64,000 nt of DNA from Actinospica robiniae DSM 44927. GTDB lineage: Bacteria; Actinomycetota; Actinomycetes; Streptomycetales; Catenulisporaceae. The notes beneath the pieces are model-generated. The model did not search any database, was not told where the DNA came from, and saw only the letters and a list, made by a program, of their open reading frames with translations. Numbering within the stretch: the first letter of the stretch is position 1; each line of letters opens with the position of its first letter. The stretch lies in assembly GCF_000504285.1 (NCBI RefSeq), contig NZ_KI632511.1:7546154-7610153 (forward strand), read 5' to 3'. A program made the translations under genes and the position numbers. Shown piece after piece: positions 1 to 64,000 of the stretch.

Positions 1-2069
<2,069 letters not shown>

Positions 2070-2077
<8 letters not shown>

Positions 2078-3530
2078 CCCGCGCGGATTCCTGACCACCC
2101 CGGTCCAGCACCCCGAGCGACGCCCGGTCGATCAGCGGGTCAAGGACTGGAAAGAGGTCTACCCGCAGCGCGCCCTGCTCCCGATCATCCAGAAGCAGGC
2201 CGGCCGCTGCATGGACTGCGGCATCCCGTTCTGCCACAACGGCTGCCCGCTCGGCAACCTGATCCCCGAGTGGAACGACCTGGTCTGGCGGGACGACTGG
2301 GCCGAGGCGATCGAGCGCCTGCACGCGACCAACAACTTCCCGGAGTTCACCGGGCGGCTGTGCCCGGCGCCGTGTGAGACCGCCTGCGTGCTCGGCATCA
2401 ACCAGCCCGCGGTCACCATCAAGAACGTCGAAGTCGCCATCATCGACAAGGCCTGGGACGCCGGGCTGGTCAAGCCGCAGGAGATCGAGCGGCACAGCGG
2501 CAAGACCGTCGCCGTGATCGGCTCCGGCCCCGCGGGCCTGGCCGCCGCCCAGCAGCTGACCCGGGCCGGCCACACCGTGGCCGTGTACGAGCGCGCCGAC
2601 CGCATCGGCGGCCTGCTGCGCTACGGCATCCCCGAGTTCAAGATGGAGAAGCGGCACCTGAACCGGCGGATCGAGCAGATGCGGGCGGAGGGCACCAAGT
2701 TCCGCACCGGCGTCGCCGTCGGCCAGGACATCCTGGCCTCGCAGCTGCGCGACCGCTACGACGCGCTCGTGCTCGCCGTGGGCGCCACCAAGGCCCGCGA
2801 CCTGCCGGTCACCGGCCGCGAGCTCGACGGCGTGCACCAGGCGATGGAGTACCTGCCGCTGTCGAACAAGTCCTCCGAGGGCGACTTCGTCACCCCGCCG
2901 ATCACGGCGAAGGACAAGCACGTCATCGTCATCGGCGGCGGCGACACCGGCGCGGACTGCCTCGGCACCGCCACCCGGCAGGGCGCGCTCTCGGTCACCC
3001 AGCTCGAGATCATGCCCAAGCCGCCGAACGAGCGCCCGGACGGCCAGCCCTGGCCGACCTACCCGATGACCTACCGCGTCTCCTCCGCACACGAGGAGAA
3101 CGGAGAGCGGGTCTACGCGGTCAGCACCACCGAGTTCGTCGGCGACGAGGGCGGGCACGTCAGGGCCCTGCGGCTGACCGAGGTCAAGCTCGAGGGCGGC
3201 CGGTTCCAGCCGGTCCCCGGCTCCGAGCGCGAGCTGCCGGCCGACCTGGTGCTGCTCGCCATGGGCTTCACCGGCCCCGAGCAGGACAACGGCCTGGTCG
3301 CCCAGCTCGGCCTCGACCTCGACGAGCGCGGCAACATCAAGCGCGACGGCGAGTACCGGACCAACGTCGAGAACGTCTTCGTCGCCGGAGACGCCGGCCG
3401 CGGCCAGTCGCTGATCGTCTGGGCCATCGCCGAGGGCCGCTCCGCCGCGGCCGCGGTCGACCGGTACCTGGCCGCGAGCTCCACGCTCCCGGCCTCGGTC
3501 GAGCCGACCACCCGTCAGCTGACGGTCTGA
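2070..3530 (+). CDS. gltD: Glutamate synthase (NADPH) small subunit
   Basis: A 486-residue beta chain of glutamate synthase, normal length. It passes electrons from NADPH through FAD and Fe-S clusters to GltB. N-terminal cysteines [14 protein letters not shown] and CPAPCETAC form the 4Fe-4S motifs. [15 protein letters not shown] (about residue 149) is the FAD dinucleotide fold and [13 protein letters not shown] (about residue 289) the NADPH fold. The C-terminal [22 protein letters not shown] is the usual FAD-contacting end. The ATG overlaps the end of gltB, which supports this start. The operon ends at the strong hairpin at 3657-3690. Confidence 0.97.
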
Positions 3531-3548
3531 ACGCGGACGCCGCATCGC

Positions 3549-3580
3549 CGGCCGCCGTCGGGAGCCCCCGGCGGCGGCCG
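3549..3580 (+). terminator. Hairpin just after gltD
   Basis: A 9-bp GC-only stem (3549-3557 with 3572-3580) 19 bases after the gltD stop. No T run follows. It may act with the better hairpin at 3657-3690. Confidence 0.35.
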
Positions 3581-3656
3581 TCCGCCGTCCGCCCCCGCCG
3601 CGGCATGGTTCTTTCACGCTCCGGAGTTTGATTCTTCCTCAGTTGTACACCCGAGC

Positions 3657-3690
3657 GTCAGGGGCGGCTTCCGGTGAAGTCGCCCCTGAC
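3657..3690 (+). terminator. gltBD terminator hairpin
   Basis: A 15-bp stem with one G-T pair (3657-3671 with 3676-3690) and a CGGT tetraloop. The stem is long and stable but is followed by TGATGTGGTT rather than a pure T run, as is common in actinobacteria. It separates gltBD from pyk. Confidence 0.7.
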
Positions 3691-3790
3691 TGATGTGGTT
3701 AGGATTGCGGTGGAGACCGGCCTCGGTGGTGCGCGCACCGGAGCCGGAGCGGAATGACTCGTTCGGACATAGTTACTTGTGGGTAAGGGA

Positions 3791-3796
3791 TAGGGT
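3791..3796 (+). promoter_or_regulatory. Probable -10 (TAGGGT) of pyk
   Basis: TAGGGT ends 7 bases before the pyk ATG at 3804, the spacing expected for a transcript that starts at or next to the start codon. No convincing -35 is visible. Confidence 0.45.
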
Positions 3797-3803
3797 CGCT
3801 GAT

Positions 3804-5270
3804 ATGCGTCGCGCGAAGATCGTCTGTACACTCGGCCCCTCGGCCGCCTCTTTCGAGCAGCTCTCGGCCCTAGTCGCCGCCGGCCTCGACATCGCCAGGC
3901 TCAACCTGTCTCACGGCTCCTACGCCGAGCACGAGGAGCGTTACTTCAACGTGCGCAAGGCCGCCGACCAGGCCGGCCGCGCCGTGGGCGTGCTCGTCGA
4001 CCTGCAGGGCCCGAAGATCCGCCTCGGCACCTTCGCCGAAGGCCCGATCCTGCTCGAGCGCGGCGACGAGTTCACCATCACCGCCGAGGACGTGCCGGGG
4101 GACCAGAAGATCTGCTCCACCACGTACAAGGGCCTGCCCGGCGACTGCCACCCGGGCGACCGGATCCTGATCGACGACGGCCGGGTCGCGCTCGACGTGA
4201 TCGAGGTCGAGGGACCGCGGGTCAAGTGCCGCACCGTCGAGGGCGGCAAGCTGTCGAACAACAAGGGGATCAACCTCCCCGGCGTCGCCGTCTCGGTGCC
4301 GGCGATGAGCGAGAAGGACATCGCCGACCTGCGCTGGGCGCTCGGCGAGAACGACGTGAACCTGCGCGCGGACATGATCGCGCTCTCGTTCGTGCGCAGC
4401 GCCAAGGACATCGAGGACGTCCACGCGGTGATGGACGAGATCGGCGTGCGCCTGCCGGTCATCGCCAAGGTGGAGAAGCCGCAGGCGGTGGACAACCTCG
4501 ACGAGATCGTGGACGCCTTCGACGCCATCATGGTCGCCCGCGGCGACCTCGGCGTGGAGATGCCGCTCGAGCAGGTGCCGCTGGTGCAGAAGAAGCTCGT
4601 CACCATGTGCCGCCGCAACGCCAAGCCGGTCATCGTGGCGACCCAGATGCTCGACTCGATGATCACCGCCAGCCGGCCCACCCGGGCCGAGGCGAGCGAC
4701 GTGGCCAACGCGGTCTTCGACGGCGCCGACGCGGTGATGCTCTCGGCGGAGACCTCCGTCGGCGACTACCCGGTCGAGACGGTCCAGACCATGGCCCGGA
4801 TCATCTGCGCGGTCGAGGAGGAGGTGCTGGCCAAGGGTCTGCCGCAGGCGATCTCCAAGCCCCGCACCAAGGGCGGCGCCGTGGCCCGCGCCGCCGCCGA
4901 GCTCGGCGACTACCTCAGCGCCAGCTATCTGGTCGCGTTCACCAAGAGCGGCGACACCGCCCGCCGGCTCGCCCGCTACCGCTCGCCGATCCCCGTCCTC
5001 GCCTTCAGCCCGGACTCGGTCGTGCGCTCGCAGCTGGCGCTGAGCTGGGGCGTGGAGACCTTCATCGGCGAGGAGGTCGGCTCCACCGACGAGATGGTGA
5101 TCCAGGTCGACCACGCGCTGCTCGAGCTCGGCCGGTGCAAGCCTGGTGAGCTGATCATCATCACCGCCGGCTCCCCGCCCGGGATCCCCGGCTCCACCAA
5201 CGCCGTGCGGGTGCACCGCATCGGCGACGCCGTGGGCGGTGCCGCCCCGGCCTACCGCACCAAGGCCTGA
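3804..5270 (+). CDS. pyk: Pyruvate kinase
   Basis: Converts phosphoenolpyruvate and ADP to pyruvate and ATP. The 488-residue protein starts [16 protein letters not shown], the usual bacterial N-terminus. Visible motifs are [11 protein letters not shown], the substrate and metal region with [34 protein letters not shown], and the signature [38 protein letters not shown]-type helix. The frame is open further upstream, but those codons lack family similarity and the TAGGGT hexamer sits right before the chosen ATG. The C-terminal domain (residues about 360-480) is the allosteric lobe. It is monocistronic and ends before the bidirectional hairpin at 5366-5403. Confidence 0.96.
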
Positions 5271-5365
5271 CGCGGTCGCGCTTCCCCGAGCGGGGGCCGG
5301 CCGCTCGGCTTCCGGCCCGGCAGCGCGGAAGCGGCGGCGCCCGGGCCGGGCCGGGCGGAGAGGCA

Positions 5366-5403
5366 AAGATGGCCATTCACTCGAAACGAGGAATGACCAT
5401 CTT
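5366..5403. terminator. Bidirectional terminator between pyk and tRNA-Leu
   Basis: Imperfect stem AAGATGG/CCATCTT, then CATTC/GAATG and CTCG/CGAG around an AAA loop. Read on the minus strand it is followed by TTTGCC, so it can end the tRNA-Leu transcript. On the plus strand it can end pyk. Confidence 0.7.
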
Positions 5404-5415
5404 GTCTGACGTCGG

Positions 5416-5498
5416 TGCGGGGTGCGGGATTCGAACCCGCACGCCCTTTCGGGCAGATGGGTTTGAGCCATCAGCGTCTGCCATTCCGCCAACCCCGC
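5416..5498 (-). tRNA. tRNA-Leu (anticodon CAA)
   Basis: An 83-nt class II tRNA read on the minus strand. The acceptor stem is GCGGGGT with ACCCCGC and discriminator A. The anticodon stem GATGG/CCATC carries loop CTCAAAC, giving anticodon CAA for UUG codons. There is a long variable arm GCCCGAAAGGGC and a T arm GCGGG-TTCGAAT-CCCGC. CCA is not encoded. UUG is a rare leucine codon in this DNA. A possible -10 (TATGCT on the minus strand, 5512-5517) lies upstream. Confidence 0.95.
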
Positions 5499-5626
5499 GC
5501 AAGGCTTGCCGAGCATACCGCATCCCGGACCTGCGGTGCGCGGGACATCGGCCGTCCACTAGGCTGGGAACCGACGACAATCATGACCGTCCGCACTGCG
5601 GCGGACACAGGGAAAGGCGAGCCGAG

Positions 5627-6235
5627 ATGACCGCCGAGGACAGCAACCAGCCGCGTAAGCGCGTAGTGATCGCCGAGGACGAGGCGCTGATCCGGATGGA
5701 CCTGGCCGAGATGCTGGCCGAGGAGGGCTACGACGTCGTCGGTCAGGCGGGCGACGGCGAGCAGGCCGTGAAGCTGGCCGAGGAGCTCAAGCCGGACCTG
5801 GTCATCCTGGACGTGAAGATGCCCGTACTGGACGGGATCTCCGCCGCCGAGCGGATCGGCGAGGCCAAGATCGCGCCGGTGCTGATGCTCACCGCGTTCT
5901 CCCAGCGCGAACTGGTCGAGCGGGCCCGCGACGCCGGCGCCATGGCCTACCTGGTCAAGCCGTTCTCCAAGGCCGACCTGGTGCCGGCGATCGAGATGGC
6001 CACCTCCCGGTACGAGGAGCTGCGCGCGCTGGAGAACGAGGTGGCCGACCTCCAGCAGCGCTTCGAGACCCGCAAGCTCGTGGACCGGGCCAAGGGCCTG
6101 CTCCAGGCCCAGCTCGGCATGACCGAGCCGGCCGCGTTCCGCTGGATCCAGAAGACCTCGATGGACCGCCGGCTGACCATGCGCGAGGTGGCCCAGGCCG
6201 TCGTCGACGGCACCACGCCCCCCTCGGCCCAGTAG
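5627..6235 (+). CDS. pdtaR: ANTAR-domain response regulator (PdtaR-like antiterminator)
   Basis: A 202-residue two-domain regulator. Residues about 14-130 are a receiver: acidic pair EDE, phospho-acceptor Asp in VILDVKMP, Thr/Ser in MLTAFS and Lys in LVKPFS. A coiled linker (EELRALENEVADLQQRFETRK) leads to a C-terminal ANTAR RNA-binding domain (LVDRAKGLLQAQLGMTEPAAFRWIQKTSMDRRLTMREVAQAVV). This architecture is the PdtaR (Rv1626) type, which acts by RNA-level antitermination after phosphorylation by PdtaS. The ATG at 5627 follows GGAAAGG at 5611-5617. The frame is open upstream across the tRNA-Leu gene, which argues against a longer start. No cognate kinase gene is in the window. Confidence 0.92.
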   Translation: MTAEDSNQPRKRVVIAEDEALIRMDLAEMLAEEGYDVVGQAGDGEQAVKLAEELKPDLVILDVKMPVLDGISAAERIGEAKIAPVLMLTAFSQRELVERARDAGAMAYLVKPFSKADLVPAIEMATSRYEELRALENEVADLQQRFETRKLVDRAKGLLQAQLGMTEPAAFRWIQKTSMDRRLTMREVAQAVVDGTTPPSAQ

Positions 6236-6309
6236 CGGCCGCGCGAACGGGCCGTCGGTGCCAGAGCACTGACGCTCGCGTCGCAGCACTCTTCTTCTCT
6301 AGGCCCCCG

Positions 6310-6352
6310 CCGGCCGTCTCCCCGCACCAGTTGCGGCGAGACGGCCGGTTTT
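6310..6352 (+). terminator. Terminator after the response regulator
   Basis: A canonical intrinsic terminator: 11-bp stem CCGGCCGTCTC/GAGACGGCCGG (6310-6320 with 6338-6348), an inner CCGCA/TGCGG stem, and a TTTT tail at 6349-6352. Confidence 0.9.
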
Positions 6353-6534
6353 CGCCATATGAGGGACCGGTCGTGCCCTGATGGGGGTTTCCCGAACAGG
6401 CAGGGCAATGACGGAAATGCGTCCCGGGGTGCCCTTTAAGTCCCCGGGAGCTGACGGGCCGTGAGCTCCGGCCGGGCGTCCGGATTGCGGTCGAAAGCCC
6501 GTCTCGCCGGACTCCAGACTTGGGCCGATCTTGG
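6353..6534. other. Intergenic stretch without recognised content
   Basis: Between the terminator and the permease promoter I see no gene, RNA or repeat. Short open frames here lack start signals and typical codon use. Confidence 0.5.
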
Positions 6535-6562
6535 TTGACATACGGTCAAAAGCTGTTATGAC
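6535..6562 (+). promoter_or_regulatory. Sigma-70-type promoter of the APC permease
   Basis: TTGACA (6535-6540), a 16-bp spacer and TATGAC (6557-6562). The -35 is a perfect consensus. Transcription would start near 6569, leaving a leader of about 155 nt before the ATG at 6724. Confidence 0.75.
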
Positions 6563-6723
6563 CTGCATGGATACCGGACTTCAGGTGAGTAGAGGGGTTT
6601 ACCAAATCGCAGCGTGGACACCCTTCTCACGAGGCATACATGTCTCTAACATGAGCCAACGCATCAACAGCGTGCAACGTTGTCTTTTCCCACCTGTCGC
6701 CAGAAGCGAGTGAAGGATTCTGC

Positions 6724-8373
6724 ATGGCAACTGAGACAGCTTCGACCACAGTCGGAGCCAGCAATCATCTGAAGCGCAACGTAGGCATGATCGGCCTGCT
6801 CTGGGCTTCAGAGACCTCGATCATCGGTTCAGGATGGCTCAAGGGCGCGGAGCGCGCGCTGGTGACCGCGGGCCCTGCCGCGATCATCGCGTGGGGCATC
6901 GGCTCCGTGGCCATCATCATCCTCGCGCTCGTGCACGCGGAGCTCGGCGGCATGTTCCCGGTCGCGGGCGGGTCGGCGCGGTTCGCGCACTACGCCTTCG
7001 GCGGAGCGGCGGGCGCGTCGTTCGGCTGGTTCGCCTGGCTGCAGGCGGCCTCGGTGGCTCCGATCGAGGTCGAGGCCACGCTGAGCTACACGGGCCATTA
7101 CGGGTTCGCCGCGAACTGGACCACGGCGAGTGGGACCCTGCACGGCTGGGGCTATGTGGTCGCGATCGCCATGATGGCGGTCTTCGTCGCGATGAACTTC
7201 ATCGGTATCAAGGCGCTGGCCCAGGTCAGCAACGCGATCACCTGGTGGAAGATCGCCGTCCCGCTGGCGACCATCCTCATCGTTGCGGTCACCCACTTCC
7301 ACGCCTCCAACTTCTCGGCCGGCGAGGGCTTCATGCCCCACGGCATCGAGGGCGTGTTCGGCGCCGTCTCCGGCAGCGGCATCATCTTCTCGCTGCTCGG
7401 CTTCGAGCAGGCGATCCAGCTCGGCGGCGAGTCGTCGAACCCGAAGCGGGACATCCCGCGGGCGACCATCTACTCGATCCTGATCGGCGCCGCGATCTAC
7501 ATCCTGCTGCAGATCTTCTTCATCGGCGCGATTCCGGCGGCCAACATCCCGCACCTGTGGTCCGACCTGAACTTCCCGGGCATCTCCGGCCCGTGGGCGG
7601 GTCTGACGACGCTGGTGGGCCTGGGCTGGCTGGCCAAGGTGCTGTTCTTCGACGCGGTGGTCTCGCCTTTCGGCACCGGTGTCATCTACACCACCGCGAC
7701 CTCCCGCTACTCGATCGCGATGGATAAGAACGGCTACTGGCCGCGCGGCACCGGCAAGCTGAACAAGGCCGGCATCCCGTGGGTGGGCCTGGTCATGGCG
7801 TTCGTCGTCGGCTGCGCCTGCTTCATCAACTATTCGAACTGGAACAACTTCGTCGGCTTCATCACCTCCGCCAGCGTCCTGATGTACGCGGGCGCGCCGT
7901 TGGCGTTCGGCGTGTTCCGGACCAAGCTCCCAGACTGGGAGCGTCCGTACCGCCTGTTCGGCGGCTCGGTGATGGCGCCGCTCGCCTTCGTGGTGGCGAA
8001 CCTGGTCATCTTCTGGTCCGGCTGGAGCACGCTCGAGGGCCTCGGCATCGCGATCGTCCTGGGCTACGCGGTGATCCTGGTCACCCAGGTGTTCAAGCTG
8101 AACTCCACGCCGCTCATCCTGGACCTGCGAGCCGCTTCCTGGCTGCCGGTGTACCTGCTCGGCATGGGCGTGCTCTGCTGGGCGAGCGACTTCGGACCGG
8201 GGCACAGCTTCCTGTTCCACACTCCGCCGCTACACAGCTGGTGGTCGGACATCCTGGCCGTGACGGTCTTCAGCGTGGTCATCTACTTCTGGGCCCAGGC
8301 CGTCGCGCTCCCGGTGGACAAGCTCCGCGCGGCGATCGAGACCACCTCGGTGGAGGAGCTTCCCGCGCACTGA
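6724..8373 (+). CDS. APC-superfamily amino acid permease
   Basis: A 549-residue integral membrane protein with about 12-13 hydrophobic helices spread along its length. It has the APC-type first helix MIGLLWASETSIIGSGWL and the conserved segment SLLGFEQAIQLGGESSNPKRDIPRA (helix 6 and loop), which places it in the amino acid-polyamine-organocation superfamily. The substrate cannot be read from sequence. The start is supported by GAAGGA 7 bases upstream. It has its own promoter (6535-6562), a long leader and a strong terminator (8411-8447), so it is a single-gene unit. Confidence 0.85.
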   Translation: MATETASTTVGASNHLKRNVGMIGLLWASETSIIGSGWLKGAERALVTAGPAAIIAWGIGSVAIIILALVHAELGGMFPVAGGSARFAHYAFGGAAGASFGWFAWLQAASVAPIEVEATLSYTGHYGFAANWTTASGTLHGWGYVVAIAMMAVFVAMNFIGIKALAQVSNAITWWKIAVPLATILIVAVTHFHASNFSAGEGFMPHGIEGVFGAVSGSGIIFSLLGFEQAIQLGGESSNPKRDIPRATIYSILIGAAIYILLQIFFIGAIPAANIPHLWSDLNFPGISGPWAGLTTLVGLGWLAKVLFFDAVVSPFGTGVIYTTATSRYSIAMDKNGYWPRGTGKLNKAGIPWVGLVMAFVVGCACFINYSNWNNFVGFITSASVLMYAGAPLAFGVFRTKLPDWERPYRLFGGSVMAPLAFVVANLVIFWSGWSTLEGLGIAIVLGYAVILVTQVFKLNSTPLILDLRAASWLPVYLLGMGVLCWASDFGPGHSFLFHTPPLHSWWSDILAVTVFSVVIYFWAQAVALPVDKLRAAIETTSVEELPAH

Positions 8374-8410
8374 GGTCAGGCTGAGTTCCGGTTCTGACAA
8401 CGCATGACCC

Positions 8411-8447
8411 GCGGGGCCCCGGCAGCACAGTGTTGCCGGGGTCCCGC
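8411..8447 (+). terminator. Permease terminator
   Basis: A 14-bp stem with one G-T pair (8411-8424 with 8434-8447) around a 9-base loop, starting 37 bases after the permease stop. Confidence 0.75.
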
Positions 8448-8561
8448 TCTGTGTACACGAACCCCTTCCGCTCCGGGCGTTTCCGTGATAGAAACGCGCC
8501 CGAGTTGTCGTGTTTGCCGTGGAGATCGCGCTCCGCGGGCCGAGCGAGGACGGGGAGGTCG

Positions 8562-9689
8562 ATGCAGCTTCCGGATACGTCGTACTGGTCTGGCCACAGG
8601 GTGTTGGCTTTGGCGGAGCAGTACGAGCAGGAGGGCAGGCTCGAAGAGTGCTTCGAGCTCTACCGACGGGCGGCGCACCTGGTGGCGACGACGTTGCCTG
8701 CGGATCGGGCTGCGGCCCTGATCGGACGGATGATGGCGGCGGGGGCGGTGGTGGCCGCGGAGCAGGTGTTCCACGAGATCGTGGAGACCTGCGGTCCGCA
8801 CCCCTCGTCGACCGCTTACACGGCGAGCGCGCTGATGGACGCCGGATCGCCCGAGCTGGCGTACTACTTCCTGGACGCCGTGCTGGCCAAGTACCAGAGC
8901 TCTGAGGGCGAGCTGGAGTCGCTGGCCGCGTACCTCAACGCGGGGCGACGCTCCGAGTTGGCGGTGTACGCGTTCACGGCGGCGGCGCGCAACAAGCCGG
9001 TCTCGACCGTGCTGCGCTACAGCGCGGTGCTGCGCAAACGCGGGCATTCGCGCTCGGCCGTGGACCTGCTGGTCTCGGTGGTGGCGGGGCGCCCGGACGA
9101 CGTGGGCACCATGGTCGGCGCGCTGCGCAAGGGCGGCCGGGAGCGCGAGGTCGAGGCGGTGCTGGTGGGGTTGGCGACGGGCGCGAGCGACGAGGCGTGC
9201 GCGGCGCTGCTGGACTGCCTGGCCAAGGACGGCACGGACGCCGACGTCAGCGTTCTGATCGGTCTCTTCTCCAATCGGCCGTTCGCCTCGATGGCCGCGA
9301 TCGCGAGCACCGTGGACTCGCCGGAGGCGGCCACGATGCTGGTGCCGGCGCTGCTCGCGGCGCCGCGGGAGCAGCAGGCCGCTTACTTCACCGCGGAGCA
9401 GGCGCAGCTCTCCTCATCCCAGCGGGGGAGGCTCGCCTCGCTGCTGGTGGCCTCGGCCCCGGACGAGTGCCCGGAGGCGCTGCTCTCCTGGTACGCCGCC
9501 TGGGCGGATCCGACCGGGGTGGTGTGGCTGGTGGAGCAGCTCGAGCGGGCCCGGATCCCGCTGGACCAGGTGCTGGCCGCGGCGGCCGGCCGGCGGGACT
9601 TCGCCAGCCTGCAGGAGGCGCTGCACCGCCTGGGCTCGCATCAGCTCTCTTACCGGCTGGCCGGGCTGCGCTCCGAATTCGGGCTCTGA
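8562..9689 (+). CDS. Helical-repeat (TPR-like) protein of unknown function
   Basis: A 375-residue soluble protein with no signal peptide or membrane helix. It is almost all alpha-helical, with pairs of helices of roughly 34-36 residues (HRVLALAEQYEQEGRLEECFELYRRAAHLVA, STAYTASALMDAGSPELAYYFLDAVL, SELAVYAFTAAARNKP, HSRSAVDLLVSVVAGRP), as in tetratricopeptide scaffolds. No catalytic motif is visible. The ATG at 8562 follows GGGGAGG closely. The frame stays open upstream through the permease terminator, so a longer start is unlikely. Two tandem hairpins follow the gene, so it appears to stand alone. I do not recognise the family. Confidence 0.7.
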   Translation: MQLPDTSYWSGHRVLALAEQYEQEGRLEECFELYRRAAHLVATTLPADRAAALIGRMMAAGAVVAAEQVFHEIVETCGPHPSSTAYTASALMDAGSPELAYYFLDAVLAKYQSSEGELESLAAYLNAGRRSELAVYAFTAAARNKPVSTVLRYSAVLRKRGHSRSAVDLLVSVVAGRPDDVGTMVGALRKGGREREVEAVLVGLATGASDEACAALLDCLAKDGTDADVSVLIGLFSNRPFASMAAIASTVDSPEAATMLVPALLAAPREQQAAYFTAEQAQLSSSQRGRLASLLVASAPDECPEALLSWYAAWADPTGVVWLVEQLERARIPLDQVLAAAAGRRDFASLQEALHRLGSHQLSYRLAGLRSEFGL

Positions 9690-9700
9690 GTCCGTGCGGA

Positions 9701-9727
9701 CGGCCCCGGGAGGCGGATCCGGGGCCG
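9701..9727 (+). terminator. First hairpin after the TPR-like gene
   Basis: A 9-bp stem (9701-9709 with 9719-9727) right after the stop codon at 9689, followed three bases later by a second hairpin. Confidence 0.5.
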
Positions 9728-9729
9728 GC

Positions 9730-9759
9730 TCATCCGCGCGGGGGAGACCGCGCGGATGA
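9730..9759. terminator. Second tandem hairpin
   Basis: A perfect 12-bp stem TCATCCGCGCGG/CCGCGCGGATGA with a 6-base loop. There is no T run. With the preceding hairpin it probably ends transcription. Confidence 0.5.
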
Positions 9760-9866
9760 CTCATGCCGCGGGGTGAGCCGGGGAAATCGATCTCGGCGGC
9801 GATCCGGCGAGGGGGGTGGCGGCGGCATCGTGGTGGGCGTAGGGATACGCCGATGGGGAGGACACC

Positions 9867-10271
9867 ATGACTGCGATTCGCTTCGCCGCGAACGAGATCC
9901 TGCACGGCCGCCGGGAGCCGGAGGTCCGGCTGCTGGCCGGGTGCGCGCTGGCCCTGGTGCCGTGGATCGCGGTGCTGGCCGTGACCCTGCCCGCGCACAC
10001 GGTGGCGCGCAACTGGTCGCTGGCCTGGTCCGGCTTCGACGTGCTGCTGGCGACGATGCTGGCCGGCACGGCCTGGCTGCGCCGGCGCGGGGACGCGCGG
10101 GTGGGAGCGCTGGCGGGCGCCAGCGCGGCGATGCTGGTGGCCGACGCCTGGTTCGACACCTCCACCTCCGCCAAGGGCTGGGACAGCGCGACGGCCGTGG
10201 TCAGCGCGGTGTTCATCGAGCTGCCGCTGGCGGCGATCTGCGCGCGGATGGCGCTGCGGGCCGGCCGCTGA
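9867..10271 (+). CDS. Small integral membrane protein, unknown function
   Basis: A 134-residue protein with four predicted membrane helices (LLAGCALALVPWIAVLAVTLP, WSGFDVLLATMLAGTAWL, VGALAGASAAMLVADAWF, TAVVSAVFIELPLAAICARMAL). An acidic, aromatic segment DAWFDTSTSAKGWD sits between helices 3 and 4. No enzyme motif is visible. GGGAGGACACC precedes the ATG. It resembles the many short conserved membrane proteins of actinobacteria, but I cannot assign a role. Confidence 0.65.
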   Translation: MTAIRFAANEILHGRREPEVRLLAGCALALVPWIAVLAVTLPAHTVARNWSLAWSGFDVLLATMLAGTAWLRRRGDARVGALAGASAAMLVADAWFDTSTSAKGWDSATAVVSAVFIELPLAAICARMALRAGR

Positions 10272-10310
10272 GGCCCGGAAACGGGTGGCGGCCCCCCGGC
10301 GCCGGGTATG

Positions 10311-10316
10311 TAGGAT
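10311..10316 (+). promoter_or_regulatory. Possible -10 (TAGGAT) for the DMT transporter
   Basis: TAGGAT lies about 95 bases before the ATG at 10412, in the short gap after the small membrane protein. No clear -35 is seen. Confidence 0.35.
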
Positions 10317-10411
10317 GTGCCGGACTCTGTCGGCGGTTACGCCCATCGCGTCTACGCTGGCGGCAGGGACCGGTGCGCGGCGCCGGGCGGGATCGAGTGG
10401 GAGGCGCGGGG

Positions 10412-11350
10412 ATGACTCGGCGGGCCTGGATTTTGTTCGCGACGATGTCGGTGATCTGGGGTGTCCCCTACCTGTTGATCAAGGTGGTGATGGACGCCGG
10501 GCTGACGCCGGGATTCCTGGTGTTCGGCCGGACCGCCATCGGCGCGCTGCTGCTGCTCCCGGTGGCGCTGCGCCGCGGGGTGATCCGGCCGGCGCTGGCG
10601 CACTGGCGGATGGTGCTGGCGTTCGCCGCGATCGAGATAGCCGTGCCCTGGTATCTGCTCAACTCGGCGGAGGAGCGGCTCAGCAGCAGCCTGGTGGCGC
10701 TGCTGATCGCGATGGTGCCGCTGGTGGGGACGGTCGTCGCCTGGCGGCTGGGGGATCGCACGGTGTTCTCGCCCGTGCGCTTGATCGGGCTGGCGGTCGG
10801 ACTCGGCGGGGTGGGCGCCGTGGTCGGGTTGAATCTGACCGCGGGTGGGACGCCGGTGTGGGCGCTCGGCGCGGTGTGCGTCACCTGTGTGGGATACGCG
10901 ATCGCGCCGATGATCGCGGACCGCAAGCTCAGCTCGGTTCCGTCGCTCGGCGTGGTGACAGTGTCGCTGACCGCGGTCGCCTTGGTGTACCTGCCGTTCG
11001 CGATCCTTCAGGCCCCGTCGCATCTGCCGCGGTGGAACGTGCTCGGCTCGATCGTGGCGCTCGGCGTGGTGTGCACGGCGACGGCGTTCGTGTGCTTCTT
11101 CGCCCTGATCGCCGAGGCCGGTTCGGTGCGCGCGACGGTGATCACGTACGTCAATCCGGCGGTGGCGCTGCTGGCCGGTGTGGCCGTGCTCGGCGAGCCG
11201 GTCACCGGCGGGATCGCCATCGGCTTCCCGCTGGTGCTGGTCGGCAGCTACCTGGCCACCCGGGCCACGCCGTCGAAGTCCGCCGACGCTACCGAAGCGC
11301 CGATCGCGCCCGCACCGGAACTGACCCTGAGCGAGGGCGCGGGCGCCTGA
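10412..11350 (+). CDS. EamA/DMT-family transporter
   Basis: A 312-residue drug/metabolite-transporter (EamA-type) protein with about ten membrane helices in two repeats. The N-terminus MTRRAWILFATMSVIWGVPYLLIKVVMDAG is the typical first EamA helix, and PAVALLAGVAVLGEPVTGGIAIGFPLVLVGSYL the typical last pair. These proteins usually export metabolites or amino acids; the substrate here is unknown. The ATG is preceded by GGGAGG 7 bases upstream. The cytoplasmic C-terminus is short and acidic. It converges with the thioesterase gene. Confidence 0.88.
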   Translation: MTRRAWILFATMSVIWGVPYLLIKVVMDAGLTPGFLVFGRTAIGALLLLPVALRRGVIRPALAHWRMVLAFAAIEIAVPWYLLNSAEERLSSSLVALLIAMVPLVGTVVAWRLGDRTVFSPVRLIGLAVGLGGVGAVVGLNLTAGGTPVWALGAVCVTCVGYAIAPMIADRKLSSVPSLGVVTVSLTAVALVYLPFAILQAPSHLPRWNVLGSIVALGVVCTATAFVCFFALIAEAGSVRATVITYVNPAVALLAGVAVLGEPVTGGIAIGFPLVLVGSYLATRATPSKSADATEAPIAPAPELTLSEGAGA

Positions 11351-11365
11351 CCGATCCGCGTCGCG

Positions 11366-11803
11366 TTACCTCTTGTCGCGGATCAGACACGTGATACGCG
11401 AAGTGCACACCCGCTTGCCGTGCTCATCGGTGATGGCCACCTCGTAGGTCGCGGTGCCGCGGCCGAGATGCAGCGGCGTCGCCGTGCCGGTGACGAGGCC
11501 GGAGACGGCCGCGCGGTGGTGGGTGGCGTTGATGTCGACGCCGACGACGAGCCGGCCGGGACCGGCGTGCAGCGCGGCGCCGATGGAGCCGAGGGTTTCG
11601 GCGAGGGCGACCGAGGCGCCGCCGTGCAGCAGCCCGAGGGGCTGCCGGTTGCCTTCCACCGGCATCGTCGCCACCAGGCGCTGGGCATCGAGTTCCTTGA
11701 ACTCGATGCCGAGTTTCTCCGCGAGCTGGCCGCCGTCCCGGTAGACATCCCCGAAGATGCCCTCGAATCCGACGGGGACGGAAGGGGAGGACGCGTCGGT
11801 CAT
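11366..11803 (-). CDS. Hotdog-fold thioesterase (PaaI/YdiI type)
   Basis: A 145-residue hotdog-fold acyl-CoA thioesterase of the 4HBT/PaaI group. The signature is PLGLLHGGASVALAETLGSIGA (residues about 56-77), where HGG and the following Glu form the active site of YdiI-like enzymes. VGVDINATHHRAAVSG is the second conserved strand. It could hydrolyse aromatic or short acyl-CoA esters. It is divergent from polA with a 67-base gap and convergent with the DMT transporter. Confidence 0.85.
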   Translation of the reverse strand: MTDASSPSVPVGFEGIFGDVYRDGGQLAEKLGIEFKELDAQRLVATMPVEGNRQPLGLLHGGASVALAETLGSIGAALHAGPGRLVVGVDINATHHRAAVSGLVTGTATPLHLGRGTATYEVAITDEHGKRVCTSRITCLIRDKR

Positions 11804-11858
11804 GCGATTCCTTTCGGCGGTTACGGCTGTCGGGCCCGTTCGTGTCGGTGCCTGCGCC

Positions 11859-11864
11859 TAGGAT
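11859..11864 (+). promoter_or_regulatory. -10 (TAGGAT) of polA, leaderless arrangement
   Basis: TAGGAT ends 6 bases before the polA ATG at 11871, so the transcript should begin at the A of the start codon. No Shine-Dalgarno sequence is present. Confidence 0.55.
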
Positions 11865-11870
11865 TCAAGC

Positions 11871-14639
11871 ATGGCGACTAGCGCGAAGCCCGCGGGGGCC
11901 GAGAACGGACACGGAACCAGTGCGAAGAAACTGCTTCTGATCGACGGGCATTCCATGGCCTTCCGGGCGTTCTACGCCCTGCCCGCGGAGAAGTTCACCA
12001 TCGCCGGCGGGGACCAGTCGACGAACGCGGTCTACGGCTTCACCGCGATGCTGGTCAACGTCGTGCGCGACGAGAAGCCGACGCACCTGGCCGTGTGCTT
12101 CGACGTCTCGCGCGCCGCGCTGGAGCGCACCGCGCTGTTTCCCGAGTACAAGGCGCAGCGCGCGGCGCCGCCGGAGCCGTTCCGCGGCCAGATCGACCTG
12201 ATCGCGGATCTGATGGGCGCGCTGCGGGTGCCGGTCTTCCGCAAGGAGGGCTCGGAGGCGGACGACCTGATCGCGACGCTGACCACGCAGGCGGAGGCGG
12301 ACGGGTTCCAGGTCGCCATCGTCTCCGGCGACCGGGACACCCTGCAGCTGGTCACCGACCAGGTCACCGTCCTCTACCCGCGCAAGGGCGTGCAGGACCT
12401 GACCAGGTTCACCCCGGCCGCGGTGCAGGAGAAGTACGAGCTGACCCCGCGGCAGTACCCGGACTTCGCGGCGCTGCGCGGGGATCCGTCGGACAACCTG
12501 CCCTCGGTGCCGGGGGTGGGGGAGAAGACCGCGGCGAAGTGGATCCGCGAGCACGGCAGCCTCGAGGCGTTGCTGGAGAACGTGGACGAGATCAAGGGCA
12601 AGGTCGGCGAGAGCCTGCGCGCGAACGTGGACGCGGTGCGGCTCAACCGGCGGCTGACCGAGCTGGACCGCCGGGTGGAGCTGGACCGCGGCCCGGGCGA
12701 GCTGGAGCGCTCCGCCGGGGACGCGGAGGCGGTGGACCGGCTCTTCGAGACCCTGCAGTTCCGGGTGCTGCGGCCGCGGGTGGCCGAGGTGTTCGGCCTG
12801 GACGGCGAGGCCGCGCCGGACGAAGCCGAGAGCGTCCCGCCGATCGAGGTGGACGGGCGGGTGCTCGGCACCGGCGAGGTCGCGGCCTGGCTGGCCGAGC
12901 ACGCGAGCGGCACCGAGCTGCTGGGCATCGCGCTGACCGGCCGGTGGGGCCGCGGCGGCGGAGACGTGACGGCGCTGGCCATAGCGACCGCGTCGGGGCC
13001 GGCGGCCTGGGTGAACCCGACCGAGCTCGACCCGTCGGACGAGCAGGCCCTGCGCGGCTACCTCGGCGACGCGGCGAAGCCCAAGGCGCTGCACGACGCG
13101 AAGGGCCCGCTGCTGGCGCTGGACGCGCGCGGGCTGACCTTGGCCGGGCTGGCCGCGGACACCGCGCTGGCCGGGTACCTGGTGAATCCGGGGCAGCGCG
13201 GGGTGGAGCTGGCCGACCTGGCCCGGCAGTACCTGCACCAGGAGCTGGCCACGGCCCAGGAGGAGTCCGGGCAGCTCTCCCTCGACTCGCTGGCCGAGCC
13301 CGAGGGCGCGGCGGGCGCGCAGCAGCTGATGGCCGAGGCGCGGGCGATCGTGGACCTCGCGCCGGTGCTGCTGGCGAAGCTGGCCGAGGCGGGCACCGGC
13401 CGGCTGTTCGAGGAGGTGGAGCTGCCGTTGGTGGGCCTGCTGGAGCGGATGGAGCGGCGCGGCATCGCGGCCGGGCGGGACTACCTCGGCGAGCTCGAGG
13501 GGATGTTCGCCGCGGACGTGAAGCACTCGGTGGAGGAGGCGCACTCGGCGGTCGGCTCGCAGTTCAACCTCGGCTCGCCGAAGCAGCTGCAGGAGGTGCT
13601 CTTCGAGCAGTTGGGCCTGCCCACCAAGGGGATCAAGAAGACCAAGACCGGCTACACCACCGACGCGGACGCGCTGCAGTCGCTGGTGGGCAAGGCGACC
13701 GACGCCCGGCAGAGCGCCGCGCTGCTCGCGATCCTGCGGCACCGGGACGTGAGCAAGCTGCGCAGCACGGTCGAGGGCCTGATCAAGACGGTGGCCGAGG
13801 ACAGCCGGATCCACTCGACCTTCAATCAGATGATCGCGGCCACCGGCCGCCTGTCCTCCACCGACCCGAACCTGCAGAACATCCCGGTGCGCACCGAGGA
13901 GGGCCGGCGCATCCGCAAGGCCTTCATCGCCGGCGAGGGCTACGACATGCTGATGACGGCCGACTACAGCCAGATCGAGATGCGGATCATGGCCCACCTG
14001 TCCGGAGACGAGGCGCTGATCGAGGCGTTCAACTCCGGTGAGGACCTGCACAGCTCGGTCGCCGCGCGGGTGTTCGGGGTGGAGCCGAAGCAGGTGGACG
14101 CGGAGCTGCGGCGCCGGGTCAAGGCGGTCTCCTACGGCCTGGCCTACGGGCAGTCGGCCTACGGCCTGTCCCAGGGTCTGGGGATCTCGAACGTCGAGGC
14201 CACCAAGATCATGGAGGGCTATTTCGCCCGCTTCGGCGGGGTGCGCGACTACCTGCGCGCGGTGGTGGACGAGGCGCGTCAGACGGGGTACACCGAGACC
14301 CTGCTCGGGCGGCGGCGCTACTTCCCCGACCTGACGTCGACGAACGTGCCGCGGCGTCAGATGGCCGAGCGGATGGCGCTGAACGCGCCGATCCAGGGTT
14401 CCGCCGCCGACATCATCAAGGTGGCTATGCTCAGAGTGGAGCGGGCCCTGACCGAGGCCGGGCTGCGCTCCCGCCTGCTGCTGCAGGTGCACGACGAACT
14501 CGTCCTGGAACTCGACGCGAAGGAGCAGCGGGAGGTCGAGGAACTGGTGCGCCGGGAGATGGCCGGCGCCTACGAGCTCAGGGTGCCGCTCGACGTCTCG
14601 GTCGGCGTGGGCGCGGACTGGCGGGAGGCGGGTCACTGA
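11871..14639 (+). CDS. polA: DNA polymerase I
   Basis: A 922-residue family A DNA polymerase, used in repair and Okazaki fragment processing. Residues about 20-300 are the 5'-3' exonuclease (LLLIDGHSMAFRAFYALP, EGSEADDLIATL, VSGDRDTLQLV, GDPSDNLPSVPGVGEKTA). The middle domain has the 3'-5' exonuclease fold but no recognisable DTET-type acidic motif, as in many actinobacterial PolA proteins, so proofreading is probably absent. The polymerase domain has motif A DYSQIEMR (Asp 698), motif B RRVKAVSYGLAYGQSAYGLS and motif C VHDEL (Asp 875). The start lies behind a leaderless -10. Confidence 0.96.
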   Translation: MATSAKPAGAENGHGTSAKKLLLIDGHSMAFRAFYALPAEKFTIAGGDQSTNAVYGFTAMLVNVVRDEKPTHLAVCFDVSRAALERTALFPEYKAQRAAPPEPFRGQIDLIADLMGALRVPVFRKEGSEADDLIATLTTQAEADGFQVAIVSGDRDTLQLVTDQVTVLYPRKGVQDLTRFTPAAVQEKYELTPRQYPDFAALRGDPSDNLPSVPGVGEKTAAKWIREHGSLEALLENVDEIKGKVGESLRANVDAVRLNRRLTELDRRVELDRGPGELERSAGDAEAVDRLFETLQFRVLRPRVAEVFGLDGEAAPDEAESVPPIEVDGRVLGTGEVAAWLAEHASGTELLGIALTGRWGRGGGDVTALAIATASGPAAWVNPTELDPSDEQALRGYLGDAAKPKALHDAKGPLLALDARGLTLAGLAADTALAGYLVNPGQRGVELADLARQYLHQELATAQEESGQLSLDSLAEPEGAAGAQQLMAEARAIVDLAPVLLAKLAEAGTGRLFEEVELPLVGLLERMERRGIAAGRDYLGELEGMFAADVKHSVEEAHSAVGSQFNLGSPKQLQEVLFEQLGLPTKGIKKTKTGYTTDADALQSLVGKATDARQSAALLAILRHRDVSKLRSTVEGLIKTVAEDSRIHSTFNQMIAATGRLSSTDPNLQNIPVRTEEGRRIRKAFIAGEGYDMLMTADYSQIEMRIMAHLSGDEALIEAFNSGEDLHSSVAARVFGVEPKQVDAELRRRVKAVSYGLAYGQSAYGLSQGLGISNVEATKIMEGYFARFGGVRDYLRAVVDEARQTGYTETLLGRRRYFPDLTSTNVPRRQMAERMALNAPIQGSAADIIKVAMLRVERALTEAGLRSRLLLQVHDELVLELDAKEQREVEELVRREMAGAYELRVPLDVSVGVGADWREAGH

Positions 14640-14714
14640 GCGCGCGCGGCCGAACACCGCACCGACCTGGCGTGACGTCCCGTTCGCGGCGGTTGTCACA
14701 GGTCTGTCACCGCC

Positions 14715-14745
14715 TTGTGTCCACCTTGCCGGGCAGCGATAAGGT
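14715..14745 (+). promoter_or_regulatory. Probable promoter of the PhyH-family gene
   Basis: TTGTGT (14715-14720) and TAAGGT (14740-14745) with a 19-bp spacer, 34 bases before the ATG at 14779. The spacer is slightly long. Confidence 0.45.
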
Positions 14746-14778
14746 GGCGGGGCACACCGACCAGAAGCAGGTGGACCC

Positions 14779-15693
14779 ATGAGCATTACGGAAGCGCCCG
14801 CGCCGGCGCACCAGGGCACCACGCCCATGTCCAAGGAGCAGCGCGAGCAGTTCGAGCGCGACGGCTACCTTGTCATCCCGGGCGCGCTGAGCGCGGCCGA
14901 GGTGCAGCATTACACCGAAGTCATCGACCGGGTCTACGCGGCCGAGCAGGAGGCGCAGCGGCTCTCGCCCGAGGGCGCGATGCACATCTTGTCCGCGGTG
15001 CACCGCTGCCCCGAGGTGGCGCCCCTGGTGGACCACCCCGCGACCTTCCCGCTGGTCTGGTCGATCCTCGGCTGGAATGTGCACATCTACCACTCGCACC
15101 TCGACGTACACCCGCCGATCCGGGTGCCCAAGCCGTACCGGTTCGAGTGGCACCAGGACGGCGGCCGGCAGAACCGCGAGCTCGAGACCGACCCGCGGCC
15201 GCGGCTGTCGGTGAAGCTGGCGTACTGGCTCTCCGACGTCTCGGTCGAGGGCCGCGGCAACTTCAAGGTCGTGCCCGGCAGCCACCTGCAGAACTGGATA
15301 GAGGGTCCGCCGCGCCGCGACGTGGAGTGGCCCGAGCCCCCCGGCGCGGTCGAGGTGTGCGCCAACCCGGGCGACGCGGTCTTCTTCGACCGCCGGATCT
15401 GGCACACCCGGACGAACAACTACTCGGACGTGACCCGCAAGGCGATGTTCTTCGCCTACACCCTGCGCTGGATCGCGATCCGCGACGAGGTCGCCGCGGT
15501 GCAGGCCTCGCCCGAGTTCGACTCCTTCACCCCGGTCCAGCGCCAGCTGCTCGGCGAGTCGCTGCACCAGCCGCGGTTCGAGCACACCTACGGCGACCAC
15601 CAGTGGGGCCACTACCCGGAGACCACTCCGCTGCACGGCTTCCTGAAGGAGAACGGCCTGCTCGACCCGGCCCACCCGCCGCTCAAGCCGTAG
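14779..15693 (+). CDS. Phytanoyl-CoA dioxygenase family oxygenase
   Basis: A 304-residue Fe(II)/2-oxoglutarate-dependent oxygenase of the PhyH family. The double-stranded beta-helix core shows the iron ligands His and Asp in FEWHQDGG (residues about 125-132) and the distal His in RRIWHTRTNN. The nearby Arg in MFFAYTLRW or the WHTRTN segment would hold 2-oxoglutarate. Related proteins hydroxylate ectoine, phytanoyl-CoA or natural-product intermediates; the substrate cannot be told here. It is a single-gene unit with its own promoter and a shared terminator. Confidence 0.85.
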   Translation: MSITEAPAPAHQGTTPMSKEQREQFERDGYLVIPGALSAAEVQHYTEVIDRVYAAEQEAQRLSPEGAMHILSAVHRCPEVAPLVDHPATFPLVWSILGWNVHIYHSHLDVHPPIRVPKPYRFEWHQDGGRQNRELETDPRPRLSVKLAYWLSDVSVEGRGNFKVVPGSHLQNWIEGPPRRDVEWPEPPGAVEVCANPGDAVFFDRRIWHTRTNNYSDVTRKAMFFAYTLRWIAIRDEVAAVQASPEFDSFTPVQRQLLGESLHQPRFEHTYGDHQWGHYPETTPLHGFLKENGLLDPAHPPLKP

Positions 15694-15748
15694 TGCTGTT
15701 TCAACCGAGATGCTGTTTCAACCCATGGCGCCGTTTCAACCGAGGTGC
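15694..15748 (+). repeat. Three short direct repeats with GTTTCAACC core
   Basis: GTTTCAACC occurs at 15698, 15715 and 15733, spaced 17 and 18 bases. The first two sit in exact TGCTGTTTCAACC units and the third is GCCGTTTCAACC. They lie between the PhyH stop and the terminator. Confidence 0.7.
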
Positions 15749-15776
15749 CGAGCCGGGTAGCCGGACAGACGCGAAA

Positions 15777-15813
15777 AACGGCCGCCCCCGACGCATCGTC
15801 GGGGGCGGCCGTT
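15777..15813. terminator. Bidirectional terminator between phyH-like gene and scoB
   Basis: A perfect 16-bp stem (15777-15792 with 15798-15813) with a 5-base loop. It begins in an A run and ends in GTT, so it can end both convergent units. Confidence 0.85.
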
Positions 15814-15823
15814 CGGCGTTCGA

Positions 15824-16453
15824 TCAGGACCGCAGCGCCGCGCCGGTCGCGGCGGCGACCTGCTCCTCGGTGACGCCCGGGGCGAGCTCGCGCAGGACGA
15901 GGCCCTCGGGTTCGATGTCGATGACGGCCAGATCGGTGATGATCCGGTGCACCACCCGCCGGCCGGTCAGCGGCAGGGAGCAGGACTCGACGATCTTCGG
16001 GGTGCCGTCCTTCGCCGTGTGCTCCATCAGCACGATGACCCGCTTGGCGCCGTGGACCAGGTCCATCGCGCCGCCCATGCCCTTGACCATCTTGCCCGGG
16101 ATCATCCAGTTGGCCAGGTCGCCGTCCTGCGAGACCTGCATCGCGCCGAGCACGGCCACGTCGATCTTCCCGCCGCGGATCATCGCGAACGAGGCGGCCG
16201 AGTCGAACAGCGCGGCGCCGGGCAGCAGGGTGACCGTCTCCTTGCCGGCGTTGATCAGATCCGCGTCCTCGTCCCCGGCGTAGGGGTACGGGCCGGTGCC
16301 GAGGATGCCGTTCTCCGACTGGAGCACGACGTGCACGCCCTCGGGCACGTAGTTCGGGATGAGCGTGGGCAGGCCGATGCCGAGGTTGACGTACTGACCG
16401 TCGCTCAGCTCGCGGGCCGCGCGGGACGCCATCTGCTCGCGGTCGAGCGCCAT
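15824..16453 (-). CDS. scoB: Succinyl-CoA:3-ketoacid CoA-transferase, subunit B
   Basis: A 209-residue beta subunit of a class I CoA-transferase that moves CoA from succinyl-CoA to acetoacetate. The catalytic glutamate is in [11 protein letters not shown] (Glu 47). The [22 protein letters not shown] and [15 protein letters not shown] segments are typical of ScoB. The start follows the scoA stop by two bases. 3-Oxoadipate CoA-transferase (PcaJ) is closely related and not excluded, but the nearby 3-hydroxybutyrate dehydrogenase favours ketone-body use. Confidence 0.88.
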
Positions 16454-16455
16454 CG

Positions 16456-17217
16456 TCAGACTCCTTCTTCCGTGCGCGGACGCACGGTGCGCCGCTCGAT
16501 CCGCTTGTCGGACACCGTCGCCTCGACCACCCGGTGCACGTGCACCCCGGGCAGCTGCACCGCGCTCGGCGGGATCTCTCCGGGCTCGACGATGCGTTCG
16601 GCCTCGAGCACGCACACGCGCCCGGCCATGGCCGCGAGCGGGTTGAAGTTCATCGCGGAGCCGTTGAACACGGCGTTGCCGTGCCGGTCCGCGATCGCCG
16701 CGCGCACCAGGGCGAAGTCGGTGACGATGGCCTCTTCCAGGATGTAGTCGCGGCCGCCGAAGCTGCGCACCTCCTTGGGCGGGGAGGCGAGGGCGACGGT
16801 GCCGTCTTCGTGATAGCGCCAGGGCAGGCCGCCTTCGGCCACCTGGGTGCCGACGCCGGTGGCGGTGTAGAACGCGGGGATGCCCGCGCCGCCGGCCCGC
16901 AGCCGTTCGGCCAGCGTGCCCTGCGGGGTGAGCTCCACCTCGAGTTCGCCGGAGAGGTACTGCCGGGCGAACTCCTTGTTCTCGCCCACGTAACTGCTGG
17001 TCATTCGGGAGATCCGGCCGGATTCGAGCAACAGCCCGAGGCCCCAGCCGTCCACGCCGCAGTTGTTCGAGACCACGCGCAGGTCTTGTGGACCGGACGC
17101 GAGAAGAGCGGCGATCAGAGTGGAGGGGATCCCGCACAGTCCGAACCCGCCGACGGCGATGGTGGCGCCGTCCGGGATGTCGGCCACGGCTTGAGCCGCG
17201 GCGACCACCTTGTCCAT
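16456..17217 (-). CDS. scoA: Succinyl-CoA:3-ketoacid CoA-transferase, subunit A
   Basis: A 253-residue alpha subunit, partner of ScoB. Residues 23-34 [12 protein letters not shown] form the CoA-binding glycine loop. [20 protein letters not shown] and [43 protein letters not shown] are strongly conserved in ScoA. AAGGGAAG lies just before the ATG. The unit is divergent from the Liv-type transporter. The promoter gap has AACG-GT-CGTT at 17257-17266, a possible small regulator site, and TACAGT (minus, 17275-17280) as a possible -10. Confidence 0.88.
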
Positions 17218-17256
17218 GTGACTTCCCTTGACTTCCTTGTCGTGTCGCCTGAAGAC

Positions 17257-17266
17257 AACGGTCGTT
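17257..17266. promoter_or_regulatory. Small palindrome AACGGTCGTT upstream of scoAB
   Basis: A 4-2-4 inverted repeat between the scoA start and its likely -10. The form is that of a TetR-type half-operator, but the site is short and no regulator is assigned. Confidence 0.2.
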
Positions 17267-17380
17267 CTCCCAGCACTGTAGTCTCGCCCGCCCGGCCTGG
17301 ACGATCAGATGTCGCGGCGGCACATGCCCGGGTCCGGGATTGTGGCTACGGCTCACATGGGGGCGCGGCGGCCCAGTTCC

Positions 17381-17386
17381 TAGGGT
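17381..17386 (+). promoter_or_regulatory. Possible -10 (TAGGGT) of the Liv-type operon
   Basis: TAGGGT lies about 60 bases before the ATG at 17446. No clear -35 is visible. Confidence 0.35.
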
Positions 17387-17445
17387 CAGGCAGAGCTCAG
17401 TGAAAGACCTTCCGATCCCCATCCCCGCCCTTCGTAGGAGCCGCA

Positions 17446-18690
17446 ATGTCGCGTCCTGCACCACACTCCGCCGGGCCTCGCCGCGTCCTGGCCGCGACCG
17501 GACTGCTCGCGCTGGCCGCGCTCGCGGCCGGCTGCGCGTCCCCGACCGGCGCGGCCTCGAGCGCCGCGTCCACCGGCTCGACCGTGAAGATCGGCATCAT
17601 CACCTCCGAATCAGGGCCCTACGCCCCGTACGGCACGGAGTATCTGGCCGGGCTCAAGGCGGGCCTGAGCTATCTGAGCAAGGGCACCGACGTCATCGAC
17701 GGCCACAAGGTGCAACTCGTGGTCGAGGACGACGCGGACAGCCCGGCCACCGCCGTGGCCGACGCCAAGGGCCTGATCGGCCAGGGCGTGGAGATGATCG
17801 GCGGTTCGGTGGACTCGGCCATCGCGCTGCAGGTGGCCGCGGTCGCGGCGCAGAACAAGGTGCTCGACATCGCCGGCCCGGCCGCGGTCGACCAGCTCGA
17901 CAACCTCAACCGCTACACCTTCCGCTCGGGCCGCGAGTCCTACCAGGACATCGCCACCGCGGGCACCTTCGTCGGCACCCTGTCCGGCAAGAAGGTCGTG
18001 GTGCTCGCGCAGGACAGCGAGTTCGGCACGGCGAACGTCACCGGGGTCAAGGCCGTGCTCGGCGCGCAGGGCGCCTCGGTGAGCAGCGTGCTGGTGCCGC
18101 TGACCGCTACCGACTTCACACCGTTCACCGCGAAGATCCTGGCGGCCAAGCCCGACCTGCTGTTCGTCGCCTGGGCCGGGACGAACGCCACCTCGATGTG
18201 GACGGCGCTGAACCAGCAGGGCGTGCTCTCGGCCACCGAGGTGGTCACCGGACTGGCCAACGTGGCCACGTATCCGGCGACCGGGCCGGCCGGCTCGAAG
18301 ATCGAGTTCCTGGCGCACTACTTCCCGGGCGCGGGCGGCGGCAACGCCTACGAGACCGCGATGACGAAGCTGGTGACCGAGTCCGGCGGCACGGTGGACC
18401 TGTTCACCCCGGACGGGTTCACCGCGATGCAGATGTTCGCGCACGCGCTCGAGGCCTCGCCCACCGATGTCGATGCCATGATCAAGGCGCTGGAGGGCTG
18501 GTCCTTCCCGGGCGTGGAGGGCCAGTACACCGTGCGCGCCTCGGACCACGCGCTGCTCCAGCCGGAGTTCGAGGCCAAGCTCACCGGGTCGGGCACGACC
18601 TGGACCCCGCAGCTGGTCAAGACGGTGGACCCGGCCTCGATCGCGCCGCCAGCGCCGGCCGTCCCGGCCTGGATCACGTCAGGGTCCTGA
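17446..18690 (+). CDS. Branched-chain-type ABC transporter substrate-binding lipoprotein
   Basis: A 414-residue solute-binding protein of the LivK/receptor-ligand type (periplasmic-binding protein family 6). The N-terminus is a lipoprotein signal with a hydrophobic stretch and lipobox LAAGC, so it is membrane-anchored after cleavage. The mature part starts [30 protein letters not shown] and continues [29 protein letters not shown], the usual type-I fold. Members bind branched-chain amino acids, amides, urea or carboxylic acids. TAGGAG 5 bases upstream supports the ATG. It is the first gene of a five- or six-gene operon. Confidence 0.9.
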
Positions 18691-19514
18691 TGGAACTGCA
18701 GACCGTTCGGAACCCGGCCGCCGCGCCGGTCGACGAGCGTCCCGCCCTCGCGCTGGCCGGCCTCGGCTGGCGCGTGGGCGGGCGCACCGTGCTGGACGAG
18801 GTCACCCTGGACGTGCGCGCCGGCGAGCTGCTGGCGGTGATCGGGCCGAACGGGGCGGGCAAGACCTCGCTGTTCAACCTGATCACCGGGCTGACCAGGC
18901 CCACCTCGGGCCGGGTGCGCGTGCACGGCCGGGACGTGACCGCGCTGCCCGCGCACCGCCGGGTGCGCTGCGGACTCGGACGCACGTTCCAGACCTCGAG
19001 CGTGCTGCCCGGCCTGACCGTGGCCGAGAACGCCGAGCTGGCGGCGCAGGCCGCGATCAGCGGGCCGTACGGCAGCCTCAAGCCGTGGGGCCGGATCGGC
19101 GCGAAGGCGAGGAGCACCGCGGCCGAGGCGCTCGAGCGCACCCGGCTGACGGCCGACTCCGGCCGCCGGGCCGGTTCGCTCTCGCACGGCGGCAAGCGCA
19201 AGCTCGAGCTCGCGATCCTGCTGGCCGGCCAGGCCGCGCGGCCCGCGCACGCCGTGGCCGGGCAGGTGCTGCTGCTCGACGAGCCGATGGCCGGCATGGC
19301 GGTGGAGGAAGTGCCCGAACTCACAGCCCTGATCCGGGAGATCCACGCCGCCGGCGCGACGATCCTCATGGTGGAGCACCACATGGAGGTCGTGCTGGGG
19401 CTCGCCGAGCGGGTCGCGGTGCTGCACCACGGCGCACTGCTCGCCTGCGCGGCGCCGCATGAGATCACCGAGAACCCCGTGGTGCGCGAAGCCTATCTGG
19501 GAGAGCCGCTGTGA
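18690..19514 (+). CDS. livG: Liv-type ABC transporter ATP-binding protein (LivG-like)
   Basis: A 274-residue ABC ATPase. Walker A is GPNGAGKTS, the signature LSHGGKRKLELA, and Walker B VLLLDEPMAGM. The long linker between Walker A and the signature and the C-terminal VVREAYLGEPL are LivG marks. The ATG shares one base with the stop of the binding protein, so translation is coupled. A 10-residue insert (QAARPAHAVAGQ) precedes Walker B. The substrate is set by the binding protein and not known. Confidence 0.9.
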   Translation: MELQTVRNPAAAPVDERPALALAGLGWRVGGRTVLDEVTLDVRAGELLAVIGPNGAGKTSLFNLITGLTRPTSGRVRVHGRDVTALPAHRRVRCGLGRTFQTSSVLPGLTVAENAELAAQAAISGPYGSLKPWGRIGAKARSTAAEALERTRLTADSGRRAGSLSHGGKRKLELAILLAGQAARPAHAVAGQVLLLDEPMAGMAVEEVPELTALIREIHAAGATILMVEHHMEVVLGLAERVAVLHHGALLACAAPHEITENPVVREAYLGEPL

Positions 19515-20269
19515 CCGACGTGATGAAGGGCGTTGATCCGCTGCTCGAGCTCGACGACGTCCGGGTGAGGCTCGGCGGCAGCGCGATCCTGCACGGCGTC
19601 TCGTTCGCCGTGGCCGGCACCGGCGTCACCGCGCTGCTCGGGCGCAACGGCGTCGGTAAGACCACGACCGCCAAGTCGATCCTCGGCCTGTACCCGGCCA
19701 CCGGTTCGATCCGGCTGGACGGGCGCGAACTGCTCGGCCTGCCCACGCACACGGTGGCCCGCCTCGGCATCGGCTACGTGCCGGAGGACCGCGGCGTGTT
19801 CGCCGGGCTGAGTGTGGCCGAGAACCTGCGGCTGGCCGAGCCGCGGGAGCGGGCCAAGGCCGGCTACGAGCGCGTCTACGAGCTCTTCCCCGTGCTCAAG
19901 GCGCGCGCCGCCCAGGCCGCCGGGACGCTCTCCGGCGGCGAGCAGCAGATGCTCGCGATCGGCCGGATCCTGTTGCGCCGCAACCGTCTCCTGGTCGTCG
20001 ACGAGCCGACCAAGGGCCTGTCCCCGAAGGTGGCCGCCGAGGTGGCCCGCGCCTTGAAGGAGGTGGCCGAGACCGTGCCGATCCTGTTGATCGAGCAGAA
20101 CCTGAGCGTGGTGCGCACGATGGCCGGCCGGGCCGTCGTGCTCGACACCGGGCACGTCGCGCACCGCGGCGACACCCGTGAGCTGCTGGCCGACCCGGCC
20201 CGCACGAACGAGCTGCTCGGCGTCTCCACGGCGCGGGCCGACGCGCGTCGAGGGGGTGCGGCGTCATGA
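19511..20269 (+). CDS. livF: Liv-type ABC transporter ATP-binding protein (LivF-like)
   Basis: A 252-residue ABC ATPase with Walker A GRNGVGKTT, signature LSGGEQQMLAIGRIL and Walker B LLVVDEPTKGL. The LGIGYVPEDRGVFAGLSVAENL segment is typical of LivF. It starts with GTG in a 4-base GTGA overlap with livG and ends in an overlap with the first permease. It works as a heterodimer with the LivG-like subunit on the inner face of the membrane. Confidence 0.9.
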   Translation: MTDVMKGVDPLLELDDVRVRLGGSAILHGVSFAVAGTGVTALLGRNGVGKTTTAKSILGLYPATGSIRLDGRELLGLPTHTVARLGIGYVPEDRGVFAGLSVAENLRLAEPRERAKAGYERVYELFPVLKARAAQAAGTLSGGEQQMLAIGRILLRRNRLLVVDEPTKGLSPKVAAEVARALKEVAETVPILLIEQNLSVVRTMAGRAVVLDTGHVAHRGDTRELLADPARTNELLGVSTARADARRGGAAS

Positions 20270-21138
20270 CCACCGTGGTGCTGCTGACCGCGACCGGGTT
20301 CGGCCTGGCCGCGCTCTACTTCCTCGTCGCCTCCGGCCTGACGCTGATCTTCGGCCTGATGGACGTGCTCAACTTCGCCCACGGCGCGTTCGTCGGCCTC
20401 GGCGGATACGTCGGGTGGACCGTGGCCGACCAGCTCTCGGGCACGGTCGGCCTTCTCGCCGCGCTGCTCGCCGGGGTGGCCGCCGGCGCCGGCGCTGCCG
20501 CGCTGACCGAACTCGCGATCATCAGGCCCCTCTATGGGCGCCAGCTCGACCAGGTGCTGGCCACGGTCGGCCTGGGGCTCGCCATTCCGGCGCTGCTGCA
20601 GGCGATCTGGGGCGCCGACGCGCGGCTGTGGACGCTGCCGAGCTGGCTGGGCGGCACCGTCGACCTGTTCGGCGCGCACGTCCCGAGCGTCCGCTTCCTG
20701 CTGATCGGCCTGGCCGTGGCGCTGCTGGTCGGCCTGCGGCTGCTGCTCGCGCGTACCCGCGCGGGTCTGATCGTGCGCGCGGGCGTGGAGGACCGGGAGA
20801 TGGTCACCGCGCTGGGCATCGACGTGCGCCGGGCCAACCTGGCCGTGTTCACCCTCGGCGGCGGCGCGGCCGGACTCGGCGGCGCGCTGTTCGGGCTCTA
20901 TCAGGGCTCGGTCTCTCCGGGGGACGGCACCTCGCTGCTCATCTTCGCGTTCGTCGTCGTCGTGCTCGGCGGCACCGGCTCGATCGCCGGGACCGCGCTC
21001 GCCGCCGTGGCGGTGGGTCTGGTCCAGCAGTACGCCGACTACGCCTCGGCCAGCCTCGGCGACGAGTCGGTCGTGCTGCTGCTCGCCGCGGTGCTTTTGC
21101 TGCGCCGCCGCAGTCGTCTGCAAGGGAGGCCCGCGTGA
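20266..21138 (+). CDS. livH: Liv-type ABC transporter permease (LivH-like)
   Basis: A 290-residue permease with about eight membrane helices. GLTLIFGLMDVLNFAHGAFVGLGGYVGW near the N-terminus and ALGIDVRRANLAVFTLGGGAAGLGGALFG, the cytoplasmic EAA-like loop that docks the ATPase, are characteristic of LivH. It starts in an ATGA overlap with livF. Confidence 0.9.
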   Translation: MTTVVLLTATGFGLAALYFLVASGLTLIFGLMDVLNFAHGAFVGLGGYVGWTVADQLSGTVGLLAALLAGVAAGAGAAALTELAIIRPLYGRQLDQVLATVGLGLAIPALLQAIWGADARLWTLPSWLGGTVDLFGAHVPSVRFLLIGLAVALLVGLRLLLARTRAGLIVRAGVEDREMVTALGIDVRRANLAVFTLGGGAAGLGGALFGLYQGSVSPGDGTSLLIFAFVVVVLGGTGSIAGTALAAVAVGLVQQYADYASASLGDESVVLLLAAVLLLRRRSRLQGRPA

Positions 21139-22193
21139 ATGCCCTGAGTTCGCTTTGGCGAAGTGGCCCGCTCGCCTCTCGCTGGGTGCGCGCGGCGCTG
21201 CTGTTCGCCCTGCTCTACGCCCTGCCGTATTCGACCGTGCAGATCCCCGGTGTGTTCGACGGACCGTTCGACGCGCCCGGGGTGCTGCAGCTGCTGGCCG
21301 TCTGCCTGGTCTTCGCCGGGCTCGCGATCAGCTACGACCTGCTGTTCGGGCACACCGGCGTGATGTCCTTCGGGCACGGCATGTTCGTGACCGGCGGCAT
21401 GTATCTGACCACCATCCTGGTCAACCACGCCGGGTACGGGCTCTGGGTCTCCGCCGCGGCCGGTCTCGCGATCGCGTCGGTGGCGGCGGTGGTGCTCGGC
21501 GGCGTCGCGTTGCGGGTCGAGGGGATCGGGTTCGCCATGGTCACCCTGGCCTTCGGCCAGGCCGTCTCGATCCTGGTGATCTCCGGATCGCCGCAGCTGA
21601 CCGGCGGCGAGCAGGGCGAGACGCTGAACGGCGACGCCGTTCCCGCGGCGCTGAGCGGGGTGCGCAACACGGCGAACCTGTACTGGATCGCCCTGGCGTA
21701 CCTGGCCGTGTGCGCGCTCGTCGTCTGGGGTCTGACCGCCTCCATGCCGGGCCGCGTGATGCGCGCGCTCCGCGAGAACGAGCGGCGGGTGGAGGTGCTG
21801 GGACTGAATCCGTACCTGTTCAAGCTGCTCGCCTTCGTGGTCGCCGGCGTGCTCGCGGCCGGTGGCGGAGTGGTCTACCTGCTGCTGCTCGGCGGCGCGA
21901 CGCCCACGGTGTCCGACTCCAACTTCACGCTCAGCCTTCTGGTCATGGCGGTATTGGGTGGGACGGGGCGCCGATGGGGAGCAATTATCGGAGGAGTGCT
22001 CTACGGCTATGCCAGCCAGTCGCTGACCCGGGTCTCCGGATCGGCCGCGGTGGCGGGGCTGCCCGGGGTGCTGCGCGGACCGCTCGAGCAGCCGCTGTTC
22101 CTGCTCGGCGCCGCGTTCGTGCTGGTGGTGTTCTTCGCGCCGGGCGGGCTGGCCGGACGCTCGCGCGCGGGAGCCCGGACACAGGAGGGTTGA
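21135..22193 (+). CDS. livM: Liv-type ABC transporter permease (LivM-like)
   Basis: A 352-residue permease with about nine or ten membrane helices. SYDLLFGHTGVMSFGHGMFVTGGMYLTTI is the LivM hallmark and RVMRALRENERRVEVLGLNPYLFKLLAFVVAG the ATPase-contact loop. The GTG start overlaps the livH stop (GTGA). GGGAGG precedes it. Confidence 0.9.
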   Translation: MNALSSLWRSGPLASRWVRAALLFALLYALPYSTVQIPGVFDGPFDAPGVLQLLAVCLVFAGLAISYDLLFGHTGVMSFGHGMFVTGGMYLTTILVNHAGYGLWVSAAAGLAIASVAAVVLGGVALRVEGIGFAMVTLAFGQAVSILVISGSPQLTGGEQGETLNGDAVPAALSGVRNTANLYWIALAYLAVCALVVWGLTASMPGRVMRALRENERRVEVLGLNPYLFKLLAFVVAGVLAAGGGVVYLLLLGGATPTVSDSNFTLSLLVMAVLGGTGRRWGAIIGGVLYGYASQSLTRVSGSAAVAGLPGVLRGPLEQPLFLLGAAFVLVVFFAPGGLAGRSRAGARTQEG

Positions 22194-23083
22194 TGACTGG
22201 CTGGCGGGAGTACACCGAATCCCGGGTCGCGGTCCCGGGCGGGGAGCTGGCGGTGCTGCACTGGGCGGCGACGGTCCCGGACGCCCCGGTCCTGCTGCTC
22301 GCGCACGGGATCACCGCGAACGCGCTGGTCTGGTCCAGCGTGGTGGCGGAGCTGGCCGGCCGGGCCGAGGTGATCGCCCCGGACCTGCGCGGGCGCGCGG
22401 GCTCCCGGGGGATCACCGGTCCTTGGGGGATCACCAGGGAGGCGCAGGACCTCGTCGCCGTGCTCGACGCGTTCGGCATCGACCGGGTGCCGGTGCTGGG
22501 CGGGCATTCCCTCGGCGCGTTCGTCGGCGCGACGGCGGCCCTCGGCCACCCGGAGCGGTTCGGCCGCTTCGTCGCGGTGGACGGCGGGCTCGGGTTCCCG
22601 CTGCCGTCCGGGGCCGATCCGGACGCCGTGCTCGAGGCGGTGGTCGGTCCGGCGGTGAAGAAGCTCTCGATGACCTTCGCCGACGCCGCGGCCTACCTCG
22701 ACTTCCACCGCGCCCATCCGTCGTTCGTGGGCAACTGGTCCGAGCCCCTGACGGCCTATCTGGTGCGCGACACGCTGGTGCTGCCGGACGGCCGGGCGGT
22801 CTCCTCGTGCGTCGAGGACGCGATCCGCGCGGACGGGAGGCAGGTGATCGTCGAGCCGGGGCTGCGCACGGCGATCAACGAGCTGACGTGCCCGGTGGAG
22901 TTCGTCTACGCGGCACGGGGGATGCTCAACGAGGAGCAGGCGCTGTATGACGAATCGCGTCTCGTGCTCGGCGGGCTCGATCGGGACAAGGTGCGCGTCG
23001 AGCTGGTGCCGGGCACGAACCACTACACCGTCGTCGGGCCCGGCGCCGGAGCGCGGGCGATCGTAAGAGCCCTGCTCCGCTGA
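22193..23083 (+). CDS. Alpha/beta hydrolase
   Basis: A 296-residue alpha/beta-hydrolase. The nucleophile is Ser 106 in GGHSLGAF, the oxyanion loop is LLLAHGITANALVW, and a late His in PGTNHYTVVGPG would complete the triad. No signal peptide is seen, so it is cytosolic. Its ATG lies one base into the livM stop codon, so it is translated with the importer, suggesting that it acts on the imported compound, for example as an esterase or lactonase. That link is inference. Confidence 0.82.
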   Translation: MTGWREYTESRVAVPGGELAVLHWAATVPDAPVLLLAHGITANALVWSSVVAELAGRAEVIAPDLRGRAGSRGITGPWGITREAQDLVAVLDAFGIDRVPVLGGHSLGAFVGATAALGHPERFGRFVAVDGGLGFPLPSGADPDAVLEAVVGPAVKKLSMTFADAAAYLDFHRAHPSFVGNWSEPLTAYLVRDTLVLPDGRAVSSCVEDAIRADGRQVIVEPGLRTAINELTCPVEFVYAARGMLNEEQALYDESRLVLGGLDRDKVRVELVPGTNHYTVVGPGAGARAIVRALLR

Positions 23084-23097
23084 GCGAATCACCCGGT

Positions 23098-23122
23098 TGC
23101 CTCGGGAGGGGTTCCCGGGGCA
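23098..23122 (+). terminator. Liv-type operon terminator
   Basis: A 10-bp stem with one G-T pair (23098-23107 with 23113-23122) 15 bases after the hydrolase stop. Confidence 0.6.
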
Positions 23123-23138
23123 CCGCGGATCCGGACTC

Positions 23139-23144
23139 TAGCCT
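23139..23144 (+). promoter_or_regulatory. -10 (TAGCCT) of the RCC1-like gene
   Basis: TAGCCT ends 6 bases before the ATG at 23151, as in the other probable leaderless genes here. Confidence 0.45.
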
Positions 23145-23150
23145 GGCGCC

Positions 23151-23906
23151 ATGATTCCTGCACTGCGCAAAGTAGCTGAGTGCTCGCGTCGCGTGTCGCG
23201 CCCGGTCCTGGTCGGCGCGGGCTCGCTGGCCGTGATCGCCGCGGCGGCGGGCCCTGCCGCCGCTGACCCGACGGCGGGCCGGGGCGCGCCCTCCGCGCCC
23301 GCCTCGACGGTCGCGTTCTGGGGCTCCTTCGGCACCGCCGGGTCGGTCAGCAGCCCGCTCACCACGCCTTTCCCGGTCTACCTGCCGGGCGCGGTCAGGC
23401 AGATCGGCACGTCCAACTCGACGGCCTACGCGCTGCTGACGAACGGCAGCGTGTACGCGTGGGGTCTGGGTGCCAACGGGCAGCTGGGCGTGCCGCTGCG
23501 GGTCAAGCTGCCCGGCCGGGTGCGCGAGGCGTTCCTCGGCGGATCGCTGCCGCGCAACGGGCAGACCCTGGTCCTGCTCGACAACGGCAGCCTCTACGCG
23601 TGGGGCGACGGGCGCCACTACCAGCTCGGCACCGGCACCACCGCGTCGCAGCCCTCTCCGGTGCGGGTTCCGCTGCGGCCCGGCCTGCGTTTCACGAAGA
23701 TCGCCACCAGCGGCGCGACCTCCTACGGCATCACCCGCGGCGGTGACCTCTACGCCTGGGGCGACAACGAGTTCGGGCAGGTGGGCAACGGCAGCAAGGT
23801 GAACGCGCCGGCCCCCGTGTTCGTCCTCGGCGGGGTCCGGGACGCCTCCGGGACCAACTTCGATGTCGCCGTCAGCCTGCGCGACGGCGGGTCGTACCGG
23901 CGCTAG
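23151..23906 (+). CDS. Secreted RCC1-repeat beta-propeller-like protein
   Basis: A 251-residue exported protein. A basic start and hydrophobic core end in AAAAGPAAADP, a Sec signal cleaved near residue 39. The rest carries RCC1-type repeats with YAWGLGANGQLGV, YAWGDGRHYQLGTG and YAWGDNEFGQVGNG, each preceded by xxSTAYALLTNGSV-like strands. Only three to four repeats are present, whereas a closed propeller has seven, and the end (SLRDGGSYRR) stops inside a repeat. It may be truncated or may oligomerise. No enzymatic motif is seen. It converges with the PucR-type regulator with a 14-base gap. Confidence 0.75.
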   Translation: MIPALRKVAECSRRVSRPVLVGAGSLAVIAAAAGPAAADPTAGRGAPSAPASTVAFWGSFGTAGSVSSPLTTPFPVYLPGAVRQIGTSNSTAYALLTNGSVYAWGLGANGQLGVPLRVKLPGRVREAFLGGSLPRNGQTLVLLDNGSLYAWGDGRHYQLGTGTTASQPSPVRVPLRPGLRFTKIATSGATSYGITRGGDLYAWGDNEFGQVGNGSKVNAPAPVFVLGGVRDASGTNFDVAVSLRDGGSYRR

Positions 23907-23920
23907 TTCGAAGACACGGC

Positions 23921-25792
23921 TTAGCGCAGCCGGTGCAGCCGCAGCGCGAGCTGCAGTTCGAGGGCGCGGTCTGGTGCCTGCCAGTCCGCGCCCAGCAGTT
24001 TGCCGATCCGTTCCAGCCGCTGGGTGACCGTATTGACGTGCACGTGGAGACGGTCCTTGGCGCGCATCAGGTTGCCGCCGCAGGCGAAGTAGGCCTCGAG
24101 CGTGCGCAGCAGGTCGGTCTGCCTGCGCGCGTCGTACTCCAGCACCGGGCCGAGGGTCTCCTCGACGAAGCCGGGCACCTGACCGCCGCCGAGCAGCAGA
24201 CCGACGAAGCCCAGGTCGGCCGCGCAAGCGCCGTCACCGATACGGCCGAGCGCGAGCAGCGCGCCGAGGCAGCGATCTGCTTCCTCGAACAGCGCGGCCA
24301 CGGCCAGCGGGCCGAACGCCGGACCGGCGGCGCCGGCGGTGACGGGTCGTTGGATCGCCGCGTGCAGGTGGTGTACGACGTCGCGCGCGGTGGCGGTCGG
24401 CTCGGTGCCGGGCAGCAGCAAGACGATGGTGCCGGACCGCTCGCCGGCCAGGCCGTGGCGGGTCGCGGCGAGATGCGCGGCGGCCGAGGCGAGCCTGCGC
24501 CGGTCGGCGTCCTCGGCGCGTGCCACCACGAGTATGTGTGCTGCGTCGAGATCCGCGGAAAGCCGGCGGGCGCGCTCGCGTAGACCGGAGACGTCCGGGT
24601 CGGGGCGGCCGACGGCGTCGAGAAGATCAGTCAGCAGCTCGCCGCGCACCTGATGCTCGGCCTCGCGCACCGAACGCTCCGTCAGCAACCGCAGAGCGGT
24701 GACCATGGCTGCCCGTTCCAGGATGCGTTGGTCGGCCTTGCCCAGGTCGGCCGGCCCGCGGAACGCCAGTGTGCCCAGGTGTTCGCCGCCGGCCTGCACG
24801 GCCGCGATCCACCGCCCGGACGCGAACACGGCGCGGCCAGTGCGCTCGGACTCCGCGGCCGCGGCCTCCACGCCGATTCCGTGCGCGTCGGCCTCCGTGC
24901 CGTGCAGGACCCGGCCCTGATCATCCGTCAGGCAGACCGCGCCGCCGAGCAGTTCGCTGACCGAGGCCGCTAACTCGCCGAGCCCGGCGCCGTGCAGCAG
25001 CAGACCGGTGAGCGCCTCGTGCGCCTCGGCCGCGCGCTCGACCGCCGCGCTGTTCTCCCGGATGACCCGGCTGGCCTCGGCCAGCTCGGCCAGCGCCGCT
25101 TTGGTCTCAGCGAGCTGATTGGCCGACTCGATGGCGATCGCCGCGTGGGTGGCGAGCGAGCCGAGCAGGGCTAGCTCGTTGCGGGTGAACGGCCGCACGG
25201 ACCGGTCGGCGGCGAAGAGCACGCCGATGACCTTGCCGTTGACCAGCAACGGCACGCCCAGGATGGCGACCAGCCCCTCGTCGTGCACGGCGCTGTCGAT
25301 GCTGCGCGTGTGCCGGAAGCGGTCGTCGTTGAAGTAGTCCGCGGTGGCGTAGGGCGACGCGGTCTGCGCGACCAGGCCGCCGAGGCCTTCGCCCATGCCC
25401 AGGCGCACCCGCTGGAACTCGGCCGAGACCGAGCCCGCGGTCACCCGCATGTAGGTGTCGCCCGCACGCTCGTCGTGCAAGGACAGGTACGCCACATCGG
25501 TGCCGAGCAGCTTACGGGCGCGGATCACGATCGCGCGCAGGACCTCGTCCAGGTCGTGCAGCCCGGCCAGGTCGCCGGCCGTCTCGAACAGCGCGGTCAG
25601 CTCGTTCTCCCGGCGGCGCTGCTCGCGCAGGGTCGCGCGCACCCGCAGCGCGAGCGTCCGGCCCTGCTCGGCCTCCGCGACCCGCTCGGGGCCCGCGCCC
25701 TCGGCCCGCGCCCGGCGCACCGGCTCGTCGTACTCGGCGGACGCGGCGTCTCGGGCGAGCAGGCCGAGGTAGACCAGATCCGCGCTGCTCAT
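23921..25792 (-). CDS. GAF-domain PucR/CdaR-type transcriptional regulator
   Basis: About 623 residues. A short helical N-terminus (residues 1-70) precedes a GAF sensor domain (about 75-230, ELTALFETAGDLAGLHDLDEVLRAIV ... HAAIAIESANQLAE). A central PucR-like region follows, and the protein ends in the PucR helix-turn-helix domain LLRTLEAYFACGGNLMRAKDRLHVHVNTVTQRLERIGKLLG. Such regulators often lie beside and control catabolic dehydrogenase genes. Here it is directly downstream of 3-hydroxybutyrate dehydrogenase on the same strand, 95 bases apart. The start is uncertain: an ATG five codons earlier (25807) sits against GGAAGG. Confidence 0.82.
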   Translation of the reverse strand: MSSADLVYLGLLARDAASAEYDEPVRRARAEGAGPERVAEAEQGRTLALRVRATLREQRRRENELTALFETAGDLAGLHDLDEVLRAIVIRARKLLGTDVAYLSLHDERAGDTYMRVTAGSVSAEFQRVRLGMGEGLGGLVAQTASPYATADYFNDDRFRHTRSIDSAVHDEGLVAILGVPLLVNGKVIGVLFAADRSVRPFTRNELALLGSLATHAAIAIESANQLAETKAALAELAEASRVIRENSAAVERAAEAHEALTGLLLHGAGLGELAASVSELLGGAVCLTDDQGRVLHGTEADAHGIGVEAAAAESERTGRAVFASGRWIAAVQAGGEHLGTLAFRGPADLGKADQRILERAAMVTALRLLTERSVREAEHQVRGELLTDLLDAVGRPDPDVSGLRERARRLSADLDAAHILVVARAEDADRRRLASAAAHLAATRHGLAGERSGTIVLLLPGTEPTATARDVVHHLHAAIQRPVTAGAAGPAFGPLAVAALFEEADRCLGALLALGRIGDGACAADLGFVGLLLGGGQVPGFVEETLGPVLEYDARRQTDLLRTLEAYFACGGNLMRAKDRLHVHVNTVTQRLERIGKLLGADWQAPDRALELQLALRLHRLR

Positions 25793-25887
25793 GATGGTTC
25801 GGCGCATCCTTCCGAGAGGGTTTCGCTGAGGGTTTCCCCGCGAGCTTCGTGCGAGCGGGCCGGGTCGGGCGGCTCGGGGTGTGGAGG

Positions 25888-26679
25888 CTACTGCGCCGTC
25901 CAGGCGCCGTCCATGGCGAGCGAGGCGCCGTTGACGAAGGCGGCCGAGGGCGAGCACAGGTAGAGCACGAGATCGGCCACCTGGCCGGGTTCGATCAGCC
26001 GCTTGGTGGCGGAGCGGGCCAGCAGCACCTTCTCCACCACCTCCTGCTCGTCGATCCCGTGCGCGGCGGCCTGGTCCGCGATCTGCTTCTCCACCAGCGG
26101 CGTGCGCACATAGCCGGGGTTGACGCAGTTGGAGGTCACCCCGTGCGGGCCGCCCTCGACCGCGGCGACCTTCGAGAGGCCCTCGAGCGCGTGCTTGGCG
26201 GTGACGTAGCCGGCCTTGTAGGGCGAGGCACGCAGCCCGTGCACCGAGGAGATGTTCACGATCCGGCCCCAGCTCTGGCCGTACATGTGCGGCAGCGCGG
26301 AGCGCATCAGGTGGAACGGCGCCTCGACCATCACCGCGAGCATCCGGTGGAAGACGTCCGGCGGGAACTGCTCGATCGGGCGCACCACCTGGAAGCCCGC
26401 GTTGTTGACCACGATGTCGGCGTCCGCGGCCAGCGCGGCCGCGGCCCCCGGGTCGGTCAGGTCCACGGTGTGCGCCTCGCCGCCCACGGCCTCGGCCACC
26501 TCGCGCGCGCCCTCGGCGTCGAGGTCGAGCACCCGCACCTTCGCCCCGGCCCCGGCCAGCACCTCGGCGCAGGCCCGGCCGATCCCGCTGGCCGCCCCGG
26601 TGACCACGGCGGTGCGGCCGCCGAGGTCCACGCTGCCTCCGCCGGCGGCCCACTCGGCCGCGTCCTCGATCCTCGTCAT
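25888..26679 (-). CDS. 3-Hydroxybutyrate dehydrogenase (SDR)
   Basis: A 263-residue classical short-chain dehydrogenase. The NAD-binding glycine motif is TGAASGIG (residues 27-34), VVNNAG is the NNAG motif, and the catalytic residues are Ser 145, Tyr 158 and Lys 162 (NISSVHG, YVTAK). VHGLRASPYKAGYVTAKHALEGLSKVAAVE and CVNPGYVRTPLVEKQIADQA are characteristic of bacterial 3-hydroxybutyrate dehydrogenase. It would oxidise 3-hydroxybutyrate to acetoacetate, the substrate of ScoAB encoded 9 kb away. Confidence 0.86.
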   Translation of the reverse strand: MTRIEDAAEWAAGGGSVDLGGRTAVVTGAASGIGRACAEVLAGAGAKVRVLDLDAEGAREVAEAVGGEAHTVDLTDPGAAAALAADADIVVNNAGFQVVRPIEQFPPDVFHRMLAVMVEAPFHLMRSALPHMYGQSWGRIVNISSVHGLRASPYKAGYVTAKHALEGLSKVAAVEGGPHGVTSNCVNPGYVRTPLVEKQIADQAAAHGIDEQEVVEKVLLARSATKRLIEPGQVADLVLYLCSPSAAFVNGASLAMDGAWTAQ

Positions 26680-26771
26680 GAACCCGACCGTACGGCCGCC
26701 GCGCGGACGATCGCATGTGAGCGGGCCACACAGCCTCTCCGGGACCCGTGTGGAGTGGCCCCATCCACGGC

Positions 26772-28052
26772 CTAAGCGGCAGCTGGCGCCCGCTCGGCCG
26801 TGCGCACGGCGTGGGCGGCCGGGTGCCGGGCGCGGGCGGCCATGGCCAGACCGGCGGCGGCGGTGACCGTGCCGACGACGGCGGCCGTGGTGATCAGCTC
26901 GTCGGGGGAGTGGTGGGCGAAGGTGGTGATCGCGATCAGCTCGGCCGCGATGCCGCCGAGCACCAGCCAGCCCACCGCCGCGGAGCCGCGCGCCACCGCG
27001 TCCAGCTGCACCAGCTGGACCAGCGCCTGCATCGCGCCGGCCAGCGCGAACAGCCAGGCGGCCGACTCGAGCGAGAACGAGGCTCCCTCGGTGTAGTGGC
27101 TGCCGAAGGCGACCCGCACCAGCGGCCCCGCGATCAGCGCCACGAGGCCGGTGGTGAGCAGCCCGATCGCCACCGACGCCGCCACGCCGATGCGCAGCGC
27201 GGCCCGGCGGGTGTCCGGCACGGCCAGCCGCGGGTAGACCAGGATCGCCACGAACTGCGGGCCGAAATAGCCCGCGCGGGTGAACAGCGCGCCGGCTTGA
27301 TAGCTCCCCAGCGTCGAGCCGCGGTAGTAGTGCGCCGAGAGCAGCCCGTCGAGCAGCGAGAGCATCAGCGCCGCGCCCATGCCCCAACTGGCCTTGCCCA
27401 ACTCACGCAGGTAGCCGTCGCCGCGCACCAGCCGACGCGTGGCGACCAGGTCGCGCAGCGCGTAATGGCACAGGGCGCACACGGCGAACCAGGAAGCCGC
27501 CACCGCGACCATGACCACGGTCGGGTTGTCGGTCACGCCGCCCACGCCGAGCCCGGAGAGGAACTTCACCGCGTTCATCGCGATGAACAGCGTCGTGAAC
27601 ACGACGAACCGGCTCGTGCCCTGGGCCAGGCCGAAGTAGCCGGAGATGACGGTGTAGGGCAGCAGGGAGACGGCAGTCCAGGCGACCTGGGCGGTGGAGA
27701 CCGCGGGCAGCGCGGCCGAGAGCGCGGGGGCGAGCACCAGCAGCACGACCGCCTCGGCCAGCCCGACCAGCACCGACCACCGGATCAGCGGCCCGGCCAG
27801 CGCCGCGACCTGCGGCCCCGGCTCCCCGCCGTCGGCCGCCGTCGCCGTGGCCACCCGCCGCGCGGTCACCGCCTGCAGCGCGGTGGCCGGGATGGAGGCG
27901 ATCAGGAACAGCGCGAGCAGCGCGCCGATCTGGCCGTAGCCGGTGGAGCCGAGCTGGTGCGAGAGGGCGAAGCTGAACCCGTAGGACAGAACGTTGCCCG
28001 CCATCATCCCGACGGCGACGATCGCGCTGTCGGCCAGCAGCCGTCGGGCCAT
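26772..28052 (-). CDS. Polysaccharide/lipid flippase-like membrane protein (MOP superfamily)
   Basis: A 426-residue protein with about twelve membrane helices. The start MARRLLADSAIVAVGMMAGNVLSYGFSFALSHQLGSTGYGQIGALLALFLIASIP is the usual entry of Wzx/PST-type flippases in the MATE-like MOP superfamily. It would move a lipid-linked saccharide across the membrane. AGAGAGGGG precedes the ATG chosen here; the frame is open 42 codons upstream but those codons look non-coding. No glycosyltransferase genes are adjacent, so its substrate is open. Confidence 0.78.
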   Translation of the reverse strand: MARRLLADSAIVAVGMMAGNVLSYGFSFALSHQLGSTGYGQIGALLALFLIASIPATALQAVTARRVATATAADGGEPGPQVAALAGPLIRWSVLVGLAEAVVLLVLAPALSAALPAVSTAQVAWTAVSLLPYTVISGYFGLAQGTSRFVVFTTLFIAMNAVKFLSGLGVGGVTDNPTVVMVAVAASWFAVCALCHYALRDLVATRRLVRGDGYLRELGKASWGMGAALMLSLLDGLLSAHYYRGSTLGSYQAGALFTRAGYFGPQFVAILVYPRLAVPDTRRAALRIGVAASVAIGLLTTGLVALIAGPLVRVAFGSHYTEGASFSLESAAWLFALAGAMQALVQLVQLDAVARGSAAVGWLVLGGIAAELIAITTFAHHSPDELITTAAVVGTVTAAAGLAMAARARHPAAHAVRTAERAPAAA

Positions 28053-28257
28053 GGGTGCGGCCCCTCTCTGGGAGTGGTCGGCGACGCGCCGGGGAGGTGG
28101 TCCCGACTGCTCGAATGCTAAACCGGCACTGGGGACCGCTCCAGTATCCGCCACCGTGCGGACACGCTGCGCGACCATGGTCGCGCGTGCGCGCGCACCG
28201 GAAGGCCTAGCCGGTTGCGCCGATCGAGGGCCGGGCGGCCGGCCACTGGCGGAGGGC

Positions 28258-28317
28258 CTAAGGCGCGTTGGAGAAGTAACGTCGTGGCCCCGGCGATACT
28301 TCTCAAACGCGCCCTAG
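28258..28317. repeat. Inverted repeat (21-bp arms) abutting the IS target
   Basis: The arms 28258-28278 and 28297-28317 match in 19 of 21 positions around an 18-base loop. The right arm ends in the CTAG that borders the insertion sequence. Before the insertion this hairpin lay directly after, and included, the TAG stop of the methyltransferase gene, so it was probably that gene's terminator. A small mobile-element remnant is the alternative. Confidence 0.65.
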
Positions 28318-28335
28318 AAGCGTCATGAAAATCAT

Positions 28336-28374
28336 GCATTCTGGCCCGGCCGCGTAGCGGCCGGGCCAGAATGC
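28336..28374 (+). other. Perfect 18-bp hairpin just upstream of the transposase start
   Basis: The stem 28336-28353 with 28357-28374 has a 3-base loop and ends four bases before the transposase ATG. No Shine-Dalgarno sequence lies between. It could stop transcription entering from outside or limit translation of the transposase. Confidence 0.75.
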
Positions 28375-28378
28375 TGTC

Positions 28379-29959
28379 ATGCAGGGTGAGTGGACGGGTG
28401 AGCTGGTCGGGCCAGATGTGTGGGCGACGTGCCGGGAGCTGATCCCGGCCGGGAGCGTGTTCGCGTTCCTGGCCGAGCACCGGGAGGCGTTGTTTCCGGC
28501 GGAGATGTTCGCGGACATGTACCCCTCGCGCAACGGACGTCCCTCGATGCCTCCGGCGATCCTGGCCGCGGCCGTCACCCTCCAGGCCCTTAACGGCCAC
28601 TCGGACTTCGACACTGTCCAGGAGCTGCGCTGTGACCTGCGGTGGAAGGCCGCGTGCGGGCTCGGGCTGTATGACACCGGGTTCGACCCGTCGCTGCTGG
28701 CCTACTTCCGCCGACGCCTGTCGCGCTCCGCGGACCCACAGCGGATCTTCACCGCCGTGCGCGCGGTGGTGGCCGAGACCGGGATCCTCAAGGGCAAGGT
28801 GCGCCGGGCGCTGGATTCCACCGTGCTGGATGACGCGGTGGCCACCCAGGACACCGTCACCCAGATCATCGCCGCGATCCGGCGCGTCGCGCGCGAGGTG
28901 CCCGGTGCCGCGGACGTGGTCGCGGCCGTGTGCACCGCGCACGACTACGCCGATCCCGGGAAACCCGCGATCGCCTGGAACGACCCGCAGGCCCGGGCCG
29001 AACTCGTCGACGCGCTGGTGACCGACGCGATCCGGCTGCTGGTGGCCCTGCCCGAGCGCGAGCACGGCCCCAAGCCCGCAGACGCCCTCGGCCTGCTCGC
29101 CCTCGTCGCCGGCCAGGACGTCGAACCCGCGGAGGACTCCGACGGGCGCGACGGGCGCTGGCGCATCACCCGCGGCACCGCCGAGAACCGCGTGATCTCC
29201 ACCGTCGATCCCGAATCACGGCACGTGCACAAGACCCGCACCCACAAGCAGGACGGATACAAAGCCCACCTCGCCATCGAACCCGAGACCGGGATCTACA
29301 CCGCCCTCGCCATCCGCCCGGGCTCCGGGCCCGAGCACCACGAGGCCGCCGTCGCCCTCGACCTGATCAACGAAGACGACCAGGCCACCGGCCTGGACCT
29401 GTACGGCGACACCGCCTACAGCAGCGGGAGCGCCAGCGCCGCCCTGCTCGAGCGCGGACACCGCCTGTTCCTCAAACCCGCGCCGCTGACCACGGCCGTA
29501 CCCGGCGGCTTCAGCCTCGACGACTTCGCCATCGACACCACCGGACAGGTCACCTGCCCCGCCGGGCACACCATCCCGCTCACTCCACCCAGTGGAATCC
29601 ACCATCAGCGCAAAGCGGTCTTCGACCAGTGCCCCACCTGCCCGCTGCGCGAGCAGTGCACGAAAGCGAAGGCCGGCCGGGTGCTGACCATCCGACCCCA
29701 CCACGACCAGCAGACCGCCGCCCGACGCCAGGCCACCACCGACCCCGACTGGCAGGCCGCCTACCGCCGCTGGCGCCCACCCGTTGAACGGGCCGTCGCC
29801 TGGCTCGTCGCCGGGAACAACCGCCGCCTGCGCTACCGCGGCACCATCCCCAACAACACCTGGATCCACACCCGCGCCGCCGCCCTGAACCTGCGCACCC
29901 TCATCAACCTCGGCCTCACCCGCACAGACGGAGCCTGGCAGCTACCCACACCAGCGTGA
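28379..29959 (+). CDS. IS1182-family transposase
   Basis: A 526-residue DDE transposase with an N-terminal DUF772-type domain (MYPSRNGRPSMPPAILAAAVTLQALNGHSDFDTVQELRCDLRWKAACGL) and a C-terminal zinc-ribbon-like DDE_Tnp_1_6 part. Likely catalytic residues are the Asp in RALDSTVLDD, the Asp in LYGDTAYSS and the Glu in VERAVAWL. CPTCPLREQCTKAK is the cysteine cluster seen in this family. The frame is full length with no frameshift, so the element may still be active. Confidence 0.92.
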   Translation: MQGEWTGELVGPDVWATCRELIPAGSVFAFLAEHREALFPAEMFADMYPSRNGRPSMPPAILAAAVTLQALNGHSDFDTVQELRCDLRWKAACGLGLYDTGFDPSLLAYFRRRLSRSADPQRIFTAVRAVVAETGILKGKVRRALDSTVLDDAVATQDTVTQIIAAIRRVAREVPGAADVVAAVCTAHDYADPGKPAIAWNDPQARAELVDALVTDAIRLLVALPEREHGPKPADALGLLALVAGQDVEPAEDSDGRDGRWRITRGTAENRVISTVDPESRHVHKTRTHKQDGYKAHLAIEPETGIYTALAIRPGSGPEHHEAAVALDLINEDDQATGLDLYGDTAYSSGSASAALLERGHRLFLKPAPLTTAVPGGFSLDDFAIDTTGQVTCPAGHTIPLTPPSGIHHQRKAVFDQCPTCPLREQCTKAKAGRVLTIRPHHDQQTAARRQATTDPDWQAAYRRWRPPVERAVAWLVAGNNRRLRYRGTIPNNTWIHTRAAALNLRTLINLGLTRTDGAWQLPTPA

Positions 29960-30025
29960 ACAAGCGAGCGGCGGGCCGGCTACGCCAGGCCACCACATCA
30001 GAACACGAAGATTTTCATGACGCTT

Positions 30026-30874
30026 CTAGTCCTTGCGGGTGATGAAGACGGCCGTGCCGGGGATCAGGCCCCCGCGCAGCGCGGACCACCCGCCGCCCCA
30101 CGGTTCGCCCAGGTCGCGCGGGTACTCCGGCTCCACCAGGTCCACCAGCCGCAGGCCCGCCCGGGTCAGCTCCCGCACGCGGTCGCCGAGGGTGCGGTGG
30201 TGCTCCACGTAGTCCGCCCGGCCCTGCTCGTCCTGCTCCACGTAGGGGCGCCGGTCGAAGTAGGAGTGGCGTACCACCAGCCCTTCCTCGCCCGGGAGGT
30301 CGGGCAGCGCCCAGCGCACCGGGTGCGGCACCGCGAAGGCCCACACCCCGCCCGGCCGCAGCACCCGGGCCGCCTCCCGCATCAGCCGGGCCGAGTCCGC
30401 CACGAACGGCACCGCCCCGAAGGCGGAGCACAGGATGTCGAAGCTCTCCGCGGCGAACGGCAGCCGGGTGGCGTCGGCCTGCACCAGCCGCAGCGGCGCC
30501 CGGCCCTCCTGCTCGTCGATCCGGCGCGCGTGCTGCAGCTGCCGGGCGGACAGGTCCAGCGCCGCCACCCGCGCGCCCCGGCCGGCCAGGTAGCGGGCGC
30601 ACTGCGCCGCGCCGCAGCCGATCTCCAGCACGTCCAGCCCGGCGACGTCGCCGAGCAGCTTCACCTCGTCCTCGTAGAGGCCCTCCGGACACCACAGGAA
30701 CCGGGCGTCGCCCAGGTACTCGCCGTGCTCGGCCTGATATTCATCCGCGTTCGCGTCCCACCAGGTCCGGTTCGCCCGGACGGTCTCGTCCTGGGCCGCC
30801 TCGCGGCGCGCCACCAGGTCCGCCGCACCGCTGCCGGATCCGCCCCCGGGAGCCCTCGACTCCGTGCCCTCCAC
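30026..30874 (-). CDS. Class I SAM-dependent methyltransferase
   Basis: A 282-residue methyltransferase. Motif I is VLEIGCGAAQCARYLAGRG (residues about 80-98), motif II ALDLSARQL and the post-motif segment LPFAAESFDILCSAFGAVPFV, as in the UbiE/Methyltransf_11 group. Family members methylate small molecules; the substrate is unknown. The start is a GTG preceded by AAAGGA. The stop TAG lies inside the CTAG at the IS right end, so the insertion keeps the whole protein but separates it from its hairpin at 28258-28317. Confidence 0.85.
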   Translation of the reverse strand: MEGTESRAPGGGSGSGAADLVARREAAQDETVRANRTWWDANADEYQAEHGEYLGDARFLWCPEGLYEDEVKLLGDVAGLDVLEIGCGAAQCARYLAGRGARVAALDLSARQLQHARRIDEQEGRAPLRLVQADATRLPFAAESFDILCSAFGAVPFVADSARLMREAARVLRPGGVWAFAVPHPVRWALPDLPGEEGLVVRHSYFDRRPYVEQDEQGRADYVEHHRTLGDRVRELTRAGLRLVDLVEPEYPRDLGEPWGGGWSALRGGLIPGTAVFITRKD

Positions 30875-30990
30875 GCGCTTATCCTTTCGTGACCCGGCTC
30901 GGTGCCGTGAACGCACAACTGCAGACGGCATCGCGCGACCCGCTCCGGGCTCGCGTTCCCCCGCTCGGCACACCTTCCTGGCGTGCGCGA

Positions 30991-31020
30991 TTGACCATGG
31001 ATACGCGCAGAGCCTATCCT
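30991..31020 (+). promoter_or_regulatory. rpsA promoter
   Basis: TTGACC (30991-30996), an 18-bp spacer and TATCCT (31015-31020). This is a strong sigma-70-type promoter in the 310-base gap between the methyltransferase and rpsA. Transcription from about 31027 leaves a leader near 158 nt. Confidence 0.7.
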
Positions 31021-31184
31021 GGCTTGTGCGCTGCGGAACCCGTGTGGTTTCAGACCGAGGGAACCGCACCGACTGAACCGCTGTTCTCGCACCGCTCGTC
31101 GCGATCAGGACGTTAACAGCCACCCGAGTCAGGCCTCCGCCGCGTGCATACAGTCGACTACATCCGCCCGGAGCCCTTTCCCCC

Positions 31185-32678
31185 ATGACGAGCAGCACCG
31201 AGACCCCCCGCACGCCGCAGGTCGCCATCAACGACATCGGGTCGGCGGAGGACTTCCTCGCCGCGATCGACGAGACCATCAAGTACTTCAACGACGGCGA
31301 CATCGTCGACGGCACCATCGTCAAGGTGGACCGTGACGAGGTCCTGCTCGACATCGGCTACAAGACCGAAGGCGTCATCCCCTCCCGCGAGTTGTCGATC
31401 AAGCACGACGTCGACCCGCACGAGGTCGTGTCGGTCGGCGACCACGTCGAGGCCCTGGTCCTGCAGAAGGAGGACAAGGAGGGCCGGCTGATCCTGTCCA
31501 AGAAGCGCGCCCAGTACGAGCGCGCCTGGGGCACGATCGAGAAGATCAAGGACGAGGACGGCATCGTCACCGGTACCGTCATCGAGGTGGTCAAGGGCGG
31601 TCTGATCATCGACATCGGCCTGCGCGGCTTCCTGCCCGCCTCGCTGGTCGAGATGCGCCGCGTGCGCGACCTGCAGCCGTACGTCGGCAAGGAGCTCGAA
31701 GCCAAGATCATCGAGCTCGACAAGAACCGCAACAACGTGGTCCTCTCCCGCCGCGCCTGGCTCGAGCAGACCCAGTCCGAGGTGCGCCAGACCTTCCTCA
31801 CCACCCTGCTCAAGGGCCAGGTGCGCTCGGGTGTGGTCTCCTCGATCGTCAACTTCGGCGCCTTCGTGGACCTGGGCGGCGTGGACGGCCTCGTGCACGT
31901 CTCCGAGCTGTCCTGGAAGCACATCGACCACCCCTCCGAGGTCGTCGAGGTCGGCCAGGAGGTCACGGTCGAGGTCCTGGACGTGGACATGGACCGCGAG
32001 CGCGTCTCCCTCTCGCTCAAGGCGACCCAGGAAGACCCGTGGCAGCAGTTCGCCCGGACCCACCAGATCGGCCAGGTCGTGCCCGGCCGGGTCACCAAGC
32101 TGGTGCCGTTCGGCGCGTTCGTCCGGGTGGACGAGGGCATCGAGGGCCTGGTGCACATCTCCGAGCTGGCCGAGCGCCACGTGGAGATCCCGGAGCAGGT
32201 CGTCCAGGTGTCCGACGAGATCTTCGTCAAGGTCATCGACATCGACCTGGAGCGCCGGCGCATCTCGCTCTCGCTCAAGCAGGCGAACGAGGGCCTGACC
32301 GGGGACTCGACGGTCGACCAGTTCGACCCGACCCTCTACGGCATGGCCGCCTCGTACGACGCCGAGGGCAACTACGTCTACCCCGAGGGCTTCGACCCGG
32401 AGACGGGCGAGTGGCTCGAGGGCTACGACTCCCAGCGCGAGACCTGGGAGGCGCAGTACGCCGAGGCGCAGACCCGGTTCGAGCAGCACCAGAAGCAGAT
32501 CGCCGAGGCCCGCAAGGCCGACGCCGACGCCGCCGCGAACGGCACCGGCCCGGCCGAGGGCGGAGCGGCTCCGTCGAGCTACTCCTCCTCCGCCGCCTCC
32601 GGCGAGGCGACCGGCACCCTGGCGTCCGACGACCAGCTCGCCGCGCTGCGGGAGAAGCTGGCCGGCGGCCAGAGCTGA
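31185..32678 (+). CDS. rpsA: 30S ribosomal protein S1
   Basis: A 497-residue protein with four S1 RNA-binding domains: about residues 35-105 (GDIVDGTIVKVDRDEVLLDIGYKTEGVIPSREL), 120-190 (GIVTGTVIEVVKGGLIIDIGLRGFLPASLVEM), 205-280 (GQVRSGVVSSIVNFGAFVDLGGVDGLVHVSEL) and 292-365 (GQVVPGRVTKLVPFGAFVRVDEGIEGLVHISEL). The C-terminal tail is acidic, then Ala/Ser-rich, as in other actinobacterial S1. It helps load mRNAs with structured or weak leaders. It has its own promoter, a long leader and a strong terminator. Confidence 0.97.
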   Translation: MTSSTETPRTPQVAINDIGSAEDFLAAIDETIKYFNDGDIVDGTIVKVDRDEVLLDIGYKTEGVIPSRELSIKHDVDPHEVVSVGDHVEALVLQKEDKEGRLILSKKRAQYERAWGTIEKIKDEDGIVTGTVIEVVKGGLIIDIGLRGFLPASLVEMRRVRDLQPYVGKELEAKIIELDKNRNNVVLSRRAWLEQTQSEVRQTFLTTLLKGQVRSGVVSSIVNFGAFVDLGGVDGLVHVSELSWKHIDHPSEVVEVGQEVTVEVLDVDMDRERVSLSLKATQEDPWQQFARTHQIGQVVPGRVTKLVPFGAFVRVDEGIEGLVHISELAERHVEIPEQVVQVSDEIFVKVIDIDLERRRISLSLKQANEGLTGDSTVDQFDPTLYGMAASYDAEGNYVYPEGFDPETGEWLEGYDSQRETWEAQYAEAQTRFEQHQKQIAEARKADADAAANGTGPAEGGAAPSSYSSSAASGEATGTLASDDQLAALREKLAGGQS

Positions 32679-32751
32679 CGCTCCCGGCGCCGGGCGGACC
32701 TGGAAGTTTCAGGACTCCGGCCGGCTGACCGCCAGGAGCTGACAGCGGCTT

Positions 32752-32790
32752 CGAGGGGCCCGTCCACCATCACGGTGGGCGGGCCCCTCG
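32752..32790 (+). terminator. rpsA terminator
   Basis: A 17-bp stem with one mismatch or wobble (32752-32768 with 32774-32790) around ATCAC, 73 bases after the rpsA stop. Confidence 0.8.
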
Positions 32791-32813
32791 CTCGTCCCGG
32801 AAGCCGGGGACGG

Positions 32814-32819
32814 TACTCT
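32814..32819 (+). promoter_or_regulatory. -10 (TACTCT) of coaE, leaderless arrangement
   Basis: TACTCT ends 7 bases before the coaE ATG at 32827 and no Shine-Dalgarno sequence lies between. Confidence 0.45.
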
Positions 32820-32826
32820 CCCGGAT

Positions 32827-33435
32827 ATGCGAACCCTGCATGTGGGACTCACCGGCGGCATCGGCGCGGGCAAGAGCGCGGTGGCCGCGCGCCTCGCCGA
32901 TCACGGCGCGGTCGTGCTCGACGCCGACCTCGCCGCCCGCGCGGTGGTGGAGCCCGGCACCGACGCACTGGCCGCGGTGGTCGAGGCCTTCGGCGAGGGC
33001 GTGCTCGCCGGCGACGGCTCGCTGGACCGTGCCGCCCTGGCCGAGCTGGTCTTCTCCGACACGGCCCGGCGCGAGGAGCTCAACCGGATCATCCATCCGA
33101 GGGTGCGCGCGTGGATGGCCGAGCGGGCCGCGGCCGCCCCGGAGGGCAGCATCGTGGTCCAGGACATCCCGCTGCTCGTCGAGGGCGGGCTGGTACCGCT
33201 GTTCGACTTCGTCATCGTGGTGGACGCGCGCGACGAGGTCCGGATCGACCGGCTGGTGCGGCTGCGCGGGATGAGCCGGGAGCAGGCCGAGTCGCGGATC
33301 GCGGCGCAGGCGCCCCGGGAGCGGCGCAACGCGGCGGCCGACCGGGTGATCGAGAACGACGGGACGCAGGCCGAACTCGTCGAGGCCGTGGGGGCGCTGT
33401 GGCGAGAGCTCACCGGCCGCCGCGACGGATCCTGA
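32827..33435 (+). CDS. coaE: Dephospho-CoA kinase
   Basis: A 202-residue P-loop kinase that phosphorylates dephospho-CoA in the last step of CoA synthesis. The P-loop is GLTGGIGAGKS (residues 7-17). LDADLAARAVVEPG carries the catalytic Asp, NRIIHPRVRAWM is the lid region and QDIPLLVEGGL the family signature. Some actinobacterial CoaE proteins carry a long C-terminal UPF0157 extension; this one is the short form. It lies downstream of rpsA as in other actinobacteria. Confidence 0.95.
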   Translation: MRTLHVGLTGGIGAGKSAVAARLADHGAVVLDADLAARAVVEPGTDALAAVVEAFGEGVLAGDGSLDRAALAELVFSDTARREELNRIIHPRVRAWMAERAAAAPEGSIVVQDIPLLVEGGLVPLFDFVIVVDARDEVRIDRLVRLRGMSREQAESRIAAQAPRERRNAAADRVIENDGTQAELVEAVGALWRELTGRRDGS

Positions 33436-33509
33436 TAGTGTGCCCAAGCCGTACTGCAACCGACGCCGACGCGTTATGAGCACTCTCAGAGCCCTGTGAG
33501 GAGCACGTC

Positions 33510-34490
33510 GTGAGTTCATTCCCGGCGCAACACCAGCAACCGGACGTGCTCGGCGAACCCGATCTGCCGCACGGCACGGAATCCGCCCGCGCCGCCGCCG
33601 GTCCCGTCGACCGCGCCACCCTGGTGCGCGGCCTGGTCCGCGAGGCCAGGCCGAAGCAGTGGATCAAGAACCTGCTGGTGTTCACCGCCCCGCTGGCGGC
33701 CGGCACGATCGGCCATGCGAGCGTCCTCGGGCCGGTCGCGGTGGCCTTCGTCGCCTTCTGCCTGGCCGCGTCGGCGGTGTACTACGCCAACGACGCGCTC
33801 GACGTCGAGGCCGACCGGCTGCACCCGACCAAGCGGCACCGCCCGATCGCGGCCGGGATCGTGCCGATCCGGCTGGCCTGGGTCGGCGTCGCCGTGCTCG
33901 CGGCCGCGGCCATCACGGTGGCCGCGACCGAGAACGGCGGGCTGGTCGCGCTGGTGATGGTCTACCTGGCCATGCACCTGTCCTACAGCGCCTGGTTCAA
34001 GCACGTGCTCGTGGTCGACCTCGCCCTGGTGGCCGGCGGCTTCCTGCTGCGGGCGATGGCCGGAGGCGTGGCCGCGGGCATCGACCTGTCCCAGTGGTTC
34101 CTGCTCACCACCGCCTTCGGCTCGCTGTTCATGGTCGCGGGCAAGCGCTTCTCCGAGATGATCCTGATGGGTGAGAGCGCCGCGGCCACCCGGCGCTCGC
34201 TGGCCACGTATACGGCCTCTTACCTGCGTTTCATCTGGCAGACCATGGCGGGCCTGGCCATCCTCACCTACAGCCTGTGGGCCTTCGACCTCGACGCCGC
34301 CACGCACGGCGTGCACTGGCACGAGATCTCCATCGTGGCCTGGTCCTTCCTGTTCCTGCGCTACGCCATGTTCGTGGACGCGGGCAAGGCGGGCGAGCCC
34401 GAGGACGTCGTGCTGGGCGATAGGGTCATCATGGCGATCGGCGCGGCCTGGCTGGTGCTCTTCGCCATCGGAGTCTTCAATGGGCACTGA
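33510..34490 (+). CDS. ubiA: Decaprenyl-phosphate phosphoribosyltransferase
   Basis: A 326-residue UbiA-superfamily membrane prenyltransferase with about nine helices. It moves 5-phosphoribose from PRPP to decaprenyl phosphate, the first committed step to decaprenylphosphoryl-arabinose. The first Asp-rich motif NDALDVEADRLHPTKRHRPIAAG is the form specific to this enzyme (Rv3806c type). The N-terminal 30 residues are hydrophilic. It starts with GTG, and its stop overlaps the dprE1 start by 11 bases. dprE2 follows, confirming the pathway. Confidence 0.92.
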   Translation: MSSFPAQHQQPDVLGEPDLPHGTESARAAAGPVDRATLVRGLVREARPKQWIKNLLVFTAPLAAGTIGHASVLGPVAVAFVAFCLAASAVYYANDALDVEADRLHPTKRHRPIAAGIVPIRLAWVGVAVLAAAAITVAATENGGLVALVMVYLAMHLSYSAWFKHVLVVDLALVAGGFLLRAMAGGVAAGIDLSQWFLLTTAFGSLFMVAGKRFSEMILMGESAAATRRSLATYTASYLRFIWQTMAGLAILTYSLWAFDLDAATHGVHWHEISIVAWSFLFLRYAMFVDAGKAGEPEDVVLGDRVIMAIGAAWLVLFAIGVFNGH

Positions 34491-35889
34491 TCCAGCGGTC
34501 GTGCCCGGCAAGCAGTGGGAGGTGGCCGCGGTGCCGCAGCCGCGACGGGAGAAGCTGACCGGCTGGGGACGCACGGCCCCGTCCGTGGCGCAGGTGGTGC
34601 GGCCGCGCACGCGGGAGCAGATCGCCGAGGCGGTGGCCGGAGCCGGCCCGCGCGGCGTCGTGGCGCGCGGACTGGGCCGCTCCTACGGCGACCCGGCGCA
34701 GAACGCCGGCGGCCTCGTGCTCGATCTCACCGGCATGAACCGCATCCTCGGCGTCGACCTGGATCAGGGCACGGTGGAGGTCGAGCCCGGCGTCAGCCTG
34801 CAGCAGCTGATGCAGGCGATGCTGCCGTTCGGCTACTTCGTCCCGGTCACCCCCGGCACCAGGTACGTGACGGTCGGCGGAGCCATCGGCTGCGACATCC
34901 ACGGCAAGAGCCACCACGCCGACGGCTCGTTCGCCCAGCACGTGCTCGAGCTCGACCTCCTGCTCGCCGACGGCAGCGTCCGGACCCTGACGCCGGAGAC
35001 GGAGCCGGAGCTGTTCTGGGCCACGGCCGGCGGGATGGGCCTGACCGGCGTGATCGTGCGCGCCAAGCTGCGGATGATGCGGGTGGAGACCTCGCGCATC
35101 CAGGTCGAGACCCAGCGCGTGGCGAACCTCGACGACGCGATGGAGCGGATGACGCTCACGGACGCGGACTACCGCTTCTCCGTCGCCTCCCTGGACAACC
35201 TCGCCACCGGCCCCTCGCTCGGCCGCGGCTGGGTGGAGAGCGGCAACTTCGCCACCCTCGACCAGCTGCCGGAGAAGCTGCGCGGCAACCCGCTGGCGTT
35301 CAGCCCGAAGCCGCTGGCCGCGATGCCGGACGTCTTTCCCAGCGGCCTGCTCAACCGCCGCACCATCCGGCTGATGAACGAGGCGAACTTCCGCCGCGCG
35401 CCCAAGGACGCCCGCCCGCACCTGGCCACCATCGGCGGCTTCTTCCACCCTCTCGACGCGATCCACGACTGGAACCGGGTCTACGGCGCGGCCGGGTTCC
35501 TGCAGTACCAGTTCGTGGTGCCGTTCGCCGCGGCCTCGACGCTGCGCCGGATCGTGGAGCGGGTGGCCGTGCAGGGCGCGCCCTCGTTCGTCACGGTGCT
35601 CAAGCGTTTCGGTCCGGCCAGTCCCGGTTACCTGTCCTTCCCGGCCGACGGCTGGACCCTCACCTACGACTTCCCGACCGGGACGCCCGGGCTGGCCGGG
35701 CTGCTGCGCTGGATGGACGCGCAGGTGCTCGAGGCGGGCGGGCGGCTCTACCTGGCGAAGGACTCCCGGCTCGACGCCGGGGACCTGGCCGCGATGTATC
35801 CGCGGCTGGAGGCCTTCCGCAAGGTGCGGGCCGAGGCGGACCCGCACGGGGTGTTCGTCTCGGACCAGTCCCGCCGGCTCGGTCTGTAA
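34480..35889 (+). CDS. dprE1: Decaprenylphosphoryl-beta-D-ribose oxidase (DprE1)
   Basis: A 469-residue FAD-dependent oxidase of the VAO fold. VARGLGRSYGDPAQNAGG (about residues 60-77) binds FAD, and TPGTRYVTVGGAIGCDIHGKSHH is the second FAD loop. The C-terminal part has WTLTYDFP and LYLAKDSR; the Lys of the latter corresponds to the conserved Lys 418 of the mycobacterial enzyme. The position of mycobacterial Cys 387 is Thr 395 here. It oxidises the 2'-OH of decaprenylphosphoryl-ribose, and DprE2 completes epimerisation. The ATG lies inside the end of ubiA. Confidence 0.92.
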   Translation: MGTDPAVVPGKQWEVAAVPQPRREKLTGWGRTAPSVAQVVRPRTREQIAEAVAGAGPRGVVARGLGRSYGDPAQNAGGLVLDLTGMNRILGVDLDQGTVEVEPGVSLQQLMQAMLPFGYFVPVTPGTRYVTVGGAIGCDIHGKSHHADGSFAQHVLELDLLLADGSVRTLTPETEPELFWATAGGMGLTGVIVRAKLRMMRVETSRIQVETQRVANLDDAMERMTLTDADYRFSVASLDNLATGPSLGRGWVESGNFATLDQLPEKLRGNPLAFSPKPLAAMPDVFPSGLLNRRTIRLMNEANFRRAPKDARPHLATIGGFFHPLDAIHDWNRVYGAAGFLQYQFVVPFAAASTLRRIVERVAVQGAPSFVTVLKRFGPASPGYLSFPADGWTLTYDFPTGTPGLAGLLRWMDAQVLEAGGRLYLAKDSRLDAGDLAAMYPRLEAFRKVRAEADPHGVFVSDQSRRLGL

Positions 35890-35920
35890 GGGCACCGACT
35901 CTACCTGTAAGGACGATGAT

Positions 35921-36685
35921 ATGAAGGACTCGCTCGGTTCGGTGCAGTCGCTGCTGGTGCTCGGCGGCGGCTCGGACATCGCCCTGGCCACCGCGCGCCG
36001 GCTGGCGCAGGACAAGACCAAGCGGATCATCCTGGCCGGGCGGCCCTCCGAGCGGATGGAGGCGGGCGCGGACCTGCTGCGCGGCCTCGGCGCCGAGGTG
36101 CGGGTGGTGGAGTTCGACGCGCTCGAGTTCGCCGGCCACGACGACACCCTCGCCCCGCTCTTCGCCGAGGGCGACATCGACGTGGTGCTGCTGGCCTTCG
36201 GCGTCCTCGGCGACCAGGCCGCGGACGAGCGCGACCCGATGGCCGCAGCGAAGGTGGCGCAGACGAACTACGTCGGCGCGGTCACCTCGTCGCTGGTGGT
36301 GGCCGAGGCGCTGAAGAAGCAGGGCCACGGCGCGCTGGTGGTGCTCTCCTCGGTCGCGGCCGAGCGGGGGCGCAAGGACAACTTCATCTACGGCTCGAGC
36401 AAGGCCGGCCTCGACACCTTCGCGCAGGGCCTCGGCGACGCGCTGCAGGGCACCGGCGTGCACGTGATGGTGGTGCGGCCCGGGTTCGTCGAGTCGAAGA
36501 TGACCGCGGGCCGGCCCAAGTCGCCGATGTCCACCACGCCGGAGGCCGTGGCCGAGGGCATCGTGGACGGCCTGCGCCGGGACGCCGACCTGATCTGGGT
36601 GCCGGCCCAGCTGCGCTACGTCTTCTCCGGCCTGCGCCACCTGCCGCGGCCGGCCTTCCGCAAGGTCGTGGAGAAGCAGGCCTGA
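35921..36685 (+). CDS. dprE2: Decaprenylphosphoryl-2-keto-ribose reductase (DprE2)
   Basis: A 254-residue short-chain dehydrogenase. LVLGGGSDIALATARRL is the cofactor loop (a DprE2-type variant of TGxxxGIG), and the catalytic set is Ser in LSSVAAERG with YGSSK. VRPGFVESKMTAGRPKSPMSTTPE follows. It reduces the 2-keto intermediate made by DprE1 to decaprenylphosphoryl-arabinose. It starts 31 bases after dprE1, with AAGGACGATGAT before the ATG. Confidence 0.92.
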   Translation: MKDSLGSVQSLLVLGGGSDIALATARRLAQDKTKRIILAGRPSERMEAGADLLRGLGAEVRVVEFDALEFAGHDDTLAPLFAEGDIDVVLLAFGVLGDQAADERDPMAAAKVAQTNYVGAVTSSLVVAEALKKQGHGALVVLSSVAAERGRKDNFIYGSSKAGLDTFAQGLGDALQGTGVHVMVVRPGFVESKMTAGRPKSPMSTTPEAVAEGIVDGLRRDADLIWVPAQLRYVFSGLRHLPRPAFRKVVEKQA

Positions 36686-36765
36686 TCAGGGGCGTACGCC
36701 ACCCGCCGTTCATCGAGCCCTGGCATAATCCGGCCTTCGTGCACCGAGGCGAAGGGCGGAGCGTC

Positions 36766-37605
36766 GTGACGATCGGCGACTGGGTCTGGGACGAGACCCT
36801 GTTCGAGGGCGCCTCCGCGTACTACGCGGCCGGGCGGCCGCCGTACGTGGCCGGCTGGGTGGACGTGCTGGTGGACACGCTCGAGCTGGACGGGCTCGGC
36901 CGGCTGGCGGACGTGGGCTGCGGGCCGGGCACGCTCGGCCTGGCCCTGGCCGACCGCTTCGCCGAGGTCGTCGGGCTGGACCCGGACGACGGGATGATCG
37001 CGCAGGCCGCGAGCCGGGCCGAGGCGGCCGGGCTGGCCGGGCGGACCCGGTGGATCGAGGCGCGGGCCGAGCAGTGGCCGGAAGGCCTCGGCACCTTCAC
37101 GGTCGCCGTCTTCGGGCAGTCCTTCCACTGGATGGACCGGGACCTGGTGGCGGCCAAGGTGCGGGACGCGCTCGTGCCCGGCGGCGCGTGCGTGCTGATC
37201 TCCAAGCCGCACGTGGACGTCCTGGGCCGGGAGCCCGTGCCGCACCCGGCGACTCCGACCGACCGGATCAAGGCGCTGGCCGAGAGCTATCTGGGGCCGG
37301 TGTGGCGAGCCGGGCAGGGGACCCTGCCGAACGGCACGCCGGGCGGCGAGAGCGCGGTGCTGGAGCGGGCCGGGTTCGGCGACTTCGAAGGCCATCTGCT
37401 GCCCGGTGGCGCTCATCTCGAGCGCACGGCGGACGTGGTCGTCGCGGAGGTCTTCTCGCTCTCGGGCTCGGCGCCGCACCTGTTCGGCGAGCGGCTCGCC
37501 GAGTTCGAGGCGGACCTGCGCCGGCTGCTGGCCGAGGTCTCGCCGTCCGGGCTCTTCTCGCGGCGGCAGCCGAGCACCGAGATCCGGATCTGGCGTCGGC
37601 CGTGA
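36766..37605 (+). CDS. Class I SAM-dependent methyltransferase
   Basis: A 279-residue methyltransferase. Motif I is LADVGCGPGTLGLALADRF and motif II VVGLDPDDGMI, with VAVFGQSFHWMD as the motif IV region, which is common in Methyltransf_11/UbiE-like proteins of unknown substrate. GGGCGGAG precedes this GTG. A GTG nine codons upstream (36739), behind CATAAT, is a second possible start. It lies 80 bases after dprE2 and may be read through from it. Confidence 0.82.
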   Translation: MTIGDWVWDETLFEGASAYYAAGRPPYVAGWVDVLVDTLELDGLGRLADVGCGPGTLGLALADRFAEVVGLDPDDGMIAQAASRAEAAGLAGRTRWIEARAEQWPEGLGTFTVAVFGQSFHWMDRDLVAAKVRDALVPGGACVLISKPHVDVLGREPVPHPATPTDRIKALAESYLGPVWRAGQGTLPNGTPGGESAVLERAGFGDFEGHLLPGGAHLERTADVVVAEVFSLSGSAPHLFGERLAEFEADLRRLLAEVSPSGLFSRRQPSTEIRIWRRP

Positions 37606-37679
37606 CCGCCGCCACAACCAGCCCGAACCGCTGACCTGCGGTGACGGCTGCGGTGGCAGCGGCTGTCGGAGGGCACGTC

Positions 37680-37685
37680 TAGCCT
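37680..37685 (+). promoter_or_regulatory. Probable -10 (TAGCCT) of uvrB
   Basis: TAGCCT ends 7 bases before the uvrB ATG at 37693. The intervening TGGAGGGC could alternatively serve as a ribosome site on a longer transcript. Confidence 0.4.
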
Positions 37686-37692
37686 GGAGGGC

Positions 37693-39786
<2,094 letters not shown>

Positions 39787-39860
39787 ACGGCCGGCTGAGC
39801 GGCGCCGGGCGTGCGTCGGCGCCCTCGGCGGCGCGATAGGATCCGGCCTTAGCTCAGGCT

Positions 39861-39882
39861 AACCGCGCGCTCGCGCGCGGTT
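39861..39882 (+). terminator. uvrB hairpin terminator
   Basis: The near-perfect palindrome AACCGCGCGC/GCGCGCGGTT lies 75 bases after uvrB and is followed by CACCC. No T run is present. Confidence 0.5.
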
Positions 39883-39966
39883 CACCCGCAGGCTTGCCGG
39901 GGGCGGCCGAGCGCGCATCCGTGCGCCTCGCCCGCCGGTACGGCACGAAGGACGGACAGCGACACC

Positions 39967-41169
39967 GTGACCAGTAGCACGACCGAGCACCAGGTACCGG
40001 CTCAGCACGATCGCTCGGCCGTCGCCGCCCTCCGCTCGGGCGCGCTGCGCTCGGCGCGGCGCGCGTGGCCCGCGATGGCCGCGTATCTGGCCGCACGCCT
40101 GGTGGGCACGCTCGTGTTCGGCCTGCTCTCGAGCGGCCACGGCTACGCCAGCCGCGGCATGTTCGTGTTCGTCGACTCGGGCTGGTACCAGAAGATCGCC
40201 GAGCGCGGCTACGACACCTCGATCTCGCCGAACCTCTCGCCCTTCGCCTTCGATCCGCTCTATCCGGGCCTGATGGGGCTCGGGCACGGGGTCACCCGCC
40301 TGCCGGTGACCGCGGTGGGCCTGGCGATCACCTGGATCGCCGCCGTCGCCGGGGCCTGGGCGCTGTTCGAGATCGGCCGCCTCGTGCGGGACGCGCGCAC
40401 CGGCCTGATCTTCGCGGTGCTCTGGGCGCTGATGCCCTCGGCCGTGATCCAGGGCTCCCTGTACGCTGACACGCTCGCGATCTGCCTGTCCGCGTGGGCG
40501 CTCTACGCGCTGCTGCGCCACGCCCTGATCACCGCGGCCGTGCTCGCCTGCCTGGCCGGAGCCACCCGTCCGACCGCGAACGCGATCGTCGCCACGGTGT
40601 GCGTCGGCGCGGTCGTGCAGTTCGTCTCGGCCCGCAGAAGCGGTGAGCGGGCCGGCTGGCGGCCGCCGGCCGCCTTCATCATCGCGCCGATCGGCTCCGC
40701 CGGATTCCTCGCGTATGTGGCGTACCGGATGGGCAGCGTCGGCGGATATCTGCGGGCGCAGAAGAAGTGGGGCACCGGCTTCGGCAACGCCGGCGACCTG
40801 CTGCACCGGATCAGGCTCGGCGTCGAGGGCTCGGCGGTCGGCGGCTACAACACCGGCCAGGCGCACATCACCACGGCGGTGCTGCTGGTGGTCCCCATTT
40901 TGATCATTGTGATGTTCGTCCAGCGACAGGCCTGGCAGCTGCTGACCTACACCTGCATCGTGGCCGTCCTGATCTACGCCGCGATCCACGACTACTCCGT
41001 CGTCCCGCGCGAGATGCTCGCGGTCTTCCCGGTGCTGCTGGCGCCGGCCGGCTGGCTCGCCTCGATCCGCCGCCGCTGGGTGGTCTGGGTGCTGCTCGCC
41101 GTGCTGGCCGTCGCCGCCGGCTGGTACGCCGCGTACATCCCGGTCGACGGCGGTCCCGGCTTCCCCTGA
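39967..41169 (+). CDS. Multi-spanning glycosyltransferase, PIG-V/mannosyltransferase-like
   Basis: A 400-residue membrane protein with about nine to ten helices. VDSGWYQKIAERGYDTSISPNLSPFAFDPLYPGLM places the acidic catalytic loop after the first helix, as in GT-C enzymes of the PIG-V/Gpi18 type. SAVIQGSLYADTLAICLSAWALY and LAGATRPTANAIVATV are the conserved downstream segments. It would use a polyprenyl-phospho-sugar donor on the outer face of the membrane. The GTG start follows GGACGGACAGCGACACC. The terminator at 41210-41255 ends the unit. Confidence 0.78.
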   Translation: MTSSTTEHQVPAQHDRSAVAALRSGALRSARRAWPAMAAYLAARLVGTLVFGLLSSGHGYASRGMFVFVDSGWYQKIAERGYDTSISPNLSPFAFDPLYPGLMGLGHGVTRLPVTAVGLAITWIAAVAGAWALFEIGRLVRDARTGLIFAVLWALMPSAVIQGSLYADTLAICLSAWALYALLRHALITAAVLACLAGATRPTANAIVATVCVGAVVQFVSARRSGERAGWRPPAAFIIAPIGSAGFLAYVAYRMGSVGGYLRAQKKWGTGFGNAGDLLHRIRLGVEGSAVGGYNTGQAHITTAVLLVVPILIIVMFVQRQAWQLLTYTCIVAVLIYAAIHDYSVVPREMLAVFPVLLAPAGWLASIRRRWVVWVLLAVLAVAAGWYAAYIPVDGGPGFP

Positions 41170-41209
41170 ACCGGCATGGCCCGTAAGCCGGCACAGCCCG
41201 TGGACACAC

Positions 41210-41255
41210 CATGCGGCGCCCGTGCGATCCGCGCGGATCGCACGGGCGCCGCATG
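41210..41255. terminator. Perfect 46-bp palindrome, bidirectional terminator
   Basis: Two 23-base arms (41210-41232 and 41233-41255) are exact inverse complements with no spacer. It lies between the convergent glycosyltransferase and GH29 genes and can end both. Confidence 0.85.
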
Positions 41256-41266
41256 TTCCCTGTGCG

Positions 41267-42697
41267 TCAGGCAGCTGTGATCCGGAGCACCGGCAGCGGC
41301 ACCGCCGCCTGGTGCCCGGTGGCCCAGGACTCCGGCAGGCGCACGGTCAGCGCGTGCGGGCCCTGCTCGAACTCGAGTGGCCGCGGTTCGAACTCGCCGG
41401 TGTGGCCGAGCAGCTCGATCCGGCCGATCTTGCCGTGGTAGAGCGTCAGATCCGCTCCGAGCGAACGGATCTCGATCCGTCCGTCCTCCGGCGCGGCGAG
41501 GGAGAGCACGTACAGCAGCCCCTCCCGAGTGGTGAAACGCAGGTCGCGCGGGCCGTATCCGGCCTGGTCGCCCTCGGAGAAGCCGCCCTCGATGGACTTG
41601 GCCGGGCCTTCGCCGTAGACGGCCCATGGCCGGGTGCCGTACACGGCCTCGCCGTTGACCGCGAGCCAGGCCCCTACCTCGCGCAGGATCTGTGCCTCGT
41701 CCTCGGCGATCGTGCCGTCGGCCTTGGGTCCGACGTTCAGCAGCAGGCAGCCGTTCTTGGCGACCGTGTCCATGAGCGTGCCGACGAGCTCCCGCGGGGT
41801 CTTGTACTCCGGGTCCTCGACGTAGCACCAGGATTTACGCGAGACCGCCGTGCACGCCTGCCACGGACGTGGCCGCAGCGTAGCGCTCGCGCCGCGCTCG
41901 ATGTCCTCGACCGCCGTGCCGACCGGGAAAGCGCCGTCCTTGTACGTCAGGACGGGCTCGAGCCCGGCGTCGGCGAGCCGGTTGTAGTAGTGCGCGGCGA
42001 GCTTCGGCAGGTACGGCGTGTAGGCAGGCCGGTGGATCCACCAGTCGAAGTAGAGCAACTGCGGGTCGTAGGCGTCGATGAGCTCGATCGTGTGCGCAGC
42101 CCATTCGTCCAGGAACTGCTTGCTCGGTGCGAGGTGCTGCGGCTGCGCCGGGCCGTAGAGCGAGGCGTAACGCGGATCGCGCACGTCCGAATCGAAGGCC
42201 ATCCCGCCCTCGAGGAACCACCAGTGCTCGGCACGGTGGGTGGAGACTCCGAAGACCATCGCCCGGCGGCGTACCGCCTCGGCCAGCTCGCCGATCACGT
42301 CCCGCTTCGGGCCCATCACCGTGGCGTTCCACGGGTTGAGCTCGCTGCGGTACATGGCGAACCCGTCGTGGTGCTCGGCCACCGGGACCACGTACTGCGC
42401 GCCGGCTTCGCGGAAGAGCGCGGCCCAGGCGTCCGGGTCGAAGGACTCGCCGGTCAGCAGCGGGATGAAGTCCTTGTAGCCGAACTCGTTCTGCGGTCCC
42501 CAGGTGGCGCGGTGGTGCTCGAACTCCGGCTTGTCCGTGCGGTACATGTTCCGCGAGTACCACTCGTTGCTGTAGGCGGGCACGCTGTAGGGGCCCCAGT
42601 GCACGAAGATGCCGAACTTCGCGTCCCTGAACCAGTCCGGGACCCGGTAGGCGGCCAGGGATTCCCAGCTCGCCTCGTACCGGTCCGCCGAGGTCAC
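41267..42697 (-). CDS. GH29 alpha-L-fucosidase
   Basis: A 476-residue glycoside hydrolase family 29 enzyme. WFRDAKFGIFVHWGPYSVPAYSNEWYSRNMY is the family N-terminus and YVVPVAEHHDGFAMYRSELNPWNA the substrate site. The nucleophile is Asp 218 in LLYFDWWIH. NGCLLLNVGPKADGTI lies later, followed by a C-terminal beta domain. No signal peptide is present, so it acts in the cytosol. The GTG start overlaps the GH3 stop by four bases (GTGA), so both are made from one transcript. It would remove the terminal fucose from imported xyloglucan oligosaccharides. Confidence 0.92.
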   Translation of the reverse strand: MTSADRYEASWESLAAYRVPDWFRDAKFGIFVHWGPYSVPAYSNEWYSRNMYRTDKPEFEHHRATWGPQNEFGYKDFIPLLTGESFDPDAWAALFREAGAQYVVPVAEHHDGFAMYRSELNPWNATVMGPKRDVIGELAEAVRRRAMVFGVSTHRAEHWWFLEGGMAFDSDVRDPRYASLYGPAQPQHLAPSKQFLDEWAAHTIELIDAYDPQLLYFDWWIHRPAYTPYLPKLAAHYYNRLADAGLEPVLTYKDGAFPVGTAVEDIERGASATLRPRPWQACTAVSRKSWCYVEDPEYKTPRELVGTLMDTVAKNGCLLLNVGPKADGTIAEDEAQILREVGAWLAVNGEAVYGTRPWAVYGEGPAKSIEGGFSEGDQAGYGPRDLRFTTREGLLYVLSLAAPEDGRIEIRSLGADLTLYHGKIGRIELLGHTGEFEPRPLEFEQGPHALTVRLPESWATGHQAAVPLPVLRITAA

Positions 42698-45255
42698 GCC
42701 AGCTCCACGTGCACGCTCGCCGGCAGATCGGCGCTGGATCGGCCGACCTCGAACACGTACTCGCCTGCTGCGACGAAGGCGCGTCCCTCAGCCGCGGACC
42801 ACCGCTGCAGACCGGCGGAAGCCACTTCGAAGGCGACCTCGCGCCGCTCGCCCGGCTCCAGCGCGATCCGCGCGAAACCGACCAGGATCCGCAGCGCCTC
42901 GTCCTCGGCGTCGAAGCCCTCGCCGCCGATCCGGCGCACGTAGAGCTGGGCGATCTCGTGTCCGAATCGGGGGCCGGTGTTGGTTATGTCGAGATTAACG
43001 GTTACTGTGAACGCTCCCGGTCCTTCTGCCTGCACCTGCGCCGACGGATCGGAGTACTCGAACGTCGTGTAGGAAAGACCATGACCGAACGGATACAAGT
43101 GGTCACGCCGCGAGTACCGGTAGGTCCATCGGGATCCGATCACGTCGTAGTCGGTCGGGTCCGGAAGTTCGGCCGAAGCCGCGTACCAGGTCTGCGGCAG
43201 CCGACCCGAGGGGTTGCTCCGCCCGGTGAGCGCGCCGGCCACCGCGGTGCCGAGCTCCTGGCCGCCGTGCGAGGTCCACAGGACCGCCGGCAGGCTCCGG
43301 GCTGCGAAATCGATCGCATACGGGTAGCTGGAGACCAGCACGAGCACGGTCTCCGGGTTGGCCTGCTGCACCGCGCGCAGCAGCCGCTCCTGCCGGGCCG
43401 GCAGCTCGAGGCCGTCGCGGTCCACGGTCTCCCGGCCGTTGATGTGCGGGTCGTTGCCGAGCACCAGCACGACGCGGTCGGCCGAGGCCGCGAGCTCTGC
43501 GGCGGCCTGCTCGCCCGACTCCACGACGTCCAGCCGGAAGCGGGTGGCGGCGGCGAAATCCTCGACATCGGCCAGCAGCGCACCGGTCGACGGTTCGACG
43601 CGGACGTACTTACGGCGCTCCGGCGCGTTGGAGCGCAGCGTGAAAGTTTCACCGCCGGCAGCGTCCGCGGCGGTGTCCGGAGCGGCTTCGAACTCCCAGA
43701 GTTCCTTGACGATCCAGCCGTCCGGGGCGTCCGCGGCGGCCTCGACGCCCTCGTCGTTCTTGCCGGTGAGCGTCAGGTAGCGCCCGTTCTCGACGGACTG
43801 CAGCGTGTGCACCGGCAGCGGGCACTGCACGCTGGTGCCCCAGTCCTGGTGCCGGTACGGACCGAACTCGACGGGCTCGCCGGAGGCCTCGTCCACGACC
43901 CGCAGCACCACCAGGTCGGCGCCGTCAGTCGTGCCGATCTGCGTCCCGGCTTCGGCGTACGCGCTGGTCAGGGCGTCCGCGATGGACACCGAGTAGGGCA
44001 GCGTGCCGCTGTACCAGTCGGTCAGTACCCGCGTGCCCAGGTGGCCGATGACGGCGATGCGTTCGGGCGCGTCCTGGCCGGTCGGCAGGGGAAGCGCGGC
44101 GTCCTCGTTCTTGAGCAGCACCACGGACGCCTCAGCCGCCTCGCGGGCGAGCGCGCGGTGCTCCGCGCTGTCGATGACGTCGGCCTTGATGTCGGCGTAC
44201 GGGTCGGAGTCCTTGGCGAACTCCGCGGTCCGCGCGCGCAGGAGCAGCAGCCGGCGCACCGCGGCGTCCACGTCGGACTCGGTGATCAGGCCGCGTTCCA
44301 GCGCCGCGGTGAAGCGCTCGATCGTCGGAACGCTGTCCGTGGCGTTGTCGGTGTAGCTGTCCACGCCCGCCTTGAGCGCGGCGGCGTGCGAGACGGCGTG
44401 GTCGTCGAAGTACTTCTCCCGTTCGACCAGGTTCGACGGGGCCTGCGCGTCCGAGCACACCGCGAGATCCGGGTCCCAGGCGCGCAGCGCGTCATTGATC
44501 AGCGGGTGGACATGGTTGGGCACGCCGTTGGTCAGGTTGTAGCCGGGCATCACACCGGCGGCCACGCCCGCCTCGATCGGTCCGCGGAAGGCCGGGAGCT
44601 CGTATTCGTGCAGGACCCGGTCCGGCACCCGCACGTCGATCAGGTCGCGGTCCGTCTCGATGTTGTACGCGAGGAAGTGCTTGAGCACCGGCGTGGTGCG
44701 CCACACCGTGGGGTGCTCGCCCCGCAGTCCGCGGCAGAAAGCGGTGGCGATCTGCGCGGTCGCGTACGGGTCCTCGCTGTAACCCTCCTCGTTGCGGCCC
44801 CAGCGCGGGTCGCGCAGCGGGTTGACCACCGGCGCCCACACGTTGAGCGAGACCTGCGCCGGCTTCTCGAACTGGCCGCTGTCCTGGTACGCGTTCGCGG
44901 TGTCCTGGCTGAACGCGCGCACCTCGGTCGAGACCGCCTCGCCCACCCGCCGCACCAGCTCCCGGTCCCAGGTCGCGCCCAGGCCCACCGCCTGCGGGAA
45001 GACCGTCGCCTCGCCGATCCAGGCCACCCCGTGCAAGCCCTCGCACCCGGTCAGGAACTTCGCCAGGCCGAGCCGTTCGACGGCCGGCTGGTGCTGGTGC
45101 AGGAAGGCCACCTTCTCCTGGACGGTCAGTTCGGCCAGCAGCGACTCGGCCTGCTGTTCAGGGGTGGGGGTCACGAGGGCCACTCTCTCACTCGGGGGAT
45201 GCGAAGGCGACGGGACGGAAACGGGCATCTGATCGAAGCGCTTCGAAAGTTCCAT
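42694..45255 (-). CDS. GH3 beta-glucosidase with inserted beta-trefoil-like domain
   Basis: An 853-residue GH3 enzyme without signal peptide. Residues about 35-340 are the GH3 barrel (KHFLAYN near 192, nucleophile Asp 269 in VCSDAQAPS). The second GH3 domain begins near 370 (ASVVLLKNEDAALPL) and a fibronectin III-like domain closes the protein. Residues about 484-578 (TLQSVENGRYLTLTG ... TRFRLDVVE) look like a fascin or beta-trefoil insert and not the usual PA14. AAAGGGGGG before the ATG at 45255 supports the start. An operator palindrome lies within codons 4-8, so a shorter start at 45228 is possible. It would trim glucose from xyloglucan backbone fragments. Confidence 0.88.
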   Translation of the reverse strand: MELSKRFDQMPVSVPSPSHPPSERVALVTPTPEQQAESLLAELTVQEKVAFLHQHQPAVERLGLAKFLTGCEGLHGVAWIGEATVFPQAVGLGATWDRELVRRVGEAVSTEVRAFSQDTANAYQDSGQFEKPAQVSLNVWAPVVNPLRDPRWGRNEEGYSEDPYATAQIATAFCRGLRGEHPTVWRTTPVLKHFLAYNIETDRDLIDVRVPDRVLHEYELPAFRGPIEAGVAAGVMPGYNLTNGVPNHVHPLINDALRAWDPDLAVCSDAQAPSNLVEREKYFDDHAVSHAAALKAGVDSYTDNATDSVPTIERFTAALERGLITESDVDAAVRRLLLLRARTAEFAKDSDPYADIKADVIDSAEHRALAREAAEASVVLLKNEDAALPLPTGQDAPERIAVIGHLGTRVLTDWYSGTLPYSVSIADALTSAYAEAGTQIGTTDGADLVVLRVVDEASGEPVEFGPYRHQDWGTSVQCPLPVHTLQSVENGRYLTLTGKNDEGVEAAADAPDGWIVKELWEFEAAPDTAADAAGGETFTLRSNAPERRKYVRVEPSTGALLADVEDFAAATRFRLDVVESGEQAAAELAASADRVVLVLGNDPHINGRETVDRDGLELPARQERLLRAVQQANPETVLVLVSSYPYAIDFAARSLPAVLWTSHGGQELGTAVAGALTGRSNPSGRLPQTWYAASAELPDPTDYDVIGSRWTYRYSRRDHLYPFGHGLSYTTFEYSDPSAQVQAEGPGAFTVTVNLDITNTGPRFGHEIAQLYVRRIGGEGFDAEDEALRILVGFARIALEPGERREVAFEVASAGLQRWSAAEGRAFVAAGEYVFEVGRSSADLPASVHVELA
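45233..45246. promoter_or_regulatory. LacI-type operator 1 (GH3-GH29 side)
   Basis: The perfect palindrome TCGAAGCGCTTCGA overlaps the beginning of the GH3 gene. It is the same sequence as operator 3 and matches operators 2 and 4 in at least 12 of 14 positions. Confidence 0.8.
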
Positions 45256-45469
45256 CCCACCCCCCTTTCTGTCAATCCCCGGCCAGCTCAGGAACTCGGT
45301 CCGCCGGCCGTAAGCAAAAGAATCTTTGCAGTTCAGAGGCGATGTAGTGGTACAGCGGGGGAGGAGGTCGGCCCTGGTATCGACCACCGGGCATCGAGTG
45401 CCCTCGTCATCGAATCGTAACCGAACGCCCTTGCATGGGCCGTTTTACTGACCTAACCTCAAGCCAACA

Positions 45470-45483
45470 TTGAAGCGCTTCGA
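45470..45483. promoter_or_regulatory. LacI-type operator 2 (importer operon)
   Basis: TTGAAGCGCTTCGA, centred 237 bp from operator 1 and 51 bases before the binding-protein ATG. It contains the GAAGCGCTTC core. Confidence 0.8.
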
Positions 45484-45533
45484 CGACTCTCTCCGTGGGT
45501 CGGCCGAGCGACCCCACACTCTTGGAGAGTTCA

Positions 45534-47222
45534 ATGCCGAGCTCCATCGCATTCACCCGACGCGGGTTCGTGACCGCGTCCGCGGGTGTCGCCGGCGCGG
45601 TAGCCGGAGTGCCGTTGCTTTCCGCCTGTGGCAGCAGCGCAAGCAGTACCACCGGCGTGACGGCGAAGTCCGCCGTGAAGGCCGTCATTCCGACCTATAA
45701 GGCCTCCAGCGCGGTCACCGCCGACATCCCCTCGGTCGCGGGCGCCGTCGGCTCGGCCACCGACCCGGGCTTCCTGAACTTCCCGGCCAACCCGGTCAAG
45801 ACCGTGACCGGCACGATCGGCTCCGGCGGCACCTACAAGACGGTGACCCCGATCTGGGGCTCGGTCCCGCCGGCCGGCAACAGCTACTACAAGGCCGTGA
45901 ACGCGGCCCTGGGCGCCACGCTGAACGAGAACCCCTCGGACGGCAACAACTACGCCACGATGCTCTCCACCCTCTTCGCCTCCGGGAACATCCCGGACTG
46001 GCTGGACGTGCCGGGCTGGAACACCGCCGCGATCCAGAACTTCTCCGAGGGTGTCGAGAAGTACTTCAAGGACCTCACGCCCTACCTCGCGGGCGACAAG
46101 GCGCTGGACTACCCGAACCTCGCCGCGATCCCCTCCACCGGCTGGTCCGCGGGTGTGTGGAACGGCAAGCTGTACGGCATTCCGCTGTGGACCTCGGGCG
46201 CCTCGTTCGCGGGCATGATCTACTACCGCGCGGACATCTTCAAGACCGCCGGCATCGACGCCTCCACGATCACCAGCGCGGACGCGCTCAAGGCGCTCGG
46301 CGCCGAGCTGACCAACAAGTCCAAGGGCCAGTACGCCTTCGATGACCTGGGCATCTACCTCTTCCAGATGTTCAACATCCCGATCTCCTCGGGTGTGGGC
46401 TTCACGAAGGACTCCAGCGGCAACTTCATCTCCAAGTACGAGATGCCCGAGTACGTGGAGATGCTGGAGTTCGCCTCCTCGCTCGCCAAGGGCGGCTGGG
46501 TGCACCCCTCTGCCATCGCCGGAGACTCGCAGAACGCGAAGAACCGCTTCTGGGCCGGCAAGACCGTGATCACGGCCGACGGCAACGGCGCGTGGGTGGG
46601 CGCGGACGCGCAGAGCGGCCAGGCCGCCAACAAGGGCTACGAGCGGCAGGCCTTCAAGATCTTCTCCTTCGACGGCTCCACCCCGAAGATCGGCCTCGAG
46701 GCCGGCGCCGGCATGTTCTCGTACCTCAACAAGAACCTGTCCGACGCCCAGGTCAAGGAACTGCTGCGGATCGCCAACTTCCTCGCCGCCCCCTACGGCA
46801 GCCAGGAGTACCTGGTCGCGCGCTACGGCCAGTCGGGCACCGACTACACGATCACCGCCAACGGCCCGACGCTGACCAGCGAGGGCAACAAGGTCGTCAT
46901 CGACACCTTCGACCAGCTCGCGAACTGCCAGGCGGTCATCTACAACGCCGGCTTCAACCAGATCACCCAGGACTACGCGGCCTGGCAGGCGGACGCGGTC
47001 CAGCACGCGTACAAGCCGCTCTTCTTCGCGATGAACATCACCGAGCCGGCGTCGACCGCCAAGGCGACCACCGCGCTCGAGTCGGTCATCACCGACGTGC
47101 GCCTCGGCCGCAAGACGGTGACGGACTACCAGAACGCGCTCACCACTTGGAAGAACCAGGGCGGCAACACGCTGCGCGCCTTCTACGAGGGCGTTGCCAA
47201 GAAGTACGGCACCGGTAACTGA
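45534..47222 (+). CDS. Sugar ABC transporter substrate-binding lipoprotein
   Basis: A 562-residue family 1 extracellular solute-binding protein of the large LplA-like type. The N-terminus has a twin-arginine-type pattern (TRRGFVTASAGVAGAVAGVPL) followed by lipobox LLSAC, so it is probably exported folded and then lipid-anchored. Mature segments include LNENPSDGNNYATMLSTLFASGNIPDWLDVPGW and GKLYGIPLWTSGASFAGMIYYRADIFKTAGID, usual for oligosaccharide binders. GGAGAG 5 bases upstream fixes the start. As first gene of the xyloglucan operon it likely binds xyloglucan oligosaccharides, which is inference from its neighbours. Confidence 0.88.
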   Translation: MPSSIAFTRRGFVTASAGVAGAVAGVPLLSACGSSASSTTGVTAKSAVKAVIPTYKASSAVTADIPSVAGAVGSATDPGFLNFPANPVKTVTGTIGSGGTYKTVTPIWGSVPPAGNSYYKAVNAALGATLNENPSDGNNYATMLSTLFASGNIPDWLDVPGWNTAAIQNFSEGVEKYFKDLTPYLAGDKALDYPNLAAIPSTGWSAGVWNGKLYGIPLWTSGASFAGMIYYRADIFKTAGIDASTITSADALKALGAELTNKSKGQYAFDDLGIYLFQMFNIPISSGVGFTKDSSGNFISKYEMPEYVEMLEFASSLAKGGWVHPSAIAGDSQNAKNRFWAGKTVITADGNGAWVGADAQSGQAANKGYERQAFKIFSFDGSTPKIGLEAGAGMFSYLNKNLSDAQVKELLRIANFLAAPYGSQEYLVARYGQSGTDYTITANGPTLTSEGNKVVIDTFDQLANCQAVIYNAGFNQITQDYAAWQADAVQHAYKPLFFAMNITEPASTAKATTALESVITDVRLGRKTVTDYQNALTTWKNQGGNTLRAFYEGVAKKYGTGN

Positions 47223-47280
47223 TTCCAGGCTGAGACCGGGCGGATCCCCCGCGGCGCGCGAGCGGCGCGGGGCAGGCTCC

Positions 47281-47303
47281 GCCCGGCCCTGCCGCGGCCG
47301 GGC
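47281..47303 (+). other. Intercistronic hairpin after the binding-protein gene
   Basis: The stem GCCCGGCC/GGCCGGGC with a 7-base loop lies in the 125-base gap between binding protein and permease genes. Such hairpins often stabilise or attenuate the transcript so that binding protein exceeds permease. Confidence 0.4.
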
Positions 47304-47347
47304 GTGGCCGCGGCGTGAGCGATGAGCGTGAGATGGGAGTAGGGCCC

Positions 47348-48379
47348 GTGGCGGCGATCACGACCCAGGAGGCGGAGGCCTCCACGAAGCGGCGGCGCTT
47401 AGGCGTCGGCCGTGGCAAGGACAAGGGACCGCGACTGCGGAACATCACCTGGCGCACCCGGCTGCGGCGGGACAAGACCCTGCTGCTGATGTGCGTTCCG
47501 GCGCTGATCCTGATCGTGCTGTTCAACTACCTGCCGATGGCCGGGATCGTCATCGCGTTCGAGAACTACGACATCTACCAGGGGCTGATCCACAGCCAGT
47601 TCGTCGGGCTGCAGCAGTTCCAGCAGGTGTTGACCGACCCCGGCTTCTGGCAGGCCTTCGAGAACACCCTGGTCATCGCATTCGTCCAGCTGGTGCTCTA
47701 CTTCCCGATCCCGATCATGCTCGCGCTCCTGGTCAACACGATCCTGAGCCAGCGCATCCGGGCCTTCATCCAGGCCGTGGTCTTCCTGCCGCACTTCTTC
47801 ACCTACGTGCTGGTGATCACGTTCTTCCAGGAGTTCCTCGGCGGCGCGGGCGTGCTCAACGTGTTCCTGAATCGGCACGGGATCTCGTCCTGGAACATCA
47901 TGACGGACCCGGGCACATTCAAATACCTGGTCACCGCGCAAGCCGTGTGGAAAGAGGCGGGATGGGGACTGATCGTCTTCCTCGCCGCGCTCGCCGCCAT
48001 CGACCAGAACCTCTACGAGGCGGCAGCGGTGGACGGCGCGGGCCGATGGCGCCGGATGCGGCACATCACCCTGCCGAGTCTGCGCGGCATCGTGGTGCTG
48101 ATGCTGGTGCTGCGCCTCGGCAACGCGCTGAGCGTCGGCTTCGAGCAGATGCTGATTCAGCGACAGGCGGTCGGTGCGAGCGCCGCCGACGTGCTCGACA
48201 CCTACTCCTATATCTATTCCGGCCTAGGCGCCGGATTCGGCGGAACGACCTCGGTCGGCGGCAGTTACAGCTATGGCGCCGCGGTCGGATTATTCAAGGC
48301 CGTGCTGTCCCTGATCTTGATTCTGGGTGCGAACAAACTGGCGCACATGTTCGGTGAGGATGGGTTGTACCGCCGATGA
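47348..48379 (+). CDS. Sugar ABC transporter permease (LplB-like)
   Basis: A 343-residue permease with six membrane helices and a hydrophilic N-terminus of about 45 residues. YLPMAGIVIAFENYDIYQGL is the LplB/YteP-type first periplasmic loop and DQNLYEAAAVDGAGRWRRMRHITLPSLRGI the EAA motif that contacts the ATPase. This GTG has GGGAG 8 bases upstream; GTG 47315 and ATG 47333 in the same frame are alternatives. Its stop overlaps the next permease start. Confidence 0.88.
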   Translation: MAAITTQEAEASTKRRRLGVGRGKDKGPRLRNITWRTRLRRDKTLLLMCVPALILIVLFNYLPMAGIVIAFENYDIYQGLIHSQFVGLQQFQQVLTDPGFWQAFENTLVIAFVQLVLYFPIPIMLALLVNTILSQRIRAFIQAVVFLPHFFTYVLVITFFQEFLGGAGVLNVFLNRHGISSWNIMTDPGTFKYLVTAQAVWKEAGWGLIVFLAALAAIDQNLYEAAAVDGAGRWRRMRHITLPSLRGIVVLMLVLRLGNALSVGFEQMLIQRQAVGASAADVLDTYSYIYSGLGAGFGGTTSVGGSYSYGAAVGLFKAVLSLILILGANKLAHMFGEDGLYRR

Positions 48380-49341
48380 GCACTGTCACCGAATCCGGCG
48401 GACGTTTCCGCCCCGCCTCCGCCCGCGGGTTCCGCAAGCCGGCCAAGGGCCGCCCGGTCTGGGAGGAACAGCCGCACTGGTACGGCCAGTTCGGCAAGGG
48501 CACGGTCATCACCGCGGTCCTGCTGGTCATCCTCGTCCCGGTCTGGGGCGTGGTGCTCACCAGCTTCTCCACCAAGGGCGCGATCAACTCGGCCGGCAAC
48601 GGCCTGGTGCTCATCCCGCACGGCCTGAGCCTGCAGAACTACCAGCTGATCTTCAGCGGCGGCACGGTCAGCCGCTCGCTGTTCGTCACCGCGTTCATCA
48701 CCATCGTCGGCACGGCGCTCTCGATGTTCGTCAGTGTGCTGTGCGCGTACGGGCTCTCCCGGGCGCACTCGTTCGCCCAGCGGCCGGTGCTGATGACGCT
48801 GATCGTGACGATGTTCTTCAACGGCGGCATCATTCCGACCTTCCTGGTCGTGAGCGACCTGAAGCTCTTCGGCAGCCTCTGGGCGCTGATCCTGCCCTCC
48901 GCGGTGAACGTCTTCAACATCCTGGTCCTGCGGGCCTTCTTCACCAACACCGCGGCCGAGCTGATCGAGGCCGCGCGGCTGGACGGCGCCAGCGAGTGGC
49001 GGGTGCTGTGGTCGGTCGTGATGCCGACCTCGCGCGCCGTGATCGCAGTCGTCACCATGTTCTACGCGGTGGCCTACTGGGGCACCTTCTTCAACGCGAT
49101 CCTCTACGAATCGCAGAACGCCTCCAACAACCCGCTGGCCGTGGTCATCTTCGACTACACGCTCGAGGGCACCAGCATGCCCGGCATGGGCACCACCGGT
49201 GTCGGCGGACTCGCCCAGGCGTCCCAGACCGGCCTGTCGATGGCCACCGTCTCGCTTTCGCTCATTCCCATCGTCATCCTGACGCCGTTCGTGCAGAAGC
49301 ACTTCGCCAAGGGCATGCTCACCGGCGCCATCAAGGGTTGA
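48376..49341 (+). CDS. Sugar ABC transporter permease (YtcP-like)
   Basis: A 321-residue permease with six membrane helices. RPVLMTLIVTMFFNGGIIPTFLVVSDLKLFGSLWALILP and the EAA loop ELIEAARLDGASEWRVLWSVVMPTSRAVIAVVTMFYAV identify the YtcP/CUT1-type subunit. It starts in an ATGA overlap with the first permease. No ATPase gene follows. These CUT1 importers in actinobacteria commonly share an ATPase such as MsiK encoded elsewhere. Confidence 0.9.
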   Translation: MSTVTESGGRFRPASARGFRKPAKGRPVWEEQPHWYGQFGKGTVITAVLLVILVPVWGVVLTSFSTKGAINSAGNGLVLIPHGLSLQNYQLIFSGGTVSRSLFVTAFITIVGTALSMFVSVLCAYGLSRAHSFAQRPVLMTLIVTMFFNGGIIPTFLVVSDLKLFGSLWALILPSAVNVFNILVLRAFFTNTAAELIEAARLDGASEWRVLWSVVMPTSRAVIAVVTMFYAVAYWGTFFNAILYESQNASNNPLAVVIFDYTLEGTSMPGMGTTGVGGLAQASQTGLSMATVSLSLIPIVILTPFVQKHFAKGMLTGAIKG

Positions 49342-49357
49342 GAGGACTACCCCACCC

Positions 49358-51643
49358 ATGCGCACCTCAAAGAAGAGGGCGATTCTTGCCTGCACCGCGG
49401 CCGGGCTCCTGGCCGCGCCGCTGATCGCCGCCCCGGCCGCCTCGGCCGCGAGCGGATCCGCGGGCAACGGCAGCGGTTATGTGTGGAACAACGTGAACAT
49501 CGGCGCCGGCGGCTTCATCACCGGCGTCGTCTACAACCAGACCCAGCCAGGCCTGGCCTACCTGCGCACTGACATCGGCGGCCTCTACCGCTGGAACGCC
49601 TCGGCGCGCACCTGGATCCCGCTGCTGGACTCCACGAGCTTCGCGAACTGGAACGAGCTCGGCGTCGAATCCGTGGCCACCAGCCCGATCCACCCCAACG
49701 TGGTGTGGGCCGCCGTCGGCTCGTACGCGGACAGCTGGAACAACGGCCAGCCCTCGGCCATCCTGCGCTCGAGCGACTACGGCCGCACCTGGACCTCGTT
49801 CAGCCTGCCGTTCGAGAACGGCGCGAACGACCAGGGCCGCGACTCCGGCGAGCGGCTGGTCGTGGACCCGAACGACGACAACGTGCTCTACTTCGCCACC
49901 CGCAACCAGGGCCTGTGGAAGTCCACCGACGGCGGCCGCACCTGGGCGCAGGACAAGGACTTCCCGGACCTGGGCTCCAACTCCACCTCCGGCCTGCAGT
50001 TCGTCACCTTCGACCAGACCGAGAAGCACCGCGGCACCCCGACCCGGCACATCGTGGCCGGCGACGGGGACACCTCGACGCTGTATGAGAGCACTGACGG
50101 CGGCAAGACCTGGACCACGGTGGCCGGCGGACCCGGCACCATCCCGATCAAGGCGCAGTTCGCCGGGAACGGCTCGCTGTACGTGGTCTACGACCAGTTC
50201 ACCGGCCCGTACTGGATGGGCACCGGCAAGCTCTACAAGTTCGCCGCGGGCACCTCCTCGCGCTCCGGCAACGGCGCGGTCGGCGCCGGCGCGGACGTCA
50301 CCCCGGAGTCGTCCTCCGCCTGGTGGGGCTACGACGGGCTGGCGCTCGACCCGAGCAACCCGAACACGGTCTACGTCGCCACCAACGACCGGTGGAGCCC
50401 GATCGACACGATCTACCGGTCCACCGACGGCGGCACCACCTGGACCGACGTCTCCGCTTCGACGTCGCTGGACATCGCCTCCGAGCCGTACCTGGCCTGG
50501 GGCGCGCAGCCGAAGTTCGGCTGGTGGATCGGCGCCGTCGCGGTCGACCCGTTCAACCCGAACCACGTCGTCTACGGCACCGGCGCCACGCTCTACGGCA
50601 CCACGAACATGGGCGCGCTGGACTCCGGCGGCACGGTGGACTTCTCCACCGCCGCGGCCAAGGGCATCGAGGAGACCTCGGTCAAGTCGCTGCTGGTGCC
50701 GAACGGACCGAGCGACTGCAAGCTGATCAGCGCCCTGGGCGACCTCGGCGGGTTCTGCCACACCTCGCTCACCCGGTCGCCGACCGACACCTTCGATGCG
50801 ACCTACAGCACCGGCTCCGGCATCGCGCAGGACGCCAAGGGCGATCTGATCGCGTTCGTCGGCGAGAACGGCTCGAGCCTGCCGGCCGGCCAGTACTCCA
50901 CCGACGGCGGCAAGACCTGGACCCAGTTCACCGCCCCGGGCTCGATGAGCTGGGGACAGGGCCAGGTGGCGGTCGCCGCGGACGGCTCGGGCATCGTGTG
51001 GAACCCGGCCGACGGCACCAGCCCGGTCTACTCCACCGACCGCGGCCAGACCTGGACGGCCGTGACCGGCCTGCCCACCGGCGTGGCCCCGGTGGCCGAC
51101 CCGGTGAACAAGAACACGTACTACGCCGTCGACTCGGGCACCGGCGTGCTCTACCGCTCCACCGACGGCGGCAAGACCTTCGCCTCGGCCGCCACCGGCC
51201 TGACCGCGGCGAGCAACGACCAGCTGCAGACGATCCCCGGCCACGCCGGCGAGCTCTACTTCGCCGCGCAGACCGGCGGTCTGATGCACTCGGCCGACGG
51301 CGGAAGCACCTGGACCCAGGTGGACGCCGCGCACGTCTCGGCGGCCGACGCGGTGGGCGAGGGCGCGGCCGCTCCGGGCTCGCACAACCGGACCCTGTAC
51401 ATGGTGGGCACCGTCGACTCGGTGACCGGGTTCTACATGTCCACGGATCTGGGCAGGCACTGGACGAAGATCAACAGCGACCAGCAGAACTTCGGCTGGA
51501 TCCCCGACATCGTCGGCGACCCGAACCACTACGGCCGGGTCTACGTCGGCACCAACGGCCGGGGCGTCGAGACGATCGACGTGTCCCGGCAGGGCGGGAA
51601 CCAGCAGGGCCAGGACCAGCAGGGCCAGGACCAGGATCAGTAG
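49358..51643 (+). CDS. GH74 endo-xyloglucanase, secreted
   Basis: A 761-residue glycoside hydrolase family 74 protein. The Sec signal (residues 1-31, ending PAASAAS) is followed by the tandem seven-bladed propeller domain with many STDGGxTW (sialidase-like) repeats. The catalytic acids are Asp 72 in YLRTDIGG and Asp 462 in SALGDLGGF. GH74 enzymes cut the beta-1,4-glucan backbone of xyloglucan. No carbohydrate-binding module follows; the protein ends in a Gln/Asp/Gly tail from an imperfect 15-base repeat. It starts 16 bases after the permease, so polymer cutting is tied to import. Confidence 0.93.
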   Translation: MRTSKKRAILACTAAGLLAAPLIAAPAASAASGSAGNGSGYVWNNVNIGAGGFITGVVYNQTQPGLAYLRTDIGGLYRWNASARTWIPLLDSTSFANWNELGVESVATSPIHPNVVWAAVGSYADSWNNGQPSAILRSSDYGRTWTSFSLPFENGANDQGRDSGERLVVDPNDDNVLYFATRNQGLWKSTDGGRTWAQDKDFPDLGSNSTSGLQFVTFDQTEKHRGTPTRHIVAGDGDTSTLYESTDGGKTWTTVAGGPGTIPIKAQFAGNGSLYVVYDQFTGPYWMGTGKLYKFAAGTSSRSGNGAVGAGADVTPESSSAWWGYDGLALDPSNPNTVYVATNDRWSPIDTIYRSTDGGTTWTDVSASTSLDIASEPYLAWGAQPKFGWWIGAVAVDPFNPNHVVYGTGATLYGTTNMGALDSGGTVDFSTAAAKGIEETSVKSLLVPNGPSDCKLISALGDLGGFCHTSLTRSPTDTFDATYSTGSGIAQDAKGDLIAFVGENGSSLPAGQYSTDGGKTWTQFTAPGSMSWGQGQVAVAADGSGIVWNPADGTSPVYSTDRGQTWTAVTGLPTGVAPVADPVNKNTYYAVDSGTGVLYRSTDGGKTFASAATGLTAASNDQLQTIPGHAGELYFAAQTGGLMHSADGGSTWTQVDAAHVSAADAVGEGAAAPGSHNRTLYMVGTVDSVTGFYMSTDLGRHWTKINSDQQNFGWIPDIVGDPNHYGRVYVGTNGRGVETIDVSRQGGNQQGQDQQGQDQDQ
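51605..51640 (+). repeat. 15-base tandem repeat encoding the GH74 C-terminal tail
   Basis: CAGGGCCAGGACCAG occurs twice in tandem and is followed by GATCAG, giving (QGQDQ)2DQ just before the stop codon. Confidence 0.7.
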
Positions 51644-51653
51644 GAAGAGTTCG

Positions 51654-53573
51654 ATGGCTTCTCTGCACGACGCCACGCGCGGCCGGCTTCTGTTCGGGGG
51701 CGACTACAACCCCGAGCAGTGGCCGCGCGAGGTCTGGGAGGACGACGTCAGGCTGATGCACGAGGCCGGGGTGAACCTGGCCACGGTCGGCGTCTTCTCC
51801 TGGGCCCTGCTCGAGCCCAGGCCGGGGGAGTACGACTTCGGCTGGCTCGACGAGGTCCTCGACCTCCTGCACTCCGGCGGGATCGGCGTCGCGCTGGCCA
51901 CTCCGACCGCGAGCGCTCCGCCGTGGCTGCACCACCGGTGGCCGGAGACCTCGCCGCAGGACCCGGATCGCAGCGTGCGTACTTACGGGTCGCGCAACGC
52001 TTACTGCCCGTCCTCGGCGGTCTACCGGCACCACGCGGACGCCGTCTGCGCGGCGCTGGCGGACCGGTACGCGCACCACCCGGCGCTGCGGATGTGGCAC
52101 ATCGGCAACGAGTTCGGGACGGTGTGCTACTGCGACGGCTGCGCGGAGACCTTCCGCGGCTGGCTCAAGCGGAAGTACACCGACCTCGACGGGCTCAACG
52201 AGGCCTGGGGCACCCGGTTCTGGTCGCAGCACTACAGCGAGTGGGCCGAGGTGATCCCGCCGCGCAAGGTCCAGTACGTCATCAATCCGGTGCAGGACCA
52301 GGACTATCAGCGCTTCGCCTCGGATCTGCTGCTCGAGGGCTTCAAGACGGAGCGCGACATCGTCTCGGCCCGCAACCCGGCGGTCCCGGTCACCACGAAC
52401 TTCATGGGGTTCTACAAGGGCACCGACTCCTGGCAGTGGGCGCCCGAGGAGGACTTCGCCTCGGTCGACTCGTATCCGGACCCGAACGACCCGCTCGGCG
52501 CGTGCGCGAGCGCGTTCGCCCAGGACCTGACCCGGTCGCTGGGCCGGTCGACCCGCGCCGGCGGCTGGATCATGATGGAGCAGTCGACCGGCGCCGTGGG
52601 CTGGCGGGAGGTGGCCACGCCCAAGCCGCCGGGCCTGTTCCGGCTGTGGTCGCTCCAGGCCCTCGCCCGCGGCGCGGACGGGCTGCTGCAGTTCCAGTGG
52701 CGCGCCTCGAAGCAGGGCGCGGAGCGCTCGCACAGCGCGATGGTGCCGCATGCGGGCCCTGATTCGCGCGTGTTCCGCGAGGTGTGCGAGCTGGGCAAGG
52801 ACCTCGCCGGCCTCGGCGACCTGATCGGCACCGAGGTCGCGGCGCAGGTCGCGATCGTGGTCGACTGGGACGCCTGGCGGGCGGTGGAGCTCGACCACCA
52901 GCCGCACAGCGGTTTCCGCTACGTGGACCGGATCTACGAGTACTACACCGCGCTGTGGCGCGCGAACATCACCTGCGATTTCGTGCATCCGCACGCGGAG
53001 CTGTCCGGGTACCGGCTGGTGCTCGCGCCGAATCTGTATCAGATCTCGGACGAGGCCGGCCGGAACCTGGAGCGGCACGTCGAAGCCGGCGGCACGCTCG
53101 TCGTCGGGCCGTTCAGCGGAGTGACGGACCCGGACGAGCGTGTCCGCCTCGGCGGCTATCCCGCGTCCCTGCGGGAGCTGCTCGGGATCCGGATCGAGGA
53201 GTACTGGCCGATCCCGGACGGGGTCGGCCTGCGGGTGGGCTCGGCCGAGCTGGGCGACTTCACGGCCGCCACCTGGGCCGAGTGGTTCGACCAGGCGGCC
53301 ACCACGGCCCGCGTGCTCGCGCGGATCGAGGACGGCCCGCTGGCCGGCCACCCGGCGGTCACGGTCAACGGCCACGGCGCCGGCTCGGCCTGGTACCTCG
53401 CCACCCTGCCGGAGGCCTCGGCCCTCGGCCGGGTGCTGCGCCGTGCCGCCGCCGACGCGGGCGTCGGGCCGGTGCTGGAGAACCTGCCGGAAGGCGTGGA
53501 GGCGGTCCGCAGGGGCGACCGCGTCTTCGTTCTCGACCATCGCACCCGCGAGGTCGAGATCCGCGCCGCCTGA
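51654..53573 (+). CDS. GH42 beta-galactosidase
   Basis: A 639-residue GH42 enzyme. FGGDYNPEQWPREVWEDDVRLMHEAGVNLATVGVFSWALLEPRPGEYDFGWLD is the family N-terminus. The acid/base is Glu 153 in HIGNEFG and the nucleophile Glu 309 in MMEQSTG. Cysteines around 117 and 157-162 (CYCDGC) may form the zinc site known in the family. The trimerisation and C-terminal beta domains are present. No signal peptide is seen. It follows GH74 by 10 bases and would release galactose from imported oligosaccharides. The terminator at 53578-53617 ends the operon. Confidence 0.93.
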   Translation: MASLHDATRGRLLFGGDYNPEQWPREVWEDDVRLMHEAGVNLATVGVFSWALLEPRPGEYDFGWLDEVLDLLHSGGIGVALATPTASAPPWLHHRWPETSPQDPDRSVRTYGSRNAYCPSSAVYRHHADAVCAALADRYAHHPALRMWHIGNEFGTVCYCDGCAETFRGWLKRKYTDLDGLNEAWGTRFWSQHYSEWAEVIPPRKVQYVINPVQDQDYQRFASDLLLEGFKTERDIVSARNPAVPVTTNFMGFYKGTDSWQWAPEEDFASVDSYPDPNDPLGACASAFAQDLTRSLGRSTRAGGWIMMEQSTGAVGWREVATPKPPGLFRLWSLQALARGADGLLQFQWRASKQGAERSHSAMVPHAGPDSRVFREVCELGKDLAGLGDLIGTEVAAQVAIVVDWDAWRAVELDHQPHSGFRYVDRIYEYYTALWRANITCDFVHPHAELSGYRLVLAPNLYQISDEAGRNLERHVEAGGTLVVGPFSGVTDPDERVRLGGYPASLRELLGIRIEEYWPIPDGVGLRVGSAELGDFTAATWAEWFDQAATTARVLARIEDGPLAGHPAVTVNGHGAGSAWYLATLPEASALGRVLRRAAADAGVGPVLENLPEGVEAVRRGDRVFVLDHRTREVEIRAA

Positions 53574-53577
53574 AGCC

Positions 53578-53617
53578 ACGGCCTCCCGGTCCCGCCGCAT
53601 CGGGACCGGGAGGCCGT
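53578..53617 (+). terminator. Xyloglucan importer operon terminator
   Basis: A perfect 17-bp stem (53578-53594 with 53601-53617) with a 6-base loop, five bases after the GH42 stop. Confidence 0.85.
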
Positions 53618-53706
53618 ATCCATCGCCGTATGCCGCGTGGCAGAGGTCCACTGGGGGTAGCCTCGGGGGAACTCAGACGCCGCGGCGGCGGTCGAGGACG
53701 AAACTA

Positions 53707-53720
53707 TCGAAGCGCTTCGA
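53707..53720. promoter_or_regulatory. LacI-type operator 3 (upstream of lacI promoter)
   Basis: The perfect palindrome TCGAAGCGCTTCGA lies 10 bases before the -35 of the lacI promoter. Confidence 0.8.
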
Positions 53721-53729
53721 CAGATCCCC

Positions 53730-53759
53730 TAGACAGTCTCCACGTGCGCGGTCTACCCT
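53730..53759 (+). promoter_or_regulatory. Promoter of the LacI-family gene
   Basis: TAGACA (53730-53735), an 18-bp spacer and TACCCT (53754-53759). It is bracketed by operators 3 and 4, so the regulator should control its own gene. Confidence 0.55.
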
Positions 53760-53807
53760 TCAGGGGCAAGGCTTGGCGGGCGGCCGGGAAACCGGCCGGA
53801 GACAATG

Positions 53808-53821
53808 TCGAAGCGCTTCAC
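53808..53821. promoter_or_regulatory. LacI-type operator 4 (lacI leader)
   Basis: TCGAAGCGCTTCAC, centred 101 bp from operator 3 and 67 bases before the lacI ATG. The core is identical; the last two bases differ. Confidence 0.75.
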
Positions 53822-53887
53822 CACCGCTTCCGGGCACAGCGCCCCCGCCGTGCCCGCCCCGCTCCGACCACCCGAAGAGGCTCCACT

Positions 53888-54904
53888 ATGGTGACCCTGG
53901 CCGAAGTCGCCCGCCAAGCGGGCGTCTCGCCCTCCACGGTGTCCTACGTCCTGTCGCGCAAGCGCTCGATCTCGGACGACACCCGCCGGAAGGTGGAGGC
54001 GGCGATCGAGGCGCTCGGATACCACCCGCACGCCGGGGCCCGCGCGCTGGCGTCGAACCGCTCCAACATCCTCGCCCTGATGATCCCGCTGCGCAGCGAC
54101 ATGTACGTGCCGGTGATCATGGAGATCGCCATGGCGGTGACCACCGAGGCGCGCGAGTTCGGGCAGGACGTGCTCCTGCTCACCAAGGACGAGGGCACCC
54201 AGGGGGTGCGCCGGATCGCCGGCAGCGGCCTGGCCGACGCGATGATCCTGATGGACATCGAGCTCGAGGACGACCGGATCCCGGTGCTGCGCGAGACCGA
54301 GACCCCGGCCGTGCTGATCGGGCTGCCCGCCGACTCGGCCGGGCTCGCCTGCGTCGACCTCGACTTCGAGGCCACCGGCGCCACCTGCGTCGAGCACCTC
54401 GCCGCGCTCGGCCACCGCGACATCGCCCTGATCGGCGAGGGCGAGGGGGTCTACCAGCGCAAGACCGGCTTCGCCGCCCGCACGCTGGCCGGCTTCCAGC
54501 GGGCCGCCGCCGAGCGCGGCGTGCGCACCGTGCACCGCTCCTGCGAGGGCACCTACGAGTCCACCGCGGGCGTGCTCTCCCGGATCATGGAGGAGCGCCC
54601 GCACACCACCGGGTTCGTGGTGCAGAACGAGGCGGCCATCGCCCCGCTGCTGAGCCTGCTGCGCCTGTCCGGCCGGGCCGTGCCCGAGGACACCAGCGTG
54701 GTGGCGATCTGCCCGGACCAGGTCGCGCTGCAGGCCTCGCCCCGGCTGACCAGCGTTTCCATCCCGGCCGAGGAGATGGGCCGGCGCGCCGTCCGGCTCG
54801 CCATGGCCCAGCTCGACTCGGCCGGCGGCCAGCAGGAACCGATCACCTTGATCCCCCCGGCGCTGACCGCGCGCGAATCGAGCGCCGCCGGTCCCGCGGC
54901 CTGA
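53888..54904 (+). CDS. LacI-family transcriptional repressor of the xyloglucan locus
   Basis: A 338-residue LacI-family regulator. The N-terminal helix-turn-helix is MVTLAEVARQAGVSPSTVSYVLSRKRSISDDTRRKVEAAIEALGYHPHAGARAL (residues 1-54), including the hinge helix. A type-I periplasmic-binding-like sensor domain follows (SNILALMIPLRSDMYVPVIMEIAM, HLAALGHRDIALIGEGEG). Its gene is bracketed by two GAAGCGCTTC palindromes, and the divergent enzyme and importer promoters carry two more. The fit is a local repressor released by an imported sugar; which sugar is unknown. GAAGAGG precedes the ATG. Confidence 0.9.
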   Translation: MVTLAEVARQAGVSPSTVSYVLSRKRSISDDTRRKVEAAIEALGYHPHAGARALASNRSNILALMIPLRSDMYVPVIMEIAMAVTTEAREFGQDVLLLTKDEGTQGVRRIAGSGLADAMILMDIELEDDRIPVLRETETPAVLIGLPADSAGLACVDLDFEATGATCVEHLAALGHRDIALIGEGEGVYQRKTGFAARTLAGFQRAAAERGVRTVHRSCEGTYESTAGVLSRIMEERPHTTGFVVQNEAAIAPLLSLLRLSGRAVPEDTSVVAICPDQVALQASPRLTSVSIPAEEMGRRAVRLAMAQLDSAGGQQEPITLIPPALTARESSAAGPAA

Positions 54905-55033
54905 GCCGCGGCCGGCCCGCGACCGGCGCTCAACCCCAGAACACTGATACGTACGGCAGCACGCCCCGCGCCCACCGGGCGCCGCCCCGCACGGCGGCGC
55001 GCACTGCCCCCGCCTACGAAAGGCCCATCCGCC

Positions 55034-57076
55034 ATGTCCGAGGAATCCCCGCTGGCCTCGCTCGCCCACGAGGTGGGCGAGTTCACGGCCCGACCCGGAG
55101 AGCCCGTCCTGGAGTGGACCGGCCGCCAGGAGACGCTGCGCATCGAACCGTGGGGCGCCGACTCGCTCCGGGTCCGGACCAAGGTCGGCGGGGCGATCCT
55201 GGACGACGTGCCCGGCGCCCTGCTCGAGAACCCGCCGGGGGAACCCGGCGCCGGGGCCTGGGTGGAGCTCGGCCCGCACGCGGCCACGATCGTCAACGGC
55301 GAGCTGACCGCCACCGTGACGCCCACCGGCCGGATCACCTTCACCCGCACTTCCGACGGCGCCGAGTTGCTGGCGGAGCAGGACGCGCACTTCTGGTGGC
55401 CCGGCCCGCGCCTGCGCACCGCGCACGGCAACGGCTACGCCCGGCTCGAACAGCGCTTCGCCGCCTACCCGGACGAGCGCCTCTACGGCCTCGGCCAGCA
55501 CCAGCACGGCCTGTTCGACCAGAAGGGCGCCGTGATCGACCTGGTCCAGCGCAACTCCGAGGTCACCATCCCGTTCCTGGTCTCCTCGCGCGGCTACGGC
55601 TTCCTGTGGAACATGCCCGCGATCGGCCGGGTGGAGCTCGCGCACAACGGCACCCGCTGGGTGGCCGACAGCGCCCGCCAGATCGACTACTGGGTCACCG
55701 CCGGCGAGCCGGCCGCGATCCAGCGCTCCTACGCCGCCGCCACCGGCCACACCCCGGTGCTGCCCGAGTGGGCCGCCGGGTTCTGGCAGTGCAAGCTGCG
55801 CTACCGCTCGCAGGAGGAGCTGCTCGAGGTGGCCCGCGAGTACCACCGCCGCGGCGTCCCGCTCGACGTCATCGTCGCGGACTTCTTCCACTGGACCCAC
55901 CTCGGCGAGTGGCGCTTCGACCCGGCCGAGTGGCCCGACCCGGCCGCCGCGGTCGAGGAGCTGGCGAGCTACGGCACGAAGCTGATGGTCTCGGTCTGGC
56001 CCTCCGTCAGCCCGCTCTCGGAGTACCACTTCGACATGGAGCGCCTCGGCCTGCTGATCGGCACCGAGTTCGGCCCCGTCGCCCACGCCGACTGGCCGGA
56101 CAAGGGCGTGGACCACACCGTCCAGGTCGCGTTCTACGACGCCACCAACCCGAAGGCGCGCGACTTCGTCTGGTCCAAGGTGCGCGAGAGCTACCTGGAC
56201 AAGGGCATCGAGATCTTCTGGGCCGACGCCTGCGAGCCCGAGCTCAAGCCCGGCTACCCGGCCAACCTGCGCTACCACGCGGGCACCGGGCTGGAGGTCG
56301 GCAACCTCTATCCGCGGGAGAACTCGCGGATGTTCTACGACGGCATGCGCTCGGCCGGCCGCGAGCACGTGGTCACGCTCAACCGTTCGGCCTGGGCCGG
56401 TTCGCAGCGCTACGGCGCGATCCTGTGGTCCGGCGACATCTACCCGGACTTCGCCACCTTCCGCAAGCAGATCGCGGCGGGCCTGAACACGGCGCTGAGC
56501 GGGATCCCGTGGTGGAACACCGACATCGGCGGCTTCCACGGCGGCGACCCGGACTCGCCGGAGTACCGCGAGACCATCGTGCGCTGGTTCCAGTTCGGCG
56601 CGTTCAGCCCGATCTTCCGGCTGCACGGCTTCCGCGAGCCGGCCATGGAGTTCTCGCCCCAGGTGACCGGCGGCCCGAACGAGATCTGGTCGTACGGCGA
56701 GGAGGCCTGCAAGATCATGTCCGACTACATCGCCCTGCGCGAGCGGCTCAAGCCGTACGTGCTCTCGGTGATGCAGGAGGCGCACGAGACCGGCCTGACC
56801 CCGATCCGCCCCTACCTGGTGGAGTTCCCGGAGGACCCGAAGTCCTGGACTGTGGACGACGCCTACCTGTTCGGCCGCGACCTGCTGGTGGCGCCGGTGC
56901 TCGAGGCCGGCGCCCGCGCCTGGGACGTCTACCTGCCCAAGGGCGCCTCCTGGCGGGACGCCTGGACCGGCGAGGAGTACACCGGCGGCCAGACCGTGAC
57001 GGTGCAGGCGCCGCTCGAGCGGATTCCGCTGTTCCTGCGCGACGGGGCGCAGCTTCCGATCCTTCCCGAGGCCTAG
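55034..57076 (+). CDS. GH31 alpha-xylosidase
   Basis: A 680-residue GH31 enzyme. An N-terminal beta-sandwich (residues 1-240) precedes the barrel. The nucleophile is Asp 398 in IFWADACEPE and the acid/base Asp 468 in LWSGDIYPDF. WWNTDIGGFHGGD and FSPIFRLHGFREP follow. The WADACEPE form and the xyloglucan setting point to alpha-xylosidase rather than alpha-glucosidase. No signal peptide is seen, so it works inside the cell on the non-reducing xylose of imported oligosaccharides. It lies 129 bases after lacI, with no operator of its own, so it may depend on the lacI promoter. GAAAGG precedes the ATG. Confidence 0.9.
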   Translation: MSEESPLASLAHEVGEFTARPGEPVLEWTGRQETLRIEPWGADSLRVRTKVGGAILDDVPGALLENPPGEPGAGAWVELGPHAATIVNGELTATVTPTGRITFTRTSDGAELLAEQDAHFWWPGPRLRTAHGNGYARLEQRFAAYPDERLYGLGQHQHGLFDQKGAVIDLVQRNSEVTIPFLVSSRGYGFLWNMPAIGRVELAHNGTRWVADSARQIDYWVTAGEPAAIQRSYAAATGHTPVLPEWAAGFWQCKLRYRSQEELLEVAREYHRRGVPLDVIVADFFHWTHLGEWRFDPAEWPDPAAAVEELASYGTKLMVSVWPSVSPLSEYHFDMERLGLLIGTEFGPVAHADWPDKGVDHTVQVAFYDATNPKARDFVWSKVRESYLDKGIEIFWADACEPELKPGYPANLRYHAGTGLEVGNLYPRENSRMFYDGMRSAGREHVVTLNRSAWAGSQRYGAILWSGDIYPDFATFRKQIAAGLNTALSGIPWWNTDIGGFHGGDPDSPEYRETIVRWFQFGAFSPIFRLHGFREPAMEFSPQVTGGPNEIWSYGEEACKIMSDYIALRERLKPYVLSVMQEAHETGLTPIRPYLVEFPEDPKSWTVDDAYLFGRDLLVAPVLEAGARAWDVYLPKGASWRDAWTGEEYTGGQTVTVQAPLERIPLFLRDGAQLPILPEA

Positions 57077-57090
57077 TCCTTTTGATAGGC

Positions 57091-57127
57091 GAACGCCGTC
57101 GCCAAGGTGGGCTTGGCGACGGCGTTC
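57091..57127. terminator. Terminator between GH31 and the ABC exporter
   Basis: A perfect 16-bp stem (57091-57106 with 57112-57127) with a 5-base loop. It serves the convergent GH31 and exporter units. Confidence 0.85.
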
Positions 57128-57151
57128 ACGCGTCCGCGCGTATGTGTGTAC

Positions 57152-57925
57152 TTACATCGAGCGCTGATAGCTGCGGAACGCGCGGGTCGAGACCCAGCCG
57201 CAGGCCACCATCAGGATGGCGAGATAGCCGAGGTTCTCGAAGATCGGCCCCCAGTTCGGGCTGGACTCCAGCGCGCCGCGGCCGGCCACCAGCGTCCAGT
57301 TCACCGGGTTGTACTTGGTCACCTCCTGCATCCAGTGCGGGATGAGCGAGAGCGCCATGAACCCGGTGGAGGTGAACTGAAGCGGCATCAGGACGAAGTT
57401 CGAGGCCGCGATGATCGATTCTTCCCGGCGCACCATCAGCGCGAGCCCGTAGGAGAGCGCGCCGATCGCGGTGGCCAGCAGGTTCGAGGCCACCATGAGC
57501 ACCAGCACGCCCATCACCACGTTGTGATAGCTCGCGCCCACTGCCAGCCCCAGCAGCAGGATTATCGCCGCCTGGATGACGATCGCGAGCACCTGCACCA
57601 GCAGCCGTCCCACGATCAGCGAGGAGCGCGAGACGGGCGAGATCAGGAACCGGTCGAGCACGCCCCGGGTCAGGTCGTCCAGGATCGCCATGCCGCCCCA
57701 GCCGGCGCCGAAGAATGCGGACATGACCACGATCGAGGGCACCAGGTATGTCTCGTAGTTGGGCGCGCCGAAGTCGGGCAACTGGGTGATGGACTTGAAC
57801 AGCTGGCCGAACAGCAGAAGCCAGATCATCGGCTGGATCAGCGTGAAGGCCACGAACATCGGCTGCCGCAGGAACGCCCGGAAGGCGCGGCCGGTCATGT
57901 ACCAGGTGTCGCTGAGCGCGTTCAC
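57152..57925 (-). CDS. ABC-2 type exporter permease (DrrB-like), system 1
   Basis: A 257-residue ABC-2 permease with six membrane helices. RAFLRQPMFVAFTLIQPMIWLLLFGQLF is the typical first helix pair and DDLTRGVLDRFLISPVSRSSLIVGRLLVQ the conserved cytoplasmic loop of DrrB-type proteins. It pairs with the ATPase encoded just upstream, whose stop overlaps its start. Such pairs export lipophilic drugs or lipids; the substrate is not known. Confidence 0.88.
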   Translation of the reverse strand: MNALSDTWYMTGRAFRAFLRQPMFVAFTLIQPMIWLLLFGQLFKSITQLPDFGAPNYETYLVPSIVVMSAFFGAGWGGMAILDDLTRGVLDRFLISPVSRSSLIVGRLLVQVLAIVIQAAIILLLGLAVGASYHNVVMGVLVLMVASNLLATAIGALSYGLALMVRREESIIAASNFVLMPLQFTSTGFMALSLIPHWMQEVTKYNPVNWTLVAGRGALESSPNWGPIFENLGYLAILMVACGWVSTRAFRSYQRSM

Positions 57926-58947
57926 CGCGCCTCCCCCTTCTGCTCCCCGGACCGCGCGGCCTGGGCGGCGGCTTCCTCGGCCGCGGTGAACGAACGGCCG
58001 GTGTGGCGCAGGTAGACGTCGTCCAGCGAGGGCCGGGCGACCGTGACGGAGGCGACGGTGATCTCCACCGCCTCGAGCGCGGCCAGCAGTGCGGGCACCG
58101 CGCCGGCGCCGTCCCCGCTGCGGCCGCGCAGGAGCAGGCCGTCGACGACGACGTCGGTGAGCCGCCCGGGCGCGCCGGCCACGGCGAGGGCCTTGTCCGG
58201 GTCAGCGCCCTGAGCCAGTTCGAGTGAGACCGCGTCGCCCTCGAGCTCGGCCTTGAGCTCGTCCGGGCTGCCCTCGATGACGATCCGGCCCTGATCCACG
58301 ATGGCGAGGGAGCGGGCGAGCTCGTCCGCCTCCTCCAGGTAATGCGTCGTCAGCAGGATGGTCAGGCCCTGATCCCAGGCCAGTGCCCTGATCTGCTCCC
58401 ACATCTCGGACCGCGCCTCCGGGTCGAGGCCGGTGGTCGGCTCGTCCAGGAAGAGCACCTGCGGCGCGTGCACCAGGCCGAGCGCCACGTCGAGCTTGCG
58501 CTTCATGCCGCCGGAGTAGGTCTTCACGAACCGTCCGCCGACCTCGGCCAGGCCGAAACGGCCGAGCAGGTCGTCCACCCGCCGCTCGAGCTCGGCGCCG
58601 CGCAGGCCGTAGACCCGGCCCTGCAGCAGCAGGTTCTCCCGTCCGGTGGCCTGGACGTCGACGCCGGAGTTCTGGGCTATGCAGCCGATGGACCGGCGCA
58701 CCTGCCGCTGCTGGCGCACGATGTCGAAGCCGGCCACGCTGGCCGCGCCGGAGGTCGGCGCGGAGAGCGTGGTGAGCATCTTCACCAGCGTGGACTTGCC
58801 CGCGCCGTTCGGCCCGAGCAGGCCGAAGACCGAGCCGCGCGGGACCTGCAGGCTCACCCCGCGCACCGCGCGGACGTCGCCTTTATACGTTTTCACCAGG
58901 TCTCTCGCGTCGATCGCGAGCTCCCCGACAGCCGTGGACGATGGCAC
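57922..58947 (-). CDS. ABC exporter ATP-binding protein (DrrA-like), system 1
   Basis: A 341-residue ATPase. Walker A is GPNGAGKST, the signature YSGGMKRKLDVALGL and Walker B VLFLDEPTTGLDPEARSEMW. The C-terminal part (RPSLDDVYLRHTGRSF) is the extra domain seen in DrrA-type exporters. The GTG at 58947 has AAGGGGG 6 bases upstream; GTG 58953 directly follows that sequence and is less likely. An operator-like palindrome lies at 58968-58998. Confidence 0.9.
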   Translation of the reverse strand: MPSSTAVGELAIDARDLVKTYKGDVRAVRGVSLQVPRGSVFGLLGPNGAGKSTLVKMLTTLSAPTSGAASVAGFDIVRQQRQVRRSIGCIAQNSGVDVQATGRENLLLQGRVYGLRGAELERRVDDLLGRFGLAEVGGRFVKTYSGGMKRKLDVALGLVHAPQVLFLDEPTTGLDPEARSEMWEQIRALAWDQGLTILLTTHYLEEADELARSLAIVDQGRIVIEGSPDELKAELEGDAVSLELAQGADPDKALAVAGAPGRLTDVVVDGLLLRGRSGDGAGAVPALLAALEAVEITVASVTVARPSLDDVYLRHTGRSFTAAEEAAAQAARSGEQKGEAR

Positions 58948-58967
58948 GGCCACCCCCTTCTATTCGC

Positions 58968-58998
58968 GCTATATCGCGTTCAGCGAACACGATATAGC
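58968..58998. promoter_or_regulatory. Operator-like palindrome upstream of exporter system 1
   Basis: GCTATATCG-N-GTTC, a 3-base centre, then GAAC-N-CGATATAGC: 13 of 14 positions per arm are inverse complements. It lies 21 bases before the DrrA-like start. It looks like a TetR- or PadR-type binding site, but no matching regulator is encoded next to it. Confidence 0.65.
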
Positions 58999-59122
58999 TC
59001 AATCCCGGGCTGTCAAGACCGGCGGTGTGTCAGCGGGTCTTGCGACCTTCCCGCGCGGGCGGTACGCAAGAGCCAGCCGCGTGCGGTGGGCGCGCGCAGC
59101 GATCGCAGGGGGAGGCAGCACC

Positions 59123-59788
59123 ATGGCGAACGAGTTGTGGTTCACCGAGAACAGCCGGGATCTGTCGCAGTCGGGCGGCGACGATGCGGGCTTCGAGTTC
59201 GAGTTCTACTGTCAGCGCTGCGGCGACACCTGGCGTTCCGGCTTCGAGAACTACAGTCTCGGCCGGGCCACCGGCTGGCTGCGCCGGGCCAGCGGGATGG
59301 CCTCGAACGCCGCCTCGAACGTCGGGTGGGACGTGGCCAACACGGTCGGCGGGCTCGCCGACGCGGGCTGGCACCGGGCCCGCGACGCCGCGTTCCAGCG
59401 CGCCATCGGCCAGGCGCAGAGCCACTTCCACCGCTGCGCGCACTGCACTCAGCACGTGTGCGACAACTGCTGGAGCGCGGATCGCGGGATGTGCCGCTAC
59501 TGTGCGCCCGACCTGCAGGCCGAGGTCGAGCAGGCCCGCGCGGAGGGCCAGGTCGCGGCGGCGCGCCAGGCCGCGTCCGAAGCCGGGGCGCAATCCGTGG
59601 AAGGCATGGACGTGGTGACGGAGCATCAGCTGGTGTGCCCGCAGTGCCGGGCAGAAGTGCACGGTGCCAAGTTCTGCCCGGAATGCGGCCACAAGCTCAC
59701 CGATCCCGCATCCTGCGGTGGCTGCGGCCAAGCGGTGCCGGCCGGCGCCAAGTTCTGCCCGGAGTGCGGGACCCCAGCGGCCGGCTGA
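59123..59788 (+). CDS. Zinc-ribbon protein of unknown function
   Basis: A 221-residue soluble protein with four cysteine clusters: CQRCGDTW (about residue 30), CAHCTQHVCDNCWSADRGMCRYC (about 110-132), CPQCRAEVHGAKFCPECG (about 173-190) and CGGCGQAVPAGAKFCPECG (about 199-217). The last two are tandem double-zinc-ribbon repeats. Between the first two lies a helical segment. No enzymatic domain is seen. The ATG has GGGGGAGG 8 bases upstream. It is encoded against the two flanking exporter systems. Confidence 0.75.
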   Translation: MANELWFTENSRDLSQSGGDDAGFEFEFYCQRCGDTWRSGFENYSLGRATGWLRRASGMASNAASNVGWDVANTVGGLADAGWHRARDAAFQRAIGQAQSHFHRCAHCTQHVCDNCWSADRGMCRYCAPDLQAEVEQARAEGQVAAARQAASEAGAQSVEGMDVVTEHQLVCPQCRAEVHGAKFCPECGHKLTDPASCGGCGQAVPAGAKFCPECGTPAAG

Positions 59789-59805
59789 GAACCGGCCGAC
59801 GGCGG

Positions 59806-60621
59806 CTAACGTCCGTGCCGGCTGAACGTCCGTACCGCCAGCGGAACGAAGACGAGCAGCAGCACCGCGCACCAGCCGAGCGTCGCGGCCACCGGATGCA
59901 CGAGCGTCCACGGTGAGGTGGCCGCGGCGCCGGCGTTGTCCCCGAAGAGCGTGCGGCAGACGGCGGCCGCACAGCTGACCGGGTTCCATTCGGCGATCGC
60001 GCGCAGCCAGCCCGGCATCCCCGCGGTCGGCACGAACACGTTGCTGACCATGCCGATCGGGAACACCAGGATGCCGGCCTGAGCGGCGATATCCTCCCGG
60101 CCGCAAAGCAGGCCGAGGAAGAACCCCAGCCAGATCATGCAGAAGCGCAGCAGGAGCAGGATGCCGAACGCCGCGGCCGCCCGTCCGACGCCGTCGTGCG
60201 CGCGCCAGCCGACGGCCAGCCCGACGCCGATCATGGCGGCCAGGACGACGGCGCTGACGAACAGGTCCGCGAACGCCTGCCCGAGCAGCGTCGCGCCGCG
60301 CGATATCGGCATCGTGCGCAGCCGGTCGGTCATTCCGCGTTCGAGATCGCGCGCGGCGCCCACCATGCTCGGCATGACGGCGTTGACCGCGATCAGCACG
60401 TACAGCCCCGGCATCAGATAGCTGCGGTAGCTCTCTCCGCCCGGCGCCGCGATGGCACTGCCGAACACGTACCCGAACACGACCAGCATGGCCAGCGGCG
60501 CGGCGAGTGAGACGAAGATCAGACCGGGGGAGTTCTTGTAGTACCAGAGCACGCGGAGCGTCAGAGCCCAGACATCCGTGTGCGGACGGCGGGTGACTGT
60601 GGTGACGGTCGTGGTGGTCAT
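59806..60621 (-). CDS. ABC-2 type exporter permease (DrrB-like), system 2
   Basis: A 271-residue permease with six membrane helices. FVSLAAPLAMLVVFGYVFGSAIAAPGGESYRSYLMPGLYVLIAV is the DrrB-type first half, and ERGMTDRLRTMPISRGATLLGQAFADL the cytoplasmic loop. It overlaps the upstream ATPase gene by four bases. About the same size as the system 1 permease but clearly divergent from it. Confidence 0.88.
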   Translation of the reverse strand: MTTTTVTTVTRRPHTDVWALTLRVLWYYKNSPGLIFVSLAAPLAMLVVFGYVFGSAIAAPGGESYRSYLMPGLYVLIAVNAVMPSMVGAARDLERGMTDRLRTMPISRGATLLGQAFADLFVSAVVLAAMIGVGLAVGWRAHDGVGRAAAAFGILLLLRFCMIWLGFFLGLLCGREDIAAQAGILVFPIGMVSNVFVPTAGMPGWLRAIAEWNPVSCAAAVCRTLFGDNAGAAATSPWTLVHPVAATLGWCAVLLLVFVPLAVRTFSRHGR

Positions 60622-61592
60622 GCCGCGCTCCCAGTGATGGTGAGGAAGACTTCGTCGAGGGTCGGTCTGCGCAGCGCGACATCGAGCGCTTCCACGCCTG
60701 CGCTGTCGAGTTCGCGAACTAGGCGAGGCAGACCGATGGTGGCGCCGCCGGCCGTCCGCACGTTCAGTCGGCGCTCCGCGGCATCGATCTCCGGTTCGGC
60801 GCCGGCCAGATCAGTGAGCACCTTCGCGGCCGTCGCCAGCAGCGCCGCGTCAGCGAGTTCCACTTCGATGCGGGTGCCGATCATCTCCTTGAGCTGCGCG
60901 GGAGTGCCGTTCGCGATGACCACGCCCTGATCGACGACGGCGATCTCCCCGGCGAGTTGGTCCGCCTCGTCGAGGTACTGCGTGGTGAGCAGGACCGTGG
61001 CGCCGTCGGCGGCCAACTGTCTGACGGTGGACCAGATCTCGTTGCGGCTGCGGGGATCGAGCCCGGTGGTGGGTTCGTCCAGGAAGAGCACCGAGGGCCG
61101 GGTGAGCAGGCTGGCGACGAGATCGAGCCGGCGTCGCATGCCACCCGAGTACGACCGCACCAGCCGGCCCGCCGCCTCGGCCAGATCGAACCGCTCGAGC
61201 AGGTCGTCGGCGCGTCGGGCCGCTTCGCGGGCGCCGAGGTGGTGCAGCCGGCCGAGCAGGCGCAGGTTCTCCCGGCCGGTGATGCCCTCGTCCAAAGCGG
61301 CGTGCTGCCCGGTGTAGCCGATGCGTCGGCGCACTTCGTCGGGCTGGCGCACCACGTCGTACCCGGCCACCCTGACCTCGCCGGCTTCGGGCGCGGTGAG
61401 CGTGGCCAGGACGCGCACGGCCGTGGTCTTGCCTGCGCCGTTGGGTCCGAGCAGGCCGCAGACCGTGCCGACCGGGACGCTCAGCTCAAATCCGCGCAGG
61501 GCGTGTGTCTTGCCGAAGTGCTTGTGCAGGCCGGATACCGCGATCGCCTGGCTTGGCGCATCACTACCTGGTACATCGTACGGTGTTTTCAT
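60618..61592 (-). CDS. ABC exporter ATP-binding protein (DrrA-like), system 2
   Basis: A 324-residue ATPase. Walker A GPNGAGKTT, signature YSGGMRRRLDLVASL, Walker B VLFLDEPTTGLDPRSRNEIW and the DrrA C-terminal tail RRPTLDEVFLTITG are present. The ATG at 61592 is about where transcription should begin from the promoter at 61603-61630. The in-frame ATG at 61604 lies inside that promoter and is rejected. A divergent TetR gene with two operators probably controls it. Confidence 0.9.
   Translation of the reverse strand: MKTPYDVPGSDAPSQAIAVSGLHKHFGKTHALRGFELSVPVGTVCGLLGPNGAGKTTAVRVLATLTAPEAGEVRVAGYDVVRQPDEVRRRIGYTGQHAALDEGITGRENLRLLGRLHHLGAREAARRADDLLERFDLAEAAGRLVRSYSGGMRRRLDLVASLLTRPSVLFLDEPTTGLDPRSRNEIWSTVRQLAADGATVLLTTQYLDEADQLAGEIAVVDQGVVIANGTPAQLKEMIGTRIEVELADAALLATAAKVLTDLAGAEPEIDAAERRLNVRTAGGATIGLPRLVRELDSAGVEALDVALRRPTLDEVFLTITGSAA
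61573..61586. promoter_or_regulatory. TetR-type operator 1
   Basis: ACATCGTACGGTGT, a near-palindrome around CGTACG, lies in the first codons of the system 2 ATPase gene. It matches operator 2 in 12 of 14 positions. Confidence 0.6.
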
Positions 61593-61602
61593 GCCGCGAA
61601 GC

Positions 61603-61630
61603 ATACTACGTACGGTGTACGGGTTGTCTA
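61603..61630 (-). promoter_or_regulatory. Promoter of exporter system 2
   Basis: On the minus strand: TAGACA (61630-61625), a 16-bp spacer and TAGTAT (61608-61603), 10 bases before the ATG at 61592. Operator 2 overlaps the -10 and spacer. Confidence 0.6.
61605..61618. promoter_or_regulatory. TetR-type operator 2
   Basis: ACTACGTACGGTGT, centred 32 bp (about three helical turns) from operator 1, overlapping the exporter promoter. Confidence 0.6.
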
Positions 61631-61654
61631 GACTCGGTCGAGGTGAGCAACGAG

Positions 61655-62374
61655 ATGACGAACGAGCGCCCCGAGTTGATCTGGCTGCGGCCCGAACGCG
61701 CGGCCCGCGGCCCGGCGCCCGCGCACAGCCGAGCGGCCATCGCCGCGGCCGCGATCGCCCTGGCCGACGCCGAGGGCCTGGCCGGCGTGTCCATGCGGAA
61801 GATCGCCGCGGCTCTCGGCGCCGGCACGATGTCGCTGTATACCTATGTGCCGAAGAAGGAGCACCTGTTCGATCTGATGCTGGACGCGGTGGCGGGGGAG
61901 TGGCGGCTGCCCGAGGCGCCGACCGGCGACCAGCGGGCGGATCTGCACGAGTTCGCCCGGCAAGGCCTGGCAGCGATGCGCCGGCACCCCTGGGTGCCCG
62001 GGCTCGTGCTCACCCGGCCCTCGATCGGACCGAACTCGCTGCGCTGCACCGAATACTTCCTCGCGGTGATGTCCGAGGCGAAGCTGTCAGGCGGCACGAA
62101 GATGGAGCTGTTCGCGATGCTCAACGGCTACGTGTGCCAGTTCGCGCAGTGGGAGGCGAACCAGCGGGACGTCGGCGGCAGCGCGCAGTGGCAGGCCGAG
62201 CTCGCCGCGTACCTCGGCATGGCTGTGGCCACTGGCGACTATCCGAACCTGGCCGCCGCCTTCATCGGCTCCGAGGCGCCCGATCTGGACGCGGACGCGG
62301 TCTTCGAGCGCTCGGTCGGCCGGGTCATCGATCTGATCCTGAGTCAGGCGACGTCCGCACCGTCCGCCCACTAG
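61655..62374 (+). CDS. TetR-family regulator
   Basis: A 239-residue TetR-family repressor. The helix-turn-helix is SRAAIAAAAIALADAEGLAGVSMRKIAAALGAGTMSLYTYVPKKEHLFDLMLDAV (about residues 27-80), and the C-terminal part is of the TetR_C_1 type. It is divergent from exporter system 2, the classic layout for a drug-responsive repressor of its neighbour. GAGGTG lies 9 bases before the ATG; GTG 61643 in the same frame is an alternative start. Confidence 0.9.
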   Translation: MTNERPELIWLRPERAARGPAPAHSRAAIAAAAIALADAEGLAGVSMRKIAAALGAGTMSLYTYVPKKEHLFDLMLDAVAGEWRLPEAPTGDQRADLHEFARQGLAAMRRHPWVPGLVLTRPSIGPNSLRCTEYFLAVMSEAKLSGGTKMELFAMLNGYVCQFAQWEANQRDVGGSAQWQAELAAYLGMAVATGDYPNLAAAFIGSEAPDLDADAVFERSVGRVIDLILSQATSAPSAH

Positions 62375-62391
62375 CGCAAAACTATGTCGTA

Positions 62392-62877
62392 CTATGCATC
62401 ATGTTCCACGTGGAACATCGCCTTTGTCACGGTTTCACCGTCCGCTCCGAGCGTGATCTCGGCCTGGATCGTCTCGCCGGCCAGCACGCGCGGCAGCCAG
62501 TGGCGCGCATCCGGCCACATGTCGGCCCACGGCAGATCCTCGACCGGGTACCACCCGGGGACCAGCTCGTCGGACTCTGCCGGCTCGCCCTGGAAGAGCC
62601 GGGTGCGGAACAGCGCCACGTGCAGATCCCACTCGGGCCTGGTCGGAAAGCGGAAGGCCACGCCGCCCGCCGGCGCCAGATCAGCCGGCTCGACCACGAT
62701 CCCCACCTCCTCGGCGATCTCACGCACGCAGGCCTGCCCGGTAGTCTCGCCCGGCTCCAGATGGCCGCCCGGAGCGACCACGCGCCCCTCGCCGAAGCCG
62801 CGTTTCTTCAGTCCCAGCAGCAGCTCGGTCACACCCGCGTCGCTCCTGGTGATCAGGCATACGCAGGTCGATTTCAC
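62392..62877 (-). CDS. NUDIX hydrolase
   Basis: A 161-residue NUDIX hydrolase. The box GGHLEPGETTGQACVREIAEEVGI (about residues 37-60) matches Gx5Ex7REUxEExGU fully, with the metal-binding glutamates. RFPTRPEWDLHVALFRTRLFQGEPAESDEL resembles MutT/MTH1-type nucleotide sanitising enzymes, though the substrate is not certain. The start is GTG. The last residues MFHVEHDA are encoded by the parS-like palindrome at 62401-62418, so the tail may exist because of that DNA site. Confidence 0.88.
   Translation of the reverse strand: MKSTCVCLITRSDAGVTELLLGLKKRGFGEGRVVAPGGHLEPGETTGQACVREIAEEVGIVVEPADLAPAGGVAFRFPTRPEWDLHVALFRTRLFQGEPAESDELVPGWYPVEDLPWADMWPDARHWLPRVLAGETIQAEITLGADGETVTKAMFHVEHDA
62401..62418. 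promoter_or_regulatory. parS-like palindrome (candidate ParB-binding site)
   Basis: ATGTTCCACGTGGAACAT is an exact 18-bp palindrome. Its 16-bp core TGTTCCACGTGGAACA differs from the TGTTTCACGTGAAACA-type consensus at one base per half and, from memory, equals the form used in Pseudomonas. It lies in the last codons of the NUDIX gene. Confidence 0.55.
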
Positions 62878-62909
62878 GTCGCCGTCACCGGCACCCGCGG
62901 CCTCCTCGG

Positions 62910-62915
62910 TAGCAT
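62910..62915 (+). promoter_or_regulatory. -10 (TAGCAT) of the GNAT gene, leaderless arrangement
   Basis: TAGCAT ends 6 bases before the GTG start at 62922 with no ribosome site between. Confidence 0.4.
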
Positions 62916-62921
62916 GATCTG

Positions 62922-63383
62922 GTGAAGATCGAGATGGATGACCTGACCGGCTCCGAGGTTATCGAACTCCTGCGCTTCCACCGCGCGGAGATGGAGCGGG
63001 TCACGCCTCGGGCCGAGAGCATGCACGCGCTCGACCTCGACGGGCTGCGCCATCCCGACGTCGTCTTCTGGACCCTGCGCGACGAAGGCCGGCTCGCCGG
63101 ATGCGCCGCGATCAAGCGCCTCGACGAGACGCACGGGGAGATCAAGTCCATGCGCACGGCCGAGGGCTACCAGCGGCGCGGAGTCGCTGCCGCGATGCTG
63201 GCCCACATCGAGCGGGAATCGGCGGCCATGGGCCTGGCCAAGCTGAGCCTCGAGACCGGCACCGAGGACTACTTCGCCCCGGCGCGTGCCCTCTACGAAC
63301 GCTGCGGATTCATCTACTGCGATCCCTTCGCGGACTACGTGCTCGACCCGCTGAGCGTCTTCATGACGAAGAAGATCGCGTGA
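62922..63383 (+). CDS. GNAT-family N-acetyltransferase
   Basis: A 153-residue GNAT acetyltransferase. GCAAIKRLDETHGEIKSMRTAEGYQRRGVAAAMLAHIERESAAMGLAKLSLETG holds the acetyl-CoA loop (Q/RxxGxG/A form RRGVAAAM), and ALYERCGF is the usual C-terminal motif. It resembles the YhbS/putative acetyltransferase group with unknown acceptor. It starts with GTG, and its stop overlaps the next gene (GTGA), so the two are co-translated. Confidence 0.87.
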   Translation: MKIEMDDLTGSEVIELLRFHRAEMERVTPRAESMHALDLDGLRHPDVVFWTLRDEGRLAGCAAIKRLDETHGEIKSMRTAEGYQRRGVAAAMLAHIERESAAMGLAKLSLETGTEDYFAPARALYERCGFIYCDPFADYVLDPLSVFMTKKIA

Positions 63384-64000
63384 AGACCGGATTCGCGGCG
63401 GCACCGGACGGCACACGGATCGCCTACCAGATCGAGGGTGAGGGCCCGGCACTGCTTCTGCTGGCCGGCCAGGCGAACAACCACCACTGGTGGGACGGAG
63501 TCCGCGAAGACTTCCAGGCTGATCGAACGACCGTCAGTTTTGATTACCGCGGCACCGGCGAGAGCGACAAGCCCGACGTGCCGTACAGCATCGATCTGTT
63601 CGCCCAGGACGCCCTCGCCGTCCTCGACGCGCTCGGAATCGAAAGCGCGGACGTCTACGGCACGTCCATGGGAGGCCGAACCGCGCAAGTACTCGCCGCG
63701 AAGAACCCGCGGCGAGTAAGACGCCTGGTACTCGGCTGCACGTCGCCCGGCGGACCGCAGGCGATCGAGCGCGGCAACGACGTGCGACGGGCCCTGGCTC
63801 AGGCCGACCGCGCTGCCGCCGCACGTGTGCTGGATGAGCTGATGTACACGCCGGAATGGCTCGCCGTGTACCCCGGCCCGCACCAGACCACCGGCGACCC
63901 GGCGATGCCCGACTTCGCCCGCGGCCGCCACCTCGTGGCCAGCAGCCGCCACGACGCCTGGGACCTGCTGCCGCGGATCGAGGCCGAGACACTCGTCGTG
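63380..64000 (+). CDS. Alpha/beta hydrolase, N-terminal part (cut by window end)
   Basis: 207 codons of an alpha/beta-hydrolase in the same frame to the last base. The start is GTG in a GTGA overlap with the acetyltransferase. LLLLAGQANNHHWWDGV is the oxyanion loop, FDYRGTGESDKPDVPYSI the usual second motif, and Ser 96 in YGTSMGGRTAQ the nucleophile. No signal peptide is seen. The acid and His of the triad lie beyond the window. Substrate unknown. Confidence 0.88.
   Translation, partial: MKTGFAAAPDGTRIAYQIEGEGPALLLLAGQANNHHWWDGVREDFQADRTTVSFDYRGTGESDKPDVPYSIDLFAQDALAVLDALGIESADVYGTSMGGRTAQVLAAKNPRRVRRLVLGCTSPGGPQAIERGNDVRRALAQADRAAAARVLDELMYTPEWLAVYPGPHQTTGDPAMPDFARGRHLVASSRHDAWDLLPRIEAETLVV

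Follow-up and report, generated by a model that had tools for sequence, protein, structure and literature searches.

Positions 41267-57076 of the window, the 64,000-nucleotide stretch of the Actinospica robiniae genome analyzed here, carry genes for GH29, GH3, a CUT1 importer, a secreted GH74, GH42, a LacI regulator and GH31. Judging from the sequence, these genes very probably form an actinobacterial xyloglucan utilization locus under the control of a LacI-type repressor that acts on TCGAAGCGCTTCGA palindromes and is released by an imported oligosaccharide or a product of it. The xyloglucan reading in itself is well supported. Gene families, gene order, conservation, palindromes and promoter positions were read from the DNA; the chemistry, the binding and the signal are what we infer. 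The features of the locus are as follows (SBP, solute-binding protein).

41267..42697, minus strand: GH29 (alpha-L-fucosidase or alpha-L-galactosidase); PF01120 1.9e-100; best PDB matches 7snk and 7ljj
42694..45174, minus strand: GH3 exo-beta-glycosidase, predicted xyloglucan-oligosaccharide beta-glucosidase, 826 aa; Pfam match on the longer frame; start GTG 45174
45233..45246, no strand: operator TCGAAGCGCTTCGA of the GH3-GH29 promoter; core 31 bp after the start of TTGACA (45275-45270, minus strand)
45470..45483, no strand: operator TTGAAGCGCTTCGA, just downstream of the predicted SBP promoter (TTGCAT 45431-45436, TAACCT 45454-45459)
45534..47222, plus strand: lipoprotein-like SBP of the CUT1 importer, 562 aa; AlgQ2/NgtS/FusA-like fold
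47315..48379, plus strand: CUT1 permease A; PF00528 1.1e-14
48376..49341, plus strand: CUT1 permease B; PF00528 2.6e-8
49358..51643, plus strand: GH74, predicted secreted xyloglucanase; PDB 4lgn 1.4e-156, 2cn2 8e-148; Asp72/Asp462
51654..53573, plus strand: GH42, predicted beta-galactosidase; PF02449 3.9e-139, PF08532 1.5e-56; PDB 9ta3 2.9e-172
53707..53720, no strand: operator TCGAAGCGCTTCGA upstream of LacI; such a pair precedes LacI orthologues in most loci
53808..53821, no strand: operator TCGAAGCGCTTCAC, second of the LacI pair, from the palindrome search
53888..54904, plus strand: LacI-family repressor, predicted xyloglucan-oligosaccharide sensor; PF00356 2.4e-18, PF13377 6e-31; operator co-occurrence
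55034..57076, plus strand: GH31, predicted alpha-xylosidase; PDB 5zn6 (MeXyl31) 4.7e-198; Asp398, Asp468

A Pfam scan bore out the original prediction that all of the named enzymes are encoded here, with matches far above chance (GH29, 1.9e-100; GH3 C domain, 2.5e-47; GH42, 3.9e-139; LacI, 2.4e-18; GH31, 9.8e-80; two BPD_transp_1 permeases; sortilin/BNR propeller repeats for GH74); the LacI gene at 53888-54904 was absent from its list. The assignment to xyloglucan also gained support, from the SBP fold and from the closest PDB relatives of GH74 and GH31, which are xyloglucanases and an alpha-xylosidase, respectively. GH74 matched solved xyloglucanases over its full length (17 solved sequences matched, xyloglucan being in the names of 12; best E, 1.4e-156) and has both catalytic Asp residues, Asp72 being aligned to a position occupied by Asp in 2cn2 and by Ala in 2cn3. 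GH31 is nearer to named alpha-xylosidases than to alpha-glucosidases, its score against MeXyl31 (5zn6; 663 bits) being far ahead of that of any alpha-glucosidase among the matches listed, and its catalytic Asp pair is present. Alignment found the residues proposed earlier in place in GH74 (Asp72, Asp462), GH29 (Asp218, facing an Asp that is Asn in 7lnp), GH31 (Asp398, Asp468) and GH42 (Glu153, Glu309); those of GH31 and GH42, and the Asp of GH3, we take to be the catalytic ones. The GH3 residue, proposed as Asp269, is present when the upstream start is used, but its number becomes Asp242 from GTG 45174, the start to which we re-set the gene on comparison with homologues, one of which has an in-frame stop codon upstream. 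The first ATG (45255) was rejected as the start, because that frame would take in the operator and is interrupted by a stop codon in an orthologue. The GH29 and GH3 genes overlap by 4 bases. In the PDB comparison, beta-xylosidases and beta-glucosidases scored alike against GH3, so that sequence alone leaves its specificity unset. Read by eye, GH74 has a signal-peptide-like N-terminus and GH29, GH42, GH31 and GH3 have neither a signal-type nor a lipobox-type start, in agreement with the proposal that the former is secreted and the latter are cytosolic.

The genes for the CUT1 SBP and two permeases adjoin the alpha-xylosidase, beta-galactosidase and GH3 genes, which by the same judgement by eye lack signal peptides. 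The SBP gave no Pfam match; its start, again by eye, is twin-arginine-like and is followed by a lipobox-like LLSAC. Its structure model (pLDDT 77.5) matched the folds of AlgQ2 (Z 20.1), NgtS (20.0), AlgQ1 (19.9), Blon_2347 (19.5) and FusA (19.1). The protein thus combines the large size (562 aa) and the AlgQ1/AlgQ2/FusA-like fold of cluster G SBPs, NgtS and Blon_2347 tying with these matches. The resemblance to AlgQ2/FusA-type SBPs is one of fold only; XXXG-type oligosaccharides are the predicted ligands. No ATPase gene was found among the locus genes scanned with Pfam, and the MalK-type OB domain had four matches elsewhere in the genome.

Four operator-like palindromes lie in the window, at 45233, 45470, 53707 and 53808. 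The core GAAGCGCTTC alone is common (33 genome sites vs 21 for the reversed control), and several of its copies lie inside genes (L033, L035, L036); specificity is limited to the 14-base form, which has 14 exact genome sites vs 0 for the reversed control, and 98 vs 80 when two mismatches are allowed. Within the window, the 12-base pattern with two mismatches was not significant (13 sites vs a shuffle mean of 8.8, with 7 of 100 shuffles having as many), whereas the 14-base pattern with three mismatches was (12 vs 4.9; 0 of 100 shuffles). Chance was rejected as the origin of the 14-base form. The core occurs in 74 of the best 80 of 488 related loci, and its position relative to the promoters is conserved. 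In 27 of 28 distinct GH3 promoters, a TTGAC begins 30-31 bp ahead of the operator core, an arrangement seen at 0 of 1400 control positions. Of 27 distinct SBP promoters, 26 have a TAA[CT]CT box before the operator, compared with 1 of 1350 control positions. The exceptions are the GH3 promoter of L254 and the SBP promoter of L158; these counts take L090 and L205, which are the same DNA, once, and omit loci with a GH3 or SBP match but no operator in range (one for GH3, L094; six for SBP, five of them cut by the locus end). With a strict TTG[CA], both promoter boxes were found in just 13 of 28 SBP promoters, a number that includes one locus twice. The LacI protein has an HTH and a sugar-binding domain, and palindromes lie before its own gene as well as on the target promoters, the arrangement of an autoregulatory operator.

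Operators and repressor also occur together across genomes. Among 293 genomes, at least three operator strand hits were found in 159 of 168 LacI-positive vs 5 of 125 LacI-negative genomes, leaving nine LacI-positive genomes with fewer than three hits and five LacI-negative genomes with at least three; because the genomes are mutually related, the P-value of this test is not a probability. Operators are predicted less well by the presence of GH31: at least three strand hits occurred in 93 of 96 GH31-positive genomes, some of which (G003, G174 and G208 among them) have only a more distant GH31 of 52-57% identity, but also in 71 of 197 GH31-negative genomes. A GH31 match at E<=1e-100 was missing in 74 of the 168 LacI-positive genomes, three of the loci read have no GH31 beside LacI and keep the rest of the locus, and two genomes have a different GH31 elsewhere with operators within about 1 kb, indicating that the GH31 of the locus is not essential to the regulon. 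The search for the gene set in other actinobacterial genomes, proposed earlier as a check, found it in Streptomyces, where GH95 usually replaces GH29 and the usual order is LacI-GH31-GH12-GH95-GH42-GH74-PermB-PermA-SBP-(operators)-GH3. The best 80 of the 488 loci, many of them cut by contig ends, contain LacI in 74, GH42 in 58, GH12 in 56, GH95 in 49, GH74 in 42 (38 plus 4, by best match to two GH74 queries) and GH3 in 18. GH95 and GH12 as locus neighbors indicate a fucosylated beta-1,4-glucan. The GH29-containing set was present in all three Actinospica genomes searched, including the one under study, and lies on two contigs in G019. L094, a related locus outside this order, has neither LacI nor operator. 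As a prediction, the single regulon proposed at the outset is thus supported by operators, promoter geometry and comparative genomics, beyond adjacency alone.

The same operator also precedes a second GH74 gene, GH12 genes, a GH43/CUT1 cluster, an ABC exporter pair and an NRPS-like cluster of this genome. The operator regions were tallied by neighbor by hand, and start codons outside the window are rough because the gene calls there come from a simple codon-based scorer for which 12 genes of the window served as training set. An operator precedes the second GH74 in three Actinospica, G007 and G003. The NRPS-like cluster (genome 1.964-1.976 Mb) has three exact operators in three intergenic regions. 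We tentatively suggest, as a possibility short of even, that the xyloglucan-responsive LacI switch also controls this cluster, a methyltransferase and the ABC exporter pair. A sugar of the plant wall would then set off a natural product, in the way that cello-oligosaccharides, acting through CebR, set off thaxtomin. Four one-mismatch sites have a changed core (2195567, 3019759, 3266961 and 3808775; two inside genes), and the genes around them gave no blastp match to the regulon reference proteins.

The GH43/CUT1 cluster bears on which repressor uses these sites. A paralogue, LacI2 (genome positions 3408664-3409656), might be their main user, or the two repressors might share them. The GH43/CUT1 cluster would then join the xyloglucan locus in a shared regulon read by two sensors, one perhaps for galactosylated and the other for arabinosylated or xylosylated side chains. 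LacI2 is 61% identical to the locus LacI, has a similar recognition helix (GVSASTVSYVIS against GVSPSTVSYVLS) and has an exact operator in its own cluster, and in G005 GH43-GH29 diverges from LacI-GH31 at operators. However, many operator-bearing Streptomyces have just one LacI match at E<=1e-100, and the LacI-GH31 unit retains its own operator pair upstream in most loci; we regard the shared regulon as a serious possibility that falls short of probable. It is unlikely that GH29 is an alpha-L-galactosidase or serves another glycan, fucosylated xyloglucan not being the main substrate. Among solved structures, 7snk and 7ljj are closest to it; these two almost identical chains, named alpha-L-fucosidase and exo-alpha-L-galactosidase, respectively, both scored 4.5e-125, followed by 4ni3 at 8.6e-78, so both names are represented. 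Against this reading, the gene lies in the GH3 unit under the common operator and would take the role of GH95 in Streptomyces. In excerpts from PMC11189522, the cluster with the exo-alpha-L-galactosidase BpGH29, to which the locus GH29 presumably belongs, also includes fucosidases acting on xyloglucan. Less likely still is a wider beta-glucan or cellulose regulon, in which the repressor would sense cello-oligosaccharides and xyloglucan would be one target among others. GH12 and GH74 enzymes can act on beta-glucans, operators lie at GH12 genes, and a site with one mismatch lies roughly 0.5 kb ahead of the called start of GH48, which belongs to a cellulase family, so the signal might be a cello-oligosaccharide. 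Cellobiose also arises from xyloglucan breakdown in R. cellulolyticum, according to excerpts from PMC4780118. On the other side, the conserved core has GH31, GH42 and GH95 or GH29, which are needless for cellulose, and the actinobacterial cellulose systems described in excerpts from PMC3377646 have other operators. An accidental gene cluster, in which GH31 would be of the starch type and no xyloglucan pathway would exist (the refutation foreseen in the original prediction), is extremely improbable: we found no support for it, the locus is conserved across many species, and GH31 is far nearer to MeXyl31 than to the alpha-glucosidases listed.

Under the preferred reading, a xyloglucan locus with its own LacI repressor, secreted GH74 would cut xyloglucan into short oligosaccharides together with GH12 enzymes and a second GH74-CBM2 encoded elsewhere. 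The large SBP and the two CUT1 permeases would import these, with energy from a shared ATPase of the MalK/MsiK type that is encoded elsewhere. Stepwise removal would follow in the cytosol: of L-fucose (or L-galactose) by GH29, galactose by GH42, xylose by GH31 and the exposed glucose of the backbone by GH3. The repressor would bind TCGAAGCGCTTCGA overlapping or directly after the -10 region of the GH3-GH29 and SBP-PermA-PermB-GH74-GH42 units, as well as the operators upstream of the lacI-GH31 unit, until released by an imported oligosaccharide or its breakdown product.

No named regulator of xyloglucan use in streptomycetes was found in the open-licence literature searched, and the gain is a predicted repressor gene, an exact operator, a promoter geometry and a target list for culturable soil bacteria. 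If true, the control of the NRPS-like cluster would be a starting point for tying a biosynthetic cluster to a sugar of the plant wall. The locus may also interest ecologists: in excerpts from PMC9203511, variants of the genes for xyloglucanase Xgh74A and an alpha-xylosidase are among those tied to rhizosphere-shaping tomato loci.

Several known systems resemble the Actinospica locus. The XyGUL of Bacteroides ovatus reportedly also combines a backbone cutter with alpha-xylosidase, beta-galactosidase and beta-glucosidase in one locus, but is said to rely on SusCD uptake and periplasmic debranching, whereas no SusC/SusD match was obtained among the nine Actinospica locus genes scanned with Pfam, of which the SBP gave no Pfam match at all. 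Intracellular debranching without SusCD had been put forward as a distinct design; it is in fact a published Gram-positive one. As described in excerpts from PMC4780118, the xyloglucan oligosaccharide locus Ccel_2451-2458 of R. cellulolyticum, with tested Gal42A, Xyl31A, Glu3A and SBP, likewise has an ABC importer, there with a high-affinity SBP, and a GH74 among the outer enzymes; its GH42, GH31 and GH3 also lack signal sequences and debranch in sequence in the cytoplasm, as is predicted for Actinospica. It differs in having a two-component system rather than LacI, and in that its outer enzymes are cellulosomal, with neither GH74 nor GH29 in the gene cluster. Alpha-fucosidase genes are marked in some clusters in Figure 12 of that paper, and the words "Streptomyces" and "Actinobacteria" are absent from its main text. 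In Anaerocellum bescii (PMC12710961), Athe_2052-2054 and the GH31 Athe_2057 similarly form a CUT1 importer without its own ATPase and with a GH31 neighbor; Athe_2052, a solved xyloglucan SBP of the AlgQ/FusA type, has 551 aa vs 562 aa in Actinospica, and both are AlgQ1/AlgQ2/FusA-like in fold. In control, the closest parallels are the actinobacterial CebR/CelR regulons, which in excerpts from PMC3377646 and PMC4890002 share a LacI-family repressor, a palindromic operator, a CUT1 importer with a distant ATPase and scattered targets, CebR also binding in a natural product cluster, that of thaxtomin. The operator TCGAAGCGCTTCGA of the Actinospica locus is not the CelR site, and GAAGCGCTTC was not found among the matches listed in a literature text search with LacI and Streptomyces. 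That the operator had already been published was rejected, as the motifs that excerpts from PMC3377646 give for Catenulispora acidiphila and Actinospica robiniae are different again. The design of the locus is already known; the part newly added here is its control layer, the palindrome and the LacI repressor.

The predicted xyloglucan locus of Actinospica robiniae, whose genome is a single contig of 9.92 Mb, is divided between the two strands. GH3, whose start we moved to the GTG at 45174, and GH29 overlap by 4 bases on the minus strand; SBP (a lipoprotein-like solute-binding protein), two permeases, GH74 and GH42 are separated by short gaps on the plus strand and are followed by LacI and GH31. 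Judged by eye, GH74 and SBP have N-termini of the export type, and none was seen in GH29, GH3, GH42 or GH31. GH31 shares 94% identity with its Actinospica durhamensis counterpart and, next in rank, 85% with that of A. acidithermotolerans. Among solved structures its top match was the alpha-xylosidase MeXyl31 (663 bits), followed by a GH31 protein without a named activity (365 bits) and three further alpha-xylosidases (353 to 313 bits), below which alpha-glucosidases first appear. Twelve of the 17 solved matches of GH74 (at 0.001) carry xyloglucan in their name, and those of GH42 are beta-galactosidases. Because several beta-xylosidases and beta-glucosidases score alike against GH3, its specificity is not set by sequence alone. 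The best solved matches of GH29, 7snk and 7ljj, are near-identical chains named alpha-L-fucosidase and exo-alpha-L-galactosidase, respectively, with further fucosidases after them.

Four GAAGCGCTTC cores of a predicted LacI operator lie in the window as two pairs, all intergenic given the corrected GH3 start. A GH31 query against GTDB species genomes returned 488 related stretches, of which the best 80, many cut by contig ends, were kept; 74 of these 80 contain the core. Among its 179 fully flanked copies the commonest 14-mers were TCGAAGCGCTTCGA (99) and TCGAAGCGCTTCAC (63), and the commonest spacing of operator pairs was 89-91 bp. The exact 14-mer occurs 14 times in the A. robiniae genome, and its reversed control 0 times. 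When 293 genomes of the order were searched at E<=1e-100, GH31 was matched in 96 and LacI in 168. At least three strand hits of TCGAAGCGCTTCRM, in which each palindrome scores on both strands, were present in 159 of the 168 LacI-positive genomes versus 5 of the 125 LacI-negative ones, counts given without a P-value since the genomes are mutually related. Only G174 and G208 matched GH31 but not LacI, and neither had a TCGAAGCGCTTCRM strand hit.

In the best 80 of the 488 loci, LacI was found in 74, GH42 in 58, GH12 in 56, PermA in 52, PermB in 50, GH95 in 49, GH74 in 42 (best match to one of two GH74 queries in 38 and to the other in 4), SBP in 27, GH3 in 18, and GH29 and GH43 in 2 each. The usual Streptomyces order is LacI-GH31-GH12-GH95-GH42-GH74-PermB-PermA-SBP-GH3. 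A sulfotransferase-like gene (L109 12140-13327, assigned by Pfam, and L254 11378-12574) sits between LacI/GH31 and GH12 within Streptomyces xyloglucan loci. Catenulisporaceae have GH29 at the corresponding place of the locus: it is present in three Actinospica genomes (the window; L199, 81%; L205, 75%), and in Catenulispora it adjoins GH43. We also selected six operator-rich genomes without a GH31 match, all of them among the 74 in which LacI was matched and GH31 was not. Of the loci read there, three (G016, G057 and G055) lack a GH31 next to LacI but are otherwise retained, with GH74 in G057 only; in G166 and G052 the locus is rearranged and GH43 adjoins LacI. G052 and G059 carry a different GH31 elsewhere, with operators within about 1 kb.

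The position of the operator within promoters was constrained. TTGAC begins 30-31 bp ahead of the core in 27 of 28 distinct operator-bearing GH3 promoters (0 of 1400 random control positions), and a TAA[CT]CT box lies just ahead of the operator in 26 of 27 distinct SBP promoters (control, 1 of 1350); with a strict TTG[CA] as the −35, the pair of boxes was complete in 13 of 28 SBP promoters. Such spacing puts the GH3 and SBP operators over, or directly after, the predicted −10/+1 region, where a repressor is expected to bind. The TTGAC rule was not found in lacI promoters. Among the other A. robiniae sites examined, TTGAC stands at 31 bp for the inner sites before a GH12 gene at 9.875 Mb and an ABC exporter at 8.725 Mb; the second GH74, the two CBM2-GH12 genes and GH48 have sites that lack it at that distance.

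To define the predicted regulon, we inspected what lies around each exact site of six genomes (G000, which is A. robiniae, G019, G015, G007, G003 and G005), comprising 58 sites in 48 promoter regions. By hand tally, 37 of the 48 have a glycan gene as neighbor, a count that includes a tentative G003 site (4018090, some 700 bp from a GH43 start) and a contig-edge G019 site (C466:116) assigned by synteny with the lacI promoter. These neighbors are the locus itself, the second GH74, GH12 genes, GH43, CUT1 importers and another GH31, and an acetyl-xylan-esterase-like gene adjoins two of the regions. CBM2-GH48 and one CBM2-GH12 of A. robiniae each have a site with one mismatch, which lies outside the core. 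In Catenulispora (L212 13476-17018, and L217), another GH31 diverges from an acetyl-xylan-esterase gene (called by Pfam in L212 and by eye in L217) across one operator pair, an arrangement that would suit acetylated xyloglucan. The other 11 regions have different neighbors. A. robiniae accounts for five of them: three belong to an NRPS-like cluster, one to a methyltransferase and one to an ABC exporter pair. Of the four G019 regions, one each adjoins an exporter, a transketolase and a methyltransferase gene, and the last is at a contig edge; G015 adds one beside an exporter, and G007 one beside an MFS transporter. The G019 transketolase gene (L196 5056-6977), which has the operator upstream, would fit use of xylose freed from xyloglucan. 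The putative A. robiniae targets of this second group are as follows.

G000:C1:1963806-1975517 (L022 3809-15520), L187: NRPS-like biosynthetic cluster, three exact TCGAAGCGCTTCGA operators spread over three intergenic regions
G000:C1:5677085-5677209 (L023 9088-9208); L200 6536-6657: methyltransferase gene, operator pair 111 bp apart
G000:C1:8724937-8725038 (L024), L193, L201: ABC exporter gene pair, operator upstream in all three Actinospica genomes

The NRPS-like cluster (1.9638-1.9760 Mb) has a fourth, variant site, and encodes an AurF-like oxygenase, AMP-binding enzymes and a condensation–carrier protein, with a BTAD activator and an NRPS-sized gene (by eye) further along. The methyltransferase with its operator pair is duplicated in A. 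robiniae and also occurs in G019, where the pair, again spaced by 111 bp, has an FtsX-type gene on one side and the methyltransferase on the other; the NRPS-like cluster is absent around it in the stretch compared. It looks as if the cluster arrived in an already existing operator region. CebR, which controls thaxtomin genes (PMC4890002), offers a precedent for a possible response of this cluster to xyloglucan.

The sites may serve either of two repressors or both, because LacI2, a paralogue 61% identical to LacI with a similar helix, adjoins a GH43/CUT1 cluster bearing the same operator. A second GH31 (G000:C1:82522-85782, L189; 57% identical to that of the window) adjoins another LacI (38%). 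The helix of that LacI is GVSRSTVSYVLS, and position 84687 holds a related palindrome, TCGAATCGATTCGA.

A scan of the locus genes revealed no ATPase, and the MalK-type OB domain has four matches elsewhere in the genome, which fits the shared-ATPase pattern described for MsiK and MsmK (PMC4890002, PMC12710961). SBP matched solved structures weakly in sequence; its structure model (19 sequences, mean pLDDT 77.5) gave AlgQ2, NgtS, AlgQ1, a chondroitin SBP, Blon_2347 and FusA as best predicted fold matches (Z 20.1 to 18.8, rmsd 3.7 to 5.1, about 420-445 residues), with ranks differing by only 1 to 1.3 Z. For the xyloglucan SBP Athe_2052, PMC12710961 likewise names AlgQ2, AlgQ1, FusA and the glycosaminoglycan SBP 5gx8 as matches. 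The modeled fold, common to known SBPs, says nothing on ligand.

The original prediction of a distinct design, with intracellular debranching, is not borne out: PMC4780118 describes the same scheme in Ruminiclostridium cellulolyticum, where an ABC importer works with cytosolic Gal42A, Xyl31A and Glu3A, and its authors also reported similar clusters from more distantly related Gram-positive bacteria. The window locus differs from that kind in its predicted LacI control, in having GH74 within the importer unit and in having GH29 within the GH3 unit.
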